Shown: piece by piece, positions 1 through 64,000 of the stretch
How positions within the stretch are numbered: position 1 is the stretch's first letter
Layout: each line of letters starts with the position of its first letter
Assembly (NCBI RefSeq): GCF_963675165.1
Contig: NW_026986601.1
Span: 79,001-143,000, forward strand
Source of the DNA: Halichondria panicea
Lineage: Eukaryota; Porifera; Demospongiae; Suberitida; Halichondriidae
Direction: 5' to 3'
Length of the DNA stretch: 64,000 nt
The notes under the pieces: model-generated
The model's input: only the letters and a program-made list of their open reading frames with translations
The model's database searches: none
What the model was told of the DNA's origin: nothing
Program-made: the position numbers and the translations under genes

Positions 1-95
1 GGAAAGTTAGGTTAGCCCCAACACTAAAAAGACCCAAACAAGATAATGTGAGTATTGGTTATTTAAGAAATTTGATGGCAAAAAAACAAGTTGCA

Positions 96-131
96 GGTGT
101 CATACAGAATTTTGAAGTAGGGGGGAAATAA
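96..131 (-). repeat. Truncated end of a short inverted-repeat element
   Basis: The reverse complement reads like the right end of the MITE at 58824-58992 (the part with GTATGACACC preceded by a C-rich run). Only one end is present, so this is a fragment. The rest of the first 300 bases is AT-rich with no coding signal I recognise. Confidence 0.35.
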
Positions 132-296
132 CGGAGAGATGCGAAGCATGCCCCCCTATAGAAATTGTTTGCCTCTAAGGTGAATTTTGGTGGGTTTCGG
201 GGTTGCCTTTGCTCATTTTGTAGGGTCATATTCGGGTCCAGATAATAATTGTCACTAAATGAAAAAAGTGCTCTAGGAGAACTTTAATGCCCGTCG

Positions 297-605
297 TCAC
301 TAAATCTCTCCTATAATAGAGAGGAGCTTAATGACTGAGGGACTAAATCTCTCCTATAATAATATGGGAGATTCTTAATATCTGCAGGGCACTACTACTC
401 TCCTATATTACTTTAGGAAGGATGCAATGCCCAAACCTTTCCTATTATAGTAGGTTTAACTATAGGAATGATTTGGTGTGCCCAGCACTAAATCTCTCAC
501 ATAATAATATGCACAATGCTAATAATGTCTGAGGGTACTAAGTCTCTCCTATAACAATATGAGATATGCTTAATGCTTGAGGGCACTAATTTTTTCCTGC
601 AGAAC
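297..605. repeat. Decayed tandem repeat, period about 60 bp
   Basis: The words CACTAAATCTCTCCTATAAT, ATATGGGAGATTCTTAAT and TGAGGGCACTAA recur four to five times at a spacing of about 57-65 bp with many substitutions. It reads as an old minisatellite. A short minus-strand ORF over it is a by-product. Confidence 0.6.
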
Positions 606-1266
606 AACAAAAACATGGGAGATATAGCCCACCAAAAGGTGCAAAAGGCTCTGTTGTGTCTTGGACAGAGGCAATCGGAGAGTGTCTTCGATGGCATTTA
701 ATACATACCGTAGTATAAAGTAGGTTGTTGCTACTCTTGGTTTTTACATTCATGTCAACAGCCGAGGGTTAGCACTTCAGTGCTCTAGTTTCTAAGTACC
801 TGGCATGGACATTAGGAACTATGTGTCTAGTAAAGAAGTTACTGCATAGATGCCAGTGACAGTGACAGTGCTATATAGTGACAATAAAAGTGAAATGCCT
901 GATCAATGAAAGCACCGCGGGTGCTAATGCCCCGATAGGTGGAGGCTTTATAGCAATGAAGCTACAATACTAGTACTAGCAGACTATTATTAAATACACA
1001 CCTGTGTACAGTTACAATTCTTACATTACTCTTTAAGATTTTTTCACTTTGTACACTTTTTCCGATCTATACATGCGTGTACGTAAACTATCTGTGCTCA
1101 ATTTAGAATTATAGCAGCATGTGGCGTTGCTACTTTTACCACCTTAACCAAAATTTTGCTGCAGATCGAGTAAGGGTTCTACTGAAGTTTTACTGCACCG
1201 CTGCAACTTTTGCTGCTTTGTTTTACCTATACGGAGCGCTCATCTTTTTATAATTTTACTGCTTAC
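606..1266. other. Gene-free stretch
   Basis: No convincing exon. At 908-960 there is a truncated end of the dispersed repeat family found at 8650, 14155 and 61826 (palindrome AGCACCGCGGGTGCT at 910-924). A weak terminal exon of the neighbouring Ig gene is possible on the minus strand near 1120-1160 (acceptor after ATCTGCAG, then a stop after about 7 codons), but I cannot support it well. Confidence 0.4.
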
Positions 1267-1981
1267 GTGCTGTCAACCTTTGTTGCAGGTCAGTTGATAA
1301 ATATGATGTTTGCAAAGTCTGGCCAAAGATTATTTGGAGCTCTTCATATGTCACATTACTTGTTCCACTATCAAGCTCAATATCCAGTTTATCAATTTGC
1401 ATTGATGTCAATATTGTATGAAGAAGTTTGGACTCTTCGGCTTCAATTTTGGTTCCATCTGCATAAGTGAAGATAACATCAATACACTATACTTGACACC
1501 CGTACAATTAATACCTAATTTACCAACTGTAAGTCTTGCCGAAGTTGAAGATATGTGCACACCCGAATGATGTTTGTTAGTGACAATACACTTGTAACTT
1601 CCACAGTGTTTAGACAAGGGCTTCAAAACAACCAGTTTATTTGACGTTGCTCCTCTGTAGTCAGGATTATCATCTGGTATACTCTGATCATTTAAGCACC
1701 AGTTGTATGAGAACTGTCCTGAAGACGTCACAATGGAGAATGTAGCTTCCTCACCGACCTTAGTGTGCACATCCTTGAGATCTTGTACAAGTGCTGCAGG
1801 CATGTGGGATACATGTAAAACATACGCAAAATGTACTTAAACGTATATAATTATACTGAAAAGAGGACCTGATGGCATCAAGGATTGTCTTACATTGTGA
1901 TTCAAGTGCTGTCAAAGGGGAGGGAGGGTATTCCAGTAGAGAAGTAGAAAAACATCCACGATCAATTTGTTGAGCAACAGT
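1267..1981 (-). CDS. Ig-domain protein, three consecutive exons (partial gene)
   Basis: Three minus-strand exons fit together in phase: 1981-1894 (88 nt), 1793-1524 (270 nt) and 1458-1267 (192 nt). Each has an AG acceptor and a GT donor (GTAAGA, GTAAAT, GTAAGC). Phases run 0-1, 1-1, 1-1, and each junction restores an open codon. The middle exon encodes one Ig-like (I-set type) domain: a Trp in SYNWCLND, then LVVLKPLSKHCGSYKCIV with the Tyr-x-Cys of strand F, ending in ARLTV. The strand-B Cys position looks replaced by hydrophobic residues (ATFSIV), so the usual disulfide may be absent. A phase 1-1 exon is classical for Ig domains. The last exon encodes a charged, probably helical stretch (IEAEESKLLHTILTSMQIDK) of unknown function. 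Start and end of the gene are not visible. The phase-0 start of the first exon would accept the phase-0 donor of the ankyrin exon at 9621, which is a possibility only. Confidence 0.7.
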
Positions 1982-2634
1982 CTGCACATGCAATAATTAA
2001 AGAGTACAATTACAGCGTGGCAGAATTGGACATATACAATCTTGTACCACGATGTGCTCTGACACTAAGGAATATCCATTGAAACTCTCAGGATACTCCA
2101 GGGTACAAATCCCATGTACCCTAGGGTACATTGGCTGTGGTCAGCCTAAAGCCTACCCTCCACCTTAAAGGAGCTTCTCTTTTATAGAAGATCAATTCTT
2201 CAGTATCCTATCAGATTCACTAAAACTACCGGACCACATTGGAACTGGGTTGTGAATGTGGTTAAGTGCAAGCACACGCACACAAAATGTGCACAGTGCA
2301 TGCACGGCAGGGGTCAAAGAGTGTTTACTACTACTCAGTTATAAATGGGTTGGATAACAGCTTCTAATTGCAATACGTGTTCATAGTATACAAGCTACCT
2401 GTACCATGGATATCTGTGTGTGTATGTGTACTACCTCGTGCAGTTGTATGCTCTCGGTAGTACAAATCCAATACACCCTTGATATCCATGGTACAATTAA
2501 CTATTACATGTACATGTACTTTTCTTACCTGCATGAGGCGTTCTAAAGCGCATGCGCAGCCTGCATGGACCCGAGACTATTTTTAGTGGTCGAACAGTAA
2601 TAATTTATGAATGTTTTATAACACTGACAATACA
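1982..2634. other. Gene-free stretch
   Basis: Intron or intergenic DNA upstream of the Ig exons. It contains small near-palindromic words around GGGTACAAATCCC and CCCTAGGGTAC (2100-2140) and CA-rich text. I see no exon with paired splice sites. Confidence 0.4.
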
Positions 2635-3429
2635 GTAGACTCTCGTTAATTCGTTCACTTTTGGGACAGTGCAGCTTGGCCGGAATAGTATTTCAAAAAA
2701 TAGCTGTGGCTAAAAAACGATCTTACCTGACTAATTTTGCAGTTCTGTCTCGAGGATAATGAAGGATAATGAATCATTCTGCTCTCTAATTAAGTGTATA
2801 TCTGCCAAACCACACCCAAAACGTCATATCCGGCCGTAATAACGTACATTGAAAACTTAGTTTGGGGCAGCCAGTACTGGCCAGTATACGGAATAGAGAG
2901 AGCTGCATTTCAGGGTGATTTTTGTGCAGTAAACATCTAGCTAGCAATCCGTGCCAAACCAAATGGCCGGTATATCGAGGTGGTCGTACTTCAGAGAGCC
3001 GGAGTAGTGAGTATATAAGCAGTTACATAGACACATAATTTTTGAGAATAAAAACTTAAAGTGATACTGTCACTCCAATTTTTAGGACATCTGTTCCTTC
3101 AGATGTTCTACAGTGCATGTCTCTATATACATACTGCATGTATATAGTTCTTTGATCAGTCTTGAGATAGGCCTGACCATGCATCCTCTCCGCCCATCTA
3201 ATTATGCACGTAACGCTGAGTTTACACAACTTCCCACCGGCAGTTTCATGTTCACGGTGTTGTCACAAACACTTGACTGCAAGTTCACCTGACCCCATAC
3301 GAATTGGGGAGGGCATGGCCAGACTATTTGGGATTGCAAGTACAAGTTAGATAGTAAAAGCAGTTGCTACAAGGCATGCTTTTGTCAACTATAACATTTA
3401 GAGAGTCCGTTATAAGAGGTTCCACTGTA
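2635..3429. mobile_element. Candidate pogo/Tc1-type non-autonomous element
   Basis: The left edge reads TACAGTAGACTCTCGTTAAT. The right edge, reverse-complemented, reads TACAGTGGAACCTCTTATAA. These match as imperfect inverted ends that start at TA, the target of the Tc1/mariner/pogo superfamily, whose ends often begin CAGT(A/G)GAACCTC. There is no transposase ORF inside. The ends are diverged, so the pairing is tentative. Confidence 0.35.
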
Positions 3430-4147
3430 TATGGATGTGCATGAACGAACCAAAAAACCAAATTAATGCTGGTGGCAACATACATACACTAGTGCTCCAT
3501 GTAGTTAATACCTCTTTCTCTTGATGACGAACTTATTCCTTGTATAGTAGAACCTCGCTAATCCAGATCCCTTTAGTCCGAAACCAGGCTTGCAAATCCA
3601 GACAATATGGCAAAAGGAGGGGCTACTGCGCATGCACACTCTAACTAACTTTTTTTTTGCTGAATCAGCAATAATTTTACAACGGATATATACTGGCAAA
3701 AAAACAAAGAGAGCTCACAGGACTTGGAGAGAAAGTTGAGATAAAAGACTATTCTAGCTAGCAGCTTCCCTTCTGGCCAACATTCATATCATAATACATG
3801 ATTGTACATGTGTAATATTCCACTCAAAGCACTCATTCGATCCAACACTGATGCCTGTTAGATGCATTAAATATGAGTGCTAAACTGAACACTGACAACC
3901 TCCTGACCCTCAGTCTCACTGCAAAAGAGCAAAGAAGTTATACCAGAGAGCATCAGAAAACATGAAAAGAGACTGATAAACATTGCATTGCATGATCAGA
4001 AGTGTGTAAATTATTGTTTTTCTTGCTCTCTCACTGCTGAAAAGCGTTTCATTCCAATTAAGAATCACTTCCTAGTGTGCAATAACAAGTGTGCAATAAT
4101 ACTTCCGGGTGAGCGATATGGAAAATTGTACAGAGGAAAAACTATGC
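3430..4147. other. Gene-free stretch with one transposon-end-like motif
   Basis: At 3545-3580 the sequence TAGTAGAACCTCGCTAATCC resembles a second pogo/Tigger-type terminal repeat, but I find no partner end. The rest shows no coding signal. Confidence 0.35.
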
Positions 4148-4575
4148 CATATAGACTAGGATCTACAACTGTAGCAACACAGACCGTGCTCTATTATTCT
4201 GTGGTTGGCATTTTTGGAACGGTTTGGTAGTTAGAGCACGGTTGGTGGTGAAAATGATTGATTTTTAAGTCATAGAACTTTATAATAAATAGCTACAACT
4301 GCTCCATGGTTGCAATGCGAGTACAGCTAAGTGATTCTATAAAGCTTCTAGCAATGGGGCTATCTGGCAAACAAAGGCTTTGTTCTCGAGTAAAGGTTAG
4401 TTTTGCTTACCAGTACATTGAAGGCCAATACTGCGCAGTCTCTCTAGAATCAAATCTGTTCGTAGAAGGTTGCTATTCTACTTAGTAGTTAGCTCTATAC
4501 TAGAGCGATAGCTATTGGTATAGCTGCAAGAAGCTGCAAACTACAAACCAGTTAATGCACAGTTTTACGCTCGTG
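4148..4575 (+). repeat. Dispersed repeat B, copy 1
   Basis: About 430 bp that recurs in the same orientation at 9166-9597. Shared landmarks include TGCTCTATTATTCTGTGGTT, TGCTCCATGGTTGCAATG and GAAGGTTGCTATTCTACTTA. I see substitutions and small indels between the copies, so they are old. There is no coding potential. Both copies are followed by GTTAATGCAC. Confidence 0.7.
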
Positions 4576-4789
4576 CTCTATGGATATTATTGGCCTCATG
4601 GAAGTTCAAGAAGCTCATGTAGCTCGAGGCGAAGCTGAGTGCTACATGATGCTTTGAGATAGCACTCGCAATCGTGCATTAACTAGTACATATCTGTACA
4701 CTTGGTGATGAGTCGCTCCTGTGCAATTTGAATGTAAAACACTAATGTCAGCACTTATTAAAAAGCATTATAAAGTCCAATGGTGGTGT

Positions 4790-5110
4790 AGAGTTCAATC
4801 TAAGACTGAGTACATTTTTGTCACTTTCTGTAGTGCTTGTTGTCGACCCGATCCCTTTGCCTCTGCTCTTCTTTATCCATGTTTCACTGATTAGCTCCAG
4901 TTCGCCGTTTTCGAAATTCCCTGGCCTGTTCCCTTCACCTTGCCAGCCTCTGTTCCGCCGTTTCATTAATAGCTCCTGCTTGCTGTCGAACTTCTCTTAT
5001 AGACTTGTCAGTTGATGGTTTCTTTGGTCCCTGTTAAGCTTCAGTTTCATTTAACGGTTCTATCTATGGTTTCATCCATACTTAACTTGTTACTTGCCCG
5101 CTTTAATTGC
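4790..5110 (-). pseudogene. Degenerate Arg/Glu/Gln-rich coding remnant, possibly Helitron-derived
   Basis: On the minus strand a frame with stops reads REVRQQAGAINETAEQRLAR, then an Arg-rich stretch with REQAREFRKRR and KEEQRQRDRV. This composition resembles the charged repeats (of the type ETxEQRxARL) that I associate with Helitron/PIF1-helicase-type proteins of cnidarians and sponges. Several in-frame stops are present, so it cannot be an intact gene. The family assignment is a weak inference from composition. Confidence 0.25.
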
Positions 5111-5865
5111 TTGTTCAAATGTAAGTGACCGTCCTGACCGTCCAAAATGCAGCAATCATCGCGCTAAAAAGCTTGAAATGTCAGACAACCAGTAAGTCTC
5201 TGTACTACTTGCTACTATTTTGGGACGAGCCTTAGGGCTTGCCCTAATAACCCGCAGCTGGCTGCGGCGGCCCCGGGTTAACAAACCAACAGACTACATG
5301 TACTATAACTCGGGGCCACCCACAGGCCTTGGGTTAATAACTTATATTCTTCGCCTGTATATATTCATTCAAGATATTTTTCTGCATAGAGTCAGGGTTT
5401 ACGGTATCTGTACATTTTATGGGCAATAACTAGACGGGGGTCACCGCCCTTGACCGTTGTACAGAAGGAGGACGGGACCCAAGCTTATCTACAGTTTTAT
5501 TCTACCAATGAAATTCCACCGGCTCCATCCAATCAGATTGCAGTATTTGATCACACCCACTTAACTTTACCACGTGTGAATTTTGCACACGCTAAATTGA
5601 CCGAGAGGCATGGCCAACACCAGTGATATTCATCGCTATTGGCTAACACCCACTTAAAAATAATGAGATTCATAATACTATTGCATAACAGGCCAGAACA
5701 AAACTGTATATAGGCTTGGTTCCTGAAGGAGGACGGCGACGCCCGTCTAGGCAATACTAGTGACGTGGGTAGAAGCCTATAGAAACTCTTAGTTTTCGTC
5801 GCATTGCAATCGTTGAGCAGTTACAGCTGGAATACGCACATGCACGTACAGACAACAGACACAGA

Positions 5866-6395
5866 GGAGGTCGGACACCACTTGACCTTTCTGATAATTA
5901 CGACCTTTTAATAAATCTTTTTACTACCCATGCTCTGCTAGATCTGCCCAACTAGTACAGTAGTGGCCGTGGCAACCACTCGAGGCAACACTAGATCTAG
6001 ACTATGGAGACGACACACAGTAGCCTAGCCCAGCCTCTGATGTTATAGTTCTGTCAGTTCCTCTAACCACCTGTTAACCTGGTCCTCACTATATCATCAC
6101 TAGTCTACAGTCAGATTATATAGCACACAACAGGGAAATAGAGAAACATGCAAACAGACAGGAAATGAACTCTATATAGCTTGGGAGTACCGAGGAACAG
6201 AGACTCTAAAGCTAGAAGATCGAGAGGCTAGGCTACTATGGTATAATCTCCAAAGTCTAGATCTAGTGTTGCCTCGGCCATTAGTTGGGCGGGCGGATCT
6301 AGCAGAGCGTGGGTAATTGGGTATAGTAGAAAATTTAATTAAAAATGTTCTCCAATTGTCATAATTAGCAGAAAGGTCAAGTGGTGTCCGACTCC
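5866..6395. mobile_element. Foldback/MITE element of about 530 bp with long inverted arms
   Basis: The left arm begins GGTCGGACACCACTTGACCT. The right arm, read in reverse complement, begins AGTCGGACACCACTTGACCT. Similarity continues inward for about 140 bp, through the words GCTCTGCTAGATC, CCCAACTA, CGAGGCAACACTAGATCTAG and ATGGAGA. The element lies inside another repeat copy (5770-5865 and 6396-6440) of the kind seen at 19190-19350, so it is a nested insertion. It has no ORF. Confidence 0.7.
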
Positions 6396-6489
6396 TTACC
6401 GTATCCTTCCTGCGGCTACACCTCGAGTCATAAAATTAACTGGCTGATACAGGATCAGGACAGTTGACGTTGGAAGTGTAGTGTACGTA

Positions 6490-7240
6490 CAGGCTCTCCT
6501 TTTTCTGTTCTTTATCACAATCGTTCAATAAGATAAAATACTATACTAATCGTTCAATGAGATAAAATAATACGGTATTAATTGGAGGAATAAAGAAAGA
6601 AATAGACGTAGAGTTAGGAAAAAGGAGATCCTGTATCAGGAAGTCGCGTAAGGGTAGAAGTGGTAGAAGCGTGAAAATGAGCGTGGGTGGGTATGCAGTG
6701 CTAGAGATGTTGGACTGCCCACGTAGAGATCTATGACTAATAAAACTTTGCCTGCAGCAAGCTAGCAGGACATGGACTTGGAACTGGAAGTTTGCAAGCA
6801 CTAGCTAGCTAGCTAGACCACCTTAGGCTTAGCTAGATCTACTAGATTGTGTGATCTATCAGACTATCACCTTTCTTGTGTCTTTCTAAATGCTAGATCA
6901 GAATAGCTTAGTCATCATTATCATCTAGCAGGTATAGCTACTCAGAGCTGGCCACGCTGGTTCCCTAATCTGGCTTGCAGCACAGCTTAGTACAGTCTTA
7001 TTAACTCTGAATGCGTGGGAGAATACGTCACGATTGTGGGCTATTATATATTATATATATTGCCCACGTTCATAAAAATCCTTGTGGATCATGCGATTTC
7101 TCAAACCAGGCCTTACTTTTTCTTAACTGTATACCCATTTTTTTCTTTGCTGCCTCACTTTGTCTATTCTTTTTTTGCTACCTTCTATTTATGATTTATG
7201 GATGAATAATGACAACAGCAAGAAAAAGTAAGGCCTGGGA
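6490..7240 (+). repeat. Dispersed repeat C, copy 1 (about 740 bp)
   Basis: It recurs in the same orientation at 55500-56228. Shared landmarks are the opening CTCCTTTTT..., CACAATCGTTCAATAAGATA, TATTGGACTGCCC, CATCATTATCATCTAG and GTGGGCTA. The right edge GGCCTGGGAACGAGGCTA resembles the end shared by the MULE-like elements at 15237-20181, 22425 and 25174. Short plus-strand ORFs here show no recognisable domain. Confidence 0.6.
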
Positions 7241-8424
7241 ACGAGGCTACCATATATTGGTCCTACAATATGCCATACACTGTCTTATAAATAGAAAAAT
7301 TACGGACAACCCTAGACACAGCTCCATCTCTTCCTTTCTTCTAGACAATATAAGCCAGTATCTGCAGCGTATAAGATTGGCATGGACCAACGAGCGGCTT
7401 GACACAAATTGGTGCTGAAAAACAGACCCACCCTACTACGGCTGCTGCAAAAACAGCTCCACCCACCACGTCTGCTCGACGGCCTACCTCACAACCAAGC
7501 TAAAGAAGCTCGCCTCTACCATTTGTATCTATACCTGCTGCCAAGCCCACAGCAGAAGAGCCGCTTCTAGATGCTTATATAGTGCAAAGCAGAATTGAAG
7601 GACCTCTAATAAGCCGGCCATGCATGTGCATCATGCATGAGCACTAGACACAGAATCTTCGAACTTTGAACAATTTTAAAACGTGCATGGTTGCCAAGAA
7701 GAAATTCCAGCAGTGCATGCTGAACATTAACAGTGTCCTGCATGTTATTATGTTATTCTAATCAGGGGCGTTTCGAGATTGAAGCAAGGGGGTGCTCAAG
7801 AGCACAGAAAAAATGGGGCCGCGAACTATGCGCGCGTGATTTTATGCCCCTGCAATTATTGCGGTGCGTCTTTTACATGCATAGCGTGATAATAAGAGTA
7901 TCAAGACATAATTATTAGCTAGCTAGAGTCGGTCGTCTTGTAGGATCTCCATGCACTATTCTCCTGGGGCACATCCTAGCAAACTGGTCAATCACTGCAA
8001 TGGGGGTGTCCATTCAGTCTAGTGTTAGCCATTAAGATTAGTTTCATGGTTGTCTGGGAGGACAGAGGGGTGCTCAAGCCCCCGAATCCCCCCACTGCTA
8101 ATGACAGAGGGGCGTTTTGTGGGTTATATTATAACTTTGTGGTTAGTGGATTATGCTGCATATTGCACTTAGCAACAACGTAGCAACGGGGTATACATAT
8201 CTATACATAGGCCAGAATCAGGTAGTACGATTATTTGCCTCGCTTCCCGCTCGGCAAATAATTATGTCACCTGGGTTATGCTCAGTTTAATAACATACAG
8301 GAACGAGGTCACTTTAGTTTACTGTCAAGTTGATGTTGCTTATACTATATACTTACTGTTATAGTAGCAAATTGTGTCACCGCTGGTGTATATTGATCAC
8401 TCATTCTTATCTTCTTACATACAG
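7241..8424. other. Gene-free stretch with fragments of a CAGGGGCG-type repeat
   Basis: The words GGGGCGTTTCGAGATTGAAG and GGGGGTGCTCAA (7763-7800), and GGGGTGCTCAAGCCCCC (8068-8085), belong to a repeat seen again at 11957 and 24775. No exon with supported splice sites was recognised apart from the one that starts at 8425. Confidence 0.4.
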
Positions 8425-8520
8425 GTTCCATTACAGGGGACAATACGCCTGAGGTGGAAAATACAGGAGTATCTTCCAGACTTGAATTTGATTCACTTTT
8501 AGAGTGCTGCTGTACTCCAG
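8425..8520 (+). CDS. Candidate internal exon, unrecognised protein
   Basis: A pyrimidine-rich tract and acceptor (TATCTTCTTACATACAG) precede 96 open nucleotides, followed by the donor GTATCTG. Read with two carried nucleotides at the start and one at the end (phase 1-1), it encodes SITGDNTPEVENTGVSSRLE followed by FDSLLECCCTP. There is no domain that I know. The exon stands alone: I could not find partner exons nearby, so it could belong to a long-intron gene or be a fragment. Confidence 0.35.
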
Positions 8521-8649
8521 GTATCTGTGGTCGTATGTAAAAACCAACAATGGTAATAATTATAGACTGACTCAGAGCTTAAAACATTTCACGTACAAGT
8601 GCATGTTGTAGTTTTTCTGTACAAAGATCAAAGGAAAAACTATGCTAAT

Positions 8650-9160
8650 GAAAGCACCACAGGTGTTGATGCCTCGGTGGAGATGCCAAAGCTACATAAC
8701 ATAAAGCTACTAATAGCTTTTATACACATGATAATTTTGCTGCATGCAAAAACTCAGAGAGTGGGTAATAATCGACCATGATTGTTGTCAAAAACCAAAA
8801 GTTCAAGTCAAAAATTAATGGCTGCATTAGCAGAGCTTGCAGCTCTCTTCTCACTCTTGCAGCTACCAATAGCTAGTGTTCTAGTGCAGAGCTAACTACT
8901 AAGTAGAGTAGCAACACTCGGTAACAAGTTTGGCTACGTGCTCTTCTGAAAAGGCTGCAATGGCATTCCAAGTAAGCAAAACTAGGCATAACTCGAGAAC
9001 GAAGTATTATTTTGCAAATCCACGAATTAAAATCCAAGTAAACATGACTAGAAGCCTATAGAAACTCTTGATTCATCCTTGAGCAGCTGTAGCAGTCTAC
9101 ACACACAGACACACAAACACACTACCGTAAACCTCGCTTGTGCATGCGCACCGAGGCATA
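8650..9160 (-). repeat. Dispersed repeat A, copy with both ends
   Basis: One end carries GAAAGCACCACAGGTGTTGA and the other TGCGCACCGAGG. Between them run shared words such as TTCTAGTGCAGAGCTAACTA and AAACATGACTAGAAGCCTAT. Related copies lie at 14155-14706 (opposite strand), 18930-19352 (partial) and 61826-62240. It is non-coding and has a CA microsatellite near one end. Confidence 0.65.
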
Positions 9161-9165
9161 ACAAA

Positions 9166-9597
9166 TGCCATAGACTTGGATCAACAACTGTAGTAACCAC
9201 AGACCAGTGCTCTATTATTCTGTGGTTGGCATTTTTGGAACAGTTTGGTAGTGAGAGCACGGCTGGTGGTCAAAATAATTGATTTTTAAGCCATAGAATT
9301 TTATAATAGCTACAACTGCTCCATGGTTGCAATGAGAGTACAAGCTAAGTGATTCTATAAGCTTCTAGCAATGCTATCTTGCTAACAAGGCTTTATTCTC
9401 GAGTATAAAGGCTAGTTTTACTTACCAGTATGTTGAAGGCCATTGCAGTCTCTCCTGAATCAGGAATAGCAAAATCTTTTCGTAGAAGGTTGCTATTCTA
9501 CTTAGTAGTTAGCTCTATACTAGAGCCGATATAGCTATTGGTAGCTGCAAGAAGTTAAACTACAAAACAGTTAATGCACTGTTTTACATACATTAAC
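9166..9597 (+). repeat. Dispersed repeat B, copy 2
   Basis: Second copy of the segment at 4148-4575, in the same orientation and directly abutting a repeat A copy. Confidence 0.7.
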
Positions 9598-9620
9598 TAG
9601 TACATAATTATGATCATTAC

Positions 9621-10553
9621 CTCAGAGCTTGCAGTCGGAGGAAGAGAAATGGAAGTACTTTGATGATCTCTCTGAAATGGTTTTATCCCGTCTATATCTT
9701 CGACATTATCTTTGTGACCATAACGAAACAACATTTCGGAGCATGAATCGTGATTTGTGCGCCTGGCTTCATGAAGCATTGTTCTCTTCTTAGAATCAGT
9801 GAATACAGAATTTATATCAATTTTATTCTCTCTCAATAGCTCAAGCACACTTTGGAAGCCAGCCAGCTTATATCGGTGGTCGCGCTGCATGCAATTCATC
9901 AGATAATGGAAAGGCGTGCAGTTACGTTCATCAAAAACTGTTATAGTTGGAAGAATATCCCGTGCAGCCCTTTTGCACGCGTTAATTACAACATTCAAAA
10001 ATTCCGACCAATACGACGTATCGCCTCCATCAAAACCAGTGTGAAGAATGGTAGATGCACTTCCGCTTTGTTCAAATCCAGTTAAACTTGGCAAGATGTT
10101 ATGTGTAACACATAGATTATAAAGCAGTTCAATGGCGCTATTGTGCCGTATGTCCACTGCTAATTTGATAGGGGTTTTTCCTTGATGATTTTTTGTACAT
10201 AGGATAGTCGTTTGCAGCTCAGAATCTCCCTCAACAAATAAGGCAATTACCTCTTGCTTTGCCTTACTATTAATGGCACTGTGAACTGGGAGATCACCAT
10301 CAGCGTCTTCTTCAGTTAACTGGTATTTAGGCATTTCCGAAACAATTTTCTTTATATCTTCAAACTGAGTGAAAGATGGACAACTTCTAGCAAGGCCATG
10401 AGTGGCAGTGCCGTCAAATAGTGTGTCACGCTTATGAAGGAGTTCTCCATATACTTTCTGAGCAGAAAGATTGCCTTTACACATTTTATGTGCATTATCT
10501 TCCAGCCATTTTTTCCAAACTATGGGCTCCTGAATGGGGTTCCATAAAACCAT
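9621..10553 (-). CDS. Ankyrin-repeat protein, large exon
   Basis: A 933-nt open exon (311 codons) ends at a donor, CTCTGAG|GTAATG, so the last seven codons of the longer ORF are intronic. Ankyrin-type helices are visible in order: DADGDLPVHSAINSKAKQEV (about residues 83-102), NHQGKTPIKLAVDIRHNSAI, a degenerate stretch with TILHTGF, DERNCTPFHYLMNCM with VLELLRENKIDINSV, then KKRTMLHEARR with SEMLFRYGHKDNVEDIDG. The first 70 residues (IVWKKWLEDNAHKMCKGNLS and on) look helical and are not recognised. An in-frame TGA lies four codons upstream of the ATG, so the exon either starts at this ATG or at an acceptor just inside (CCCCATTCAG|GAG). The phase-0 donor needs a downstream exon to its left. The Ig exons at 1267-1981 are phase-compatible, but 7.6 kb away. 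Ankyrin repeats mediate protein-protein binding; the partner is unknown. Confidence 0.75.
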
Positions 10554-11300
10554 AATAATAATTCATGAGACTGTATTTGTTTGGAATGGACCAAACACTC
10601 CCCTATCTATAACAAAATCTGGGAAGTTGTTCACCTAGTTGGGCGGAGTCAAACCCTGGACACTCACGTAGGATTGGGAACTACTAACTATTGTCAAGGT
10701 TTAATTGTTCCGGCCACTGGTACTGTAAGACCTCTAATTAAGGCAATCCTCCAAATATGCGACACCCTCAAGCTTACCTTTAAAAGTAGCGATAGCTGTG
10801 TTGACATTTACTTGTTAAGCCACACCCTAACCTCGATTATAGCCCATTGGAAAATACACGTATTTAAGCGGCTATTGAGCCAAGTACACTGATTAGAGCT
10901 ACCTCCAATTAGATGTGACTCTCTAAATAGGCCGACACTAGGCCTTCAACATAATTTGTCAACCTCAAATGAAGCAACCTTTGGCTTAAAAAGTGTCGCC
11001 TTAATTAAAGGTGTTACGGTATTTAGTTTTAGGGTGTGGCTAAGCATGAATATGATTTATCCAAGTGGGCAGAAACCGCAAAGCTCAGTTAATTAGTCGC
11101 TATAATTATACTGCAAGAGCATGCCACTAACTCTAACTTGACTTTGAGTTGGCGCGTCCTGGTTCAATTGCAAGCTGGCTTATCTACTGTTGTTGCATTA
11201 TGATTTGACAAAGAGAATTCATTAATGGGCCACGCCTTCAGCACTTGAATAGTTGCAAAATGTCTGGCAAATCCTGACATGGCAGTGGTTCCCAACCCTA
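10554..11300. other. Gene-free stretch
   Basis: Contains a 103-residue plus-strand ORF (10581-10892) without domain, splice or composition support. No other structure recognised. Confidence 0.35.
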
Positions 11301-11678
11301 ATGTGAGCGTCAGAGGAGGTGCAAAGCACTTGAAAAGGTCACTAATTGCAAACAGACAACTGACTACTGGCCTAGTTTTGGTGTTTGTGAACAAAACGTT
11401 ATTTTCACTATAGATAGTGGTGCTAATACTTTTTAGTGGTGTAAAATTATGTTTTCGTCAATTTTACTCGGAGCAGAGATACAACTACCCTTGATTCCAA
11501 GGTTATATCTCTGCTTCTGAGCAAAATTGGCGAAAACAAAAAGAAAATAACGGTTTTTGAGAGACACAAATAACTAGACCATGCAGTAGTTGTCTGCAAG
11601 AGAAGTTAGGAAGATACCAATTAGTGACCTTAATTAGTTAAGGGCAAGTGCTTTGCACCTCCTCTGCGTGAGCGCCCA
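11301..11678. mobile_element. Foldback element of about 380 bp
   Basis: Outer arms: GAGGAGGTGCAAAGCACTTG at 11314-11333 is mirrored by CAAGTGCTTTGCACCTCCTC at 11645-11664, and similarity extends inward through GGTCACTAATTG. A second, inner pair (about 11450-11485 and 11500-11540) reads GTTTTCGTCAATTTTACTCG against its complement and would form a long stem around a short loop near 11490. There is no ORF. The left flank CAGTGGTTCCCAACCCTAA (11283-11301) looks like a hAT-type end. Confidence 0.65.
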
Positions 11679-14154
11679 TGGTTTGGCTCTGCCCAACAAT
11701 TGTTTACCCTCGATGTTTACAGTCAAGAGTATATAAGAGTAAGGTGTTGAACACAGTAACAACATTTTCCCACCTCTGGCGTCATCACTGATAGTAACGA
11801 GTGGTTCAGGCTGCGCTAATGCCTTTCGCACTGTTTTGCTTTGCGCAAAAAGTATTATGTAGTATAATTATATAAGTAAGAAACAGGTATTAATTAGTTT
11901 GCTTTGTATATTTATTATAGCAATTGTGTGGCTATGAACCCACACAGTCATTATCAGGGGCGTTTCTAGAACTTGAAGCATGGGGGTACTCAAATTTAAG
12001 GAAAGGCCCAACTATTTTTTGAGGAACAACCTATCAGTGTATAGCTTTGCCTGCTGATTGCGCATGCTCAATAGGGACACGAGCCAATGTATGTTTTGGT
12101 CCACGTGGTTTCTCTGGAGGCAATTTGTTTACATGTGTACAGCTGCAGATGGAAGAAACTCACAAGACTTCATGTGTATGAATCCAAGACAACTGCTCAG
12201 TCAGCTAGACCAGTGCTGATAGCTAGATTAGTCTCATGGTTGACTGGGAGGCCCCTTCGAACCCCGGAAGGGGAGATTTCGCCCATACAAGCTTGGGCGA
12301 GGGGGCGCACCAAAACACAGGTGAAAAATTACGCTTCACTATGTGCGTCAATTTTATTGTTACTTTGTGACTACATCTGATGGACGCAGTGCAGAGCATG
12401 CGTTTTTGATTCAGAGTCAATGGCAGATAAATGGTTATAATGAGCTAGTGCCTCACGTTTGTGACTACATCACACATCATACGAAAATAAAACTATAAGT
12501 CTACCGCAATAGGTTCCACGTCACTATCCTAAGCTGTAGAAATATTTAAATACGCAATTTAATTGGGCAGTTCATACCAAAATGTGAACCAACGAATATT
12601 ACCCGCTATACGGTATACAGTGGAACCTCCGAATAACGGACAAGTTGGTGCAGGAGGTTTTCCCCTGATATTTCGAGTTATTGGGAGGTTATACCATATA
12701 AAGTTACGTTACCACAATTGTGGTGTATATATAGAGACAATAACTGTATACAACTGAATCAGTATACATGTAGCCAGGGTCTTTCACTAAACATTAAACA
12801 AAAAATTACACATATACGTGTCTACCCTAGCGAAGTAATTATGCGGTGCCCAAAACAAAGTAGAGTGTAAAGTGTATATATAGCTATATAGGACACTCCA
12901 AAGCTATACCTTTCTTCTATCTGCATGCCTGCAAAGTTTTGGCCATTGGTGAAACTTTAAACAATTTGTGCGTGTCGAAAAGACACACTGACCATCTTTT
13001 GTATGGAGAAATTAATCCTAAAAGCGCTAGCCTAGGGCCATCTTGGAAGCTTAACTCTGCTCTATTTGATCAAGCTATATAAAGATACTTCGCACTTGAA
13101 ATGTTGACTTGAATATCCATTGCAAATCACATGCTCAATTAATCAAAAAGATAGTATGCGTAGCTGGCTGTAATCATCACATGACACCTTTTATTGGAAG
13201 AGGATAAACAGGTTGCGCACACTATAATGCACAGTGGTAATGAGAAACAGTTATTTCTTTGTTGAGAGTAAATGTGAAATTTTGCTGACACCACAAGTCA
13301 ACCCGAAATCAAGCTTGGTTATACACTTAACTGTTGTAACTTAATGGCTTACAACAAGTACTAGTATATATTGTGTCCACCAAAAAGATCATATTAAGTT
13401 TTTAATGCATGCTTAGTCATTCCATCCGTTCCATGTTCCGTTTCATATTCCATTCCATTCCGCATTTACACTATATCCCCATTTTTTGAAGCAGCTGACA
13501 TCAATGGTAAAGTTGCCATGAACAGCTAGACTAAGAGGCTAAGAGGATTTTAAATCTAGCTAGGTCCGTCAAGTGTAATTGACTACCCACTGCCGAACAT
13601 TCCAGCCGTTCTTTTCACTTCAAAGATTGAAAACATTCCTTTGCAGTACAATGACACAGTGTGGATTGAACATCTGTATATTCATACCCTTTTGGCAAGC
13701 CCTGTATGAGGCTTGTCCCATAGTAGCGAGTACTGCAAAGAAGCTCAGCGACTGGATATCCGTCTCTCTGTCTGTCCTTTTATGTCCGTCTGTAAGTCTG
13801 TCCACGGTCAGATCCAGCTTTTTAGCGTGACGATCGCTGCATTTTCTAACAAGCAATTACAATGATCAGCAAGACTGTAATAACAATACTTCTACTGGAT
13901 GAAACTGATACAGCTCAACAACTGAGGCAATGGCGTTCCCTATGCCATATCTAAGACACCTAAGGGAAGTTTGACAACAAGTAGGAGCTAATGAGCTCGT
14001 CTGTTGTCAAAAGGCTCGAATTGAATAGGAAGAGAGATTTACAGTTAGAGAGACCTTTAGGAAACAGCAAGTCTACTACTCACTACAACTTCAACTACTC
14101 TTCGCTAAGCTAGGCTCGCCCCACACAATGCTTCCAGCATTCCCCTAGTAATAT
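11679..14154. other. Long gene-free stretch with repeat fragments
   Basis: Holds a CAGGGGCGTTTCTAGAACTT fragment (11956), a pogo-like end TACAGTGGAACCTCCGAATA (12617), an ATTCC-type microsatellite (13415-13465) and GTCTGTC-rich text (13765-13805). Several 60-100 residue ORFs occur on both strands with no domain or splice support. Confidence 0.4.
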
Positions 14155-14706
14155 CTCGGTGCGCATGCGCAAGGGAGGTATACGGTAGTGTGTTTGTGTG
14201 TGTAGACTGCTATACAGCTGCTCAAGGATCAACGAAGTGCAAGTAAGAGTTTTTATAGGCTTCTAGTCATGTTTTCTTGGATTTGCAAAACAATGCTTCA
14301 TTTAGTTCTCTGAGTTGCCCTAGTTTTGCTTACTTGAAATGACACTGCAGACTTTTCAGAAGAGTGCGTAGAAAAACTTGTCCATGGAATGTTGCTACTC
14401 TGCTTAGTAGTTAGCTCTGCAATAGAACGCTAGCTATTGGTAGCTGCAAGAGTGAGAAGAGAGCTGCAAGGCTCTGCTGATGCAGCCATATTTTTTAGAC
14501 TTAGACTTTTGGCCTTGATCATTTTTAGCAACAATCATGGCCGCTAATTACCCACTCTTCGATCATACAGCAAAATTTATTAATGCTCATCATGATAAAT
14601 TATAATGTGTGTGTATAAAAGCTATTGCTATAATAGCTAGTAGTAGCTTTATGTTAAGTAGCTTTTACACCTCCACCGAGGCATCAGCACCCGCGGTGCT
14701 TTCATC
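14155..14706 (+). repeat. Dispersed repeat A, full-length copy
   Basis: It begins at CTCGGTGCGCATGCGCAAG and ends at AGCACCCGCGGTGCTTTCAT. Both edges are small palindromes. It is the mirror orientation of the copy at 8650-9160 and the same orientation as 61826-62240. Confidence 0.65.
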
Positions 14707-15227
14707 ATTATACTGGTAAACTTGTGTAGAAATTATTTTGAAACTGTACCAAATTCAAAATTTATGTCCGGAAATGTAGAATGTACTAAGAAATCCACTA
14801 AAAATGTTAGACAGTGTGAAAGCCTGAAATATTTATTCTAAGTTATTGGTAAGATTTCATATTGAATGTGTTATGGTTGCCTAGCAACCTAAATTGACGT
14901 GAAGAGATGCCTCTAAAGCCAGGCGAGGAGATTCCAGACGATAAGTAGCTGGAAAAAGCTATTTACATCAATAACATCTACACATGTAAAATAAAATAGT
15001 GGGTGTGGTCAGAGTATCGCTACAAGTGATGGAAGAGTTCAAACGACACACAGCAGCCTCAACAAAGAAGCATGCAAGCATATTGATCCACGTACTAGAG
15101 TACCTATGAACAGTATATACAGGGCTGTAATATAGAGTGAAATGGGGTGGGGTTCCTCTTGAAGCAGTTACTCATGACTTTGCTTCCACTAACGCACGTC
15201 AAATAAACTATTTCTGACATTTCTAAT
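14707..15227. other. Gene-free stretch
   Basis: A short open piece at 14907-14946 (MPLKPGEEIPDDK then a stop) looks codon-like but has no second exon. Otherwise nothing recognised. Confidence 0.3.
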
Positions 15228-15730
15228 AGTTTTCACTAGCCTCGATCCCAGGCCAAGTTTTCGCTTTTATAACGGTTAGGCTGCATCAGTTAATTAGCCA
15301 GATTCGTTCACTTTTGTGACATTTATTTGTGTACGAACCGTTTACTAGCCAGTATCATTATTGGAATGGCTTAGCTGAAGCTTTTATCTTCCCTAAAGCT
15401 TATTCTGAAGACAGAAGAACAAGTGAAGAGGCTTATCAAGGTCAGATATTTTTGTGTGGTTCTATCAAGTCATTTTTGTTTGGCAAGATCTAGATCCACC
15501 ATTGACAGGATATATCTTTATATTAGATATGGCACGATTGTTAAATGACAAGCTTTTGACTACCATTGGTAGCCAGTAATGTTGTAGTCAACAAAGACAG
15601 CCGATTTTCAGTGAATGAGGAAAGAACTGAGTAGACTATATAGTTGAGGTCACATGTAAAAAAAAGTATATATCTAGGATGGGCAGTCACGTATATATAT
15701 GTATATGCTGAGTGTCTATGTATGGTATAT

Positions 15731-16505
15731 AGCCAACTGAGACTTAGTTGGGTAGTATAGCCAGGTAGTTCAGTTGGTATAATCGAGTAGCTATAAAGTT
15801 GGGTAGTGGAGTAGCTATAGGTAGTTGGGTAGTCAAGTAGTCGAGTAGTTAGGTATAGTGAAGTAGTTGGGTAGTGCAGTAGCTAGGTAGTTGGGTAGTC
15901 CAGTAGTTGGGTAGTCAAGTAGTTGGGTAGTCAAGTAGTTGGGTAGTCAAGTAGTTGGGTAGTGCAGTAGCTAGGTAGTGAAGTAGTTGGGTAGTTGGGT
16001 AATGAAGTAGTCAAGTATAGTTGGGTATAGTGAAGTACAGTTGGGTAGTGCAGTAGCTAGGTAGTTGGGTAGTGAAGTATTGGGTAGTGAAGTAGTCGAG
16101 TAGTGAAGTAGTTGGGTAGTGAAGTAGTGAAGTAGTTGGGTAGTGAAGTAGTAAAGTAGTTGGGTAGTGAAGTAGTCGGGTAGTAAAGTAGTGAAGTAGT
16201 TGGGTAGTGAAGTAGTCGGGTAGTTGGGTAGTGAAGTAGTGAAGTAGTTGGGTAGTGAAGTAGTTGGGTAGTCAAGTAGTTGGGTAGTCAAGTAGTGAAG
16301 TAGTTGGATAGTGCAGTAGCTAGGTAGTTGGGTAGTGAAGTAGTTGGGTAGTGAAGTAGTTGGGTAGTTGGGTAGTCAAGTAGTTGGGTAGTGAAGTAGT
16401 GAAGTATAGTTGGGTAGTGAAGTAGTTGGGTAGTGAAGTAGTGAAGTATAGTTGGGTAGTGAAGTAGTGAAGTAGTCGAGTAGTGAAGTAGTTGAGTAGT
16501 GAAGT
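15731..16505. repeat. Minisatellite of GTAGTTGGGTAGTGAA-type units
   Basis: About 770 bp of degenerate units of 11-18 bp built from AGTTGGGTAGT and GAAGTAGT or CAAGTAGT, with higher-order shuffling. It gives spurious long minus-strand ORFs rich in Thr, Leu, Pro, Asn and Tyr in several frames. Confidence 0.85.
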
Positions 16506-16675
16506 AATTGTATGCATGGGAGCTCTGTGCTGCACTTAGTGACAAACAGATCTCAATCACTGCATGTGCAAGACTTTCAGAAAAGAATTGCCAACTTCCC
16601 TTTGAACACTGTCAATCCCCAATGGTTATACAACTGACAGGACCACAATTCCATCTATATAGCTAGCATCCATGC

Positions 16676-17412
16676 ATGCTAAGCAAAAGAAGTGCTCGCA
16701 GATCTACCTTTGACGAGTCTTTTCTCGAAAAGTTGGAAGCAGGTGTACGTAATTATAATACTATTCATGCTAAAATTATTCCGAGCATAAAATTTATAAT
16801 TTATCAGGGCATACCTTTAATAGATAGTATATGCAGCATGCATATAATTATAATCATACAATTTTGTGTAGTTTTTATAGCTATACATGGAGAAGAGGTG
16901 TGTTCAGCTAGAGGAAGTTGACAAGGACTCCAGTGGCCTTTGGGGCGGGGAGAGTCAGGCTCCTCCAAAGGAAACCAGTGTGGAAAGAGAGACCCCTCCA
17001 TCATCAGACACTCCTCACGTGGTAGAGATCCCTCCATCAAACAGCAGTACAACTCCTCCTGTGGTAGCTGTAGAGACCCTCCATCAGTCAGTGGTACGAA
17101 CAGAGATCCAGCGAGCAGTGGTGAAGCCGTGACAAAACAACTAAAGCGTGCTCTTACACTTTGTACTGAAGACAATACTCCTGTGTTGAAGCGCAGCAAA
17201 CGGATGAAGGGGAGACACAGTACCACCCCTGTGGTGAAACGCAGACGCATGAACAAAAAGATCAACTCGACACAAACATTTGTCAGCAGTGCCAGCAGGC
17301 AGGAGACGAGGAGAATTGAGTGGGATGTGATTACTGTCCATGCACGTTGGTTCCACATTAATTGCATGAGGATTGACCAACATGCATGACATCCGTGAAC
17401 AGTGGAAATGCT
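16676..17412 (+). pseudogene. Broken PHD-finger gene fragment
   Basis: A possible first exon (16676-16741, MLSKRSARRSTFDESFLEKL then EA) ends at a GTGTAC donor. From 16887 an open Ser/Thr/Pro-rich stretch follows, then a basic stretch (VLKRSKRMKGRH, VVKRRRMNKK). From about 17275 a PHD-type zinc finger can be read piecewise: NICQQCQQAGDEEN, a TGA where the family usually has Trp, VGCDYC, a frame change, RWFHINCMRID, another frame change, and finally HDIREQWKC. The order C-x2-C, C-x2-C, WFHxxC, WxC matches a PHD finger. At least one stop and two frameshifts break it. PHD fingers read histone H3 tails and also occur in some transposon ORFs, so the parent could be host or transposon. The 203-residue ORF on the opposite strand is a shadow. 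Confidence 0.6.
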
Positions 17413-18929
17413 CAATAATTATGTTAAACAGAGTTTCTGAGCTATCACTTACGTTTTGTGTTCACCTAGTAGATATAATTATATCTAGCTCATTTATTTA
17501 CTCATTTATACAATAACAGCTCAATGTTCACTTTGTAAACGAGTGTTGCAAGCGTGCGCTTGCTAATGCCTCTCGCCATGTTATGCTTTCGCTCAAAAAG
17601 TATTAGTGTTATATTAGTTTCTATAATGAATTTTATATTAAAGTTAGCTTATCTATATAAAGTCACTGAGAAGAAAAGACATGCATCTATTGTTGTTATT
17701 ATTTATTGTATTATGTGGCTTACCAGGACCTCAAGAAAGAATAAAATTGATTCTTCCAGGATCTGTAGTTCAGTGTATATAATATCTAAGAAGAAAAGAC
17801 CTGTGTACATGCATATTGTTATCTATATTGTTATATGGTAGTGTTTTGTGGCTTAGACGATTCTGCCAGGAGGATCTGGATCTGGATCTTGGATATTATT
17901 TTCTCACACATGGGGAATGAGCGCGCATGCGCATTACATTCATAGGAATAATTAAAGGGTGTGTCCAAAGAGATGAAAGCGACTAAATACAGGAATGGTA
18001 AAAAACCGTTAATAGTCAAACTCTTCAGAGCTAGCTAGCTAGAGCTTGAGAGATGAGAGCTAGCTAGGGCCTGGGGCTAGGGGGAACAGACTGCAGTCGT
18101 TGCTAGCCTCCTTGTGGTGAACCATGTATCCTCTACTATCTATGGCACAAGTAAGATAAAATTAGGTAGTCTATAAAATTATAATTATATAATCTCAGTA
18201 CAGTACATGCAGTATACACAATAGCTAGCTGGTACATGGTATGGTATAGATACATGTCTGATGTAGATCTAGTATTTGTAACACTTGTTTGTAAAGACAG
18301 ACCCTTTGCACCACCTTCACTCCTGTTTCTTCTTTTCCGCTATTCGTCCATTTACTCCATACGTTTCATACTATCTCACTTGTAATTGTTGTTTCACCAT
18401 TTCCCAGGCCGTACTGTACAAGTAAAAGCAATCCTTGATATCTGCAACGTCTTGGTCTACAAAGAGTCTGTCGTTCATTTCTCATTTCTGGATTCTTTAC
18501 CCATGTTCCTGTGTATCATTACTGTGTGGCTTGTGCTACATATTCAAATTTTGAGTGGAGTTCTACTGGGGCTATTGTAGCATTGTCCTTGGGACCGAGG
18601 CTATAGGACAAATCGGACTGCTCTGCCTCATAAATGAAGAGGCGAACACAAATGGCAGAATGTTCCCTCACAATAATGATTGTTTTTTGTGCAATAAAAC
18701 AATGTTTGCTGTATTAATTTCAATAGTCTTACAACATGTTGGGATGCATGAGCACATTAATTTTAATACCCTGTATGGATCTGCACTATAGATCTAGTAT
18801 TAATTGAAGATTTAAAGTTTCATGTGCTTCTTGGGCATAATCCTTTGGAGCCGCCCCCACATCACAGACAAAAATTAATTATAAGGTCAAAGTTCATGGA
18901 CATATTCCTATCCTGTCTTTAGGCTCTTG
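17413..18929. other. Interior of the 4.9-kb element without recognised gene
   Basis: AT-rich. Holds short duplicated words (AAGAAAAGACATGCAT at 17672 and AAGAAAAGACCTGTGT at 17791) and two 60-95 residue ORFs without domain support. Confidence 0.35.
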
Positions 18930-19352
18930 TGAAGAGATCAATTTCACAAATGGCTACTGCTAGCTAGCTGTTTTAACAGATATTTTCTGAGTATTGTAGC
19001 TAACAAAAAGCTAGCGCTTTAGTGCAAGGCTAACTCATATGTTGAATAGAAAGTTTGTGCGGACAGATGATGCTATGAAAGATTCTGAAGAGACTGCAAC
19101 AGCCTTCAATGTGAGTCAAACTAGCCATAACTCGAGAAAGAAGCTTTAGTTTGCTAATCCACGAATCAAAATCCAAGAGAACGTGGCTAGAAGCCTATAG
19201 AAGCTGTTAGCTTTCATCGCATTGCAACCGTTGAGCAGTTACAGCTGGAACAGACACACACACACACAGACAGACACACAGAATGTACACACACACACAC
19301 ACACACACACAGACAGCTTTACCTTATCCCTCGTGCGGCTACGCCTCGAGGC
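18930..19352 (-). repeat. Dispersed repeat A, partial copy with CA microsatellite
   Basis: Shares GCCATAACTCGAGAAAGAAG, GCTAGAAGCCTATAGAAGC and the terminal CGTGCGGCTACGCCTCGAGG with the family, and contains ACACACAC runs at 19255-19312. A related end surrounds the foldback element at 5866-6395. Confidence 0.6.
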
Positions 19353-19630
19353 ATAATCAATGTCATGGTGTTCAATTATTGGAATTATTACTGGTGATTG
19401 GACAATTGGTGATGACTACCCACTACTTGACTAAGGTGGTAGTCTACAGCGCATAGTTTAAGGATCAAGACATATATGCTTTATATGGTGGATTAAGTGA
19501 AGAATGTGAGCTAGAGGACTTGGTGCTGCCATCATCAGCTCGAACAGAGGGATCGCCAATGACACTATAACCTGTTTAAAACGAGAAATTTAATATGTAC
19601 ACGTTATAAAATGTCTACTTCTCTGCACAG

Positions 19631-19914
19631 GAGCAATGGCTAATATCCAGCTATCCCAACAGTGCTCCTCTTGGCTATACTAACGGACGAGACTGGACAG
19701 TGTGAGGTAAGGGTTTAAAGTCTTCAGTTATTTTTTTATCTTGTCTTACTCACAGGACTGGAGTGTATCTATATCTGCTCGTCCGAGTGTTGTTTCTGAT
19801 AGCTCAGAGGCACCAAGAGAATCTATGTTTCTCAAACAAGATTTACCTGAGTTTACGAATAGGGGCCTAGAATCAGAGAGGTCCAGCAGCCTGCTAAACC
19901 TTCTTGAAAAGTAA
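19631..19914 (+). CDS. Candidate 3' end of an unrecognised gene, two exons with a 49-bp intron
   Basis: A 49-bp intron (19707-19755) with donor GTAAGG and acceptor TTACTCACAG separates two open segments. The last exon (19756-19914) reads DWSVSISARPSVVSDSSEAP and continues through FLKQDLPEFTNRGLESERSS to LLNLLEK and a stop. The preceding exon is open in the matching phase from about 19651 (IPTVLLLAILTDETGQCE). A further open stretch with coding-like composition, DQDIYALYGGLSEECELEDL followed by VLPSSARTEGSPMTL and a stop, lies at 19463-19567 but has no usable donor. The product is a polar, Ser-rich tail with no domain that I know. All of this lies inside the 4.9-kb element, so it may be captured gene sequence. 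Confidence 0.35.
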
Positions 19915-20190
19915 TTTAAGGCATTCAATCATCCTGAAGTTGCCCTGGGTCACTATAATTATGCTGCAGCACAACCGGCAACTCTCCTTGTGAAGCAGCT
20001 CCCTATGTGCATCTTTTGTATACCCACTCTGTGAATTTTCTATGTATAATTGGTTAATTAAATATTTTTGCCGACCACAAAAATACAATAAAAATTTGAC
20101 GCATACGCAGACAACTAGTACCAGGCCTAGTTGTTCACCTAACCGTTATAAAAGCGAAAACTCGGCCTGGGATCGAGGCTAAGTTTTCAC

Positions 20191-20663
20191 ACAAATTATT
20201 TTATTTATGTATCATCTTTCTCTTGTTTATGATCTCTTAGAACATAATTATACATGCACTCCTGTTAGCACTTACATTGTGCATGTGCTAACAAGTTTTC
20301 AAAAATTTCCCCTACCCCCTGCAGCTCCGCCGCGTGGGCTTTGTCCCATTCCTTTTTTCTGAAGTAAATACACATGATCCTTTCCAGAACACAATAGTTA
20401 GATCGCAAAGGGTCAAATTTTCTGCTGATTTGGCTCATTCGCAAAGGTTTTTCACTCGCAAAATATTCTAGTAATACGGTATGTCCATGTTTTCTTACTT
20501 AGAATGATTCTCAATATCAATATCCAGTCTTCACAGCCATCAGAGCAAGATGTTTCCTGAAGACTTGTTATCTAGCTAGAAACTTAATTGCTACACTGTA
20601 TAGCACTGTATTATAACAAAAGAAAGCTTGTCTTCAGTTTCTCGAGCATATGATTTTAGTCCA
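20191..20663. other. Gene-free stretch
   Basis: AT-rich with no exon or element recognised. Confidence 0.35.
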
Positions 20664-20664
20664 C

Positions 20665-21035
20665 GATCAGTGGCAGATCTAGGATTCTTGAAAGGGGAGT
20701 TCCAGGGCTGTTAAATTTACCTAAAAAAAGGTCGTCACTTCTTCGAAACAGTGAGCATGCGCATTATAACACACCAAATTTTTTCCCCAAAAAAAGTTCA
20801 TCACTTTTCATAAGCAGTCTGCATGCACTACGCTGGAGAGTTTTTAGCCTTCATAGTCACTGAAACTGCACAGACAAAGCTTCGCAGGACTAACAAGGAC
20901 TAAAGGTAAGTGAGAAGTGCATGTGAAAGCTAGTAAGAAAGGAACAACTTGCTAACTAGTTGCTTGAGCCTCCCACTCACTTCTTTCTCAAGGGGGTTCA
21001 ATTGAACCCAAAGAACCCCCTCTGGATCCGCCACT
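20665..21035. mobile_element. hAT-like MITE of about 370 bp
   Basis: The left edge CAGTGGCAGATCTAGGATTC and the right edge (reverse complement) CAGTGGCGGATCCAGAGGGG are inverted ends with the CAGTGG start seen in many hAT elements. There is no ORF inside and no clear 8-bp target duplication. Confidence 0.6.
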
Positions 21036-21344
21036 GATGATAAGTTTTTGCTAGTTGTGCACTTGATCACTAGGGGTTAGTAGATTATGCTCGAGATATT
21101 ACCTATTATGCTATTCTTTAATAGCTTACAAATTGCCTATTATTCCCACATTATACTAAAGCACAACATAGACCCCATATCCTCGCACAAGTAACATCAA
21201 ACTATAAATATTATTAGCACTATAGAATGCTAAGGAGATAATCAACCATTATATGCAGTATAATACTTCCATCAGGCCTACAAATGTTTTTACTATGATT
21301 GGTACTGACCTGTACTAAGTCTTCCAAAACCTCCCTATTATTCT

Positions 21345-21735
21345 CATAATCGCATGTTGTTACTCATCGTCAAGGCAGTAATTGCATGTCGTCATTAATG
21401 ACGTGCAATTACTGCCTTAACGACCGCACGTTCGAATAACGGCCGCGGCTAATTTTTTGTACTGAAATTGCAGCTGAAGTGTCCTTAAAACTGCATCACA
21501 AACGATTAACAATCAATAGTATGGCTACTCGCACTCTTAGCCATACTATTAATTATACTAATCGCATGTTGTCCTATTATTCACTGTGATTCGTACAGTG
21601 ATTAATCGCGTATCAGTAATTACTTTCTTGATGACCGCGGCTATTTTTTTTTACTGAAACTGCAGCTAAAAATGTCTTTAAAACTGCATATCACAAACGA
21701 TTAACAATCAATAGTATGGCTACTCATGCAATAAG
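21345..21735. repeat. Tandem pair of about 200-bp units with a cruciform
   Basis: Units starting AATCGCATGTTGT (21350 and 21561) share CCGCGGCTA, ACTGAAATTGCAGCT and ACAAACGATTAACAATCAATAGTATGGCTACTC. In the first unit, 21372-21418 is a near-perfect palindrome: 15-bp arms AAGGCAGTAATTGCA / TGCAATTACTGCCTT around CGTCATTAATGACG, which is itself a palindrome. Confidence 0.7.
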
Positions 21736-21850
21736 GGATTAATAGCACTCATAACAAGCACTGGCAAGGTTAATAGCACTCGGCTATACGGCTCGTGCAA
21801 TTAGTATCCTTGCCATTGCTTGTTACTCGTGCTATTAATACCATATTGCA
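21727..21850. repeat. Hairpin element of about 124 bp
   Basis: The left arm TGCAATAAGGGATTAATAGC is mirrored at 21831-21850 (TGCAATATGGTATTAATAGC in reverse complement). Pairing continues through ACAAGCA and TGGCAAGG to a loop near 21788. Arms are about 60 nt with scattered mismatches. It is probably a small foldback MITE. Confidence 0.7.
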
Positions 21851-22415
21851 CTCTTAGCCATTATTAAGTGCTTATTATGCCAGTATAATTCTCACCCAAA
21901 AAATGTGTCTATTATGCTCAAAATTACGCCAGCATAATCTACCAACCCCTAGCACTCACCACTGCTGACTACGCAATAATTAAGTTGCACAATGTGCAGT
22001 AATGCCTTAGCTGCAGAAGGATGTCACTCCTGAGTCTCCAGCAGCAAGGTAAGTATTTTTAACAGAACTTAGTAATTTTCTACCGCAGTGGCCTGCGGCG
22101 TATAGAGGGTTAATACTTAATAGCACATCATACGTACCCTCGCGAAAATACGCCCACCCTTTTCAGCAGGGCTTATTAGGGGACTGGGCGTTTAATCGTG
22201 AACGGCGAGTTTTCACTCGAATATACGCCCACCCGCGGCCTCAATTAATCGAGGCTTACTTGGCTCTATGACAATTCTTTATTAATTTGACATAGCATTG
22301 AGCTAATGCATAAGTATGATTAAAGCATGATCAGAATGAACATGAAAAAGTGCTGGGTGATTCTGTTTGTTGCTCGTCAGACGTAGCAAGAACTTCTCAA
22401 AGGATGGTAGGTCAT
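21851..22415. other. Gene-free stretch
   Basis: Contains two diverged copies of an ATACGCCCACCC-type sequence (22147 and 22222). No gene recognised. Confidence 0.35.
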
Positions 22416-22424
22416 ACTCCTACA

Positions 22425-22521
22425 TAGCTTTGGTCCCAGGTCGATTTTTTTTTAATAGAACGAAGTTGAAAAATAAGACCTAGCGTTCAATTGGAGACGG
22501 ATCGGCCTGGGGTCGAGGCTA
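22425..22521. mobile_element. 97-bp MULE-like MITE with 9-bp target duplication
   Basis: The ends TAGCTTTGGTCCCAGGTCGA and, inverted, TAGCCTCGACCCCAGGCCGA flank an AT-rich core. The flanks are ACTCCTACA at 22416-22424 and again at 22522-22530. It has the same end family and duplication length as 25174-25270 and the 4.9-kb element. Confidence 0.85.
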
Positions 22522-22744
22522 ACTCCTACAGAGCTCTCAGGCACTTTGTTTCATAAAACCCGGCAAGGTAAGGTAACCTGCAATTGGCCTGGGTGATGAC
22601 TTTATTCTCAGAATTTTTCCCTTTCTCTGCATATAGGACTAGTTATTCCCCTGCATAATTATACATATTCAAGGGCAAACAGATCCACACAGAGAGCTTA
22701 TATTAGTGTCTGATTTTGGTCCAGCAGGGAATATAGAATAACTA

Positions 22745-24140
22745 TAGCTACTTACGGTGGCCCTGAGCGCTACTAGTAGTTCACCTTAGCTACTTGATAG
22801 TTCACCTACCTTAGCTACTTGATAGTTTGCCTACCTTAGCTACTTGATAGTTCAACTTGATAGTTCGCCTACCTTAGCTTAGGCTTGAGGCTATTATGCT
22901 CCAAATTTTACTGGTTATTCTATTCTCCAATTCCCAAGCTATAGCCTATTATTCTCAGTGATTCAGCCCATTATTCTCATAAAAATTTTATTATTCTTCA
23001 TTAAAATCACAATAAAAATCATATTTTGCAACACAAGTGAAGTCTCTACATATAATATACATATAGTCCTGAAGAGCATTGTCTTGCTGATCACCAAACG
23101 AAGTGCCTTGAGTTGATCCAGCATCAATATGTCTCTACTTGGGGGGTTGGAACTGGAATCATAGTGGCTTCAGTAGGTTCAGTGTCTGTTGTGTTGGGAT
23201 AGGCACTACTGGCTGTACTAACCTTGATTCTCTTCAGATTCCATATAAAGTACTAGTAGTCTACTAGCTATAAGGCTAGCTAGCTACTGCGCTACGTGTA
23301 GCTGCAGTCTAGTTAATTCAGATCAGAGTACAATAACATTGGTAATTGTGCTTTATTTAGAATGCTAGCCACGTGGCATAATTATTCCCACCCACTCTAC
23401 CGTTTATTCCTGCATAATTCCTAATGCTCCAAGCTACCTCTCAAAATTATGCTCGCATAATCGCCGCATCCCTTAATGCTGCTGTAGCCATGCGACTCAA
23501 TATAAATATAATGAGAGCTCCATGTATATATACAGGTACTGAGGATTATCTGCAGCCGGTTAGTTCTACCCTATGGGTAACAGCAATGCAAGACGAGAGT
23601 ACCACACTTGATTCATTTGGAAGTTACATGTTATTCACAATACTAGCTAGTCTAATAGCTTGGGGCAAAATCAAATAGAGCTAGGATTAAGAGACCTTTT
23701 TCTTCTCTTCCCCCTCCTCCTCTGAGAAAAGGTCTGGCCCCAGACTAATACAATACATGCAGTTCAAGTTGTTCACGTTTATATCTAAACCTATCGCAGC
23801 ACAAGAATTCTGTACTATACAATGGTTCTGGTGTGGTACTCTAGTCTTGCATTGCTGTTAGATAATCCTCAGTACCTGTATACGTGCATATGTAGCTCTC
23901 ATTATTGATATCTAGTCGCTATGTACAGTATGGCTGGCTACAGCAGCATTAAATAGAATTAACATACAGTTCAAAGGTCAACTGCGAAGTAGCTAAGGTA
24001 GGTGAACTATCAAGCAGCGAAGGTAGGTCAACTATCAAGTAGCTAAGGTTGTTGAACTTACAAACTTAGGTAGTTGAACTATCAGGTAAGCGAACTATCA
24101 AGTATATCTAATAGTAACGCTCAGGGCCACCGTAGCTACT
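22745..24140. mobile_element. Long inverted-repeat (foldback) element of about 1.4 kb
   Basis: The left edge TACGGTGGCCCTGAGCG is inverted at the right edge (CGCTCAGGGCCACCGTA, 24117-24133). Both arms then carry tandem units of about 25 bp (CACCTACCTTAGCTACTTGATAGTT left, 22779-22880; its complement right, 23990-24110). A further inner inverted pair lies at about 23466-23600 and 23840-23960 (CAGGTACTGAGGATTATCTG against its complement). Terminal subrepeats are typical of foldback elements. A plus-strand ORF at 23424-23678 has no recognised domain. Confidence 0.7.
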
Positions 24141-24302
24141 ACCTAAAACTTGCTTTCTTCACTATAGTAAACATGTGGCATTTAGCTACTGCACATGCTC
24201 AAACTCTAATAGTAACGCTCAGGGCCACCGTAGCTACTACCTAAAACTTGCTTTCTTCACTATAGTAAACATGTGGCATTTAGCTACTGCACATGCTCAA
24301 AC
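24107..24302. repeat. Direct tandem duplication, 98-bp unit
   Basis: A 98-bp stretch starting TCTAATAGTAACGCTCAGGG is repeated immediately, and I find no mismatch by eye. It includes the right end of the inverted-repeat element, so it post-dates that insertion. Confidence 0.85.
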
Positions 24303-25164
24303 TCTTTATTCTGGGTGGGTGTATATAATCGAGTCAAAATATCCTTGTGCAGGAACTTCTAAGCAAAAGGGGGGATGGGCGTTTATTCAAGATGGGCTTA
24401 TTTTCACAAGGGGTACGGTACATAAAATTAAAGACTATAGACATAGACTGTAGACATAAACACAGCACACAACTGATGTTATTTTGCTGATCCATAATAT
24501 TCACTTTCTAGTAACACGGTAGTTGTGATTTGTGATTTTTATCTTTGATCATAATTATGTGTATATAAACATGGGTAGGGTAAGTATTCACTTTCAGCCA
24601 ATTTTTGCCATGAGAACGTCGTTATGCAAAACTTAATGTAATGACATTTACTAACATGGACCATTGATGCCATTACGCAAAAATTATTTCGAGCATAATT
24701 TATCAGGGCCTAGACTCTGTACCTATTGTGCTTGTGTTTGTGAAAGTTCTGAGCCAGAAAAATCTGGATTCAGGGGCGTAGTTGGGACTATGGGAAGGGG
24801 GTGCTATTATAGATGAAAGAGAGCGCGAAGCGATTGATTTTTTTTAGCCGTGCAGCGCCGAAATTTGGTTGGCCGGAAGCCATACCTCTTATTAATGCCG
24901 TCATAATTAACTTATGTGCCAAGTTGCAATCTTCTATTTGAATAGAGAAGCCTATTAGCTATAGCCACGAAAGAGAACTAGTTTATAGATTTAAACCAGA
25001 ATATAGCTCACAGTTTAGAGACTGAATCATTTTGCTTGCCTAGCTAACTGTAGCAAGATCTTTGCTGGATACATTTCTCAGTAATTTGCTGGATGGGAGT
25101 GCTCAAGCCCCCTCCCAGGCTACGCCTCTGGGCAAGGTGCTTGCACTGAAAAGAAAATAATCTC
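24303..25164. other. Gene-free stretch with repeat fragments
   Basis: Includes TCAGGGGCGTAGTTGGGACT (24772) and GTGCTCAAGCCCCCTCCCAG (25090), fragments of the repeat also seen at 7763 and 11956. No exon recognised. Confidence 0.35.
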
Positions 25165-25173
25165 TAGCTTTGC

Positions 25174-25270
25174 TAGCCTCGGTCCCAGGCCGATTTTTTT
25201 TTACTAGAACGAAGTTGAAAAATACGACCTAGTGTTCAATTAGAGACGGATCGGCCTGGGATCGAGGCTA
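25174..25270. mobile_element. 97-bp MULE-like MITE with 9-bp target duplication
   Basis: The ends TAGCCTCGGTCCCAGGCCGA and the inverted TAGCCTCGATCCCAGGCCGA differ at one position. The flanks are TAGCTTTGC at 25165-25173 and 25271-25279. The core (ACTAGAACGAAGTTGAAAAA) matches the copy at 22425. Confidence 0.9.
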
Positions 25271-25279
25271 TAGCTTTGC

Positions 25280-25803
25280 ATGATTGTCCAACATAATTAT
25301 AATTAATAAATTATACATTTCCGTTTATTGAGGAAATTGTGGGTGTGTTTTCAATTAAAATTTAATTTTATCATCACCTTTATGCTACTTGCTATTTTAA
25401 GAATAGTAGCCTGAGAGAAACTATTGTTATAATTATAAACAAATTGAAATAGCAGGAAAAAATTTTCCTGTGAAATAAATTATGTCGCTTTAGTCTAGTC
25501 GAGTCCAAGTCGATTGAACAAATGAGTGTAGTATTATATATATAATTATATATATACCTGATTATCTAGCACTGGAGAAGACTGTGAGGCCATTAATCTG
25601 ATTCCTGGCTGTGTCCTAACTCGTACTCTTGCGCTATAATTCTGACTTCTGGTCGATTCCGGCTAGGATGTGGGTATTATGCGCATGCGTTGTTGACCAA
25701 GCTGATTAGATTACGAGAAATACCCCCGCTGGTAACAAGGGCATCATTGAGGCACAGGAGAGATAAGCTATAGGTAGACATACACAAACAATAGTTCTGT
25801 TTA
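25280..25803. other. Gene-free stretch
   Basis: AT-rich. No gene or element recognised. Confidence 0.3.
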
Positions 25804-26007
25804 TTAAAGTATAATAATTATCTCTCTTATAATTATAATCCAGATCGATATGAGGATACAAATTAATGTCTTTGCTCTTGGCGTCCGGATAGGCCATGAC
25901 TTGAGTGAACAGCTACATGAACCAGCAGCAGAGTTGTCAGCAAATGCATAAATGGTCTTTGGTGCAAGGAAGACATAGTAGGCCTCTAGGAAACAAAACT
26001 CTCCAGT
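25804..26007 (-). CDS. Candidate exon, unrecognised protein
   Basis: On the minus strand an acceptor (AAATAATTTACAG, exon from 26007) opens a 67-codon frame: TGEFCFLEAYYVFLAPKTIY, then AFADNSAAGSCSCSLKSWPI and a hydrophobic run (LICILISIWIIII), then a stop at 25804. The first 45 residues look coding; the hydrophobic end may already be intron. It lies just outside the left F segment of the transposase array. I do not recognise the family. Confidence 0.3.
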   Translation of the reverse strand, partial: TGEFCFLEAYYVFLAPKTIYAFADNSAAGSCSCSLKSWPIRTPRAKTLICILISIWIIIIREIIIIL

Positions 26008-26078
26008 CTGTAAATTATTTCAGTTTCAAGTTTCTCTGTTATTAGCATGCACCGTTTTTACTTGCATAGCAACCATAG

Positions 26079-27019
26079 CCCTTTCCTTGCCATTCGTGAA
26101 ATCTGGAACAGGAGCGTCTTTAGGTCCATCAATTAGTGTGGATCCGGCCTCACCACGCCTCCAAGTCATTCTATTAGTCTAGATCCGGCTAGCAATTCTA
26201 GCTGGGACTCCCAGTTCTAGCTCCTTTTGTTTAGCGTGTCAGAGACTGGGAGAAGATGATTGGCACTCCCTGGCTCCTTTGGATGTACAGCTGTCCAGAT
26301 CCCTAGAACATACCCTCCATTCTGACGAGTTATCAGTGCATAGGGTGCTTACTAGATTCTTGCCAGCCAGTACAGTTCAAGCTACACACAGCACCGCTCA
26401 ACTATTCTCTACCCCATTATCTAGCTAAATCTGGTCCAACTAGACAGCAGACACAGCTAGTTAATTCAGTAAAGCCAGGGGTAGCCCTACTTCTACGGTT
26501 GTTCAGTACCCACGGTAACAATTCCTCTGGGCTGGGCTAACTAGTTGAGCCACGCCTCCCAATTCTCAAGGCTAGGTACATGTCTCTGTCTAGCTGCTTC
26601 TTCAGCTTCTTGCTCAGTTTTGTGGCTTAGAGAAAGGCCAGCTACTCAGGGGGAAGAGTCCAGATGAAAGTCTGGCAGCCAGGTGACGTCCAAACGGTCA
26701 GTTATTCTTTCCACCAACTTTTTAATCTAGTCTAGTCCTGCTTGCACTGCTACTACTACTGCTGCCTACTGCTGCTACTCTTCCTAGCTAGTCAAAGGTT
26801 TCTTTTTTTTTTTTTTTTTTTTTTATAACTACATATGCACAAAGAGACATCAAAGCTTACATCAAAGGACACAGATTTTTAGCCTACTTGACTGATAAGG
26901 CGGTTACCTAGACTACAGTTTGTTTGTCAGGGAGGAGCTCACATACAACTTCATCTAATTCATCATAACGATTCCTTACCCATTGTTGTAATTTCTACAA
27001 CAGATTGCCAAGGAAAGAG
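26079..27019. repeat. F segment, copy 1 (941 bp), left border of the transposase array
   Basis: It begins CCCTTTCCTTGCCATTCGTG and ends, in reverse complement, CTCTTTCCTTGGCAATCTGT, giving imperfect inverted ends (11 of the first 13 match). It contains a poly-T run (about 26802-26823) and no ORF of note. The right junction is ATAA (27020-27023); the left flank here is ATAG. Copies 2 and 3 have the same 941-bp length and differ by only a few bases where I compared them. It could be a separate non-autonomous DNA element that inserted into the transposase unit (ATAA duplication), or the 5' region of the element itself. Confidence 0.8.
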
Positions 27020-27185
27020 ATAATTACAACAGAATTTACAACAGAGTGGGTTAGGGCCTCTCATATACAACTGAATTCTTTATCACAATTTTATTAATCA
27101 TTGAAATAATACCCCTTTCCTCCCCTCTCCAAGGCCAATTTAGACCAGGAGAGTACCATCTAACAAAAATCAGTCACACAGCACA

Positions 27186-30100
27186 TTAGCTAGCACATGT
27201 GTGTCCGATAACAGAGTGTCCTTTGCATATTCTTATGCGACAGTGGGGACATGCCATTGCAGTGTGTTGCTGCTCTCTGCTAGGGATCTTCTCCCGAACA
27301 CACACTTGACAGCGCCCACGAGACACTCCGACACTATTTGCACTCACACGTGCGCCCTGTGATGGGGGGAAAACGATATTTAGACTGGCCAGACCTGAGG
27401 CACTGCTACGAGTACGTGGCACACCCAATAGACTATGAATTAGTTCCAATCGAAACCCTTTCAAAGGCATGGCCTTTGAACCCACCCTGACACAGTTGTG
27501 CCTGTATAGAATGTATGCATTATTCACACTAACGTCAAGGAATTGAAAGAAAATCCTGAACCAATACCGCCGACACTTTCTATCGTACCCATAGGTTTTC
27601 CTCATACGCCCTGTATTGTCAACTCCTCCCATGTACATGTTATATGCAGGGAGACAGGGGGGGACACTCTGAGAGCGTAGGGTACCGTCTTTGTGCATTC
27701 GCATTACAGTGTGGGGCATATGGTCAGGGAACACATTTGTTGCAAAGGACACAACTCTACGGTCGTTAAACATAGAGTAAGAAATATCACCAACAGTCAT
27801 GGACGTATAGTCACCTTTGTCGAGTACCACATCCTTAAGACTTGCTGGGAAACCAGCAGCATTCTTCAAAATTGTGCCGACAGTAAACACATTTTGCTTA
27901 GCCAACTCTTCTATCAATGGACCGGACGTGTAAAAGTTGTCCATGTACACAACATGCTGATGACCATAAAAAGGAGTGAGTAAACGATGGACTACATTTT
28001 TCACAAGCCCTTTCACAGCTATCTTTTTCCCAGAGGAATCGGTGAGCTTACCACTGTATACATCAAACACACAGAGATACCCACAGCATGAACATGAGCA
28101 GCACCATACCTTGAACCCCAGTTTAACAGGCTTCTTGGGCATATGAATTTTCCCGCTTTTACGACCCTTGTACTTTATCATCATCTCATCAACGGAAAGC
28201 TCCTGACTGGGATTATACCTCATGAAGTAGTTGGCTTTAAGAGTCTCTAAAACAGTTTTTAGCTTGCTAGTTACCTTACGTGCATCAGTGATGGACGTAT
28301 TGTCCTCACAGTGCAGATACCGCCATAAACTTTGGAACCTTTTGAGCGACATTACATTGCTCACACATTGTACACCTAAAAGGGGATCCTTGGACCAGTA
28401 GTCCGTAATTTCAGGGAGCCTATGAATGCCCATCTCTAGTACAATCCCCAAAAACACCCACAATTCGGCACTGTTTGTAGCTGACCAACCCTTAGCACCA
28501 CACTGCCTAGCGTACAGGTTGGTCTGTTCGGCTATGTACTCACACAAACTATCGGGCCAAAGTAACTTAACAAAATCTAGGCATGGAGTTACAGACGGAT
28601 CAAGTTGATCGACAGGACCGACCACACCGCCAAAGACGGGGTATCTTCCTGTGGACTTAGCTTTTTGGAGTCCATTGTCCCTCGCCAGCTTCCTCCGTTT
28701 GGGAGTCGGAGCCATGCCATCGACCATTTCGTCATCATCCTCCACTGCAGCATCTGCACGGAAACAAAGCATGAATATCATTAGAGTACCACAAGAGTGC
28801 TCGCCAGTGCAGGTGGGGGACAGGCTATGAATGTCATTATGTGGGCGTACCACACGCTAGTGGTGCTATGAATATCATTAACTACTGGGGGGGGGTTAGG
28901 GCGCATAGGTAGAGTACAGCAGAGGAAAAGGCTCGTCCACATCAAAGGCTCGTGGGAGGAGCCCAACAAACCACAACAACCATGAATGTCATTAGTGGGC
29001 GTACCACACGCTAGTGGTGCTATGAATATCATTAACTACTGGGGGGGGGGTTAGGGCGCATAGGTACAGTACAGCAGAGGAAAAGGCTCGTCCCCATCAA
29101 AGGCTCGTGGGAGGATCCCAACAAACCACAACAACCATGAATGTCATTATGTGGGCGTACCGCACGCTAGTGGTGCTATGAATATCATTAACTACTGGGG
29201 GGGGGTTAGGGCACATAGGTACAGTACAGCAGAGGAAAAGGCTCGTCCCCATCAAAGGCTCGTGGGAGGATCCCAACAAACCACAACAACCATGAATGTC
29301 ATTACGTGGGCGTACCGCACGCTAGTGGTGCTATGAATATCATTAACTACTGGGGGGGGGGGGGGTTTAGGGCACATAGGTACAGTACAGCAGAGGAAAA
29401 GGCTCGTCCACATCAAAGGCTCGTGGGAGGATCCCAACAAACCACAACAACCATGAATGTCATTACGTGGGCGTACCACACGCTAGTGGTGCTATGAATA
29501 TCATTAACTACTGGGGGGGGGGTTAGGGCACACAGGTACAGTACAGCAGAGGAAAAGGCTCGTCCACATCAAAGGCTCGTGGGAGGAGCCCAACAAACCA
29601 CAACAACCATGAATGTCATTACGTGGGCGTACCACACGCTAGTGGTGCTATGAATATCATTAACTACTGGGGGGGGGGGGGGTTAGGGCACACAGGTACA
29701 GTACAGCAGAGGAAAAGGCTCGTCCACATCAAAGGCTCGTGGGAGGAGCCCAACAAACCACAACAACCATGAATGTCATTACGTGGGCGTACCACACGCT
29801 AGTGGTGCTATGAATATCATTAACTACTGGGGGGGGGGGTTAGGGCACATAGGTACAGTACAGCAGAGGAAAAGGCTCGTCCACATCAAAGGCTCGTGGG
29901 AGGAGCCCAACAAACCACAACAACCATGAATGTCATTACGTGGGCGTACCACACGCTAGTGGTGCTATGAATATCATTAACTACTGGGGGGGGTTAGGGC
30001 ACATAGGTACAGTACAGCAGAGGAAAAGGCTCGTCCACATCAAAGGCTCGTGGGAGGAGCCCAACAAACCACAACAACCATGAATGTCATTACGTGGGCG

Positions 30101-31092
30101 TACCACACGCTAGTGGTGCTATGAATATCATTAACTACTGGGGGGGGGGGGGGTTAGGGCACATAGGTACAGTACAGCAGAGGAAAAGGCTCGTCCACAT
30201 CAAAGGCTCGTGGGAGGAGCCCAACAAACCACAACAACCATGAATGTCATTACGTGGGCGTACCGCACGAGTGTGGTGCTATGAATATAATTAACTACTG
30301 GGGGGGGGGGGGTTAGGGCACACAGGTACAGTACAGCAGAGGAAAAGGCTCGTGGAAAAGGCTCGTCCACATCAAAGGCTCGTGGGAGGAGCCCAACAAA
30401 CCACAACAACCATGAATGTCATTATGTGGGCGTACCACACGCTAGTGGTGCTATGAATATCATTAACTACTGGGGGGGGGTTAGGGCACATAGGTACAGC
30501 AGAGGAAAAGGCTCGTCCACATCAAAGGCTCGTGGGAGGAGCCCAACAAACCACAACAACCATGAATGTCATTATGTGGGCGTACCGCACGCTAGTGGTG
30601 CTATGAATATAATTAACTACTGGGGGGGGTTAGGGCACATAGGTACAGTACAGCAGAGGAAAAGGCTCGTCCACATCAAAGGCTCGTGGGAGGAGCCCAA
30701 CAAACCACAACAACCATGAATATCAATATGTGGGCGTAATGCACGCGTGTGGTGCTATGAATATCATTAACAACTGGGGGTTAGGGTACAGTACAGTACT
30801 GCAGTCAAGGCGACGCCAAAAAGAGGCTCACACAATGTAGGAGGAGCCACAAAAGGCATGCACATGACGCCTCCGCCAAAAAGAGGCCACATATCGTTAG
30901 GGCATCACAATGCTGCCTCCCCAACCACTATTTAATGGTGCAATGACACAAACCTGAATCACTCTCCAGATCTGTCTCAAAATCGTCATCACTGGGCTCG
31001 TCATGGTCATAACAGACTTCCTGGTCCTCCTCAAGCTCTCTGACAGTGTGCTCAAGCTCGCTGACAGTGTCAAGGAGTCCAATCAGCTCCAT
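27186..31092 (-). CDS. piggyBac-type transposase, copy 1 (two exons)
   Basis: Exon 1 is 31092-30954 (46 codons plus one base, MELIGLLDTVSELEHTVREL and an acidic tail). Exon 2 is 28753-27186. Donor CAG|GTTTGT and acceptor TTTCCGTGCAG join as G+AT, restoring an open frame of 568 residues, close to the roughly 600 usual for the family. Features in joined numbering: short heptad-like Leu stretch (about 9-21), basic PKRRK (64-68), then the DDE_Tnp_1_7 core with Asp235 (SVDEMMIKYKGR), Asp318 (VVYMDNFYTSGPL) and Asp425 (GGVDNTG). These correspond to the three catalytic Asp of piggyBac. A C-terminal Cys/His cluster (528-566, RCQVC, CPHC, CKGH, HTC) fits the family's Cys-rich DNA-binding domain. A poly(A) signal AATAAA lies at 27095-27090. 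The longer open frame that starts inside the intron (MVRPHNDIH) is a shadow of the repeat. Piggybac enzymes cut and paste DNA at TTAA; no TTAA-flanked termini are visible here. Confidence 0.9.
28827..30788. repeat. Intronic G-rich minisatellite, copy 1 (about 12-13 units)
   Basis: Units of 153-173 bp, each with ATGAATGTCATTA, an imperfect palindrome CCACACGCTAGTGGTG, ATGAATATCATTA, a run of 7-13 G followed by TTAGGG, then a GC-richer part with AAAGGCTCGTGGGAGGAGCC. It fills nearly all of the 2200-bp intron between the two transposase exons. Units differ mainly in G-run length and a few point changes. ORFs on both strands across it are repeat by-products. Confidence 0.9.
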
Positions 31093-31280
31093 TTGGATTC
31101 AAAAGTTTTGAAAAATAATTACAACAGAATTTACAACAGAGTGGGTTAGGGCCTCTCATATACAACTGAATTCTTTATCACAATTTTATTAATCATTGAA
31201 ATAATACCCCTTTCCTCCCCTCTCCAAGGCCAATTTAGACCAGGAGAGTACCATCTAACAAAAATCAGTCACACAGCACA

Positions 31281-34200
31281 TTAGCTAGCACATGTGTGTC
31301 CGATAACAGAGTGTCCTTTGCATATTCTTATGCGACAGTGGGGACATGCCATTGCAGTGTGTTGCTGCTCTCTGCTAGGGATCTTCTCCCGAACACACAC
31401 TTGACAGCGCCCACGAGACACTCCGACACTATTTGCACTCACACGTGCGCCCTGTGATGGGGGGAAAACGATATTTAGACTGGCCAGACCTGAGGCACTG
31501 CTACGAGTACGTGGCACACCCAATAGACTATGAATTAGTTCCAATCGAAACCCTTTCAAAGGCATGGCCTTTGAACCCACCCTGACACAGTTGTGCCTGT
31601 ATAGAATGTATGCATTATTCACACTAACGTCAAGGAATTGAAAGAAAATCCTGAACCAATACCGCCGACACTTTCTATCGTACCCATAGGTTTTCCTCAT
31701 ACGCCCTGTATTGTCAACTCCTCCCATGTACATGTTATATGCAGGGAGACAGGGGGGGACACTCTGAGAGCGTAGGGTACCGTCTTTGTGCATTCGCATT
31801 ACAGTGTGGGGCATATGGTCAGGGAACACATTTGTTGCAAAGGACACAACTCTACGGTCGTTAAACATAGAGTAAGAAATATCACCAACAGTCATGGACG
31901 TATAGTCACCTTTGTCGAGTACCACATCCTTAAGACTTGCTGGGAAACCAGCAGCATTCTTCAAAATTGTGCCGACAGTAAACACATTTTGCTTAGCCAA
32001 CTCTTCTATCAATGGACCGGACGTGTAAAAGTTGTCCATGTACACAACATGCTGATGACCATAAAAAGGAGTGAGTAAACGATGGACTACATTTTTCACA
32101 AGCCCTTTCACAGCTATCTTTTTCCCAGAGGAATCGGTGAGCTTACCACTGTATACATCAAACACACAGAGATACCCACAGCATGAACATGAGCAGCACC
32201 ATACCTTGAACCCCAGTTTAACAGGCTTCTTGGGCATATGAATTTTCCCGCTTTTACGACCCTTGTACTTTATCATCATCTCATCAACGGAAAGCTCCTG
32301 ACTGGGATTATACCTCATGAAGTAGTTGGCTTTAAGAGTCTCTAAAACAGTTTTTAGCTTGCTAGTTACCTTACGTGCATCAGTGATGGACGTATTGTCC
32401 TCACAGTGCAGATACCGCCATAAACTTTGGAACCTTTTGAGCGACATTACATTGCTCACACATTGTACACCTAAAAGGGGATCCTTGGACCAGTAGTCCG
32501 TAATTTCAGGGAGCCTATGAATGCCCATCTCTAGTACAATCCCCAAAAACACCCACAATTCGGCACTGTTTGTAGCTGACCAACCCTTAGCACCACACTG
32601 CCTAGCGTACAGGTTGGTCTGTTCGGCTATGTACTCACACAAACTATCGGGCCAAAGTAACTTAACAAAATCTAGGCATGGAGTTACAGACGGATCAAGT
32701 TGATCGACAGGACCGACCACACCGCCAAAGACGGGGTATCTTCCTGTGGACTTAGCTTTTTGGAGTCCATTGTCCCTCGCCAGCTTCCTCCGTTTGGGAG
32801 TCGGAGCCATGCCATCGACCATTTCGTCATCATCCTCCACTGCAGCATCTGCACGGAAACAAAGCATGAATATCATTAGAGTACCACAAGAGTGCTCGCC
32901 AGTGCAGGTGGGGGACAGGCTATGAATGTCATTATGTGGGCGTACCACACGCTAGTGGTGCTATGAATATCATTAACTACTGGGGGGGGGTTAGGGCGCA
33001 TAGGTAGAGTACAGCAGAGGAAAAGGCTCGTCCACATCAAAGGCTCGTGGGAGGAGCCCAACAAACCACAACAACCATGAATGTCATTAGTGGGCGTACC
33101 ACACGCTAGTGGTGCTATGAATATCATTAACTACTGGGGGGGGGTTAGGGCGCATAGGTACAGTACAGCAGAGGAAAAGGCTCGTCCCCATCAAAGGCTC
33201 GTGGGAGGATCCCAACAAACCACAACAACCATGAATGTCATTATGTGGGCGTACCGCACGCTAGTGGTGCTATGAATATCATTAACTACTGGGGGGGGGT
33301 TAGGGCACATAGGTACAGTACAGCAGAGGAAAAGGCTCGTCCCCATCAAAGGCTCGTGGGAGGATCCCAACAAACCACAACAACCATGAATGTCATTACG
33401 TGGGCGTACCGCACGCTAGTGGTGCTATGAATATCATTAACTACTGGGGGGGGGGGGGGTTTAGGGCACATAGGTACAGTACAGCAGAGGAAAAGGCTCG
33501 TCCACATCAAAGGCTCGTGGGAGGATCCCAACAAACCACAACAACCATGAATGTCATTACGTGGGCGTACCACACGCTAGTGGTGCTATGAATATCATTA
33601 ACTACTGGGGGGGGGGTTAGGGCACACAGGTACAGTACAGCAGAGGAAAAGGCTCGTCCACATCAAAGGCTCGTGGGAGGAGCCCAACAAACCACAACAA
33701 CCATGAATGTCATTACGTGGGCGTACCACACGCTAGTGGTGCTATGAATATCATTAACTACTGGGGGGGGGGGGGGTTAGGGCACACAGGTACAGTACAG
33801 CAGAGGAAAAGGCTCGTCCACATCAAAGGCTCGTGGGAGGAGCCCAACAAACCACAACAACCATGAATGTCATTACGTGGGCGTACCACACGCTAGTGGT
33901 GCTATGAATATCATTAACTACTGGGGGGGGGGGTTAGGGCACATAGGTACAGTACAGCAGAGGAAAAGGCTCGTCCACATCAAAGGCTCGTGGGAGGAGC
34001 CCAACAAACCACAACAACCATGAATGTCATTACGTGGGCGTACCACACGCTAGTGGTGCTATGAATATCATTAACTACTGGGGGGGGTTAGGGCACATAG
34101 GTACAGTACAGCAGAGGAAAAGGCTCGTCCACATCAAAGGCTCGTGGGAGGAGCCCAACAAACCACAACAACCATGAATGTCATTACGTGGGCGTACCAC

Positions 34201-35187
34201 ACGCTAGTGGTGCTATGAATATCATTAACTACTGGGGGGGGGGGGGGGTTAGGGCACATAGGTACAGTACAGCAGAGGAAAAGGCTCGTCCACATCAAAG
34301 GCTCGTGGGAGGAGCCCAACAAACCACAACAACCATGAATGTCATTACGTGGGCGTACCGCACGAGTGTGGTGCTATGAATATAATTAACTACTGGGGGG
34401 GGGGGGGTTAGGGCACACAGGTACAGTACAGCAGAGGAAAAGGCTCGTGGAAAAGGCTCGTCCACATCAAAGGCTCGTGGGAGGAGCCCAACAAACCACA
34501 ACAACCATGAATGTCATTATGTGGGCGTACCACACGCTAGTGGTGCTATGAATATCATTAACTACTGGGGGGGGGTTAGGGCACATAGGTACAGCAGAGG
34601 AAAAGGCTCGTCCACATCAAAGGCTCGTGGGAGGAGCCCAACAAACCACAACAACCATGAATGTCATTATGTGGGCGTACCGCACGCTAGTGGTGCTATG
34701 AATATAATTAACTACTGGGGGGGGTTAGGGCACATAGGTACAGTACAGCAGAGGAAAAGGCTCGTCCACATCAAAGGCTCGTGGGAGGAGCCCAACAAAC
34801 CACAACAACCATGAATATCAATATGTGGGCGTAATGCACGCGTGTGGTGCTATGAATATCATTAACAACTGGGGGTTAGGGTACAGTACAGTACTGCAGT
34901 CAAGGCGACGCCAAAAAGAGGCTCACACAATGTAGGAGGAGCCACAAAAGGCATGCACATGACGCCTCCGCCAAAAAGAGGCCACATATCGTTAGGGCAT
35001 CACAATGCTGCCTCCCCAACCACTATTTAATGGTGCAATGACACAAACCTGAATCACTCTCCAGATCTGTCTCAAAATCGTCATCACTGGGCTCGTCATG
35101 GTCATAACAGACTTCCTGGTCCTCCTCAAGCTCTCTGACAGTGTGCTCAAGCTCGCTGACAGTGTCAAGGAGTCCAATCAGCTCCAT
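31281..35187 (-). CDS. piggyBac-type transposase, copy 2
   Basis: Exon 1 35187-35049, exon 2 32848-31281, intron 2200 bp. Spacing from copy 1 is 4095 bp. The exon 2 protein is identical to copy 1. The intron shares even rare variants with copy 1 (TAGGTAGAGTACAG in the unit nearest exon 2), so the two differ essentially in G-run lengths. Poly(A) signal 31190-31185. Its ATG is only about 26 bp from the start of copy 3's 3' region, so any promoter must lie in the neighbouring unit. Confidence 0.9.
32922..34883. repeat. Intronic minisatellite, copy 2
   Basis: Same units and order as in copy 1, with single-base differences in G-tract length. Confidence 0.9.
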
Positions 35188-35375
35188 TTGGATTCAAAAG
35201 TTTTGAAAAATAATTACAACAGAATTTACAACAGAGTGGGTTAGGGCCTCTCATATACAACTGAATTCTTTATCACAATTTTATTAATCATTGAAATAAT
35301 ACCCCTTTCCTCCCCTCTCCAAGGCCAATTTAGACCAGGAGAGTACCATCTAACAAAAATCAGTCACACAGCACA

Positions 35376-38300
35376 TTAGCTAGCACATGTGTGTCCGATA
35401 ACAGAGTGTCCTTTGCATATTCTTATGCGACAGTGGGGACATGCCATTGCAGTGTGTTGCTGCTCTCTGCTAGGGATCTTCTCCCGAACACACACTTGAC
35501 AGCGCCCACGAGACACTCCGACACTATTTGCACTCACACGTGCGCCCTGTGATGGGGGGAAAACGATATTTAGACTGGCCAGACCTGAGGCACTGCTACG
35601 AGTACGTGGCACACCCAATAGACTATGAATTAGTTCCAATCGAAACCCTTTCAAAGGCATGGCCTTTGAACCCACCCTGACACAGTTGTGCCTGTATAGA
35701 ATGTATGCATTATTCACACTAACGTCAAGGAATTGAAAGAAAATCCTGAACCAATACCGCCGACACTTTCTATCGTACCCATAGGTTTTCCTCATACGCC
35801 CTGTATTGTCAACTCCTCCCATGTACATGTTATATGCAGGGAGACAGGGGGGGACACTCTGAGAGCGTAGGGTACCGTCTTTGTGCATTCGCATTACAGT
35901 GTGGGGCATATGGTCAGGGAACACATTTGTTGCAAAGGACACAACTCTACGGTCGTTAAACATAGAGTAAGAAATATCACCAACAGTCATGGACGTATAG
36001 TCACCTTTGTCGAGTACCACATCCTTAAGACTTGCTGGGAAACCAGCAGCATTCTTCAAAATTGTGCCGACAGTAAACACATTTTGCTTAGCCAACTCTT
36101 CTATCAATGGACCGGACGTGTAAAAGTTGTCCATGTACACAACATGCTGATGACCATAAAAAGGAGTGAGTAAACGATGGACTACATTTTTCACAAGCCC
36201 TTTCACAGCTATCTTTTTCCCAGAGGAATCGGTGAGCTTACCACTGTATACATCAAACACACAGAGATACCCACAGCATGAACATGAGCAGCACCATACC
36301 TTGAACCCCAGTTTAACAGGCTTCTTGGGCATATGAATTTTCCCGCTTTTACGACCCTTGTACTTTATCATCATCTCATCAACGGAAAGCTCCTGACTGG
36401 GATTATACCTCATGAAGTAGTTGGCTTTAAGAGTCTCTAAAACAGTTTTTAGCTTGCTAGTTACCTTACGTGCATCAGTGATGGACGTATTGTCCTCACA
36501 GTGCAGATACCGCCATAAACTTTGGAACCTTTTGAGCGACATTACATTGCTCACACATTGTACACCTAAAAGGGGATCCTTGGACCAGTAGTCCGTAATT
36601 TCAGGGAGCCTATGAATGCCCATCTCTAGTACAATCCCCAAAAACACCCACAATTCGGCACTGTTTGTAGCTGACCAACCCTTAGCACCACACTGCCTAG
36701 CGTACAGGTTGGTCTGTTCGGCTATGTACTCACACAAACTATCGGGCCAAAGTAACTTAACAAAATCTAGGCATGGAGTTACAGACGGATCAAGTTGATC
36801 GACAGGACCGACCACACCGCCAAAGACGGGGTATCTTCCTGTGGACTTAGCTTTTTGGAGTCCATTGTCCCTCGCCAGCTTCCTCCGTTTGGGAGTCGGA
36901 GCCATGCCATCGACCATTTCGTCATCATCCTCCACTGCAGCATCTGCACGGAAACAAAGCATGAATATCATTAGAGTACCACAAGAGTGCTCGCCAGTGC
37001 AGGTGGGGGACAGGCTATGAATGTCATTATGTGGGCGTACCACACGCTAGTGGTGCTATGAATATCATTAACTACTGGGGGGGGGGGGTTTAGGGCACAT
37101 AGGTACAGTACAGCAGAGGAAAAGGCTCGTCCACATCAAAGGCTCGTGGGAGGAGCCCAACAAACCACAACAACCATGAATGTCATTAGTGGGCGTACCG
37201 CACGCTAGTGGTGCTATGAATATCATTAACTACTGGGGGGGGGGGGGGGTTAGGGCGCATAGGTACAGTACAGCAGAGGAAAAGGCTCGTCCCCATCAAA
37301 GGCTCGTGGGAGGATCCCAACAAACCACAACAACCATGAATGTCATTATGTGGGCGTACCGCACGCTAGTGGTGCTATGAATATCATTAACTACTGGGGG
37401 GGGGGGGGGGGGGGTTAGGGCACATAGGTACAGTACAGCAGAGGAAAAGGCTCGTCCCCATCAAAGGCTCGTGGGAGGAGCCCAACAAACCACAACAACC
37501 ATGAATGTCATTACGTGGGCGTACCACACGCTAGTGGTGCTATGAATATCATTAACTACTGGGGGGGGGGGTTAGGGCACATAGGTACAGTACAGCAGAG
37601 GAAAAGGCTCGTCCACATCAAAGGCTCGTGGGAGGAGCCCAACAAACCACAACAACCATGAATGTCATTACGTGGGCGTACCGCACGCTAGTGGTGCTAT
37701 GAATATCATTAACTACTGGGGGGGAGGGGGTTAGGGCACATAGGTACAGTACAGCAGAGGAAAAGGCTCGTCCCCATCAAAGGCTCGTGGGAGGAGCCCA
37801 ACAAACCACAACAACCATGAATGTCATTACGTGGGCGTACCACACGCTAGTGGTGCTATGAATATCATTAACTACTGGGGGGGGGGGGGTTAGGGCACAT
37901 AGGTACAGTACAGCAGAGGAAAAGGCTCGTCCCCATCAAAGGCTCGTGGGAGGAGCCCAACAAACCACAACAACCATGAATGTCATTACGTGGGCGTACC
38001 ACACGCTAGTGGTGCTATGAATATCATTAACTACTGGGGGGGGGGGTTAGGGCACATAGGTACAGTACAGCAGAGGAAAAGGCTCGTGGGAGGAGCCCAA
38101 CAAACCACAACAACCATGAATGTCATTACGTGGGCGTACCGCACGAGTGTGGTGCTATGAATATAATTAACTACTGGGGGGGGGGGGTTAGGGCACACAG
38201 GTACAGTACAGCAGAGGAAAAGGCTCGTGGAAAAGGCTCGTCCCCATCAAAGGCTCGTGGGAGGAGCCCAACAAACCACAACAACCATGAATGTCATTAT

Positions 38301-38973
38301 GTGGGCGTACCACACGCTAGTGGTGCTATGAATATCATTAACTACTGGGGGGGGGGTTAGGGCACATAGGTACAGTACAGCAGAGGAAAAGGCTCGTCCA
38401 CATCAAAGGCTCGTGGGAGGAGCCCAACAAACCACAACAACCATGAATGTCATTATGTGGGCGTACCGCACGCTAGTGGTGCTATGAATATAATTAACTA
38501 CTGGGGGGGGTTAGGGCACATAGGTACAGTACAGCAGAGGAAAAGGCTCGTCCACATCAAAGGCTCGTGGGAGGAGCCCAACAAACCACAACAACCATGA
38601 ATATCAATATGTGGGCGTAATGCACGCGTGTGGTGCTATGAATATCATTAACAACTGGGGGTTAGGGTACAGTACAGTACTGCAGTCAAGGCGACGCCAA
38701 AAAGAGGCTCACACAATGTAGGAGGAGCCACAAAAGGCATGCACATGACGCCTCCGCCAAAAAGAGGCCACATATCGTTAGGGCATCACAATGCTGCCTC
38801 CCCAACCACTATTTAATGGTGCAATGACACAAACCTGAATCACTCTCCAGATCTGTCTCAAAATCGTCATCACTGGGCTCGTCATGGTCATAACAGACTT
38901 CCTGGTCCTCCTCAAGCTCTCTGACAGTGTGCTCAAGCTCGCTGACAGTGTCAAGGAGTCCAATCAGCTCCAT
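35376..38973 (-). CDS. piggyBac-type transposase, copy 3
   Basis: Exon 1 38973-38835, exon 2 36943-35376, intron 1891 bp (two units shorter than copies 1 and 2). The exon 2 protein is identical. Poly(A) signal 35285-35280. Its exon 1 abuts F segment 2, so F2 occupies the promoter position of this copy. Confidence 0.9.
37017..38669. repeat. Intronic minisatellite, copy 3
   Basis: About 11 units. G-runs reach 18-20 (37397-37414 region). One unit is internally shortened (38080-38095), where the CCACATCAAAGGCTCGT segment is missing. The same unit structure occurs in copy 4. Confidence 0.9.
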
Positions 38974-38999
38974 TTGGATTCAAAAGTTTTGAAAAATAA

Positions 39000-39940
39000 C
39001 CCTTTCCTTGCCATTCGTGAAATCTGGAACAGGAGCGTCTTTAGGTCGATCAATTAGTGTGGATCCGGCCTCACCACGCCTCCAAGTCATTCTATTAGTC
39101 TAGATCCGGCTAGCAATTCTAGCTGGGACTCCCAGTTCTAGCTCCTTTTGTTTAGCGTGTCAGAGACTGGGAGAAGATGATTGGCACTCCCTGGCTCCTT
39201 TGGATGTACAGCTGTCCAGATCCCTAGAACATACCCTCCATTCTGACGAGTTATCAGTGCATAGGGTGCTTACTAGATTCTTGCCAGCCAGTACAGTTCA
39301 AGCTACACACAGCACCGCTCAACTATTCTCTACCCCATTATCTAGCTAAATCTGGTCCAACTAGACAGCAGACACAGCTAGTTAATTCAGTAAAGCCAGG
39401 GGTAGCCCTACTTCTACGGTTGTTCAGTACCCACGGTAACAATTCCTCTGGGCTGGGCTAACTAGTTGAGCCACGCCTCCCAATTCTCAAGGCTAGGTAC
39501 ATGTCTCTGTCTAGCTGCTTCTTCAGCTTCTTGCTCAGTTTTGTGGCTTAGAGAAAGGCCAGCTACTCAGGGGGAAGAGTCCAGATGAAAGTCTGGCAGC
39601 CAGGTGACGTCCAAACGGTCAGTTATTCTTTCCACCAACTTTTTAATCTAGTCTAGTCCTGCTTGCACTGCTACTACTACTGCTGCCTACTGCTGCTACT
39701 CTTCCTAGCTAGTCAAAGGTTTCTTTTTTTTTTTTTTTTTTTTTTATAACTACATATGCACAAAGAGACATCAAAGCTTACATCAAAGGACACAGATTTT
39801 TAGCCTACTTGACTGATAAGGCGGTTACCTAGACTACAGTTTGTTTGTCAGGGAGGAGCTCACATACAACTTCATCTAATTCATCATAACGATTCCTTAC
39901 CCATTGTTGTAATTTCTACAACAGATTGCCAAGGAAAGAG
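39000..39940. repeat. F segment, copy 2 (941 bp)
   Basis: Bounded by ATAA on both sides (38996-38999 and 39941-39944). The uninterrupted junction between copies 1 and 2 carries ATAA once (GAAAAATAATTACAAC near 31126), as expected if F inserted there with a 4-bp duplication. Confidence 0.8.
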
Positions 39941-40106
39941 ATAATTACAACAGAATTTACAACAGAGTGGGTTAGGGCCTCTCATATACAACTGAATTCT
40001 TTATCACAATTTTATTAATCATTGAAATAATACCCCTTTCCTCCCCTCTCCAAGGCCAATTTAGACCAGGAGAGTACCATCTAACAAAAATCAGTCACAC
40101 AGCACA

Positions 40107-43100
40107 TTAGCTAGCACATGTGTGTCCGATAACAGAGTGTCCTTTGCATATTCTTATGCGACAGTGGGGACATGCCATTGCAGTGTGTTGCTGCTCTCTG
40201 CTAGGGATCTTCTCCCGAACACACACTTGACAGCGCCCACGAGACACTCCGACACTATTTGCACTCACACGTGCGCCCTGTGATGGGGGGAAAACGATAT
40301 TTAGACTGGCCAGACCTGAGGCACTGCTACGAGTACGTGGCACACCCAATAGACTATGAATTAGTTCCAATCGAAACCCTTTCAAAGGCATGGCCTTTGA
40401 ACCCACCCTGACACAGTTGTGCCTGTATAGAATGTATGCATTATTCACACTAACGTCAAGGAATTGAAAGAAAATCCTGAACCAATACCGCCGACACTTT
40501 CTATCGTACCCATAGGTTTTCCTCATACGCCCTGTATTGTCAACTCCTCCCATGTACATGTTATATGCAGGGAGACAGGGGGGGACACTCTGAGAGCGTA
40601 GGGTACCGTCTTTGTGCATTCGCATTACAGTGTGGGGCATATGGTCAGGGAACACATTTGTTGCAAAGGACACAACTCTACGGTCGTTAAACATAGAGTA
40701 AGAAATATCACCAACAGTCATGGACGTATAGTCACCTTTGTCGAGTACCACATCCTTAAGACTTGCTGGGAAACCAGCAGCATTCTTCAAAATTGTGCCG
40801 ACAGTAAACACATTTTGCTTAGCCAACTCTTCTATCAATGGACCGGACGTGTAAAAGTTGTCCATGTACACAACATGCTGATGACCATAAAAAGGAGTGA
40901 GTAAACGATGGACTACATTTTTCACAAGCCCTTTCACAGCTATCTTTTTCCCAGAGGAATCGGTGAGCTTACCACTGTATACATCAAACACACAGAGATA
41001 CCCACAGCATGAACATGAGCAGCACCATACCTTGAACCCCAGTTTAACAGGCTTCTTGGGCATATGAATTTTCCCGCTTTTACGACCCTTGTACTTTATC
41101 ATCATCTCATCAACGGAAAGCTCCTGACTGGGATTATACCTCATGAAGTAGTTGGCTTTAAGAGTCTCTAAAACAGTTTTTAGCTTGCTAGTTACCTTAC
41201 GTGCATCAGTGATGGACGTATTGTCCTCACAGTGCAGATACCGCCATAAACTTTGGAACCTTTTGAGCGACATTACATTGCTCACACATTGTACACCTAA
41301 AAGGGGATCCTTGGACCAGTAGTCCGTAATTTCAGGGAGCCTATGAATGCCCATCTCTAGTACAATCCCCAAAAACACCCACAATTCGGCACTGTTTGTA
41401 GCTGACCAACCCTTAGCACCACACTGCCTAGCGTACAGGTTGGTCTGTTCGGCTATGTACTCACACAAACTATCGGGCCAAAGTAACTTAACAAAATCTA
41501 GGCATGGAGTTACAGACGGATCAAGTTGATCGACAGGACCGACCACACCGCCAAAGACGGGGTATCTTCCTGTGGACTTAGCTTTTTGGAGTCCATTGTC
41601 CCTCGCCAGCTTCCTCCGTTTGGGAGTCGGAGCCATGCCATCGACCATTTCGTCATCATCCTCCACTGCAGCATCTGCACGGAAACAAAGCATGAATATC
41701 ATTAGAGTACCACAAGAGTGCTCGCCAGTGCAGGTGGGGGACAGGCTATGAATGTCATTATGTGGGCGTACCACACGCTAGTGGTGCTATGAATATCATT
41801 AACTACTGGGGGGGGGGGGTTTAGGGCACATAGGTACAGTACAGCAGAGGAAAAGGCTCGTCCACATCAAAGGCTCGTGGGAGGAGCCCAACAAACCACA
41901 ACAACCATGAATGTCATTAGTGGGCGTACCGCACGCTAGTGGTGCTATGAATATCATTAACTACTGGGGGGGGGGGGGGGTTAGGGCGCATAGGTACAGT
42001 ACAGCAGAGGAAAAGGCTCGTCCCCATCAAAGGCTCGTGGGAGGATCCCAACAAACCACAACAACCATGAATGTCATTATGTGGGCGTACCGCACGCTAG
42101 TGGTGCTATGAATATCATTAACTACTGGGGGGGGGGGGGGGGGGGTTAGGGCACATAGGTACAGTACAGCAGAGGAAAAGGCTCGTCCCCATCAAAGGCT
42201 CGTGGGAGGAGCCCAACAAACCACAACAACCATGAATGTCATTACGTGGGCGTACCACACGCTAGTGGTGCTATGAATATCATTAACTACTGGGGGGGGG
42301 GGTTAGGGCACATAGGTACAGTACAGCAGAGGAAAAGGCTCGTCCACATCAAAGGCTCGTGGGAGGAGCCCAACAAACCACAACAACCATGAATGTCATT
42401 ACGTGGGCGTACCGCACGCTAGTGGTGCTATGAATATCATTAACTACTGGGGGGGAGGGGGTTAGGGCACATAGGTACAGTACAGCAGAGGAAAAGGCTC
42501 GTCCCCATCAAAGGCTCGTGGGAGGAGCCCAACAAACCACAACAACCATGAATGTCATTACGTGGGCGTACCACACGCTAGTGGTGCTATGAATATCATT
42601 AACTACTGGGGGGGGGGGGGTTAGGGCACATAGGTACAGTACAGCAGAGGAAAAGGCTCGTCCCCATCAAAGGCTCGTGGGAGGAGCCCAACAAACCACA
42701 ACAACCATGAATGTCATTACGTGGGCGTACCACACGCTAGTGGTGCTATGAATATCATTAACTACTGGGGGGGGGGGTTAGGGCACATAGGTACAGTACA
42801 GCAGAGGAAAAGGCTCGTGGGAGGAGCCCAACAAACCACAACAACCATGAATGTCATTACGTGGGCGTACCGCACGAGTGTGGTGCTATGAATATAATTA
42901 ACTACTGGGGGGGGGGGGTTAGGGCACACAGGTACAGTACAGCAGAGGAAAAGGCTCGTGGAAAAGGCTCGTCCCCATCAAAGGCTCGTGGGAGGAGCCC
43001 AACAAACCACAACAACCATGAATGTCATTATGTGGGCGTACCACACGCTAGTGGTGCTATGAATATCATTAACTACTGGGGGGGGGGTTAGGGCACATAG

Positions 43101-43704
43101 GTACAGTACAGCAGAGGAAAAGGCTCGTCCACATCAAAGGCTCGTGGGAGGAGCCCAACAAACCACAACAACCATGAATGTCATTATGTGGGCGTACCGC
43201 ACGCTAGTGGTGCTATGAATATAATTAACTACTGGGGGGGGTTAGGGCACATAGGTACAGTACAGCAGAGGAAAAGGCTCGTCCACATCAAAGGCTCGTG
43301 GGAGGAGCCCAACAAACCACAACAACCATGAATATCAATATGTGGGCGTAATGCACGCGTGTGGTGCTATGAATATCATTAACAACTGGGGGTTAGGGTA
43401 CAGTACAGTACTGCAGTCAAGGCGACGCCAAAAAGAGGCTCACACAATGTAGGAGGAGCCACAAAAGGCATGCACATGACGCCTCCGCCAAAAAGAGGCC
43501 ACATATCGTTAGGGCATCACAATGCTGCCTCCCCAACCACTATTTAATGGTGCAATGACACAAACCTGAATCACTCTCCAGATCTGTCTCAAAATCGTCA
43601 TCACTGGGCTCGTCATGGTCATAACAGACTTCCTGGTCCTCCTCAAGCTCTCTGACAGTGTGCTCAAGCTCGCTGACAGTGTCAAGGAGTCCAATCAGCT
43701 CCAT
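40107..43704 (-). CDS. piggyBac-type transposase, copy 4
   Basis: Exon 1 43704-43566, exon 2 41674-40107, intron 1891 bp. Intron length and unit order equal copy 3, its neighbour across F2, not copy 1. The exon 2 protein is identical. Poly(A) signal 40016-40011. Confidence 0.9.
41748..43400. repeat. Intronic minisatellite, copy 4
   Basis: Matches copy 3 unit by unit, including the shortened unit (near 42811) and the interrupted G-run GGGGGGAGGGGG. Confidence 0.9.
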
Positions 43705-43892
43705 TTGGATTCAAAAGTTTTGAAAAATAATTACAACAGAATTTACAACAGAGTGGGTTAGGGCCTCTCATATACAACTGAATTCTTTATCACAATTTTA
43801 TTAATCATTGAAATAATACCCCTTTCCTCCCCTCTCCAAGGCCAATTTAGACCAGGAGAGTACCATCTAACAAAAATCAGTCACACAGCACA

Positions 43893-46800
43893 TTAGCTAG
43901 CACATGTGTGTCCGATAACAGAGTGTCCTTTGCATATTCTTATGCGACAGTGGGGACATGCCATTGCAGTGTGTTGCTGCTCTCTGCTAGGGATCTTCTC
44001 CCGAACACACACTTGACAGCGCCCACGAGACACTCCGACACTATTTGCACTCACACGTGCGCCCTGTGATGGGGGGAAAACGATATTTAGACTGGCCAGA
44101 CCTGAGGCACTGCTACGAGTACGTGGCACACCCAATAGACTATGAATTAGTTCCAATCGAAACCCTTTCAAAGGCATGGCCTTTGAACCCACCCTGACAC
44201 AGTTGTGCCTGTATAGAATGTATGCATTATTCACACTAACGTCAAGGAATTGAAAGAAAATCCTGAACCAATACCGCCGACACTTTCTATCGTACCCATA
44301 GGTTTTCCTCATACGCCCTGTATTGTCAACTCCTCCCATGTACATGTTATATGCAGGGAGACAGGGGGGGACACTCTGAGAGCGTAGGGTACCGTCTTTG
44401 TGCATTCGCATTACAGTGTGGGGCATATGGTCAGGGAACACATTTGTTGCAAAGGACACAACTCTACGGTCGTTAAACATAGAGTAAGAAATATCACCAA
44501 CAGTCATGGACGTATAGTCACCTTTGTCGAGTACCACATCCTTAAGACTTGCTGGGAAACCAGCAGCATTCTTCAAAATTGTGCCGACAGTAAACACATT
44601 TTGCTTAGCCAACTCTTCTATCAATGGACCGGACGTGTAAAAGTTGTCCATGTACACAACATGCTGATGACCATAAAAAGGAGTGAGTAAACGATGGACT
44701 ACATTTTTCACAAGCCCTTTCACAGCTATCTTTTTCCCAGAGGAATCGGTGAGCTTACCACTGTATACATCAAACACACAGAGATACCCACAGCATGAAC
44801 ATGAGCAGCACCATACCTTGAACCCCAGTTTAACAGGCTTCTTGGGCATATGAATTTTCCCGCTTTTACGACCCTTGTACTTTATCATCATCTCATCAAC
44901 GGAAAGCTCCTGACTGGGATTATACCTCATGAAGTAGTTGGCTTTAAGAGTCTCTAAAACAGTTTTTAGCTTGCTAGTTACCTTACGTGCATCAGTGATG
45001 GACGTATTGTCCTCACAGTGCAGATACCGCCATAAACTTTGGAACCTTTTGAGCGACATTACATTGCTCACACATTGTACACCTAAAAGGGGATCCTTGG
45101 ACCAGTAGTCCGTAATTTCAGGGAGCCTATGAATGCCCATCTCTAGTACAATCCCCAAAAACACCCACAATTCGGCACTGTTTGTAGCTGACCAACCCTT
45201 AGCACCACACTGCCTAGCGTACAGGTTGGTCTGTTCGGCTATGTACTCACACAAACTATCGGGCCAAAGTAACTTAACAAAATCTAGGCATGGAGTTACA
45301 GACGGATCAAGTTGATCGACAGGACCGACCACACCGCCAAAGACGGGGTATCTTCCTGTGGACTTAGCTTTTTGGAGTCCATTGTCCCTCGCCAGCTTCC
45401 TCCGTTTGGGAGTCGGAGCCATGCCATCGACCATTTCGTCATCATCCTCCACTGCAGCATCTGCACGGAAACAAAGCATGAATATCATTAGAGTACCACA
45501 AGAGTGCTCGCCAGTGCAGGTGGGGGACAGGCTATGAATGTCATTATGTGGGCGTACCACACGCTAGTGGTGCTATGAATATCATTAACTACTGGGGGGG
45601 GTTAGGGCGCATAGGTACAGTACAGCAGAGGAAAAGGCTCGTCCACATCAAAGGCTCGTGGGAGGAGCCCAACAAACCACAACAACCATGAATGTCATTA
45701 GTGGGCGTACCACACGCTAGTGGTGCTATGAATATCATTAACTACTGGGGGGGGGGGGGGGTTAGGGCGCATAGGTACAGTACAGCAGAGGAAAAGGCTC
45801 GTCCCCATCAAAGGCTCGTGGGAGGATCCCAACAAACCACAACAACCATGAATGTCATTACGTGGGCGTACCGCACGCTAGTGGTGCTATGAATATCATT
45901 AACTACTGGGGGGGGGGGGGTTTAGGGCACATAGGTACAGTACAGCAGAGGAAAAGGCTCGTCCACATCAAAGGCTCGTGGGAGGAGCCCAACAAACCAC
46001 AAAATGTCATTATGTGGGCGTACCGCACGCTAGTGGTGCTATGAATATAATTAACTACTGGGGGGGGTTAGGGCACATAGGTACAGTACAGCAGAGGAAA
46101 AGGCTCGTCCCCATCAAAGGCTCGTGGGAGGATCCCAACAAACCACAACAACCATGAATGTCATTATGTGGGCGTACCGCACGCTAGTGGTGCTATGAAT
46201 ATCATTAACTACTGGGGGGGGTTAGGGCACATAGGTACAGTACAGCAGAGGAAAAGGCTCGTCCACATCAAAGGCTCGTGGGAGGAGCCCAACAAACCAC
46301 AACAACCATGAATGTCATTATGTGGGCGTACCGCACGCTAGTGGTGCTATGAATATCATTAACTACTGGGGGGGGGGTTAGGGCACATAGGTACAGTACA
46401 GCAGAGGAAAAGGCTCGTCCCCATCAAAGGCTCGTGGGAGGAGCCCAACAAACCACAACAACCATGAATGTCATTATGTGGGCGTACCACACGCTAGTGG
46501 TGCTATGAATATCATTAACTACTGGGGGGGGGGGGGTTAGGGCACATAGGTACAGTACAGCAGAGGAAAAGGCTCGTCCACATCAAAGGCTCGTGGGAGG
46601 AGCCCAACAAACCACAACAACCATGAATGTCATTACGTGGGCGTACCACACGCTAGTGGTGCTATGAATATCATTAACTACTGGGGGGGGGGGGGGTTAG
46701 GGCACATAGGTACAGTACAGCAGAGGAAAAGGCTCGTCCACATCAAAGGCTCGTGGGAGGAGCCCAACAAACCACAACAACCATGAATGTCATTACGTGG

Positions 46801-47801
46801 GCGTACCACACGCTAGTGGTGCTATGAATATCATTAACTACTGGGGGGGGGGGGGTTAGGGCACATAGGTACAGTACAGCAGAGGAAAAGGCTCGTCCAC
46901 ATCAAAGGCTCGTGGGAGGAGCCCAACAAACCACAACAACCATGAATGTCATTACGTGGGCGTACCGCACGAGTGTGGTGCTATGAATATAATTAACTAC
47001 TGGGGGGGGGGGGGTTAGGGCACACAGGTACAGTACAGCAGAGGAAAAGGCTCGTGGAAAAGGCTCGTCCCCATCAAAGGCTCGTGGGAGGAGCCCAACA
47101 AACCACAACAACCATGAATGTCATTATGTGGGCGTACCACACGCTAGTGGTGCTATGAATATCATTAACTACTGGGGGGGGGGGTTAGGGCACATAGGTA
47201 CAGTACAGCAGAGGAAAAGGCTCGTCCACATCAAAGGCTCGTGGGAGGAGCCCAACAAACCACAACAACCATGAATGTCATTATGTGGGCGTACCGCACG
47301 CTAGTGGTGCTATGAATATAATTAACTACTGGGGGGGGTTAGGGCACATAGGTACAGTACAGCAGAGGAAAAGGCTCGTCCACATCAAAGGCTCGTGGGA
47401 GGAGCCCAACAAACCACAACAACCATGAATATCAATATGTGGGCGTAATGCACGCGTGTGGTGCTATGAATATCATTAACAACTGGGGGTTAGGGTACAG
47501 TACAGTACTGCAGTCAAGGCGACGCCAAAAAGAGGCTCACACAATGTAGGAGGAGCCACAAAAGGCATGCACATGACGCCTCCGCCAAAAAGAGGCCACA
47601 TATCGTTAGGGCATCACAATGCTGCCTCCCCAACCACTATTTAATGGTGCAATGACACAAACCTGAATCACTCTCCAGATCTGTCTCAAAATCGTCATCA
47701 CTGGGCTCGTCATGGTCATAACAGACTTCCTGGTCCTCCTCAAGCTCTCTGACAGTGTGCTCAAGCTCGCTGACAGTGTCAAGGAGTCCAATCAGCTCCA
47801 T
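43893..47801 (-). CDS. piggyBac-type transposase, copy 5
   Basis: Exon 1 47801-47663, exon 2 45460-43893, intron 2202 bp. The exon 2 protein is identical to the others. Poly(A) signal 43802-43797. Confidence 0.9.
45534..47497. repeat. Intronic minisatellite, copy 5
   Basis: A different unit series from copies 1-4. One unit lacks the CAACCATG bridge (46002-46004), fusing ACCACAAA to ATGTCATTATG. About 13 units. Confidence 0.9.
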
Positions 47802-47989
47802 TTGGATTCAAAAGTTTTGAAAAATAATTACAACAGAATTTACAACAGAGTGGGTTAGGGCCTCTCATATACAACTGAATTCTTTATCACAATTTTATTA
47901 ATCATTGAAATAATACCCCTTTCCTCCCCTCTCCAAGGCCAATTTAGACCAGGAGAGTACCATCTAACAAAAATCAGTCACACAGCACA

Positions 47990-50900
47990 TTAGCTAGCAC
48001 ATGTGTGTCCGATAACAGAGTGTCCTTTGCATATTCTTATGCGACAGTGGGGACATGCCATTGCAGTGTGTTGCTGCTCTCTGCTAGGGATCTTCTCCCG
48101 AACACACACTTGACAGCGCCCACGAGACACTCCGACACTATTTGCACTCACACGTGCGCCCTGTGATGGGGGGAAAACGATATTTAGACTGGCCAGACCT
48201 GAGGCACTGCTACGAGTACGTGGCACACCCAATAGACTATGAATTAGTTCCAATCGAAACCCTTTCAAAGGCATGGCCTTTGAACCCACCCTGACACAGT
48301 TGTGCCTGTATAGAATGTATGCATTATTCACACTAACGTCAAGGAATTGAAAGAAAATCCTGAACCAATACCGCCGACACTTTCTATCGTACCCATAGGT
48401 TTTCCTCATACGCCCTGTATTGTCAACTCCTCCCATGTACATGTTATATGCAGGGAGACAGGGGGGGACACTCTGAGAGCGTAGGGTACCGTCTTTGTGC
48501 ATTCGCATTACAGTGTGGGGCATATGGTCAGGGAACACATTTGTTGCAAAGGACACAACTCTACGGTCGTTAAACATAGAGTAAGAAATATCACCAACAG
48601 TCATGGACGTATAGTCACCTTTGTCGAGTACCACATCCTTAAGACTTGCTGGGAAACCAGCAGCATTCTTCAAAATTGTGCCGACAGTAAACACATTTTG
48701 CTTAGCCAACTCTTCTATCAATGGACCGGACGTGTAAAAGTTGTCCATGTACACAACATGCTGATGACCATAAAAAGGAGTGAGTAAACGATGGACTACA
48801 TTTTTCACAAGCCCTTTCACAGCTATCTTTTTCCCAGAGGAATCGGTGAGCTTACCACTGTATACATCAAACACACAGAGATACCCACAGCATGAACATG
48901 AGCAGCACCATACCTTGAACCCCAGTTTAACAGGCTTCTTGGGCATATGAATTTTCCCGCTTTTACGACCCTTGTACTTTATCATCATCTCATCAACGGA
49001 AAGCTCCTGACTGGGATTATACCTCATGAAGTAGTTGGCTTTAAGAGTCTCTAAAACAGTTTTTAGCTTGCTAGTTACCTTACGTGCATCAGTGATGGAC
49101 GTATTGTCCTCACAGTGCAGATACCGCCATAAACTTTGGAACCTTTTGAGCGACATTACATTGCTCACACATTGTACACCTAAAAGGGGATCCTTGGACC
49201 AGTAGTCCGTAATTTCAGGGAGCCTATGAATGCCCATCTCTAGTACAATCCCCAAAAACACCCACAATTCGGCACTGTTTGTAGCTGACCAACCCTTAGC
49301 ACCACACTGCCTAGCGTACAGGTTGGTCTGTTCGGCTATGTACTCACACAAACTATCGGGCCAAAGTAACTTAACAAAATCTAGGCATGGAGTTACAGAC
49401 GGATCAAGTTGATCGACAGGACCGACCACACCGCCAAAGACGGGGTATCTTCCTGTGGACTTAGCTTTTTGGAGTCCATTGTCCCTCGCCAGCTTCCTCC
49501 GTTTGGGAGTCGGAGCCATGCCATCGACCATTTCGTCATCATCCTCCACTGCAGCATCTGCACGGAAACAAAGCATGAATATCATTAGAGTACCACAAGA
49601 GTGCTCGCCAGTGCAGGTGGGGGACAGGCTATGAATGTCATTATGTGGGCGTACCACACGCTAGTGGTGCTATGAATATCATTAACTACTGGGGGGGTTA
49701 GGGCGCATAGGTACAGTACAGCAGAGGAAAAGGCTCGTCCACATCAAAGGCTCGTGGGAGGAGCCCAACAAACCACAACAACCATGAATGTCATTAGTGG
49801 GCGTACCACACGCTAGTGGTGCTATGAATATCATTAACTACTGGGGGGGGGGGGTTAGGGCGCATAGGTACAGTACAGCAGAGGAAAAGGCTCGTCCCCA
49901 TCAAAGGCTCGTGGGAGGATCCCAACAAACCACAACAACCATGAATGTCATTATGTGGGCGTACCGCACGCTAGTGGTGCTATGAATATAATTAACTACT
50001 GGGGGGGGTTAGGGCACATAGGTACAGTACAGCAGAGGAAAAGGCTCGTCCCCATCAAAGGCTCGTGGGAGGATCCCAACAAACCACAACAACCATGAAT
50101 GTCATTATGTGGGCGTACCGCACGCTAGTGGTGCTATGAATATCATTAACTACTGGGGGGGGTTAGGGCACATAGGTACAGTACAGCAGAGGAAAAGGCT
50201 CGTCCACATCAAAGGCTCGTGGGAGGAGCCCAACAAACCACAACAACCATGAATGTCATTATGTGGGCGTACCGCACGCTAGTGGTGCTATGAATATCAT
50301 TAACTACTGGGGGGGGGGTTAGGGCACATAGGTACAGTACAGCAGAGGAAAAGGCTCGTCCCCATCAAAGGCTCGTGGGAGGAGCCCAACAAACCACAAC
50401 AACCATGAATGTCATTATGTGGGCGTACCACACGCTAGTGGTGCTATGAATATCATTAACTACTGGGGGGGGGGGGTTAGGGCACATAGGTACAGTACAG
50501 CAGAGGAAAAGGCTCGTCCACATCAAAGGCTCGTGGGAGGAGCCCAACAAACCACAACAACCATGAATGTCATTACGTGGGCGTACCACACGCTAGTGGT
50601 GCTATGAATATCATTAACTACTGGGGGGGGGGGGGGGTTAGGGCACATAGGTACAGTACAGCAGAGGAAAAGGCTCGTCCACATCAAAGGCTCGTGGGAG
50701 GAGCCCAACAAACCACAACAACCATGAATGTCATTACGTGGGCGTACCACACGCTAGTGGTGCTATGAATATCATTAACTACTGGGGGGGGGGGGTTAGG
50801 GCACATAGGTACAGTACAGCAGAGGAAAAGGCTCGTCCACATCAAAGGCTCGTGGGAGGAGCCCAACAAACCACAACAACCATGAATGTCATTACGTGGG

Positions 50901-51741
50901 CGTACCGCACGAGTGTGGTGCTATGAATATAATTAACTACTGGGGGGGGGGGGGTTAGGGCACACAGGTACAGTACAGCAGAGGAAAAGGCTCGTGGAAA
51001 AGGCTCGTCCCCATCAAAGGCTCGTGGGAGGAGCCCAACAAACCACAACAACCATGAATGTCATTATGTGGGCGTACCACACGCTAGTGGTGCTATGAAT
51101 ATCATTAACTACTGGGGGGGGGGGTTAGGGCACATAGGTACAGTACAGCAGAGGAAAAGGCTCGTCCACATCAAAGGCTCGTGGGAGGAGCCCAACAAAC
51201 CACAACAACCATGAATGTCATTATGTGGGCGTACCGCACGCTAGTGGTGCTATGAATATAATTAACTACTGGGGGGGGTTAGGGCACATAGGTACAGTAC
51301 AGCAGAGGAAAAGGCTCGTCCACATCAAAGGCTCGTGGGAGGAGCCCAACAAACCACAACAACCATGAATATCAATATGTGGGCGTAATGCACGCGTGTG
51401 GTGCTATGAATATCATTAACAACTGGGGGTTAGGGTACAGTACAGTACTGCAGTCAAGGCGACGCCAAAAAGAGGCTCACACAATGTAGGAGGAGCCACA
51501 AAAGGCATGCACATGACGCCTCCGCCAAAAAGAGGCCACATATCGTTAGGGCATCACAATGCTGCCTCCCCAACCACTATTTAATGGTGCAATGACACAA
51601 ACCTGAATCACTCTCCAGATCTGTCTCAAAATCGTCATCACTGGGCTCGTCATGGTCATAACAGACTTCCTGGTCCTCCTCAAGCTCTCTGACAGTGTGC
51701 TCAAGCTCGCTGACAGTGTCAAGGAGTCCAATCAGCTCCAT
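47990..51741 (-). CDS. piggyBac-type transposase, copy 6
   Basis: Exon 1 51741-51603, exon 2 49557-47990, intron 2045 bp, one unit shorter than copy 5. The exon 2 protein is identical. Poly(A) signal 47899-47894. Exon 1 abuts F segment 3. Confidence 0.9.
49631..51437. repeat. Intronic minisatellite, copy 6
   Basis: About 12 units, closest to copy 5 in unit order but lacking one unit and lacking the fused unit. Confidence 0.9.
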
Positions 51742-51767
51742 TTGGATTCAAAAGTTTTGAAAAATAA

Positions 51768-52708
51768 CCCTTTCCTTGCCATTCGTGAAATCTGGAACAG
51801 GAGCGTCTTTAGGTCGATCAATTAGTGTGGATCCCGCCTCACCACGCCTCCAAGTCATTCTATTAGTCTAGATCCGGCTAGCAATTCTAGCTGGGACTCC
51901 CAGTTCTAGCTCCTTTTGTTTAGCGTGTCAGAGACTGGGAGAAGATGATTGGCACTCCCTGGCTCCTTTGGATGTACAGCTGTCCAGATCCCTAGAACAT
52001 ACCCTCCATTCTGACGAGTTATCAGTGCATAGGGTGCTTACTAGATTCTTGCCAGCCAGTACAGTTCAAGCTACACACAGCACCGCTCAACTATTCTCTA
52101 CCCCATTATCTAGCTAAATCTGGTCCAACTAGACAGCAGACACAGCTAGTTAATTCAGTAAAGCCAGGGGTAGCCCTACTTCTACGGTTGTTCAGTACCC
52201 ACGGTAACAATTCCTCTGGGCTGGGCTAACTAGTTGAGCCACGCCTCCCAATTCTCAAGGCTAGGTACATGTCTCTGTCTAGCTGCTTCTTCAGCTTCTT
52301 GCTCAGTTTTGTGGCTTAGAGAAAGGCCAGCTACTCAGGGGGAAGAGTCCAGATGAAAGTCTGGCAGCCAGGTGACGTCCAAACGGTCAGTTATTCTTTC
52401 CACCAACTTTTTAATCTAGTCTAGTCCTGCTTGCACTGCTACTACTACTGCTGCCTACTGCTGCTACTCTTCCTAGCTAGTCAAAGGTTTCTTTTTTTTT
52501 TTTTTTTTTTTTTATAACTACATATGCACAAAGAGACATCAAAGCTTACATCAAAGGACACAGATTTTTAGCCTACTTGACTGATAAGGCGGTTACCTAG
52601 ACTACAGTTTGTTTGTCAGGGAGGAGCTCACATACAACTTCATCTAATTCATCATAACGATTCCTTACCCATTGTTGTAATTTCTACAACAGATTGCCAA
52701 GGAAAGAG
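51768..52708. repeat. F segment, copy 3 (941 bp), right border of the array
   Basis: The left flank is array DNA ending GAAAAATAA; the right flank is ATAATGGAAGC, non-array DNA. With F1 it shows that the array both begins and ends with a complete F. One base differs from F2 in GTGGATCCCGCC. Confidence 0.8.
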
Positions 52709-53087
52709 ATAATGGAAGCTAGTGTTTCATTTCATCATAAAAGTTTTACACAGATTGGTATACACAGTAAACAACAGCAGGTTGAAGTGCCTCTTATAAA
52801 TGTCTTTTTTATGTTGGTCCCAGTCCTTAATGCACCTGAGAAAGTATCCACTCTCAAGTACTCGGTTCACTCATTGACAGAGATGAGAGTATACACACAG
52901 AGAATTGGCTTTAGGTTGGTCAGTAATAATTATTTCCGCATTAGTAAACGGCGTTTGACATAACAGACGGTTTAAAAACAGCACATGGGAAAGTATCAAC
53001 TCTCAAGTACTAGGTTCACTCATTGACAGAGATAGAGTACACACAGAGAATGGAATCAGCTAGTACACTGTTATATCAAATGTAGGT
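52709..53087. other. Gene-free stretch right of the array
   Basis: At 52817-52841 GGTCCCAGTCCTTAATGCAC begins a 25-bp sequence that recurs inverted at about 56304-56330. The words AAGTATCCACTCTCAAGTAC and CATTGACAGAGATGAGAGTA recur in the 57.8- and 59.9-kb duplicated introns. An 89-codon ORF here has no recognised domain. Confidence 0.4.
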
Positions 53088-53152
53088 TTGTATTCATTGT
53101 ATCGGCACGGTGTTATTTACAACAGAACACCGTGCCGATACGATCAATACAA
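53088..53152. repeat. Hairpin element, copy 1
   Basis: Arms of 27 nt around an 11-nt loop. The inner 16 bp (GTATCGGCACGGTGTT / AACACCGTGCCGATAC) pair perfectly. Copies at 57866-57930 and 60028-60092 carry changed arm positions. Confidence 0.8.
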
Positions 53153-53199
53153 CAGAACGTGGCTACATCGATCTGCACACTATTGAATACTAGATACCA

Positions 53200-53380
53200 A
53201 GAATTTGCTGCTTACTTAAGTGGACTCACTAAGTAACTCTTGCTTACTACCCTGTGACGAGTGTCCATAGCTGGGTATTGAATTAACAGTTGACCTTTTT
53301 TTAGCAACCTCCTCTGGTTACTTTTCTCATTTCCCCCCTCTATTTCAAAATCCTGTATGACACCCTGTATATCGTATAGC
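53200..53380. repeat. Truncated copy of the GGTGTCATACAGG MITE
   Basis: From about 53262 the text GTCCATAGCTGGGTATTGAA to CCTGTATGACACCCTG matches the right part of the MITE at 58824-58992. The left end is missing. It is followed by the same CGTATAGCACGAA sequence as at 58997. Confidence 0.6.
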
Positions 53381-53661
53381 ACGAAGGCACTTATATTTCG
53401 TGGATTGGCCTTTAAAAGCATTTCCTTGCACAATGTTCGCGGAATGACTGCTTACCGGAAACCACACCTTTAAATCTTTGCACGTTATAGCAGATAATCC
53501 TAATTAAAGAACAATTTTTTTAGTGGACTTTATTTCCATGTAGGATTGCTAACCCACGAAATCCACGAAAATGTTGCGATATACGGTATATCACATTACC
53601 AGGACATGGTGAGGTCTATGACTAGCCAATCTCTGAGATGTGTACAGCAAGATACACTCAC

Positions 53662-53690
53662 CTCTCTTTGTGTATCAACATTCATCCATG
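53662..53690 (-). pseudogene. Truncated ankyrin exon remnant
   Basis: On the minus strand NVDTQRE followed by a GTGAG donor matches the last residues of the exon at 57145-57243 (NVDIQNE). The surrounding intron text (53380-53660) matches 56836-57144. The rest of the exon is gone, replaced by sequence leading into the 79-bp minisatellite. Confidence 0.6.
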
Positions 53691-53814
53691 TCCAGTAATG
53701 CCATCAACATATATGGGTCAAGTGTATGCATCTATAGCTATCCCCTTATGTTGCATACCCATGGGTAACCTATAGCTACCACCATAATTATGCCTATGGG
53801 TCACTCAAGTAATG

Positions 53815-54590
53815 CTGTGTAGCTAGCACCATAGTATACATGGCATACCCATGGGTCACCCAATGGTGTATGGCGCACATAGCCCCTCTCCCAGAGTACC
53901 TATAGCACCGTAGTATACGTGGCATACCCGTGGGTCACCCAACGGTGTACAGCGCGCATATAGCCTTCTCCCAGAGTACCTAAATATGTATAGCACCGTA
54001 GCATACCCGTGGGTCACCCAATGGTGTACGGCGCACATAGCCCCTCTCTCAGAGTACCTATAGCACCGTAGTATACGTGGCATACCCGTGGGTCACCCAA
54101 TGGTGTACAGCGCACATAGCCTTCTCCCAGAGTACCTATAGCACCGTAGTATACGTGGGATACCCATGGGTCACCCAATGGTGTACAGCGCGCATAGTCC
54201 TCTCCCAGAGTACCTATAGCACCGTAGTGTACGTGGCATACCCGTGGGTCACCCAATGGTGTACGGCGCGCATACACCCTCTCCCAGAGTACCTATAGCA
54301 TCATAGTATACATGGCATACCCGTGGGTCACCCAAAGGTGTACGGCGCGCATACACCCTCTCCCAGAGTACCTATAGCACCATAGTATACATGGCATACC
54401 CATGGGTCACCCAAAGGTGTACGGCGCGCATAGCCCCTCTCCCAGAGTACCTATAGCACCGTAGTATACGTGGCATACCCATGGGTCACCCAATGGTGTA
54501 CGGCGCATACACCCTCTCCCAGAGTACCTATAGCACCATAGTATATATGTGGCATACCCGTGGGTTACCCAGGGCACCTACACCGAGTAC
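53815..54590. repeat. 79-bp minisatellite, about 10 units
   Basis: Units contain TGGCATACCCGTGGGTCACC, CAATGGTGTACGGCGC, CCCTCTCCCAGAGTACCTAT and AGCACCGTAGTATACG. Edges decay into single diverged units. ORFs of 70-87 residues on both strands arise from the repeat. Confidence 0.85.
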
Positions 54591-54607
54591 CTACAGCACT
54601 ATTGTTT

Positions 54608-54725
54608 TTAAGTTATAGTTAGTACATGAGCATGAGGTATCTATGTGTTATATAGTGTCCCAAATACCGAGGGATGATATTTTAGGGACACTATAACCAT
54701 AGTTATCGAATGCACATGTACTAAC
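54608..54725. repeat. Hairpin element of about 118 bp
   Basis: The outer arms AGTTAGTACATG and CATGTACTAACT, and the inner arms TATAGTGTCCC and GGGACACTATA, pair around a loop near 54670. Probably a foldback MITE. Confidence 0.6.
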
Positions 54726-55499
54726 TGATTTAGATCCCACTTTTCATTGGCTATGTACTATCCCAAGAAGTGTATCTCTAAAAGTAGTAAGCCTTAGCAA
54801 CAGCTTTATTTTTGAAAATGTCCTGTTCTAAAAGGATGATTTTTGCTTCTCTACTAAAAAACCTTCGCATTGGCCCTGAATGCACTGTTTCGGACAAGCT
54901 AGAGGATAACTATGAAGTTCTGCACGGCTAGCTAGCTAGCAAGGAACAGCTTGCTACACTTTCCCAAAAAGAAACAAGATTCTACTGAATGGGTATGCAG
55001 TAAACAATTTGAAATTTGAAAATATGACTGCAGGATAGGAACAGAAGGACAAAGTTGACAAATGCCTAGAAGACCTGCTTGTGACAATGAACCTAAAATG
55101 ATTGGCTTTCAGTGTTCCTCGTAGAGATAAGAAAACTTACTTGTGAACCCTACCATCAACAAGTGCAACTGGTTTAATGAAAAAACTGAACGCTACATGT
55201 ATATAGAAACTGGTAGTGAAAAAACTGAACAGCCTTAGTAGCTATGGCTAATAAATTATCATCATACAACTTTATTCATCATTTCTGTACTGTAAAAAAA
55301 ATTAAACTTGTACATAGTTTATACTTATAATTCCCTGAAACTATGAGATTATGGCTCATAATTCCCTGCTAACACACACAAGTACAAGTGGTATCTAATA
55401 ACAGCGAAAAACAGTATTCATAATTTGATTCGTATAATCATAAATAATTATTAAAATGATCTGATAGAATAATGATAATTATGGCCTCATAGAATAACA
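54726..55499. other. Gene-free stretch
   Basis: AT-rich. No exon or element recognised. Confidence 0.35.
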
Positions 55500-56228
55500 C
55501 GTTCCCAGGATCTCCTTTTTTCTATTCTTTGGTCACAATCGTTCAATAAGATAAGATACGGTATTAGAATAGAGGGAAAGTTAAGAAAAAGGAGAGCCTG
55601 GTATGCAAAGTCGCGTGACAGTAGAAGGATGGTAGAAGGGTGAAATTGAGCATGGGCAGGTAGAGGTTGAGATATTGGACTGCCCCCACACCTCGATATC
55701 TATACTATAATTATGACAAATAAACTGTGTGGACATGATGACCATAAACTTGGAATTGGCAAACAGTTTAATGTGTTATACAAGCTTGCTAGCTATACCT
55801 AGTTATACCAATACTAGTACTATAGATCTACGTAGCTAGATTCTACTATTAAAATAATCTAGTTTTGTTGTGCTATGCTGAGCTAGATCTGCTAGACTAA
55901 TATCTTAGTCATCATTATCATCTAGGTAGCTACTAAGCTACTTGCTATCAGAGCTGGGCATGCTGGTTCTGCACTGAGCTTGGTCTCTCGGTCTGCTGCT
56001 GGCCTGGTAGATTTTCTAGTGTCTTAATTAATGCGAGGGAGAATACTCTACGTCACGATTGTGGGCTACATATCGCCCACGTTCATAAAAACGTATGTGG
56101 ATCACGCGACTTCGCATACCAGGATTTACTTTTTCTTTCACGTCCTTCTTTAGTGCCTCCCATCATCCTAGCTTATATATTGAGAACAGACAAGAACAAG
56201 AAAAATTAAAGCCTGGGGACGAGGCTAA
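55500..56228 (+). repeat. Dispersed repeat C, copy 2
   Basis: Matches 6490-7240 throughout. The left edge CGTTCCCAGGATCTCC and the right edge CCTGGGGACGAGGCTA are roughly inverted. AATAACA occurs at both outer edges (55492-55498 and about 56227-56233), which may be a target duplication. Confidence 0.6.
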
Positions 56229-56449
56229 TAACAAATGATACTTAATGTCAGAGAGTAAAGATATCGATTTAAACAGTGTGATATTTCACGTTCTTCCTAC
56301 TCAGGTGCATTAAGGACTGGGACCTTCAATTATTGCTGAATTTGCAAATTATAAGCCCCGCCCACACGGTCGCCATGGTTCCACCCACGCGTTCATTACT
56401 TCAACGTACCACTCCCTTTTCATTTTGCAGTAATTCAGCTAGTTTAGAG

Positions 56450-56745
56450 AAGTGACTTAGTCGGCGTTTAAAACACCCTCTAGTAAAGCTTGCGAGGCAA
56501 TAGATGACTTCCATAAGCCTTCCTTAGCTGATTTATCCTTGTACTTTGTCAAAAAATTGTTGACCGTGTCCCTGGGAAGCCTACTATCCAAGATGAGACT
56601 GCTACATCAAACAACTTTCTGTTATTTCTCCCTTGCAAAAACCAGGAGGGTTAAGCGCTAGAGTGAGTTGTTAGCTTAGATAGAACTAAGTATAATGAGC
56701 AGCAGCAATAGCTAGTAGACTTAGTGTTTAAACGCCGATTTTTCA
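56450..56745. mobile_element. Possible MITE with GGCGTTTAAA ends
   Basis: TTAGTCGGCGTTTAAAACAC at the left and, inverted, a GGCGTTTAAACACTAAG-type end at the right (56722-56742). Between them a 66-codon frame without ATG is open on the plus strand (ACEAIDDFHKPSLADLSLYF). Function unknown. Confidence 0.35.
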
Positions 56746-56835
56746 ATAGAAAAGTGAAATAGTGCTTCGACAAAACGGACCACCCCCACTGATCAATTAG
56801 TGGGCGGGGCTTCATTTTAATATTTTTAATTATAC

Positions 56836-58498
56836 CGTATAGCACGAACATTTCGAGGCACTTATATTTCGTGGATTGGCCTTTAAAAGCATTTCCTTGC
56901 ACAATGTTTGCGGAATGACTGTTTACCGGAAACCACGCCTTTAAATCTCTGCACGTTATAGCAGATAATTCTAATTAAAGAACAATTTTAGTGGACTTTA
57001 TATTAGTGGACTTTATTTCTGTGTAGGATTGCTAACCCACGAAATCCACGAAAATGTTGCGATATATGGTATATCACATCACCAGGACATGGTGAGGTCT
57101 ATGACTAGCCAATCTCTGAGATGTGTACAGCTAGATACACTCACCTCATTTTGTATATCAACATTGGCTCCAGCATCGATTAGAAGCTCCACACACTTCA
57201 GGTGACCTTTGAAACTGGCCGCCCAGAGAGGGGACTGACCCGACTGTATATGCAGTACATAAACAAGATGTTGTGAAACAAGTGTTTGCTAGCGTAAACA
57301 AAACATCATTTTTTTAACCATAGAAGAGGGAGAGAATTAGAAACAGAGTATGTGCACATATTTACGGTGTTTTGTTTGATCCGTGTTTCGCCTACTAGCG
57401 GGAAAAATTTTACTATTATTCAAAGCTCCCATACGTGATTCTTAGGCCGGGACTGAGTATCCACACCTTACTGTGGATCATATGGAAGCGTTGTGTATGT
57501 TATCAGAAGCTCATTTGAAAGAAGGCAGTAGATTTAATAGTTTCGGCTCGATATAGTGGCTTGTGTGTACCTTCTACAAAAAGAGGCTGTGATCACACTG
57601 CAAAATATATTATCATTATAGTTTCCGTCTTTCTTAAGTAGCTGGACATTGTATGCAAGTTAAAAATCAACTACTAGAATTGGCTTTAGGTTGGTCAGTA
57701 ATTAATTATTTCATTGTTTGCGTAAGCGGTGTTTGACATAACAGACTGTTTAAAACACCACATGGGAAAGTATCCACTCTCAAGTACTCGGATCACTCAT
57801 TGACAGAGATGAGAGTACACACAGAGAATGGAATCAGCTACTGTACCGTTATATCAAATATAGGTTTGTATTCATTGTATCGGCACGGTTTTATTTACAA
57901 CAGAACACTGTGCCGATACAATGAATACAACAGAACGTGGCTACATCGATCTGCACACTATTGAATACTAGATAGATATACTACCAAGAATTTGCTGCTT
58001 ACTTAAGTGGACTCACTAAGTAACTATTGCTTACTACCCTGTGACTCTTCCACTAGCCATTACTAGTGCAAATGGTTCATCGTAACCTTAACTGACCTTG
58101 CTCTGCGTGTTGACCGTAGCCTTGGCTGCTAAGAGGACCCTCACCACCTCATCATGTCCATTCTGACAGGCTATGCGGAGAGCTGTCACGTTGTCCTATA
58201 GTTAGGAGAAGACATTCTATAAATACACAGAACAGAAAGCATCCACTCTCAAGTCTCATGCAGTTCTCTCATTGACAGAGATGAAAGTAGACACACAGAG
58301 AATGGAATCAATTAGTACACTGTTACACTGATACCCACTACACCACGCACATTGATCGGATCACTAACGGTATTCACCTCCAATATTTAATTGCTTTCCG
58401 GAAGCGGGGGCGGGGCTTTAATCCATGCCTAAAATGGGTACTAGCGTAATGACCTTTGACCTGCCATTATTTCTTTGGAAAAGTACCAGTAGATAATA
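56836..58498. repeat. Tandem duplication of 2162-bp period, left copy
   Basis: From CGTATAGCACGAACATTTCG to GTAGATAATAA this segment matches 58998-60660 with few differences. It holds two ankyrin exons (57145-57243, 58097-58195) and the hairpin at 57866-57930. Confidence 0.85.
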
Positions 58499-60357
58499 AT
58501 TATTATGATACAGTGTAAGGTACGGATCATGAGTCATAAAAGCAAATGTACAGAGATACATGTAAAGGATTAATGCTTATGAAATACAACACTAAAGTGG
58601 TATTAAACCTCACCTTCCGTTGAATGTCAACCTGAGCTTTAGCCGCAATCAACACTTCAACTACCCTCAAGTGACCATTCTGAGCAGCTACAAACAGCGC
58701 AGTGGTTCCATCCTGTACAGAGTTAAGTGAGAAGTGATGAGCAGGTGAACACACACAAACACCAGCTGACAGACCAACTTTTATAAGGTTACCCACGATA
58801 CACCACCAGTAACATCATATACCCAGGGTGTCATACAGGGGGAAAGGGGGATATCCCCATTTCCCCCCCATTCAATTATGACTGAGTGTCCATAGCTGGG
58901 TATTGAATTAACAGTTTACCTTTTTTTAGCAACATTTTCTGGTTACTTTTCTCATTTTCCCCCTGTACTTCAAAATCCTGTATGACACCCTGTATACCGT
59001 ATAGCACGAACATTTCGAGGCACTTATATTTCGTGGATTGGCCTTTAAAAGCATTTCCTTGCACAATGTTTGCGGAATGACTGTTTACCGGAAACCACGC
59101 CTTTAAATCTCTGCACGTTATAGCAGATAATTCTAATTAAAGAACAATTTTAGTGGACTTTATTTTAGTGGACTTTATTTCTGTGTAGGATTGCTAACCC
59201 ACGAAATCCACGAAAATGTTGCGATATATGGTATATCACATCACCAGGACATGGTGAGGTCTATGACTAGCCAATCTCTGAGATGTGTACAGCTAGATAC
59301 ACTCACCTCATTTTGTATATCAACATTGGCTCCAGCATCGATTAGAAGCTCCACACACTTCAGGTGACCTTTGAAACTGGCCGCCCAGAGAGGGGACTGA
59401 CCCGACTGTATATGCAGTACATAAACAAGATGTTGTGAAACAAGTGTTTGCTAGCGTAAACAAAACATCATTTTTTTAACCATAGAAGAGGGAGAGAATT
59501 AGAAACAGAGTATGTGCACATATTTACGGTGTTTTGTTTGATCCGTGTTTCGCCTACTAGCGGGAAAAATTTTACTATTATTCAAAGCTCCCATACGTGA
59601 TTCTTAGGCCTGGACTGAGTATCCACACCTTACTGTGGATCATATGGAAGCGTTGTGTATGTTATCAGAAGCTCATTTGAATAAAGGCAGTAGATTTAAT
59701 AGTTTCGGCTCGATATAGTGGCTTGTGTGTACCTTCTACAAAAAGAGGCTGTGATCACACTGCAAAATATATTATCATTATAGTTTCCGTCTTTCTTAAG
59801 TAGCTGGACATTGTATGCAAGTTAAAAATCAACTACTAGAATTGGCTTTAGGTTGGTCAGTAATTAATTATTTCATTGTTTGCGTAAGCGGTGTTTGACA
59901 TAACAGACTGTTTAAAACACCACATGGGAAAGTATCCACTCTCAAGTACTCGGATCACTCATTGACAGAGATGAGAGTACACACAGAGAATGGAATCAGC
60001 TACTGTACCGTTATATCAAATATAGGTTTGTATTCATTGTATCGGCACGGTTTTATTTACAACAGAACACTGTGCCGATACAATGAATACAACAGAACGT
60101 GGCTACATCGATCTGCACACTATTGAATACTAGATAGATATACTACCAAGAATTTGCTGCTTACTTAAGTGGACTCACTAAGTAACTATTGCTTACTACC
60201 CTGTGACTCTTCCACTAGCCATTACTAGTGCAAATGGTTCATCGTAACCTTAACTGACCTTGCTCTGCGTGTTGACCGTAGCCTTGGCTGCTAAGAGGAC
60301 CCTCACCACCTCATCATGTCCATTCACACAGGCCATGTGGAGAGCTGTCACGTTTTT
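57145..60357 (-). CDS. Ankyrin-repeat protein, five one-repeat exons (partial gene)
   Basis: Five minus-strand exons of exactly 99 nt, each with AG acceptor, GT donor and phase 0, encode one 33-residue ankyrin repeat apiece. In transcript order: 60357-60259 (NVTALHMACVNGHDEVVRVL), 59405-59307 (SGQSPLWAASFKGHLKCVEL), 58712-58614 (DGTTALFVAAQNGHLRVVEV), 58195-58097 (NVTALRIACQNGHDEVVRVL) and 57243-57145 (same as the second). Each ends in a NVDIQ-, QVDIQ- or TVNTQ-type turn. Any set of these exons splices in frame, so the repeat number can grow by duplication. The first and fourth, and the second and fifth, exons are paralogues from the 2162-bp tandem duplication; the third is unique here. Start, end and other domains of the protein are not visible. 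Ankyrin repeats bind partner proteins. Confidence 0.85.
57866..57930. repeat. Hairpin element, copy 2
   Basis: Same design as 53088-53152, with two mismatches in the 27-nt arms. Confidence 0.75.
58824..58992. mobile_element. 169-bp MITE with perfect 16-bp inverted ends
   Basis: CAGGGTGTCATACAGG at the left is exactly inverted at the right (CCTGTATGACACCCTG). TATAC flanks it at 58818-58822 and 58993-58997, with one extra C on the left. Fragments of the family lie at 96-131 and about 53262-53370. It sits in an intron of the ankyrin gene. Confidence 0.8.
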
Positions 60358-60660
60358 CTATAGTTAGGAGAAGACATTCTATAAATACACGGCAAAGAAA
60401 GCATCCACTTTCAAGTACCCATGCAGTTCACTCATTGACAGAGATGAGAGTATACACACAGAGAATGGAATCAGTTAGTGCACTGTTACACTGATACCCA
60501 CTACACCACGCACATTGATAGGATCACTAACGATATTCGCCTCCAATATTTAATTGCTTTCCGGAATCGGGGGCGGGGCTTCAATCCATGCCTAAATGGG
60601 TACTAGCGCAATTACCTTTGACATGCCATTATTTGTTTAGATAAGTACAGGTAGATAATA
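58998..60660. repeat. Tandem duplication of 2162-bp period, right copy
   Basis: Partner of 56836-58498. Holds ankyrin exons 59307-59405 and 60259-60357 and hairpin copy 3. The homology begins directly at the right edge of the MITE. Confidence 0.85.
60028..60092. repeat. Hairpin element, copy 3
   Basis: Same as copy 2, within the duplicated intron. Confidence 0.75.
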
Positions 60661-61278
60661 ACAGAAGCAGAAACGGACAATAACACCATGCCTCTTAAGG
60701 TGTGCACATGCGCATGCCCATGCATTGCACGTGACAATAAAAAGACAGGGAAAGAAGTGGTAGATTGACCACACCTCTTACACACACTTCAAGACTCAAG
60801 GCGTGGCCCCATCATCCAGTCAAGTCATACTGCACTGAATCAACTACAGTAATGGCAGCACTCACAGGTCAGTTAATGACACATGTGATCGGCTATCTGT
60901 ATTAGCATATAGCGCATATCAGTGACTTATGTGATATGCATCTATCAATGCTATGCGATGCCCCACCCCCCCCACCACGTACCTGGGCATTCTGGGGGAA
61001 ACGTGGGACAAGTGACAACCAATTAGTTACCTTTGCCCCATGTGTGGGGGGAGCGCTTTTACTTTCCCCTATGTTATCCCATCCCCATGCGTATGCATGC
61101 TGAGTAGGCCGTCACAGCGAACACAACACAACAGACATGGAATCAACCCACACACAATTATAGAATACAACCACGCCCACACACATGTATAAATTACATT
61201 CCTTATTGGATACACCTTACTTCTACCATCTACCGTAATTTATGACATGAGAAAATCTGTCGTGCCTACCTCGAACAG
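60661..61278. other. Stretch between the ankyrin gene and the WD40 pseudogene
   Basis: A short ATG exon candidate at 60852-60867 (MAALT then donor GTCAGT) could be the original first exon of the WD40 gene, but five codons are too few to prove it. No other exon recognised. Confidence 0.25.
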
Positions 61279-61825
61279 TCTCAACTTTCTGGTACGATTT
61301 GATCATCCTAAGCTACTTACAGCATATCGACTGCCTCAGGGCCCAGCGACTGTGTCTATGGGATGTGGTCGGGGAGACACTCATGACCACTTTCTCTGGT
61401 CACAAGGGAAGTGTCAAGTCGGTCTGTGTCAAGGATGAGCCCAGTAAGTCAAAATGGTTGTTTGCATGGGTATTCCACTTTTGTTAATGTTAATCAAATT
61501 GGAAGAGCATGGCTCTATGGCAACTGTGTCTCCCCTACAGTGTTGTGAAGCTGTGGGACATGCGACGATACTACACAAACCACAAATGTGCCCCACCCCC
61601 CTGCTGGCACTCGTTTGTCCCCATGGATAGAGGGGGCGTGTCTACAGGTTCAACTTTCTCGTGGCCGATACCCATCAAAGCTGTGTCTATGCCAGTGCCA
61701 CTGACGGCATGTAAGATGTTTTGCTCTACTGTGAGCAGGATGCCCAATGTCTTCAGAATGTACTTGTCCTGTCCTATAGAATCAGGTTCACTATTAGAAA
61801 TGACCATCACCCATTTTATATTTAG

Positions 61826-62240
61826 ATGCCTCGGTGCTCATGCGCAAGCGAGGTATACGTTTGTGTGTCTGTGTGTGTTATTTGTGGATTTGTAAAATAA
61901 TGCTTCGTTCTCAAGTTATTCCTAGCAGCCTTTTCAGAAGAGTACGTAGCAAAACTTGTTCACCGAGTGTTGCTACTCTACTTAGTAGTTAGCTCTGCAC
62001 TAGAACGCTAGCTATTGGTAGTTACAAGAGTGAAAAGAAAGCTGCAAGGCTCTGTTCCAGCCATTTATTTTAGACTTGAACTTTGTCATCAATCGTTTTA
62101 ACAACAATCATCGTCGATCATTACCCACTCCCCTATAATTCCTCTGATGATTCCTGGACTCTGGATTTTTGCCTGCATGCAGCAAAATTAAAAATGTTCA
62201 TCATGATATAAAGTGTGTACATGTATATGTTATGTACGCC
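61826..62240 (+). repeat. Dispersed repeat A, copy in the pseudogene intron
   Basis: From GCCTCGGTGCTCATGCGCAA to GCCCGCGGTGCTTTCATTTT. Same orientation as 14155-14706. Confidence 0.65.
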
Positions 62241-62767
62241 CGCGGTGCTTTCATTTTATATTGCGCTGTGTTCTTCCAATCTAACTTTTGCATTCCATCT
62301 CCTATCACTACACAGCATCTACAAGTACAGTACAAGCACCCTGGAGCAGGTACCTGTGGATGGCTACAGTGGACATGACACAAGAGCTCCTCCACGTTCT
62401 ACTCTGAGGCCTATCTCATGCAGTAGTGGGGATGGATTGACTGGCTCCAGCTGCCTACATCTTGAAGGTGTGTCTCTAAGAATCTGTCTACCTACCAGCT
62501 TCTGGCTAGTTGTAGTGTTACTATACCAACATTTTAATCCAAGGTACTGTGCATGCATATGTCCCCCTATGTAGTGGGTTCTTCTACCTACAGTCAAAAA
62601 TAGCGGTCACAGAGAAAATAATTGAGTTGAGAGACATTGTGCACGACTGTACTATTTAGAATGTACCCTGTATCATGGTAACAAAGTTATCATACCCCCC
62701 CCCTCAGGTAAGGGACTCTCGGGTTCCCCCTATACTGCTCCAGGGTCACAGCAAGGAGGTGACAGCT

Positions 62768-63891
62768 AAACTGGGTGCATAGCTACTTACTGGAGAGGAA
62801 ACAGTTTGTGGGTATTGATGGCAGTAACTCAGACAGCTTACATGTTCTCTCAGGTGTGCCCCAAGGTTCGGTTTTGGGTCCACTATTGTTCATTACGTAC
62901 ATAAACCAAGTCACAGATGTTATTTCTCAAGACAGTAAGCTAAATATGTTTGCTGATGACATGGCCTTATACAGAGTTATCACATCTACTAATGACTACG
63001 TGAATCTTCAAAAGGACATTTCTAAAGTCTCAAATTTTTTGAACACTAAATTATTAGAATTTAATCTTGGCAAGTGTAAGTTTATGTCCGTTTCTAAGAA
63101 AACATCGCGCTCATTGAAGGCTCCAACTCTACTTCTAAATGGTTATGTACTGCAGCAGGTTTCTAACTACAAGTATTTAGGAATTACCATATCGGCTGAC
63201 TTGAGCTGGCACACTCACATCAATACGATTTGTAATAAAACAAGGAAGTTGATAGGTCTCCTACATCGCAGGTTCTCTGAGAATTCTTCTCCAACAACAC
63301 TGTTAAAGTTGTATACATCGTTCGTGAGACCACATCTGGAATACGCATCCTCTGTATGGAACCCATTTCACAAGTGTGAAATAAACAATTTAGAAAAAGT
63401 CCAGAGATTTGCTATGAGAGTCTGTCTGAAGAAATGGAATTTGAAAAGTGAAGAATTACTCACCTTGACCAGGCTTCCTTCTCTGCAGCTGAGGCGCCTT
63501 GCTGCGGTGCTTTGCCACCTTTTCAAAATACTACACAATCTAACTGACTTCCCAAACAACCCAGCAACCAAGAGAAATATGACGTACAGTAGTAGAACTG
63601 TTAACTGTTTTACTCTGGTCCCCTACCAATGTAGAACATCCTTTTACAAATTCTCATTTTTTCCGCATGCAATCACAATATGGAATAGGCTGGTTAGCCA
63701 CAAGGACTTTACTTTAGTAGACTGTACTAGTATAAGTTCATTTAAGTCTCATCTGTATTCACATCTAGTTGACATGTTGTAACTATTAAAACGTATGTTA
63801 TAGGACTCACTTCACCCTAGCTTTTTAGCTATTTGTGTATCCTTGCAATTAATTGCTAAATCTTTCATAAAAAAAAAAAATAATAAAAAAA
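62768..63891 (+). mobile_element. 5'-truncated non-LTR retrotransposon (LINE)
   Basis: 1124 bp flanked by GACAGCT at 62761-62767 and 63892-63898, with an A-rich tail just before the right duplication (AAAAAAAAAATAATAAAAAA). The left edge falls inside the reverse-transcriptase domain, the usual result of incomplete target-primed reverse transcription. The 3' end after the stop is about 110 bp of AT-rich UTR plus tail. Confidence 0.9.
62769..63782 (+). CDS. LINE reverse transcriptase, C-terminal part (truncated)
   Basis: Open from the truncation point to the stop (about 337 codons) with no ATG of its own. It starts NWVHSYLLERKQFV. The palm motif SGVPQGSVLGPLLFITYIN is followed by the catalytic FADDM box, then thumb and C-terminal segments typical of LINEs (YLGITISADLSWHTHINTIC, LYTSFVRPHLEYASSVWNPF, NNLEKVQRFAMRVC). 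It resembles the CR1/L2/Jockey-type group; I cannot be more exact. Fingers, endonuclease and ORF1 are absent, so it cannot be active. The intact frame suggests a fairly recent insertion. Confidence 0.9.
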   Translation, partial: NWVHSYLLERKQFVGIDGSNSDSLHVLSGVPQGSVLGPLLFITYINQVTDVISQDSKLNMFADDMALYRVITSTNDYVNLQKDISKVSNFLNTKLLEFNLGKCKFMSVSKKTSRSLKAPTLLLNGYVLQQVSNYKYLGITISADLSWHTHINTICNKTRKLIGLLHRRFSENSSPTTLLKLYTSFVRPHLEYASSVWNPFHKCEINNLEKVQRFAMRVCLKKWNLKSEELLTLTRLPSLQLRRLAAVLCHLFKILHNLTDFPNNPATKRNMTYSSRTVNCFTLVPYQCRTSFYKFSFFPHAITIWNRLVSHKDFTLVDCTSISSFKSHLYSHLVDML

Positions 63892-64000
63892 GACAGCTGT
63901 AGACTGGTGTCCCACCAACCTGGACAAGGTTCGTAGACACGCACTCACACTTACTCTTGGAGCCTTCTTAGAACCCTTTGCTAAGGACAAAACCATACTT

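Follow-up and report, generated by a model that had tools for sequence, protein, structure and literature searches.

Head-to-tail chains of a piggyBac-superfamily transposase gene and a short inverted-repeat element in the sponge Halichondria panicea, and a likely route of their growth

How do six identical piggyBac-type transposase genes come to stand one behind the other at a single place in a sponge genome? In the window, that is, the whole 64,000-nucleotide stretch of Halichondria panicea DNA analysed here (contig NW_026986601.1, positions 79,001 to 143,000), such genes alternate with three copies of a short element, F, in an array that the initial annotation read as a would-be macrosatellite, amplified by recombination or from a circular intermediate instead of by transposition. 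Tandem piggyBac arrays were known earlier and, to our knowledge, there is no agreed mechanism for them. The proposed order F-(3 genes)-F-(3 genes)-F in a single orientation was borne out, as was tandem repetition of the gene modules (U), whose periods including the linker are 4095, 4095, 3786, 3786, 4097 and 3940 bp. A chance origin of the array is excluded because thousands of 21-mers recur at its offsets. No TTAA junctions had been seen in it; all eight junctions are in fact an exact ATAA, a TTAA-like tetramer. The features are as follows.

26079..27019, + strand: F1, 941-bp inverted-repeat element, with ATAG directly before it
27020..27023, no strand: ATAA linker between F1 and U1
27024..31114, - strand: U1, transposase gene module, barcode A
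27186..28856, - strand: exon-2 open reading frame of U1, spanning 556 codons from stop to stop, Pfam DDE_Tnp_1_7; the same frame in U2-U6 runs from 31281, 35376, 40107, 43893 and 47990
28754..30953, - strand: predicted intron of U1, holding the barcode minisatellite
30954..31092, - strand: predicted exon 1 of U1, with its ATG 22 bp in from the end of U
31119..35209, - strand: U2, gene module, barcode A
35214..38995, - strand: U3, gene module, barcode B
39000..39940, + strand: F2, middle F element
39945..43726, - strand: U4, gene module, barcode B, at an edit distance of 0 from U3
43731..47823, - strand: U5, gene module, barcode C
47828..51763, - strand: U6, gene module, barcode C minus one repeat unit
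51768..52708, + strand: F3, last F element, with ATAA directly after it
31115-31118, 35210-35213, 38996-38999, 39941-39944, 43727-43730, 47824-47827 and 51764-51767: seven further ATAA linkers

The 556-codon exon-2 frames of U1-U6 are the same in both DNA and protein, as had been claimed for the translations. The encoded transposase carries a DDE_Tnp_1_7 domain (E 8.8e-69), which places it in the piggyBac superfamily, and matches piggyBat (9c0f, E 3e-34) and piggyBac (6x67, E 1.4e-25). Its Asp triad is kept, as the initial annotation had also noted: D223, D306 and D413 of the frame, which we take to be the catalytic positions, align with Asp residues of piggyBat. In U1, the predicted exon 1 would join exon 2 (28753-27186) in frame to give 568 residues, and the intronic minisatellite, made of ~155-bp units with variable G-runs, provides the barcode. 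The ends of U read TTACAACAG and TTTTCAAAAC and do not form a CCYT inverted repeat; U is accordingly filed in the piggyBac superfamily through its transposase alone, not as a complete canonical element.

F is a MITE, being short (941 bp), non-coding (it holds no stop-to-stop frame of 180 codons), bounded by inverted repeats (CCCTTTCCTTG/CAAGGAAAGAG), flanked by target duplications and present in many copies. Its left end fits CCYT, and its right end read inward, CTCTTTCCTTG, is one base off at position 2. The genome contains 148 F left ends at ≤1 mismatch, 114 of them outside U loci, and 16 of the 20 solo F copies fetched have a matched 4-bp target duplication (eight ATAA, four TTAT and no TTAA among the 16). 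The idea that F arose from U by deletion was rejected, since the two are not significantly similar in DNA (best E 0.37). A short subterminal site of the F right end recurs at the left ends of U and of U', the gene module of a diverged family (of 500 shuffles, 3 did as well for U and 0 for U'), and in the whole-length comparison of F with F' from the same family 2 of 30 shuffles were as good. This family, 27% diverged in DNA, shows the plan F'-ATAA-U'-ATAA-F', a hint that the F/U plan may be old. F is also a candidate promoter of U, as the predicted ATG is 22 bp from the U end and leaves little promoter room before it within U, but in C14_4471 and similar F-U pairs F is located downstream of the gene.

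A macrosatellite is a large tandem unit restricted to one or a few loci. F/U modules are present at 19 loci of the genome, with at least two U in 11 of them, and the idea of a single macrosatellite had to be given up. At these loci all 60 junctions between exact module ends carry a 4-bp ATAA and run head to tail, with no reverse-strand module ends. The implied lack of dispersal fares no better: alongside the arrays, F/U modules are also dispersed, with target duplications both at solo F and at 8 of 18 chains, whose outer tetramers match (shuffling expects 4.1, p 0.009) and are TTAA itself in two of the eight. A central TA, as in the targets of the piggyBac superfamily, which are classically TTAA, occurs in 38/38 flank pairs of solo F and chains; F and F/U chains occupy 4-bp NTAN target sites. 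That whole chains sit in one NTAN tetramer is evident from empty-site copies, which match through the join at 120/120 for C12_4257, 119/120 for C17_2234 and 79/79 for C1_15245; the empty-site copy of C8 lies in an older F' inverted repeat. Outer tetramers are unequal in 10/18 chains, and empty-site copies of C2_6397, C6_5732 and C1_2345 each reveal one target site with one tetramer changed to ATAA, which refutes unequal tetramers as general proof of recombination between loci; the change could stem from a carried-over donor tetramer or from an end F that was lost. For C1_1666, C5_3821, C1_10158, C1_12775, C13_4940, C14_4471, C7 and C17_1551, none of the 40 candidates scored for each gave an empty-site match through the join. 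Among 44 U modules with an intact right end, 37 are in chains of at least two U, six beside F and one alone. U probably moves on its own too, judging from a few copies (L025, L045 and L051), and the empty-site copy examined for L025 is 3 bp different.

The barcode order along the window chain is A-A-B-F-B-C-C, with U1 equal to U2, U3 equal to U4 across the middle F, and U5 close to U6, and it does not fit the 12.8-kb super-period first described. In the window, unit n is not closer to unit n+3 than to its neighbours, as it would be in a higher-order repeat, and a duplicated F-3U unit was ruled out, the barcodes lacking U1=U4, U2=U5 and U3=U6. Across the genome, mean barcode similarity is 0.64 within loci (46 pairs) and 0.20 between them (774 pairs), and none of 2000 shuffles was as high. 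Since barcodes are mostly common to one locus and mostly different between loci, chains appear to have grown at the landing site; more than one barcode occurs at two loci, the window and C1_12775. Among same-type neighbours, four U-F-U pairs are 0-1 base apart and 12 U-U pairs 2-164 (p 0.00055), in a comparison that omits 3/7 and 7/19 pairs made of modules of different type and in which pairs from one locus are not independent. As a separate observation, C13_4940, unlike the window, resembles a duplicated F-U-U block.

We consider it fairly probable that these chains represent a young piggyBac-superfamily system of two modules, which land at NTAN sites as chains and grow by recombination and F excision. 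F and F/U chains would insert at 4-bp NTAN sites; at the landing site, unequal recombination between identical modules, chiefly F, would duplicate F-U into U-F-U; and seamless excision of the inner F would leave U-ATAA-U. The window chain would combine pieces from at least two such insertions, and a single transposase would serve both U and F. Recombination with F excision is the likely growth route, as we infer it. Tandem amplification of a piggyBac-family transposase gene survives from the initial annotation, and the homologous exchange at F that it suggested is likely; amplification in place of transposition does not survive, the junctions looking like precise transposon joints and F-3U not being a duplicated unit.

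It seems unlikely that new copies insert in the tetramer beside a resident copy, their ends fixing orientation, as has been read for Pokey/mPok. The linkers are exactly one target tetramer, as this would demand, and the available part of the Pokey paper reports copies in TTAA flanking another copy as well as TTAT/ATAA duplications (PMC3849761). However, the presence of both ATAA and TTAT at solo F means that copies are not bound to one orientation relative to the tetramer, none of the 60 junctions at the 19 loci is F-F, none of the 100 of 148 F left ends inspected by eye lies <1 kb from another, and neighbours mostly have common barcodes. Excised modules might also circularise with one ATAA joint and recombine homologously into a resident copy, which would account equally well for head-to-tail order, exact linkers and shared barcodes; circles alone do not predict that U-F-U neighbours diverge least, and we regard this route as doubtful.

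The two flanks of the window chain belong to two repeats with different continuations elsewhere; either two insertions may have been fused here, or two separate chains may have been misjoined in the assembly. The two-source flanks, the three barcodes in one chain and a window end that is also the end of the 143-kb contig all suit a misjoin, yet the similarity of barcodes A, B and C to U of the 17 other loci compared never exceeds 0.6, and other chains have matched duplications and empty-site copies. A misjoin is rather improbable in our view; it could explain the flanks here, whereas an assembly artefact does not apply to the 18 other U loci.

Adelman is said to have described, in 2004, large piggyBac arrays in Aedes aegypti that were tandem, like the window, and that formed and were lost; these reportedly stem from an introduced vector rather than from a natural family. 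In bacterial composite transposons, a block flanked by directly ordered mobile elements moves together with them as one unit, an arrangement like that of F/U, except that here the framing F lacks the transposase and the block between carries it. Precedents come from Daphnia, where Pokey and mPok of the piggyBac superfamily form tandems, and from corals with their CMITE arrays. According to the available part of the Pokey paper, ~23% of mPok and 7% of Pokey copies lie in TTAA flanking another copy, and sites also include TTAT, ATAA and CTAA (PMC3849761). As described there, Pokey/mPok resemble F/U in pairing an autonomous element with a short non-autonomous relative, in tandem at the target tetramer, and in their TTAT and ATAA duplications and internal repeats; their tandems are a minority of copies, read as adjacent insertions, whereas here 37/44 U are in multi-U chains, modules of two types alternate and adjacent ones mostly have a barcode in common. 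The accessible sections on CMITE/CMITE-IN in Acropora corals describe piggyBac-type short elements in tandem arrays, several with CCCTTT ends, and a composite element that has a TTAA inside it, and attribute array formation to replication slippage (PMC2872659). CMITE arrays are thus likewise tandem and piggyBac-type, but in those sections the elements are ~100 bp and the array lacks a transposase gene, which F/U chains carry. The portion available of a review on giant and composite transposons contains no closer case (PMC6431247).

Taken together, the near-identical copies, the fast intronic barcode, the exact linkers and the empty-site copies form a natural record of how chains are born and grow, and recombination at F followed by seamless F excision is a concrete, testable route. 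More tentatively, the chain could be the transposon's working form, in which F is a removable recombination handle that allows in-place duplication of the transposase gene, its later excision is traceless and selection acts on a two-module polymer instead of on individual copies. The growth route would show a cut-and-paste element raising gene dose at one site, and the window chain would show two separate insertions fused through F/U chains. At many places in the genome, chains of F/U modules record the multiplication of a young transposon.

The initial annotation had proposed that positions 26079-52708 of the window hold six piggyBac transposase genes with identical exon-2 translations, all in one orientation and in the order F-(3 genes)-F-(3 genes)-F. 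Order and orientation were borne out as F-U-U-U-F-U-U-U-F, U being a transposase gene module (minus strand here) and F a 941-bp inverted-repeat element, and the six 556-codon frames proved identical in both DNA and protein. The transposase protein contains the Pfam domain DDE_Tnp_1_7 and matched PDB chains of piggyBat and piggyBac in sequence comparison. Under the predicted splice model, exon 1, whose ATG lies 22 bp in from the end of U, would be spliced in frame to exon 2, yielding 568 residues, and the predicted intron contains a minisatellite with units of about 155 bp. Across 44 U modules, the exon-2 protein has the window's exact form in 30, another 556-residue form in five, a 552-residue form in four and a 417-residue form in two, and is lacking in three. 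The 552-residue form is confined to the chain (head-to-tail run of modules) in L034-L036 (C1:12772200-12799900), where repeated F-u-U blocks occur and 979-bp deleted U modules lie alongside full ones.

The 131-Mb assembly (39 contigs; window at G000:C22:79001-143000) was searched for the transposase domain (at least 122 matches), by DNA and by end patterns, yielding 19 U loci. All 44 exact U right ends fall inside these loci, and four more with one mismatch come from older copies. The 60 junctions between exact ends in the 19 loci (F-U 23, U-U 19, U-F 18, F-F 0) are every one linked by ATAA, and no reverse-strand module ends were found there. Two or more U modules are present at 11 of the 19 loci, together holding 37 of the 44; six of the remaining seven stand next to F and one (C13_5710) alone.

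Chains occupy single target sites. The tetramers flanking a chain are equal in 8 of the 18 loci with both ends known (shuffling expectation 4.1, p 0.009; C12_6195, the 19th locus, without a U right end, was excluded). Related copies lacking the insertion match across the join at C12_4257 (F-U-F-U-F; 120/120 bases), C17_2234 (F-U-F; 119/120) and C1_15245 (F-U-U-F-U-F; 79/79), and one was found for C8 (F-U-F-U-F), whose site is a GTAA within the end of an older F', the F element of a diverged second family. At C17:2223790-2241001 the F-U-F of C17_2234 interrupts a single copy of a tandem repeat (L083 being one of the copies), and many of the other copies match through the empty site. All ten loci with unmatched outer tetramers have ATAA on one side, yet ATAA is also the commonest tetramer (16/36 chain ends). 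The empty-site copy reads TTAA for C2_6397 and for C6_5732, a tetramer retained at the left with ATAA at the right; for C1_2345 it reads GTAA, retained at the right with ATAA at the left. Older U copies without F (L048-L052) share 97.3-99.3% identity over the main block; L051 has TTAA at both sides, and a clean matched pair is absent in L048, L049, L050 and L052. ATAA also flanks a solo U, L025, at either end, and the empty-site copy examined differs by 3 bp.

F is mobile on its own. Its left ends number 148 genome-wide (at most one mismatch), 34 in U loci and 114 elsewhere, and 4-bp duplications match at 16 of 20 fetched solo copies (ATAA 8, TTAT 4, ATAT 3, CTAT 1; four unmatched). Because 38 of 49 full copies share one haplotype (T-run collapsed), F is young.

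Chains grew in place, as recorded by the unit order of the intronic minisatellite (the barcode, with G-run lengths stripped). Among 41 U modules longer than 2 kb, excluding the three 979-bp deleted modules and the truncated C12_6195 copy, mean barcode similarity was 0.64 within loci (46 pairs) vs 0.20 between loci (774 pairs), a result reached by none of 2000 label shuffles. Between-locus similarity exceeded 0.6 solely for C1_15245 vs C13_4940; the unit distinguishing them is absent in 3/3 U modules of the former and present in 4/4 of the latter, and since it is uniform within each locus, each multiplied after parting. Only the window and C1_12775 carry more than one barcode. Outside the minisatellite, 380 of 561 U pairs show no difference over 1830 bp and the maximum is three (the indel carriers C1_12775 and C12_4257 were excluded).

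Edit distances between neighbours suggest that U-F-U precedes U-U. Same-type U-F-U pairs differ by 0, 0, 1 and 1, and same-type U-U pairs by 2, 2, 3, 3, 4, 5, 10, 15, 136, 139, 159 and 164, a complete separation (p 0.00055) in which same-locus pairs are not independent and from which different-type pairs (3/7 U-F-U, 7/19 U-U) are omitted, the sets overlapping once these are included. Recombination, whether at F or involving whole modules, would produce U-F-U, and F might then be removed by seamless excision of the piggyBac kind, leaving U-ATAA-U; excerpts of one paper describe such excision as a piggyBac trait (PMC7351741).

The window chain reads A-A-B-F-B-C-C in barcodes. Copies of its left flank (L070-L072) have ATAG in 3/3 and then diverge into other sequence, and copies of its right flank (5/5) lead, on the upstream side, into different sequence again; two of these (L069, L075) carry ATAA at the site. 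As the flank copies continue differently, the left and right ends derive from two target sites, and the chain is either two chains fused via identical modules or an assembly misjoin. The window reaches the end of its 143-kb contig, and its other features are as follows.

9597-10562, minus strand: ankyrin-repeat open frame, 321 codons (domain match)
53824-54571: tandem repeat immediately right of the chain, 79-bp units, 9.5 copies
About 56500-60500: local repeat with a 2162-bp offset, parts of which resemble the chain's right flank at 52833-53196
62763-63782, plus strand: reverse transcriptase (RVT_1) open frame, 339 codons (domain match), near the contig end

In the second family, the gene at L054 (C1:13141071) shows 73% similarity in DNA, and the arrangement is F'-ATAA-U'-ATAA-F'; inverted repeats lie at the left (CCCTTTACCG), and the second F' is far longer than the first and evidently interrupted. 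U' again has F' as a neighbour at C3:5453745 and at C3:5551032, perhaps a single locus that was duplicated, and L061 and L063, two further U' copies, have ATAA at the left and no F' there. A candidate transposase site, TTACAACAATGGGTA, is common to the right end of F and the left end of U'.

Excerpts of a Daphnia study report that the TTAA flanking another copy is the site of about 23% of mPok copies and 7% of Pokey copies, and give TTAT (5.93%) and ATAA (5.09%) among the duplications (PMC3849761). Coral CMITEs, in excerpts of another, formed tandem arrays, CMITE-IN being a composite built about an internal TTAA (PMC2872659). Among the titles and abstract openings listed by searches of open-licence papers, none described a chain in which two modules alternate and growth is recorded by a barcode. 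Tandem piggyBac-type arrays are already known; the alternation of two modules and the barcoded growth would be the new element here.
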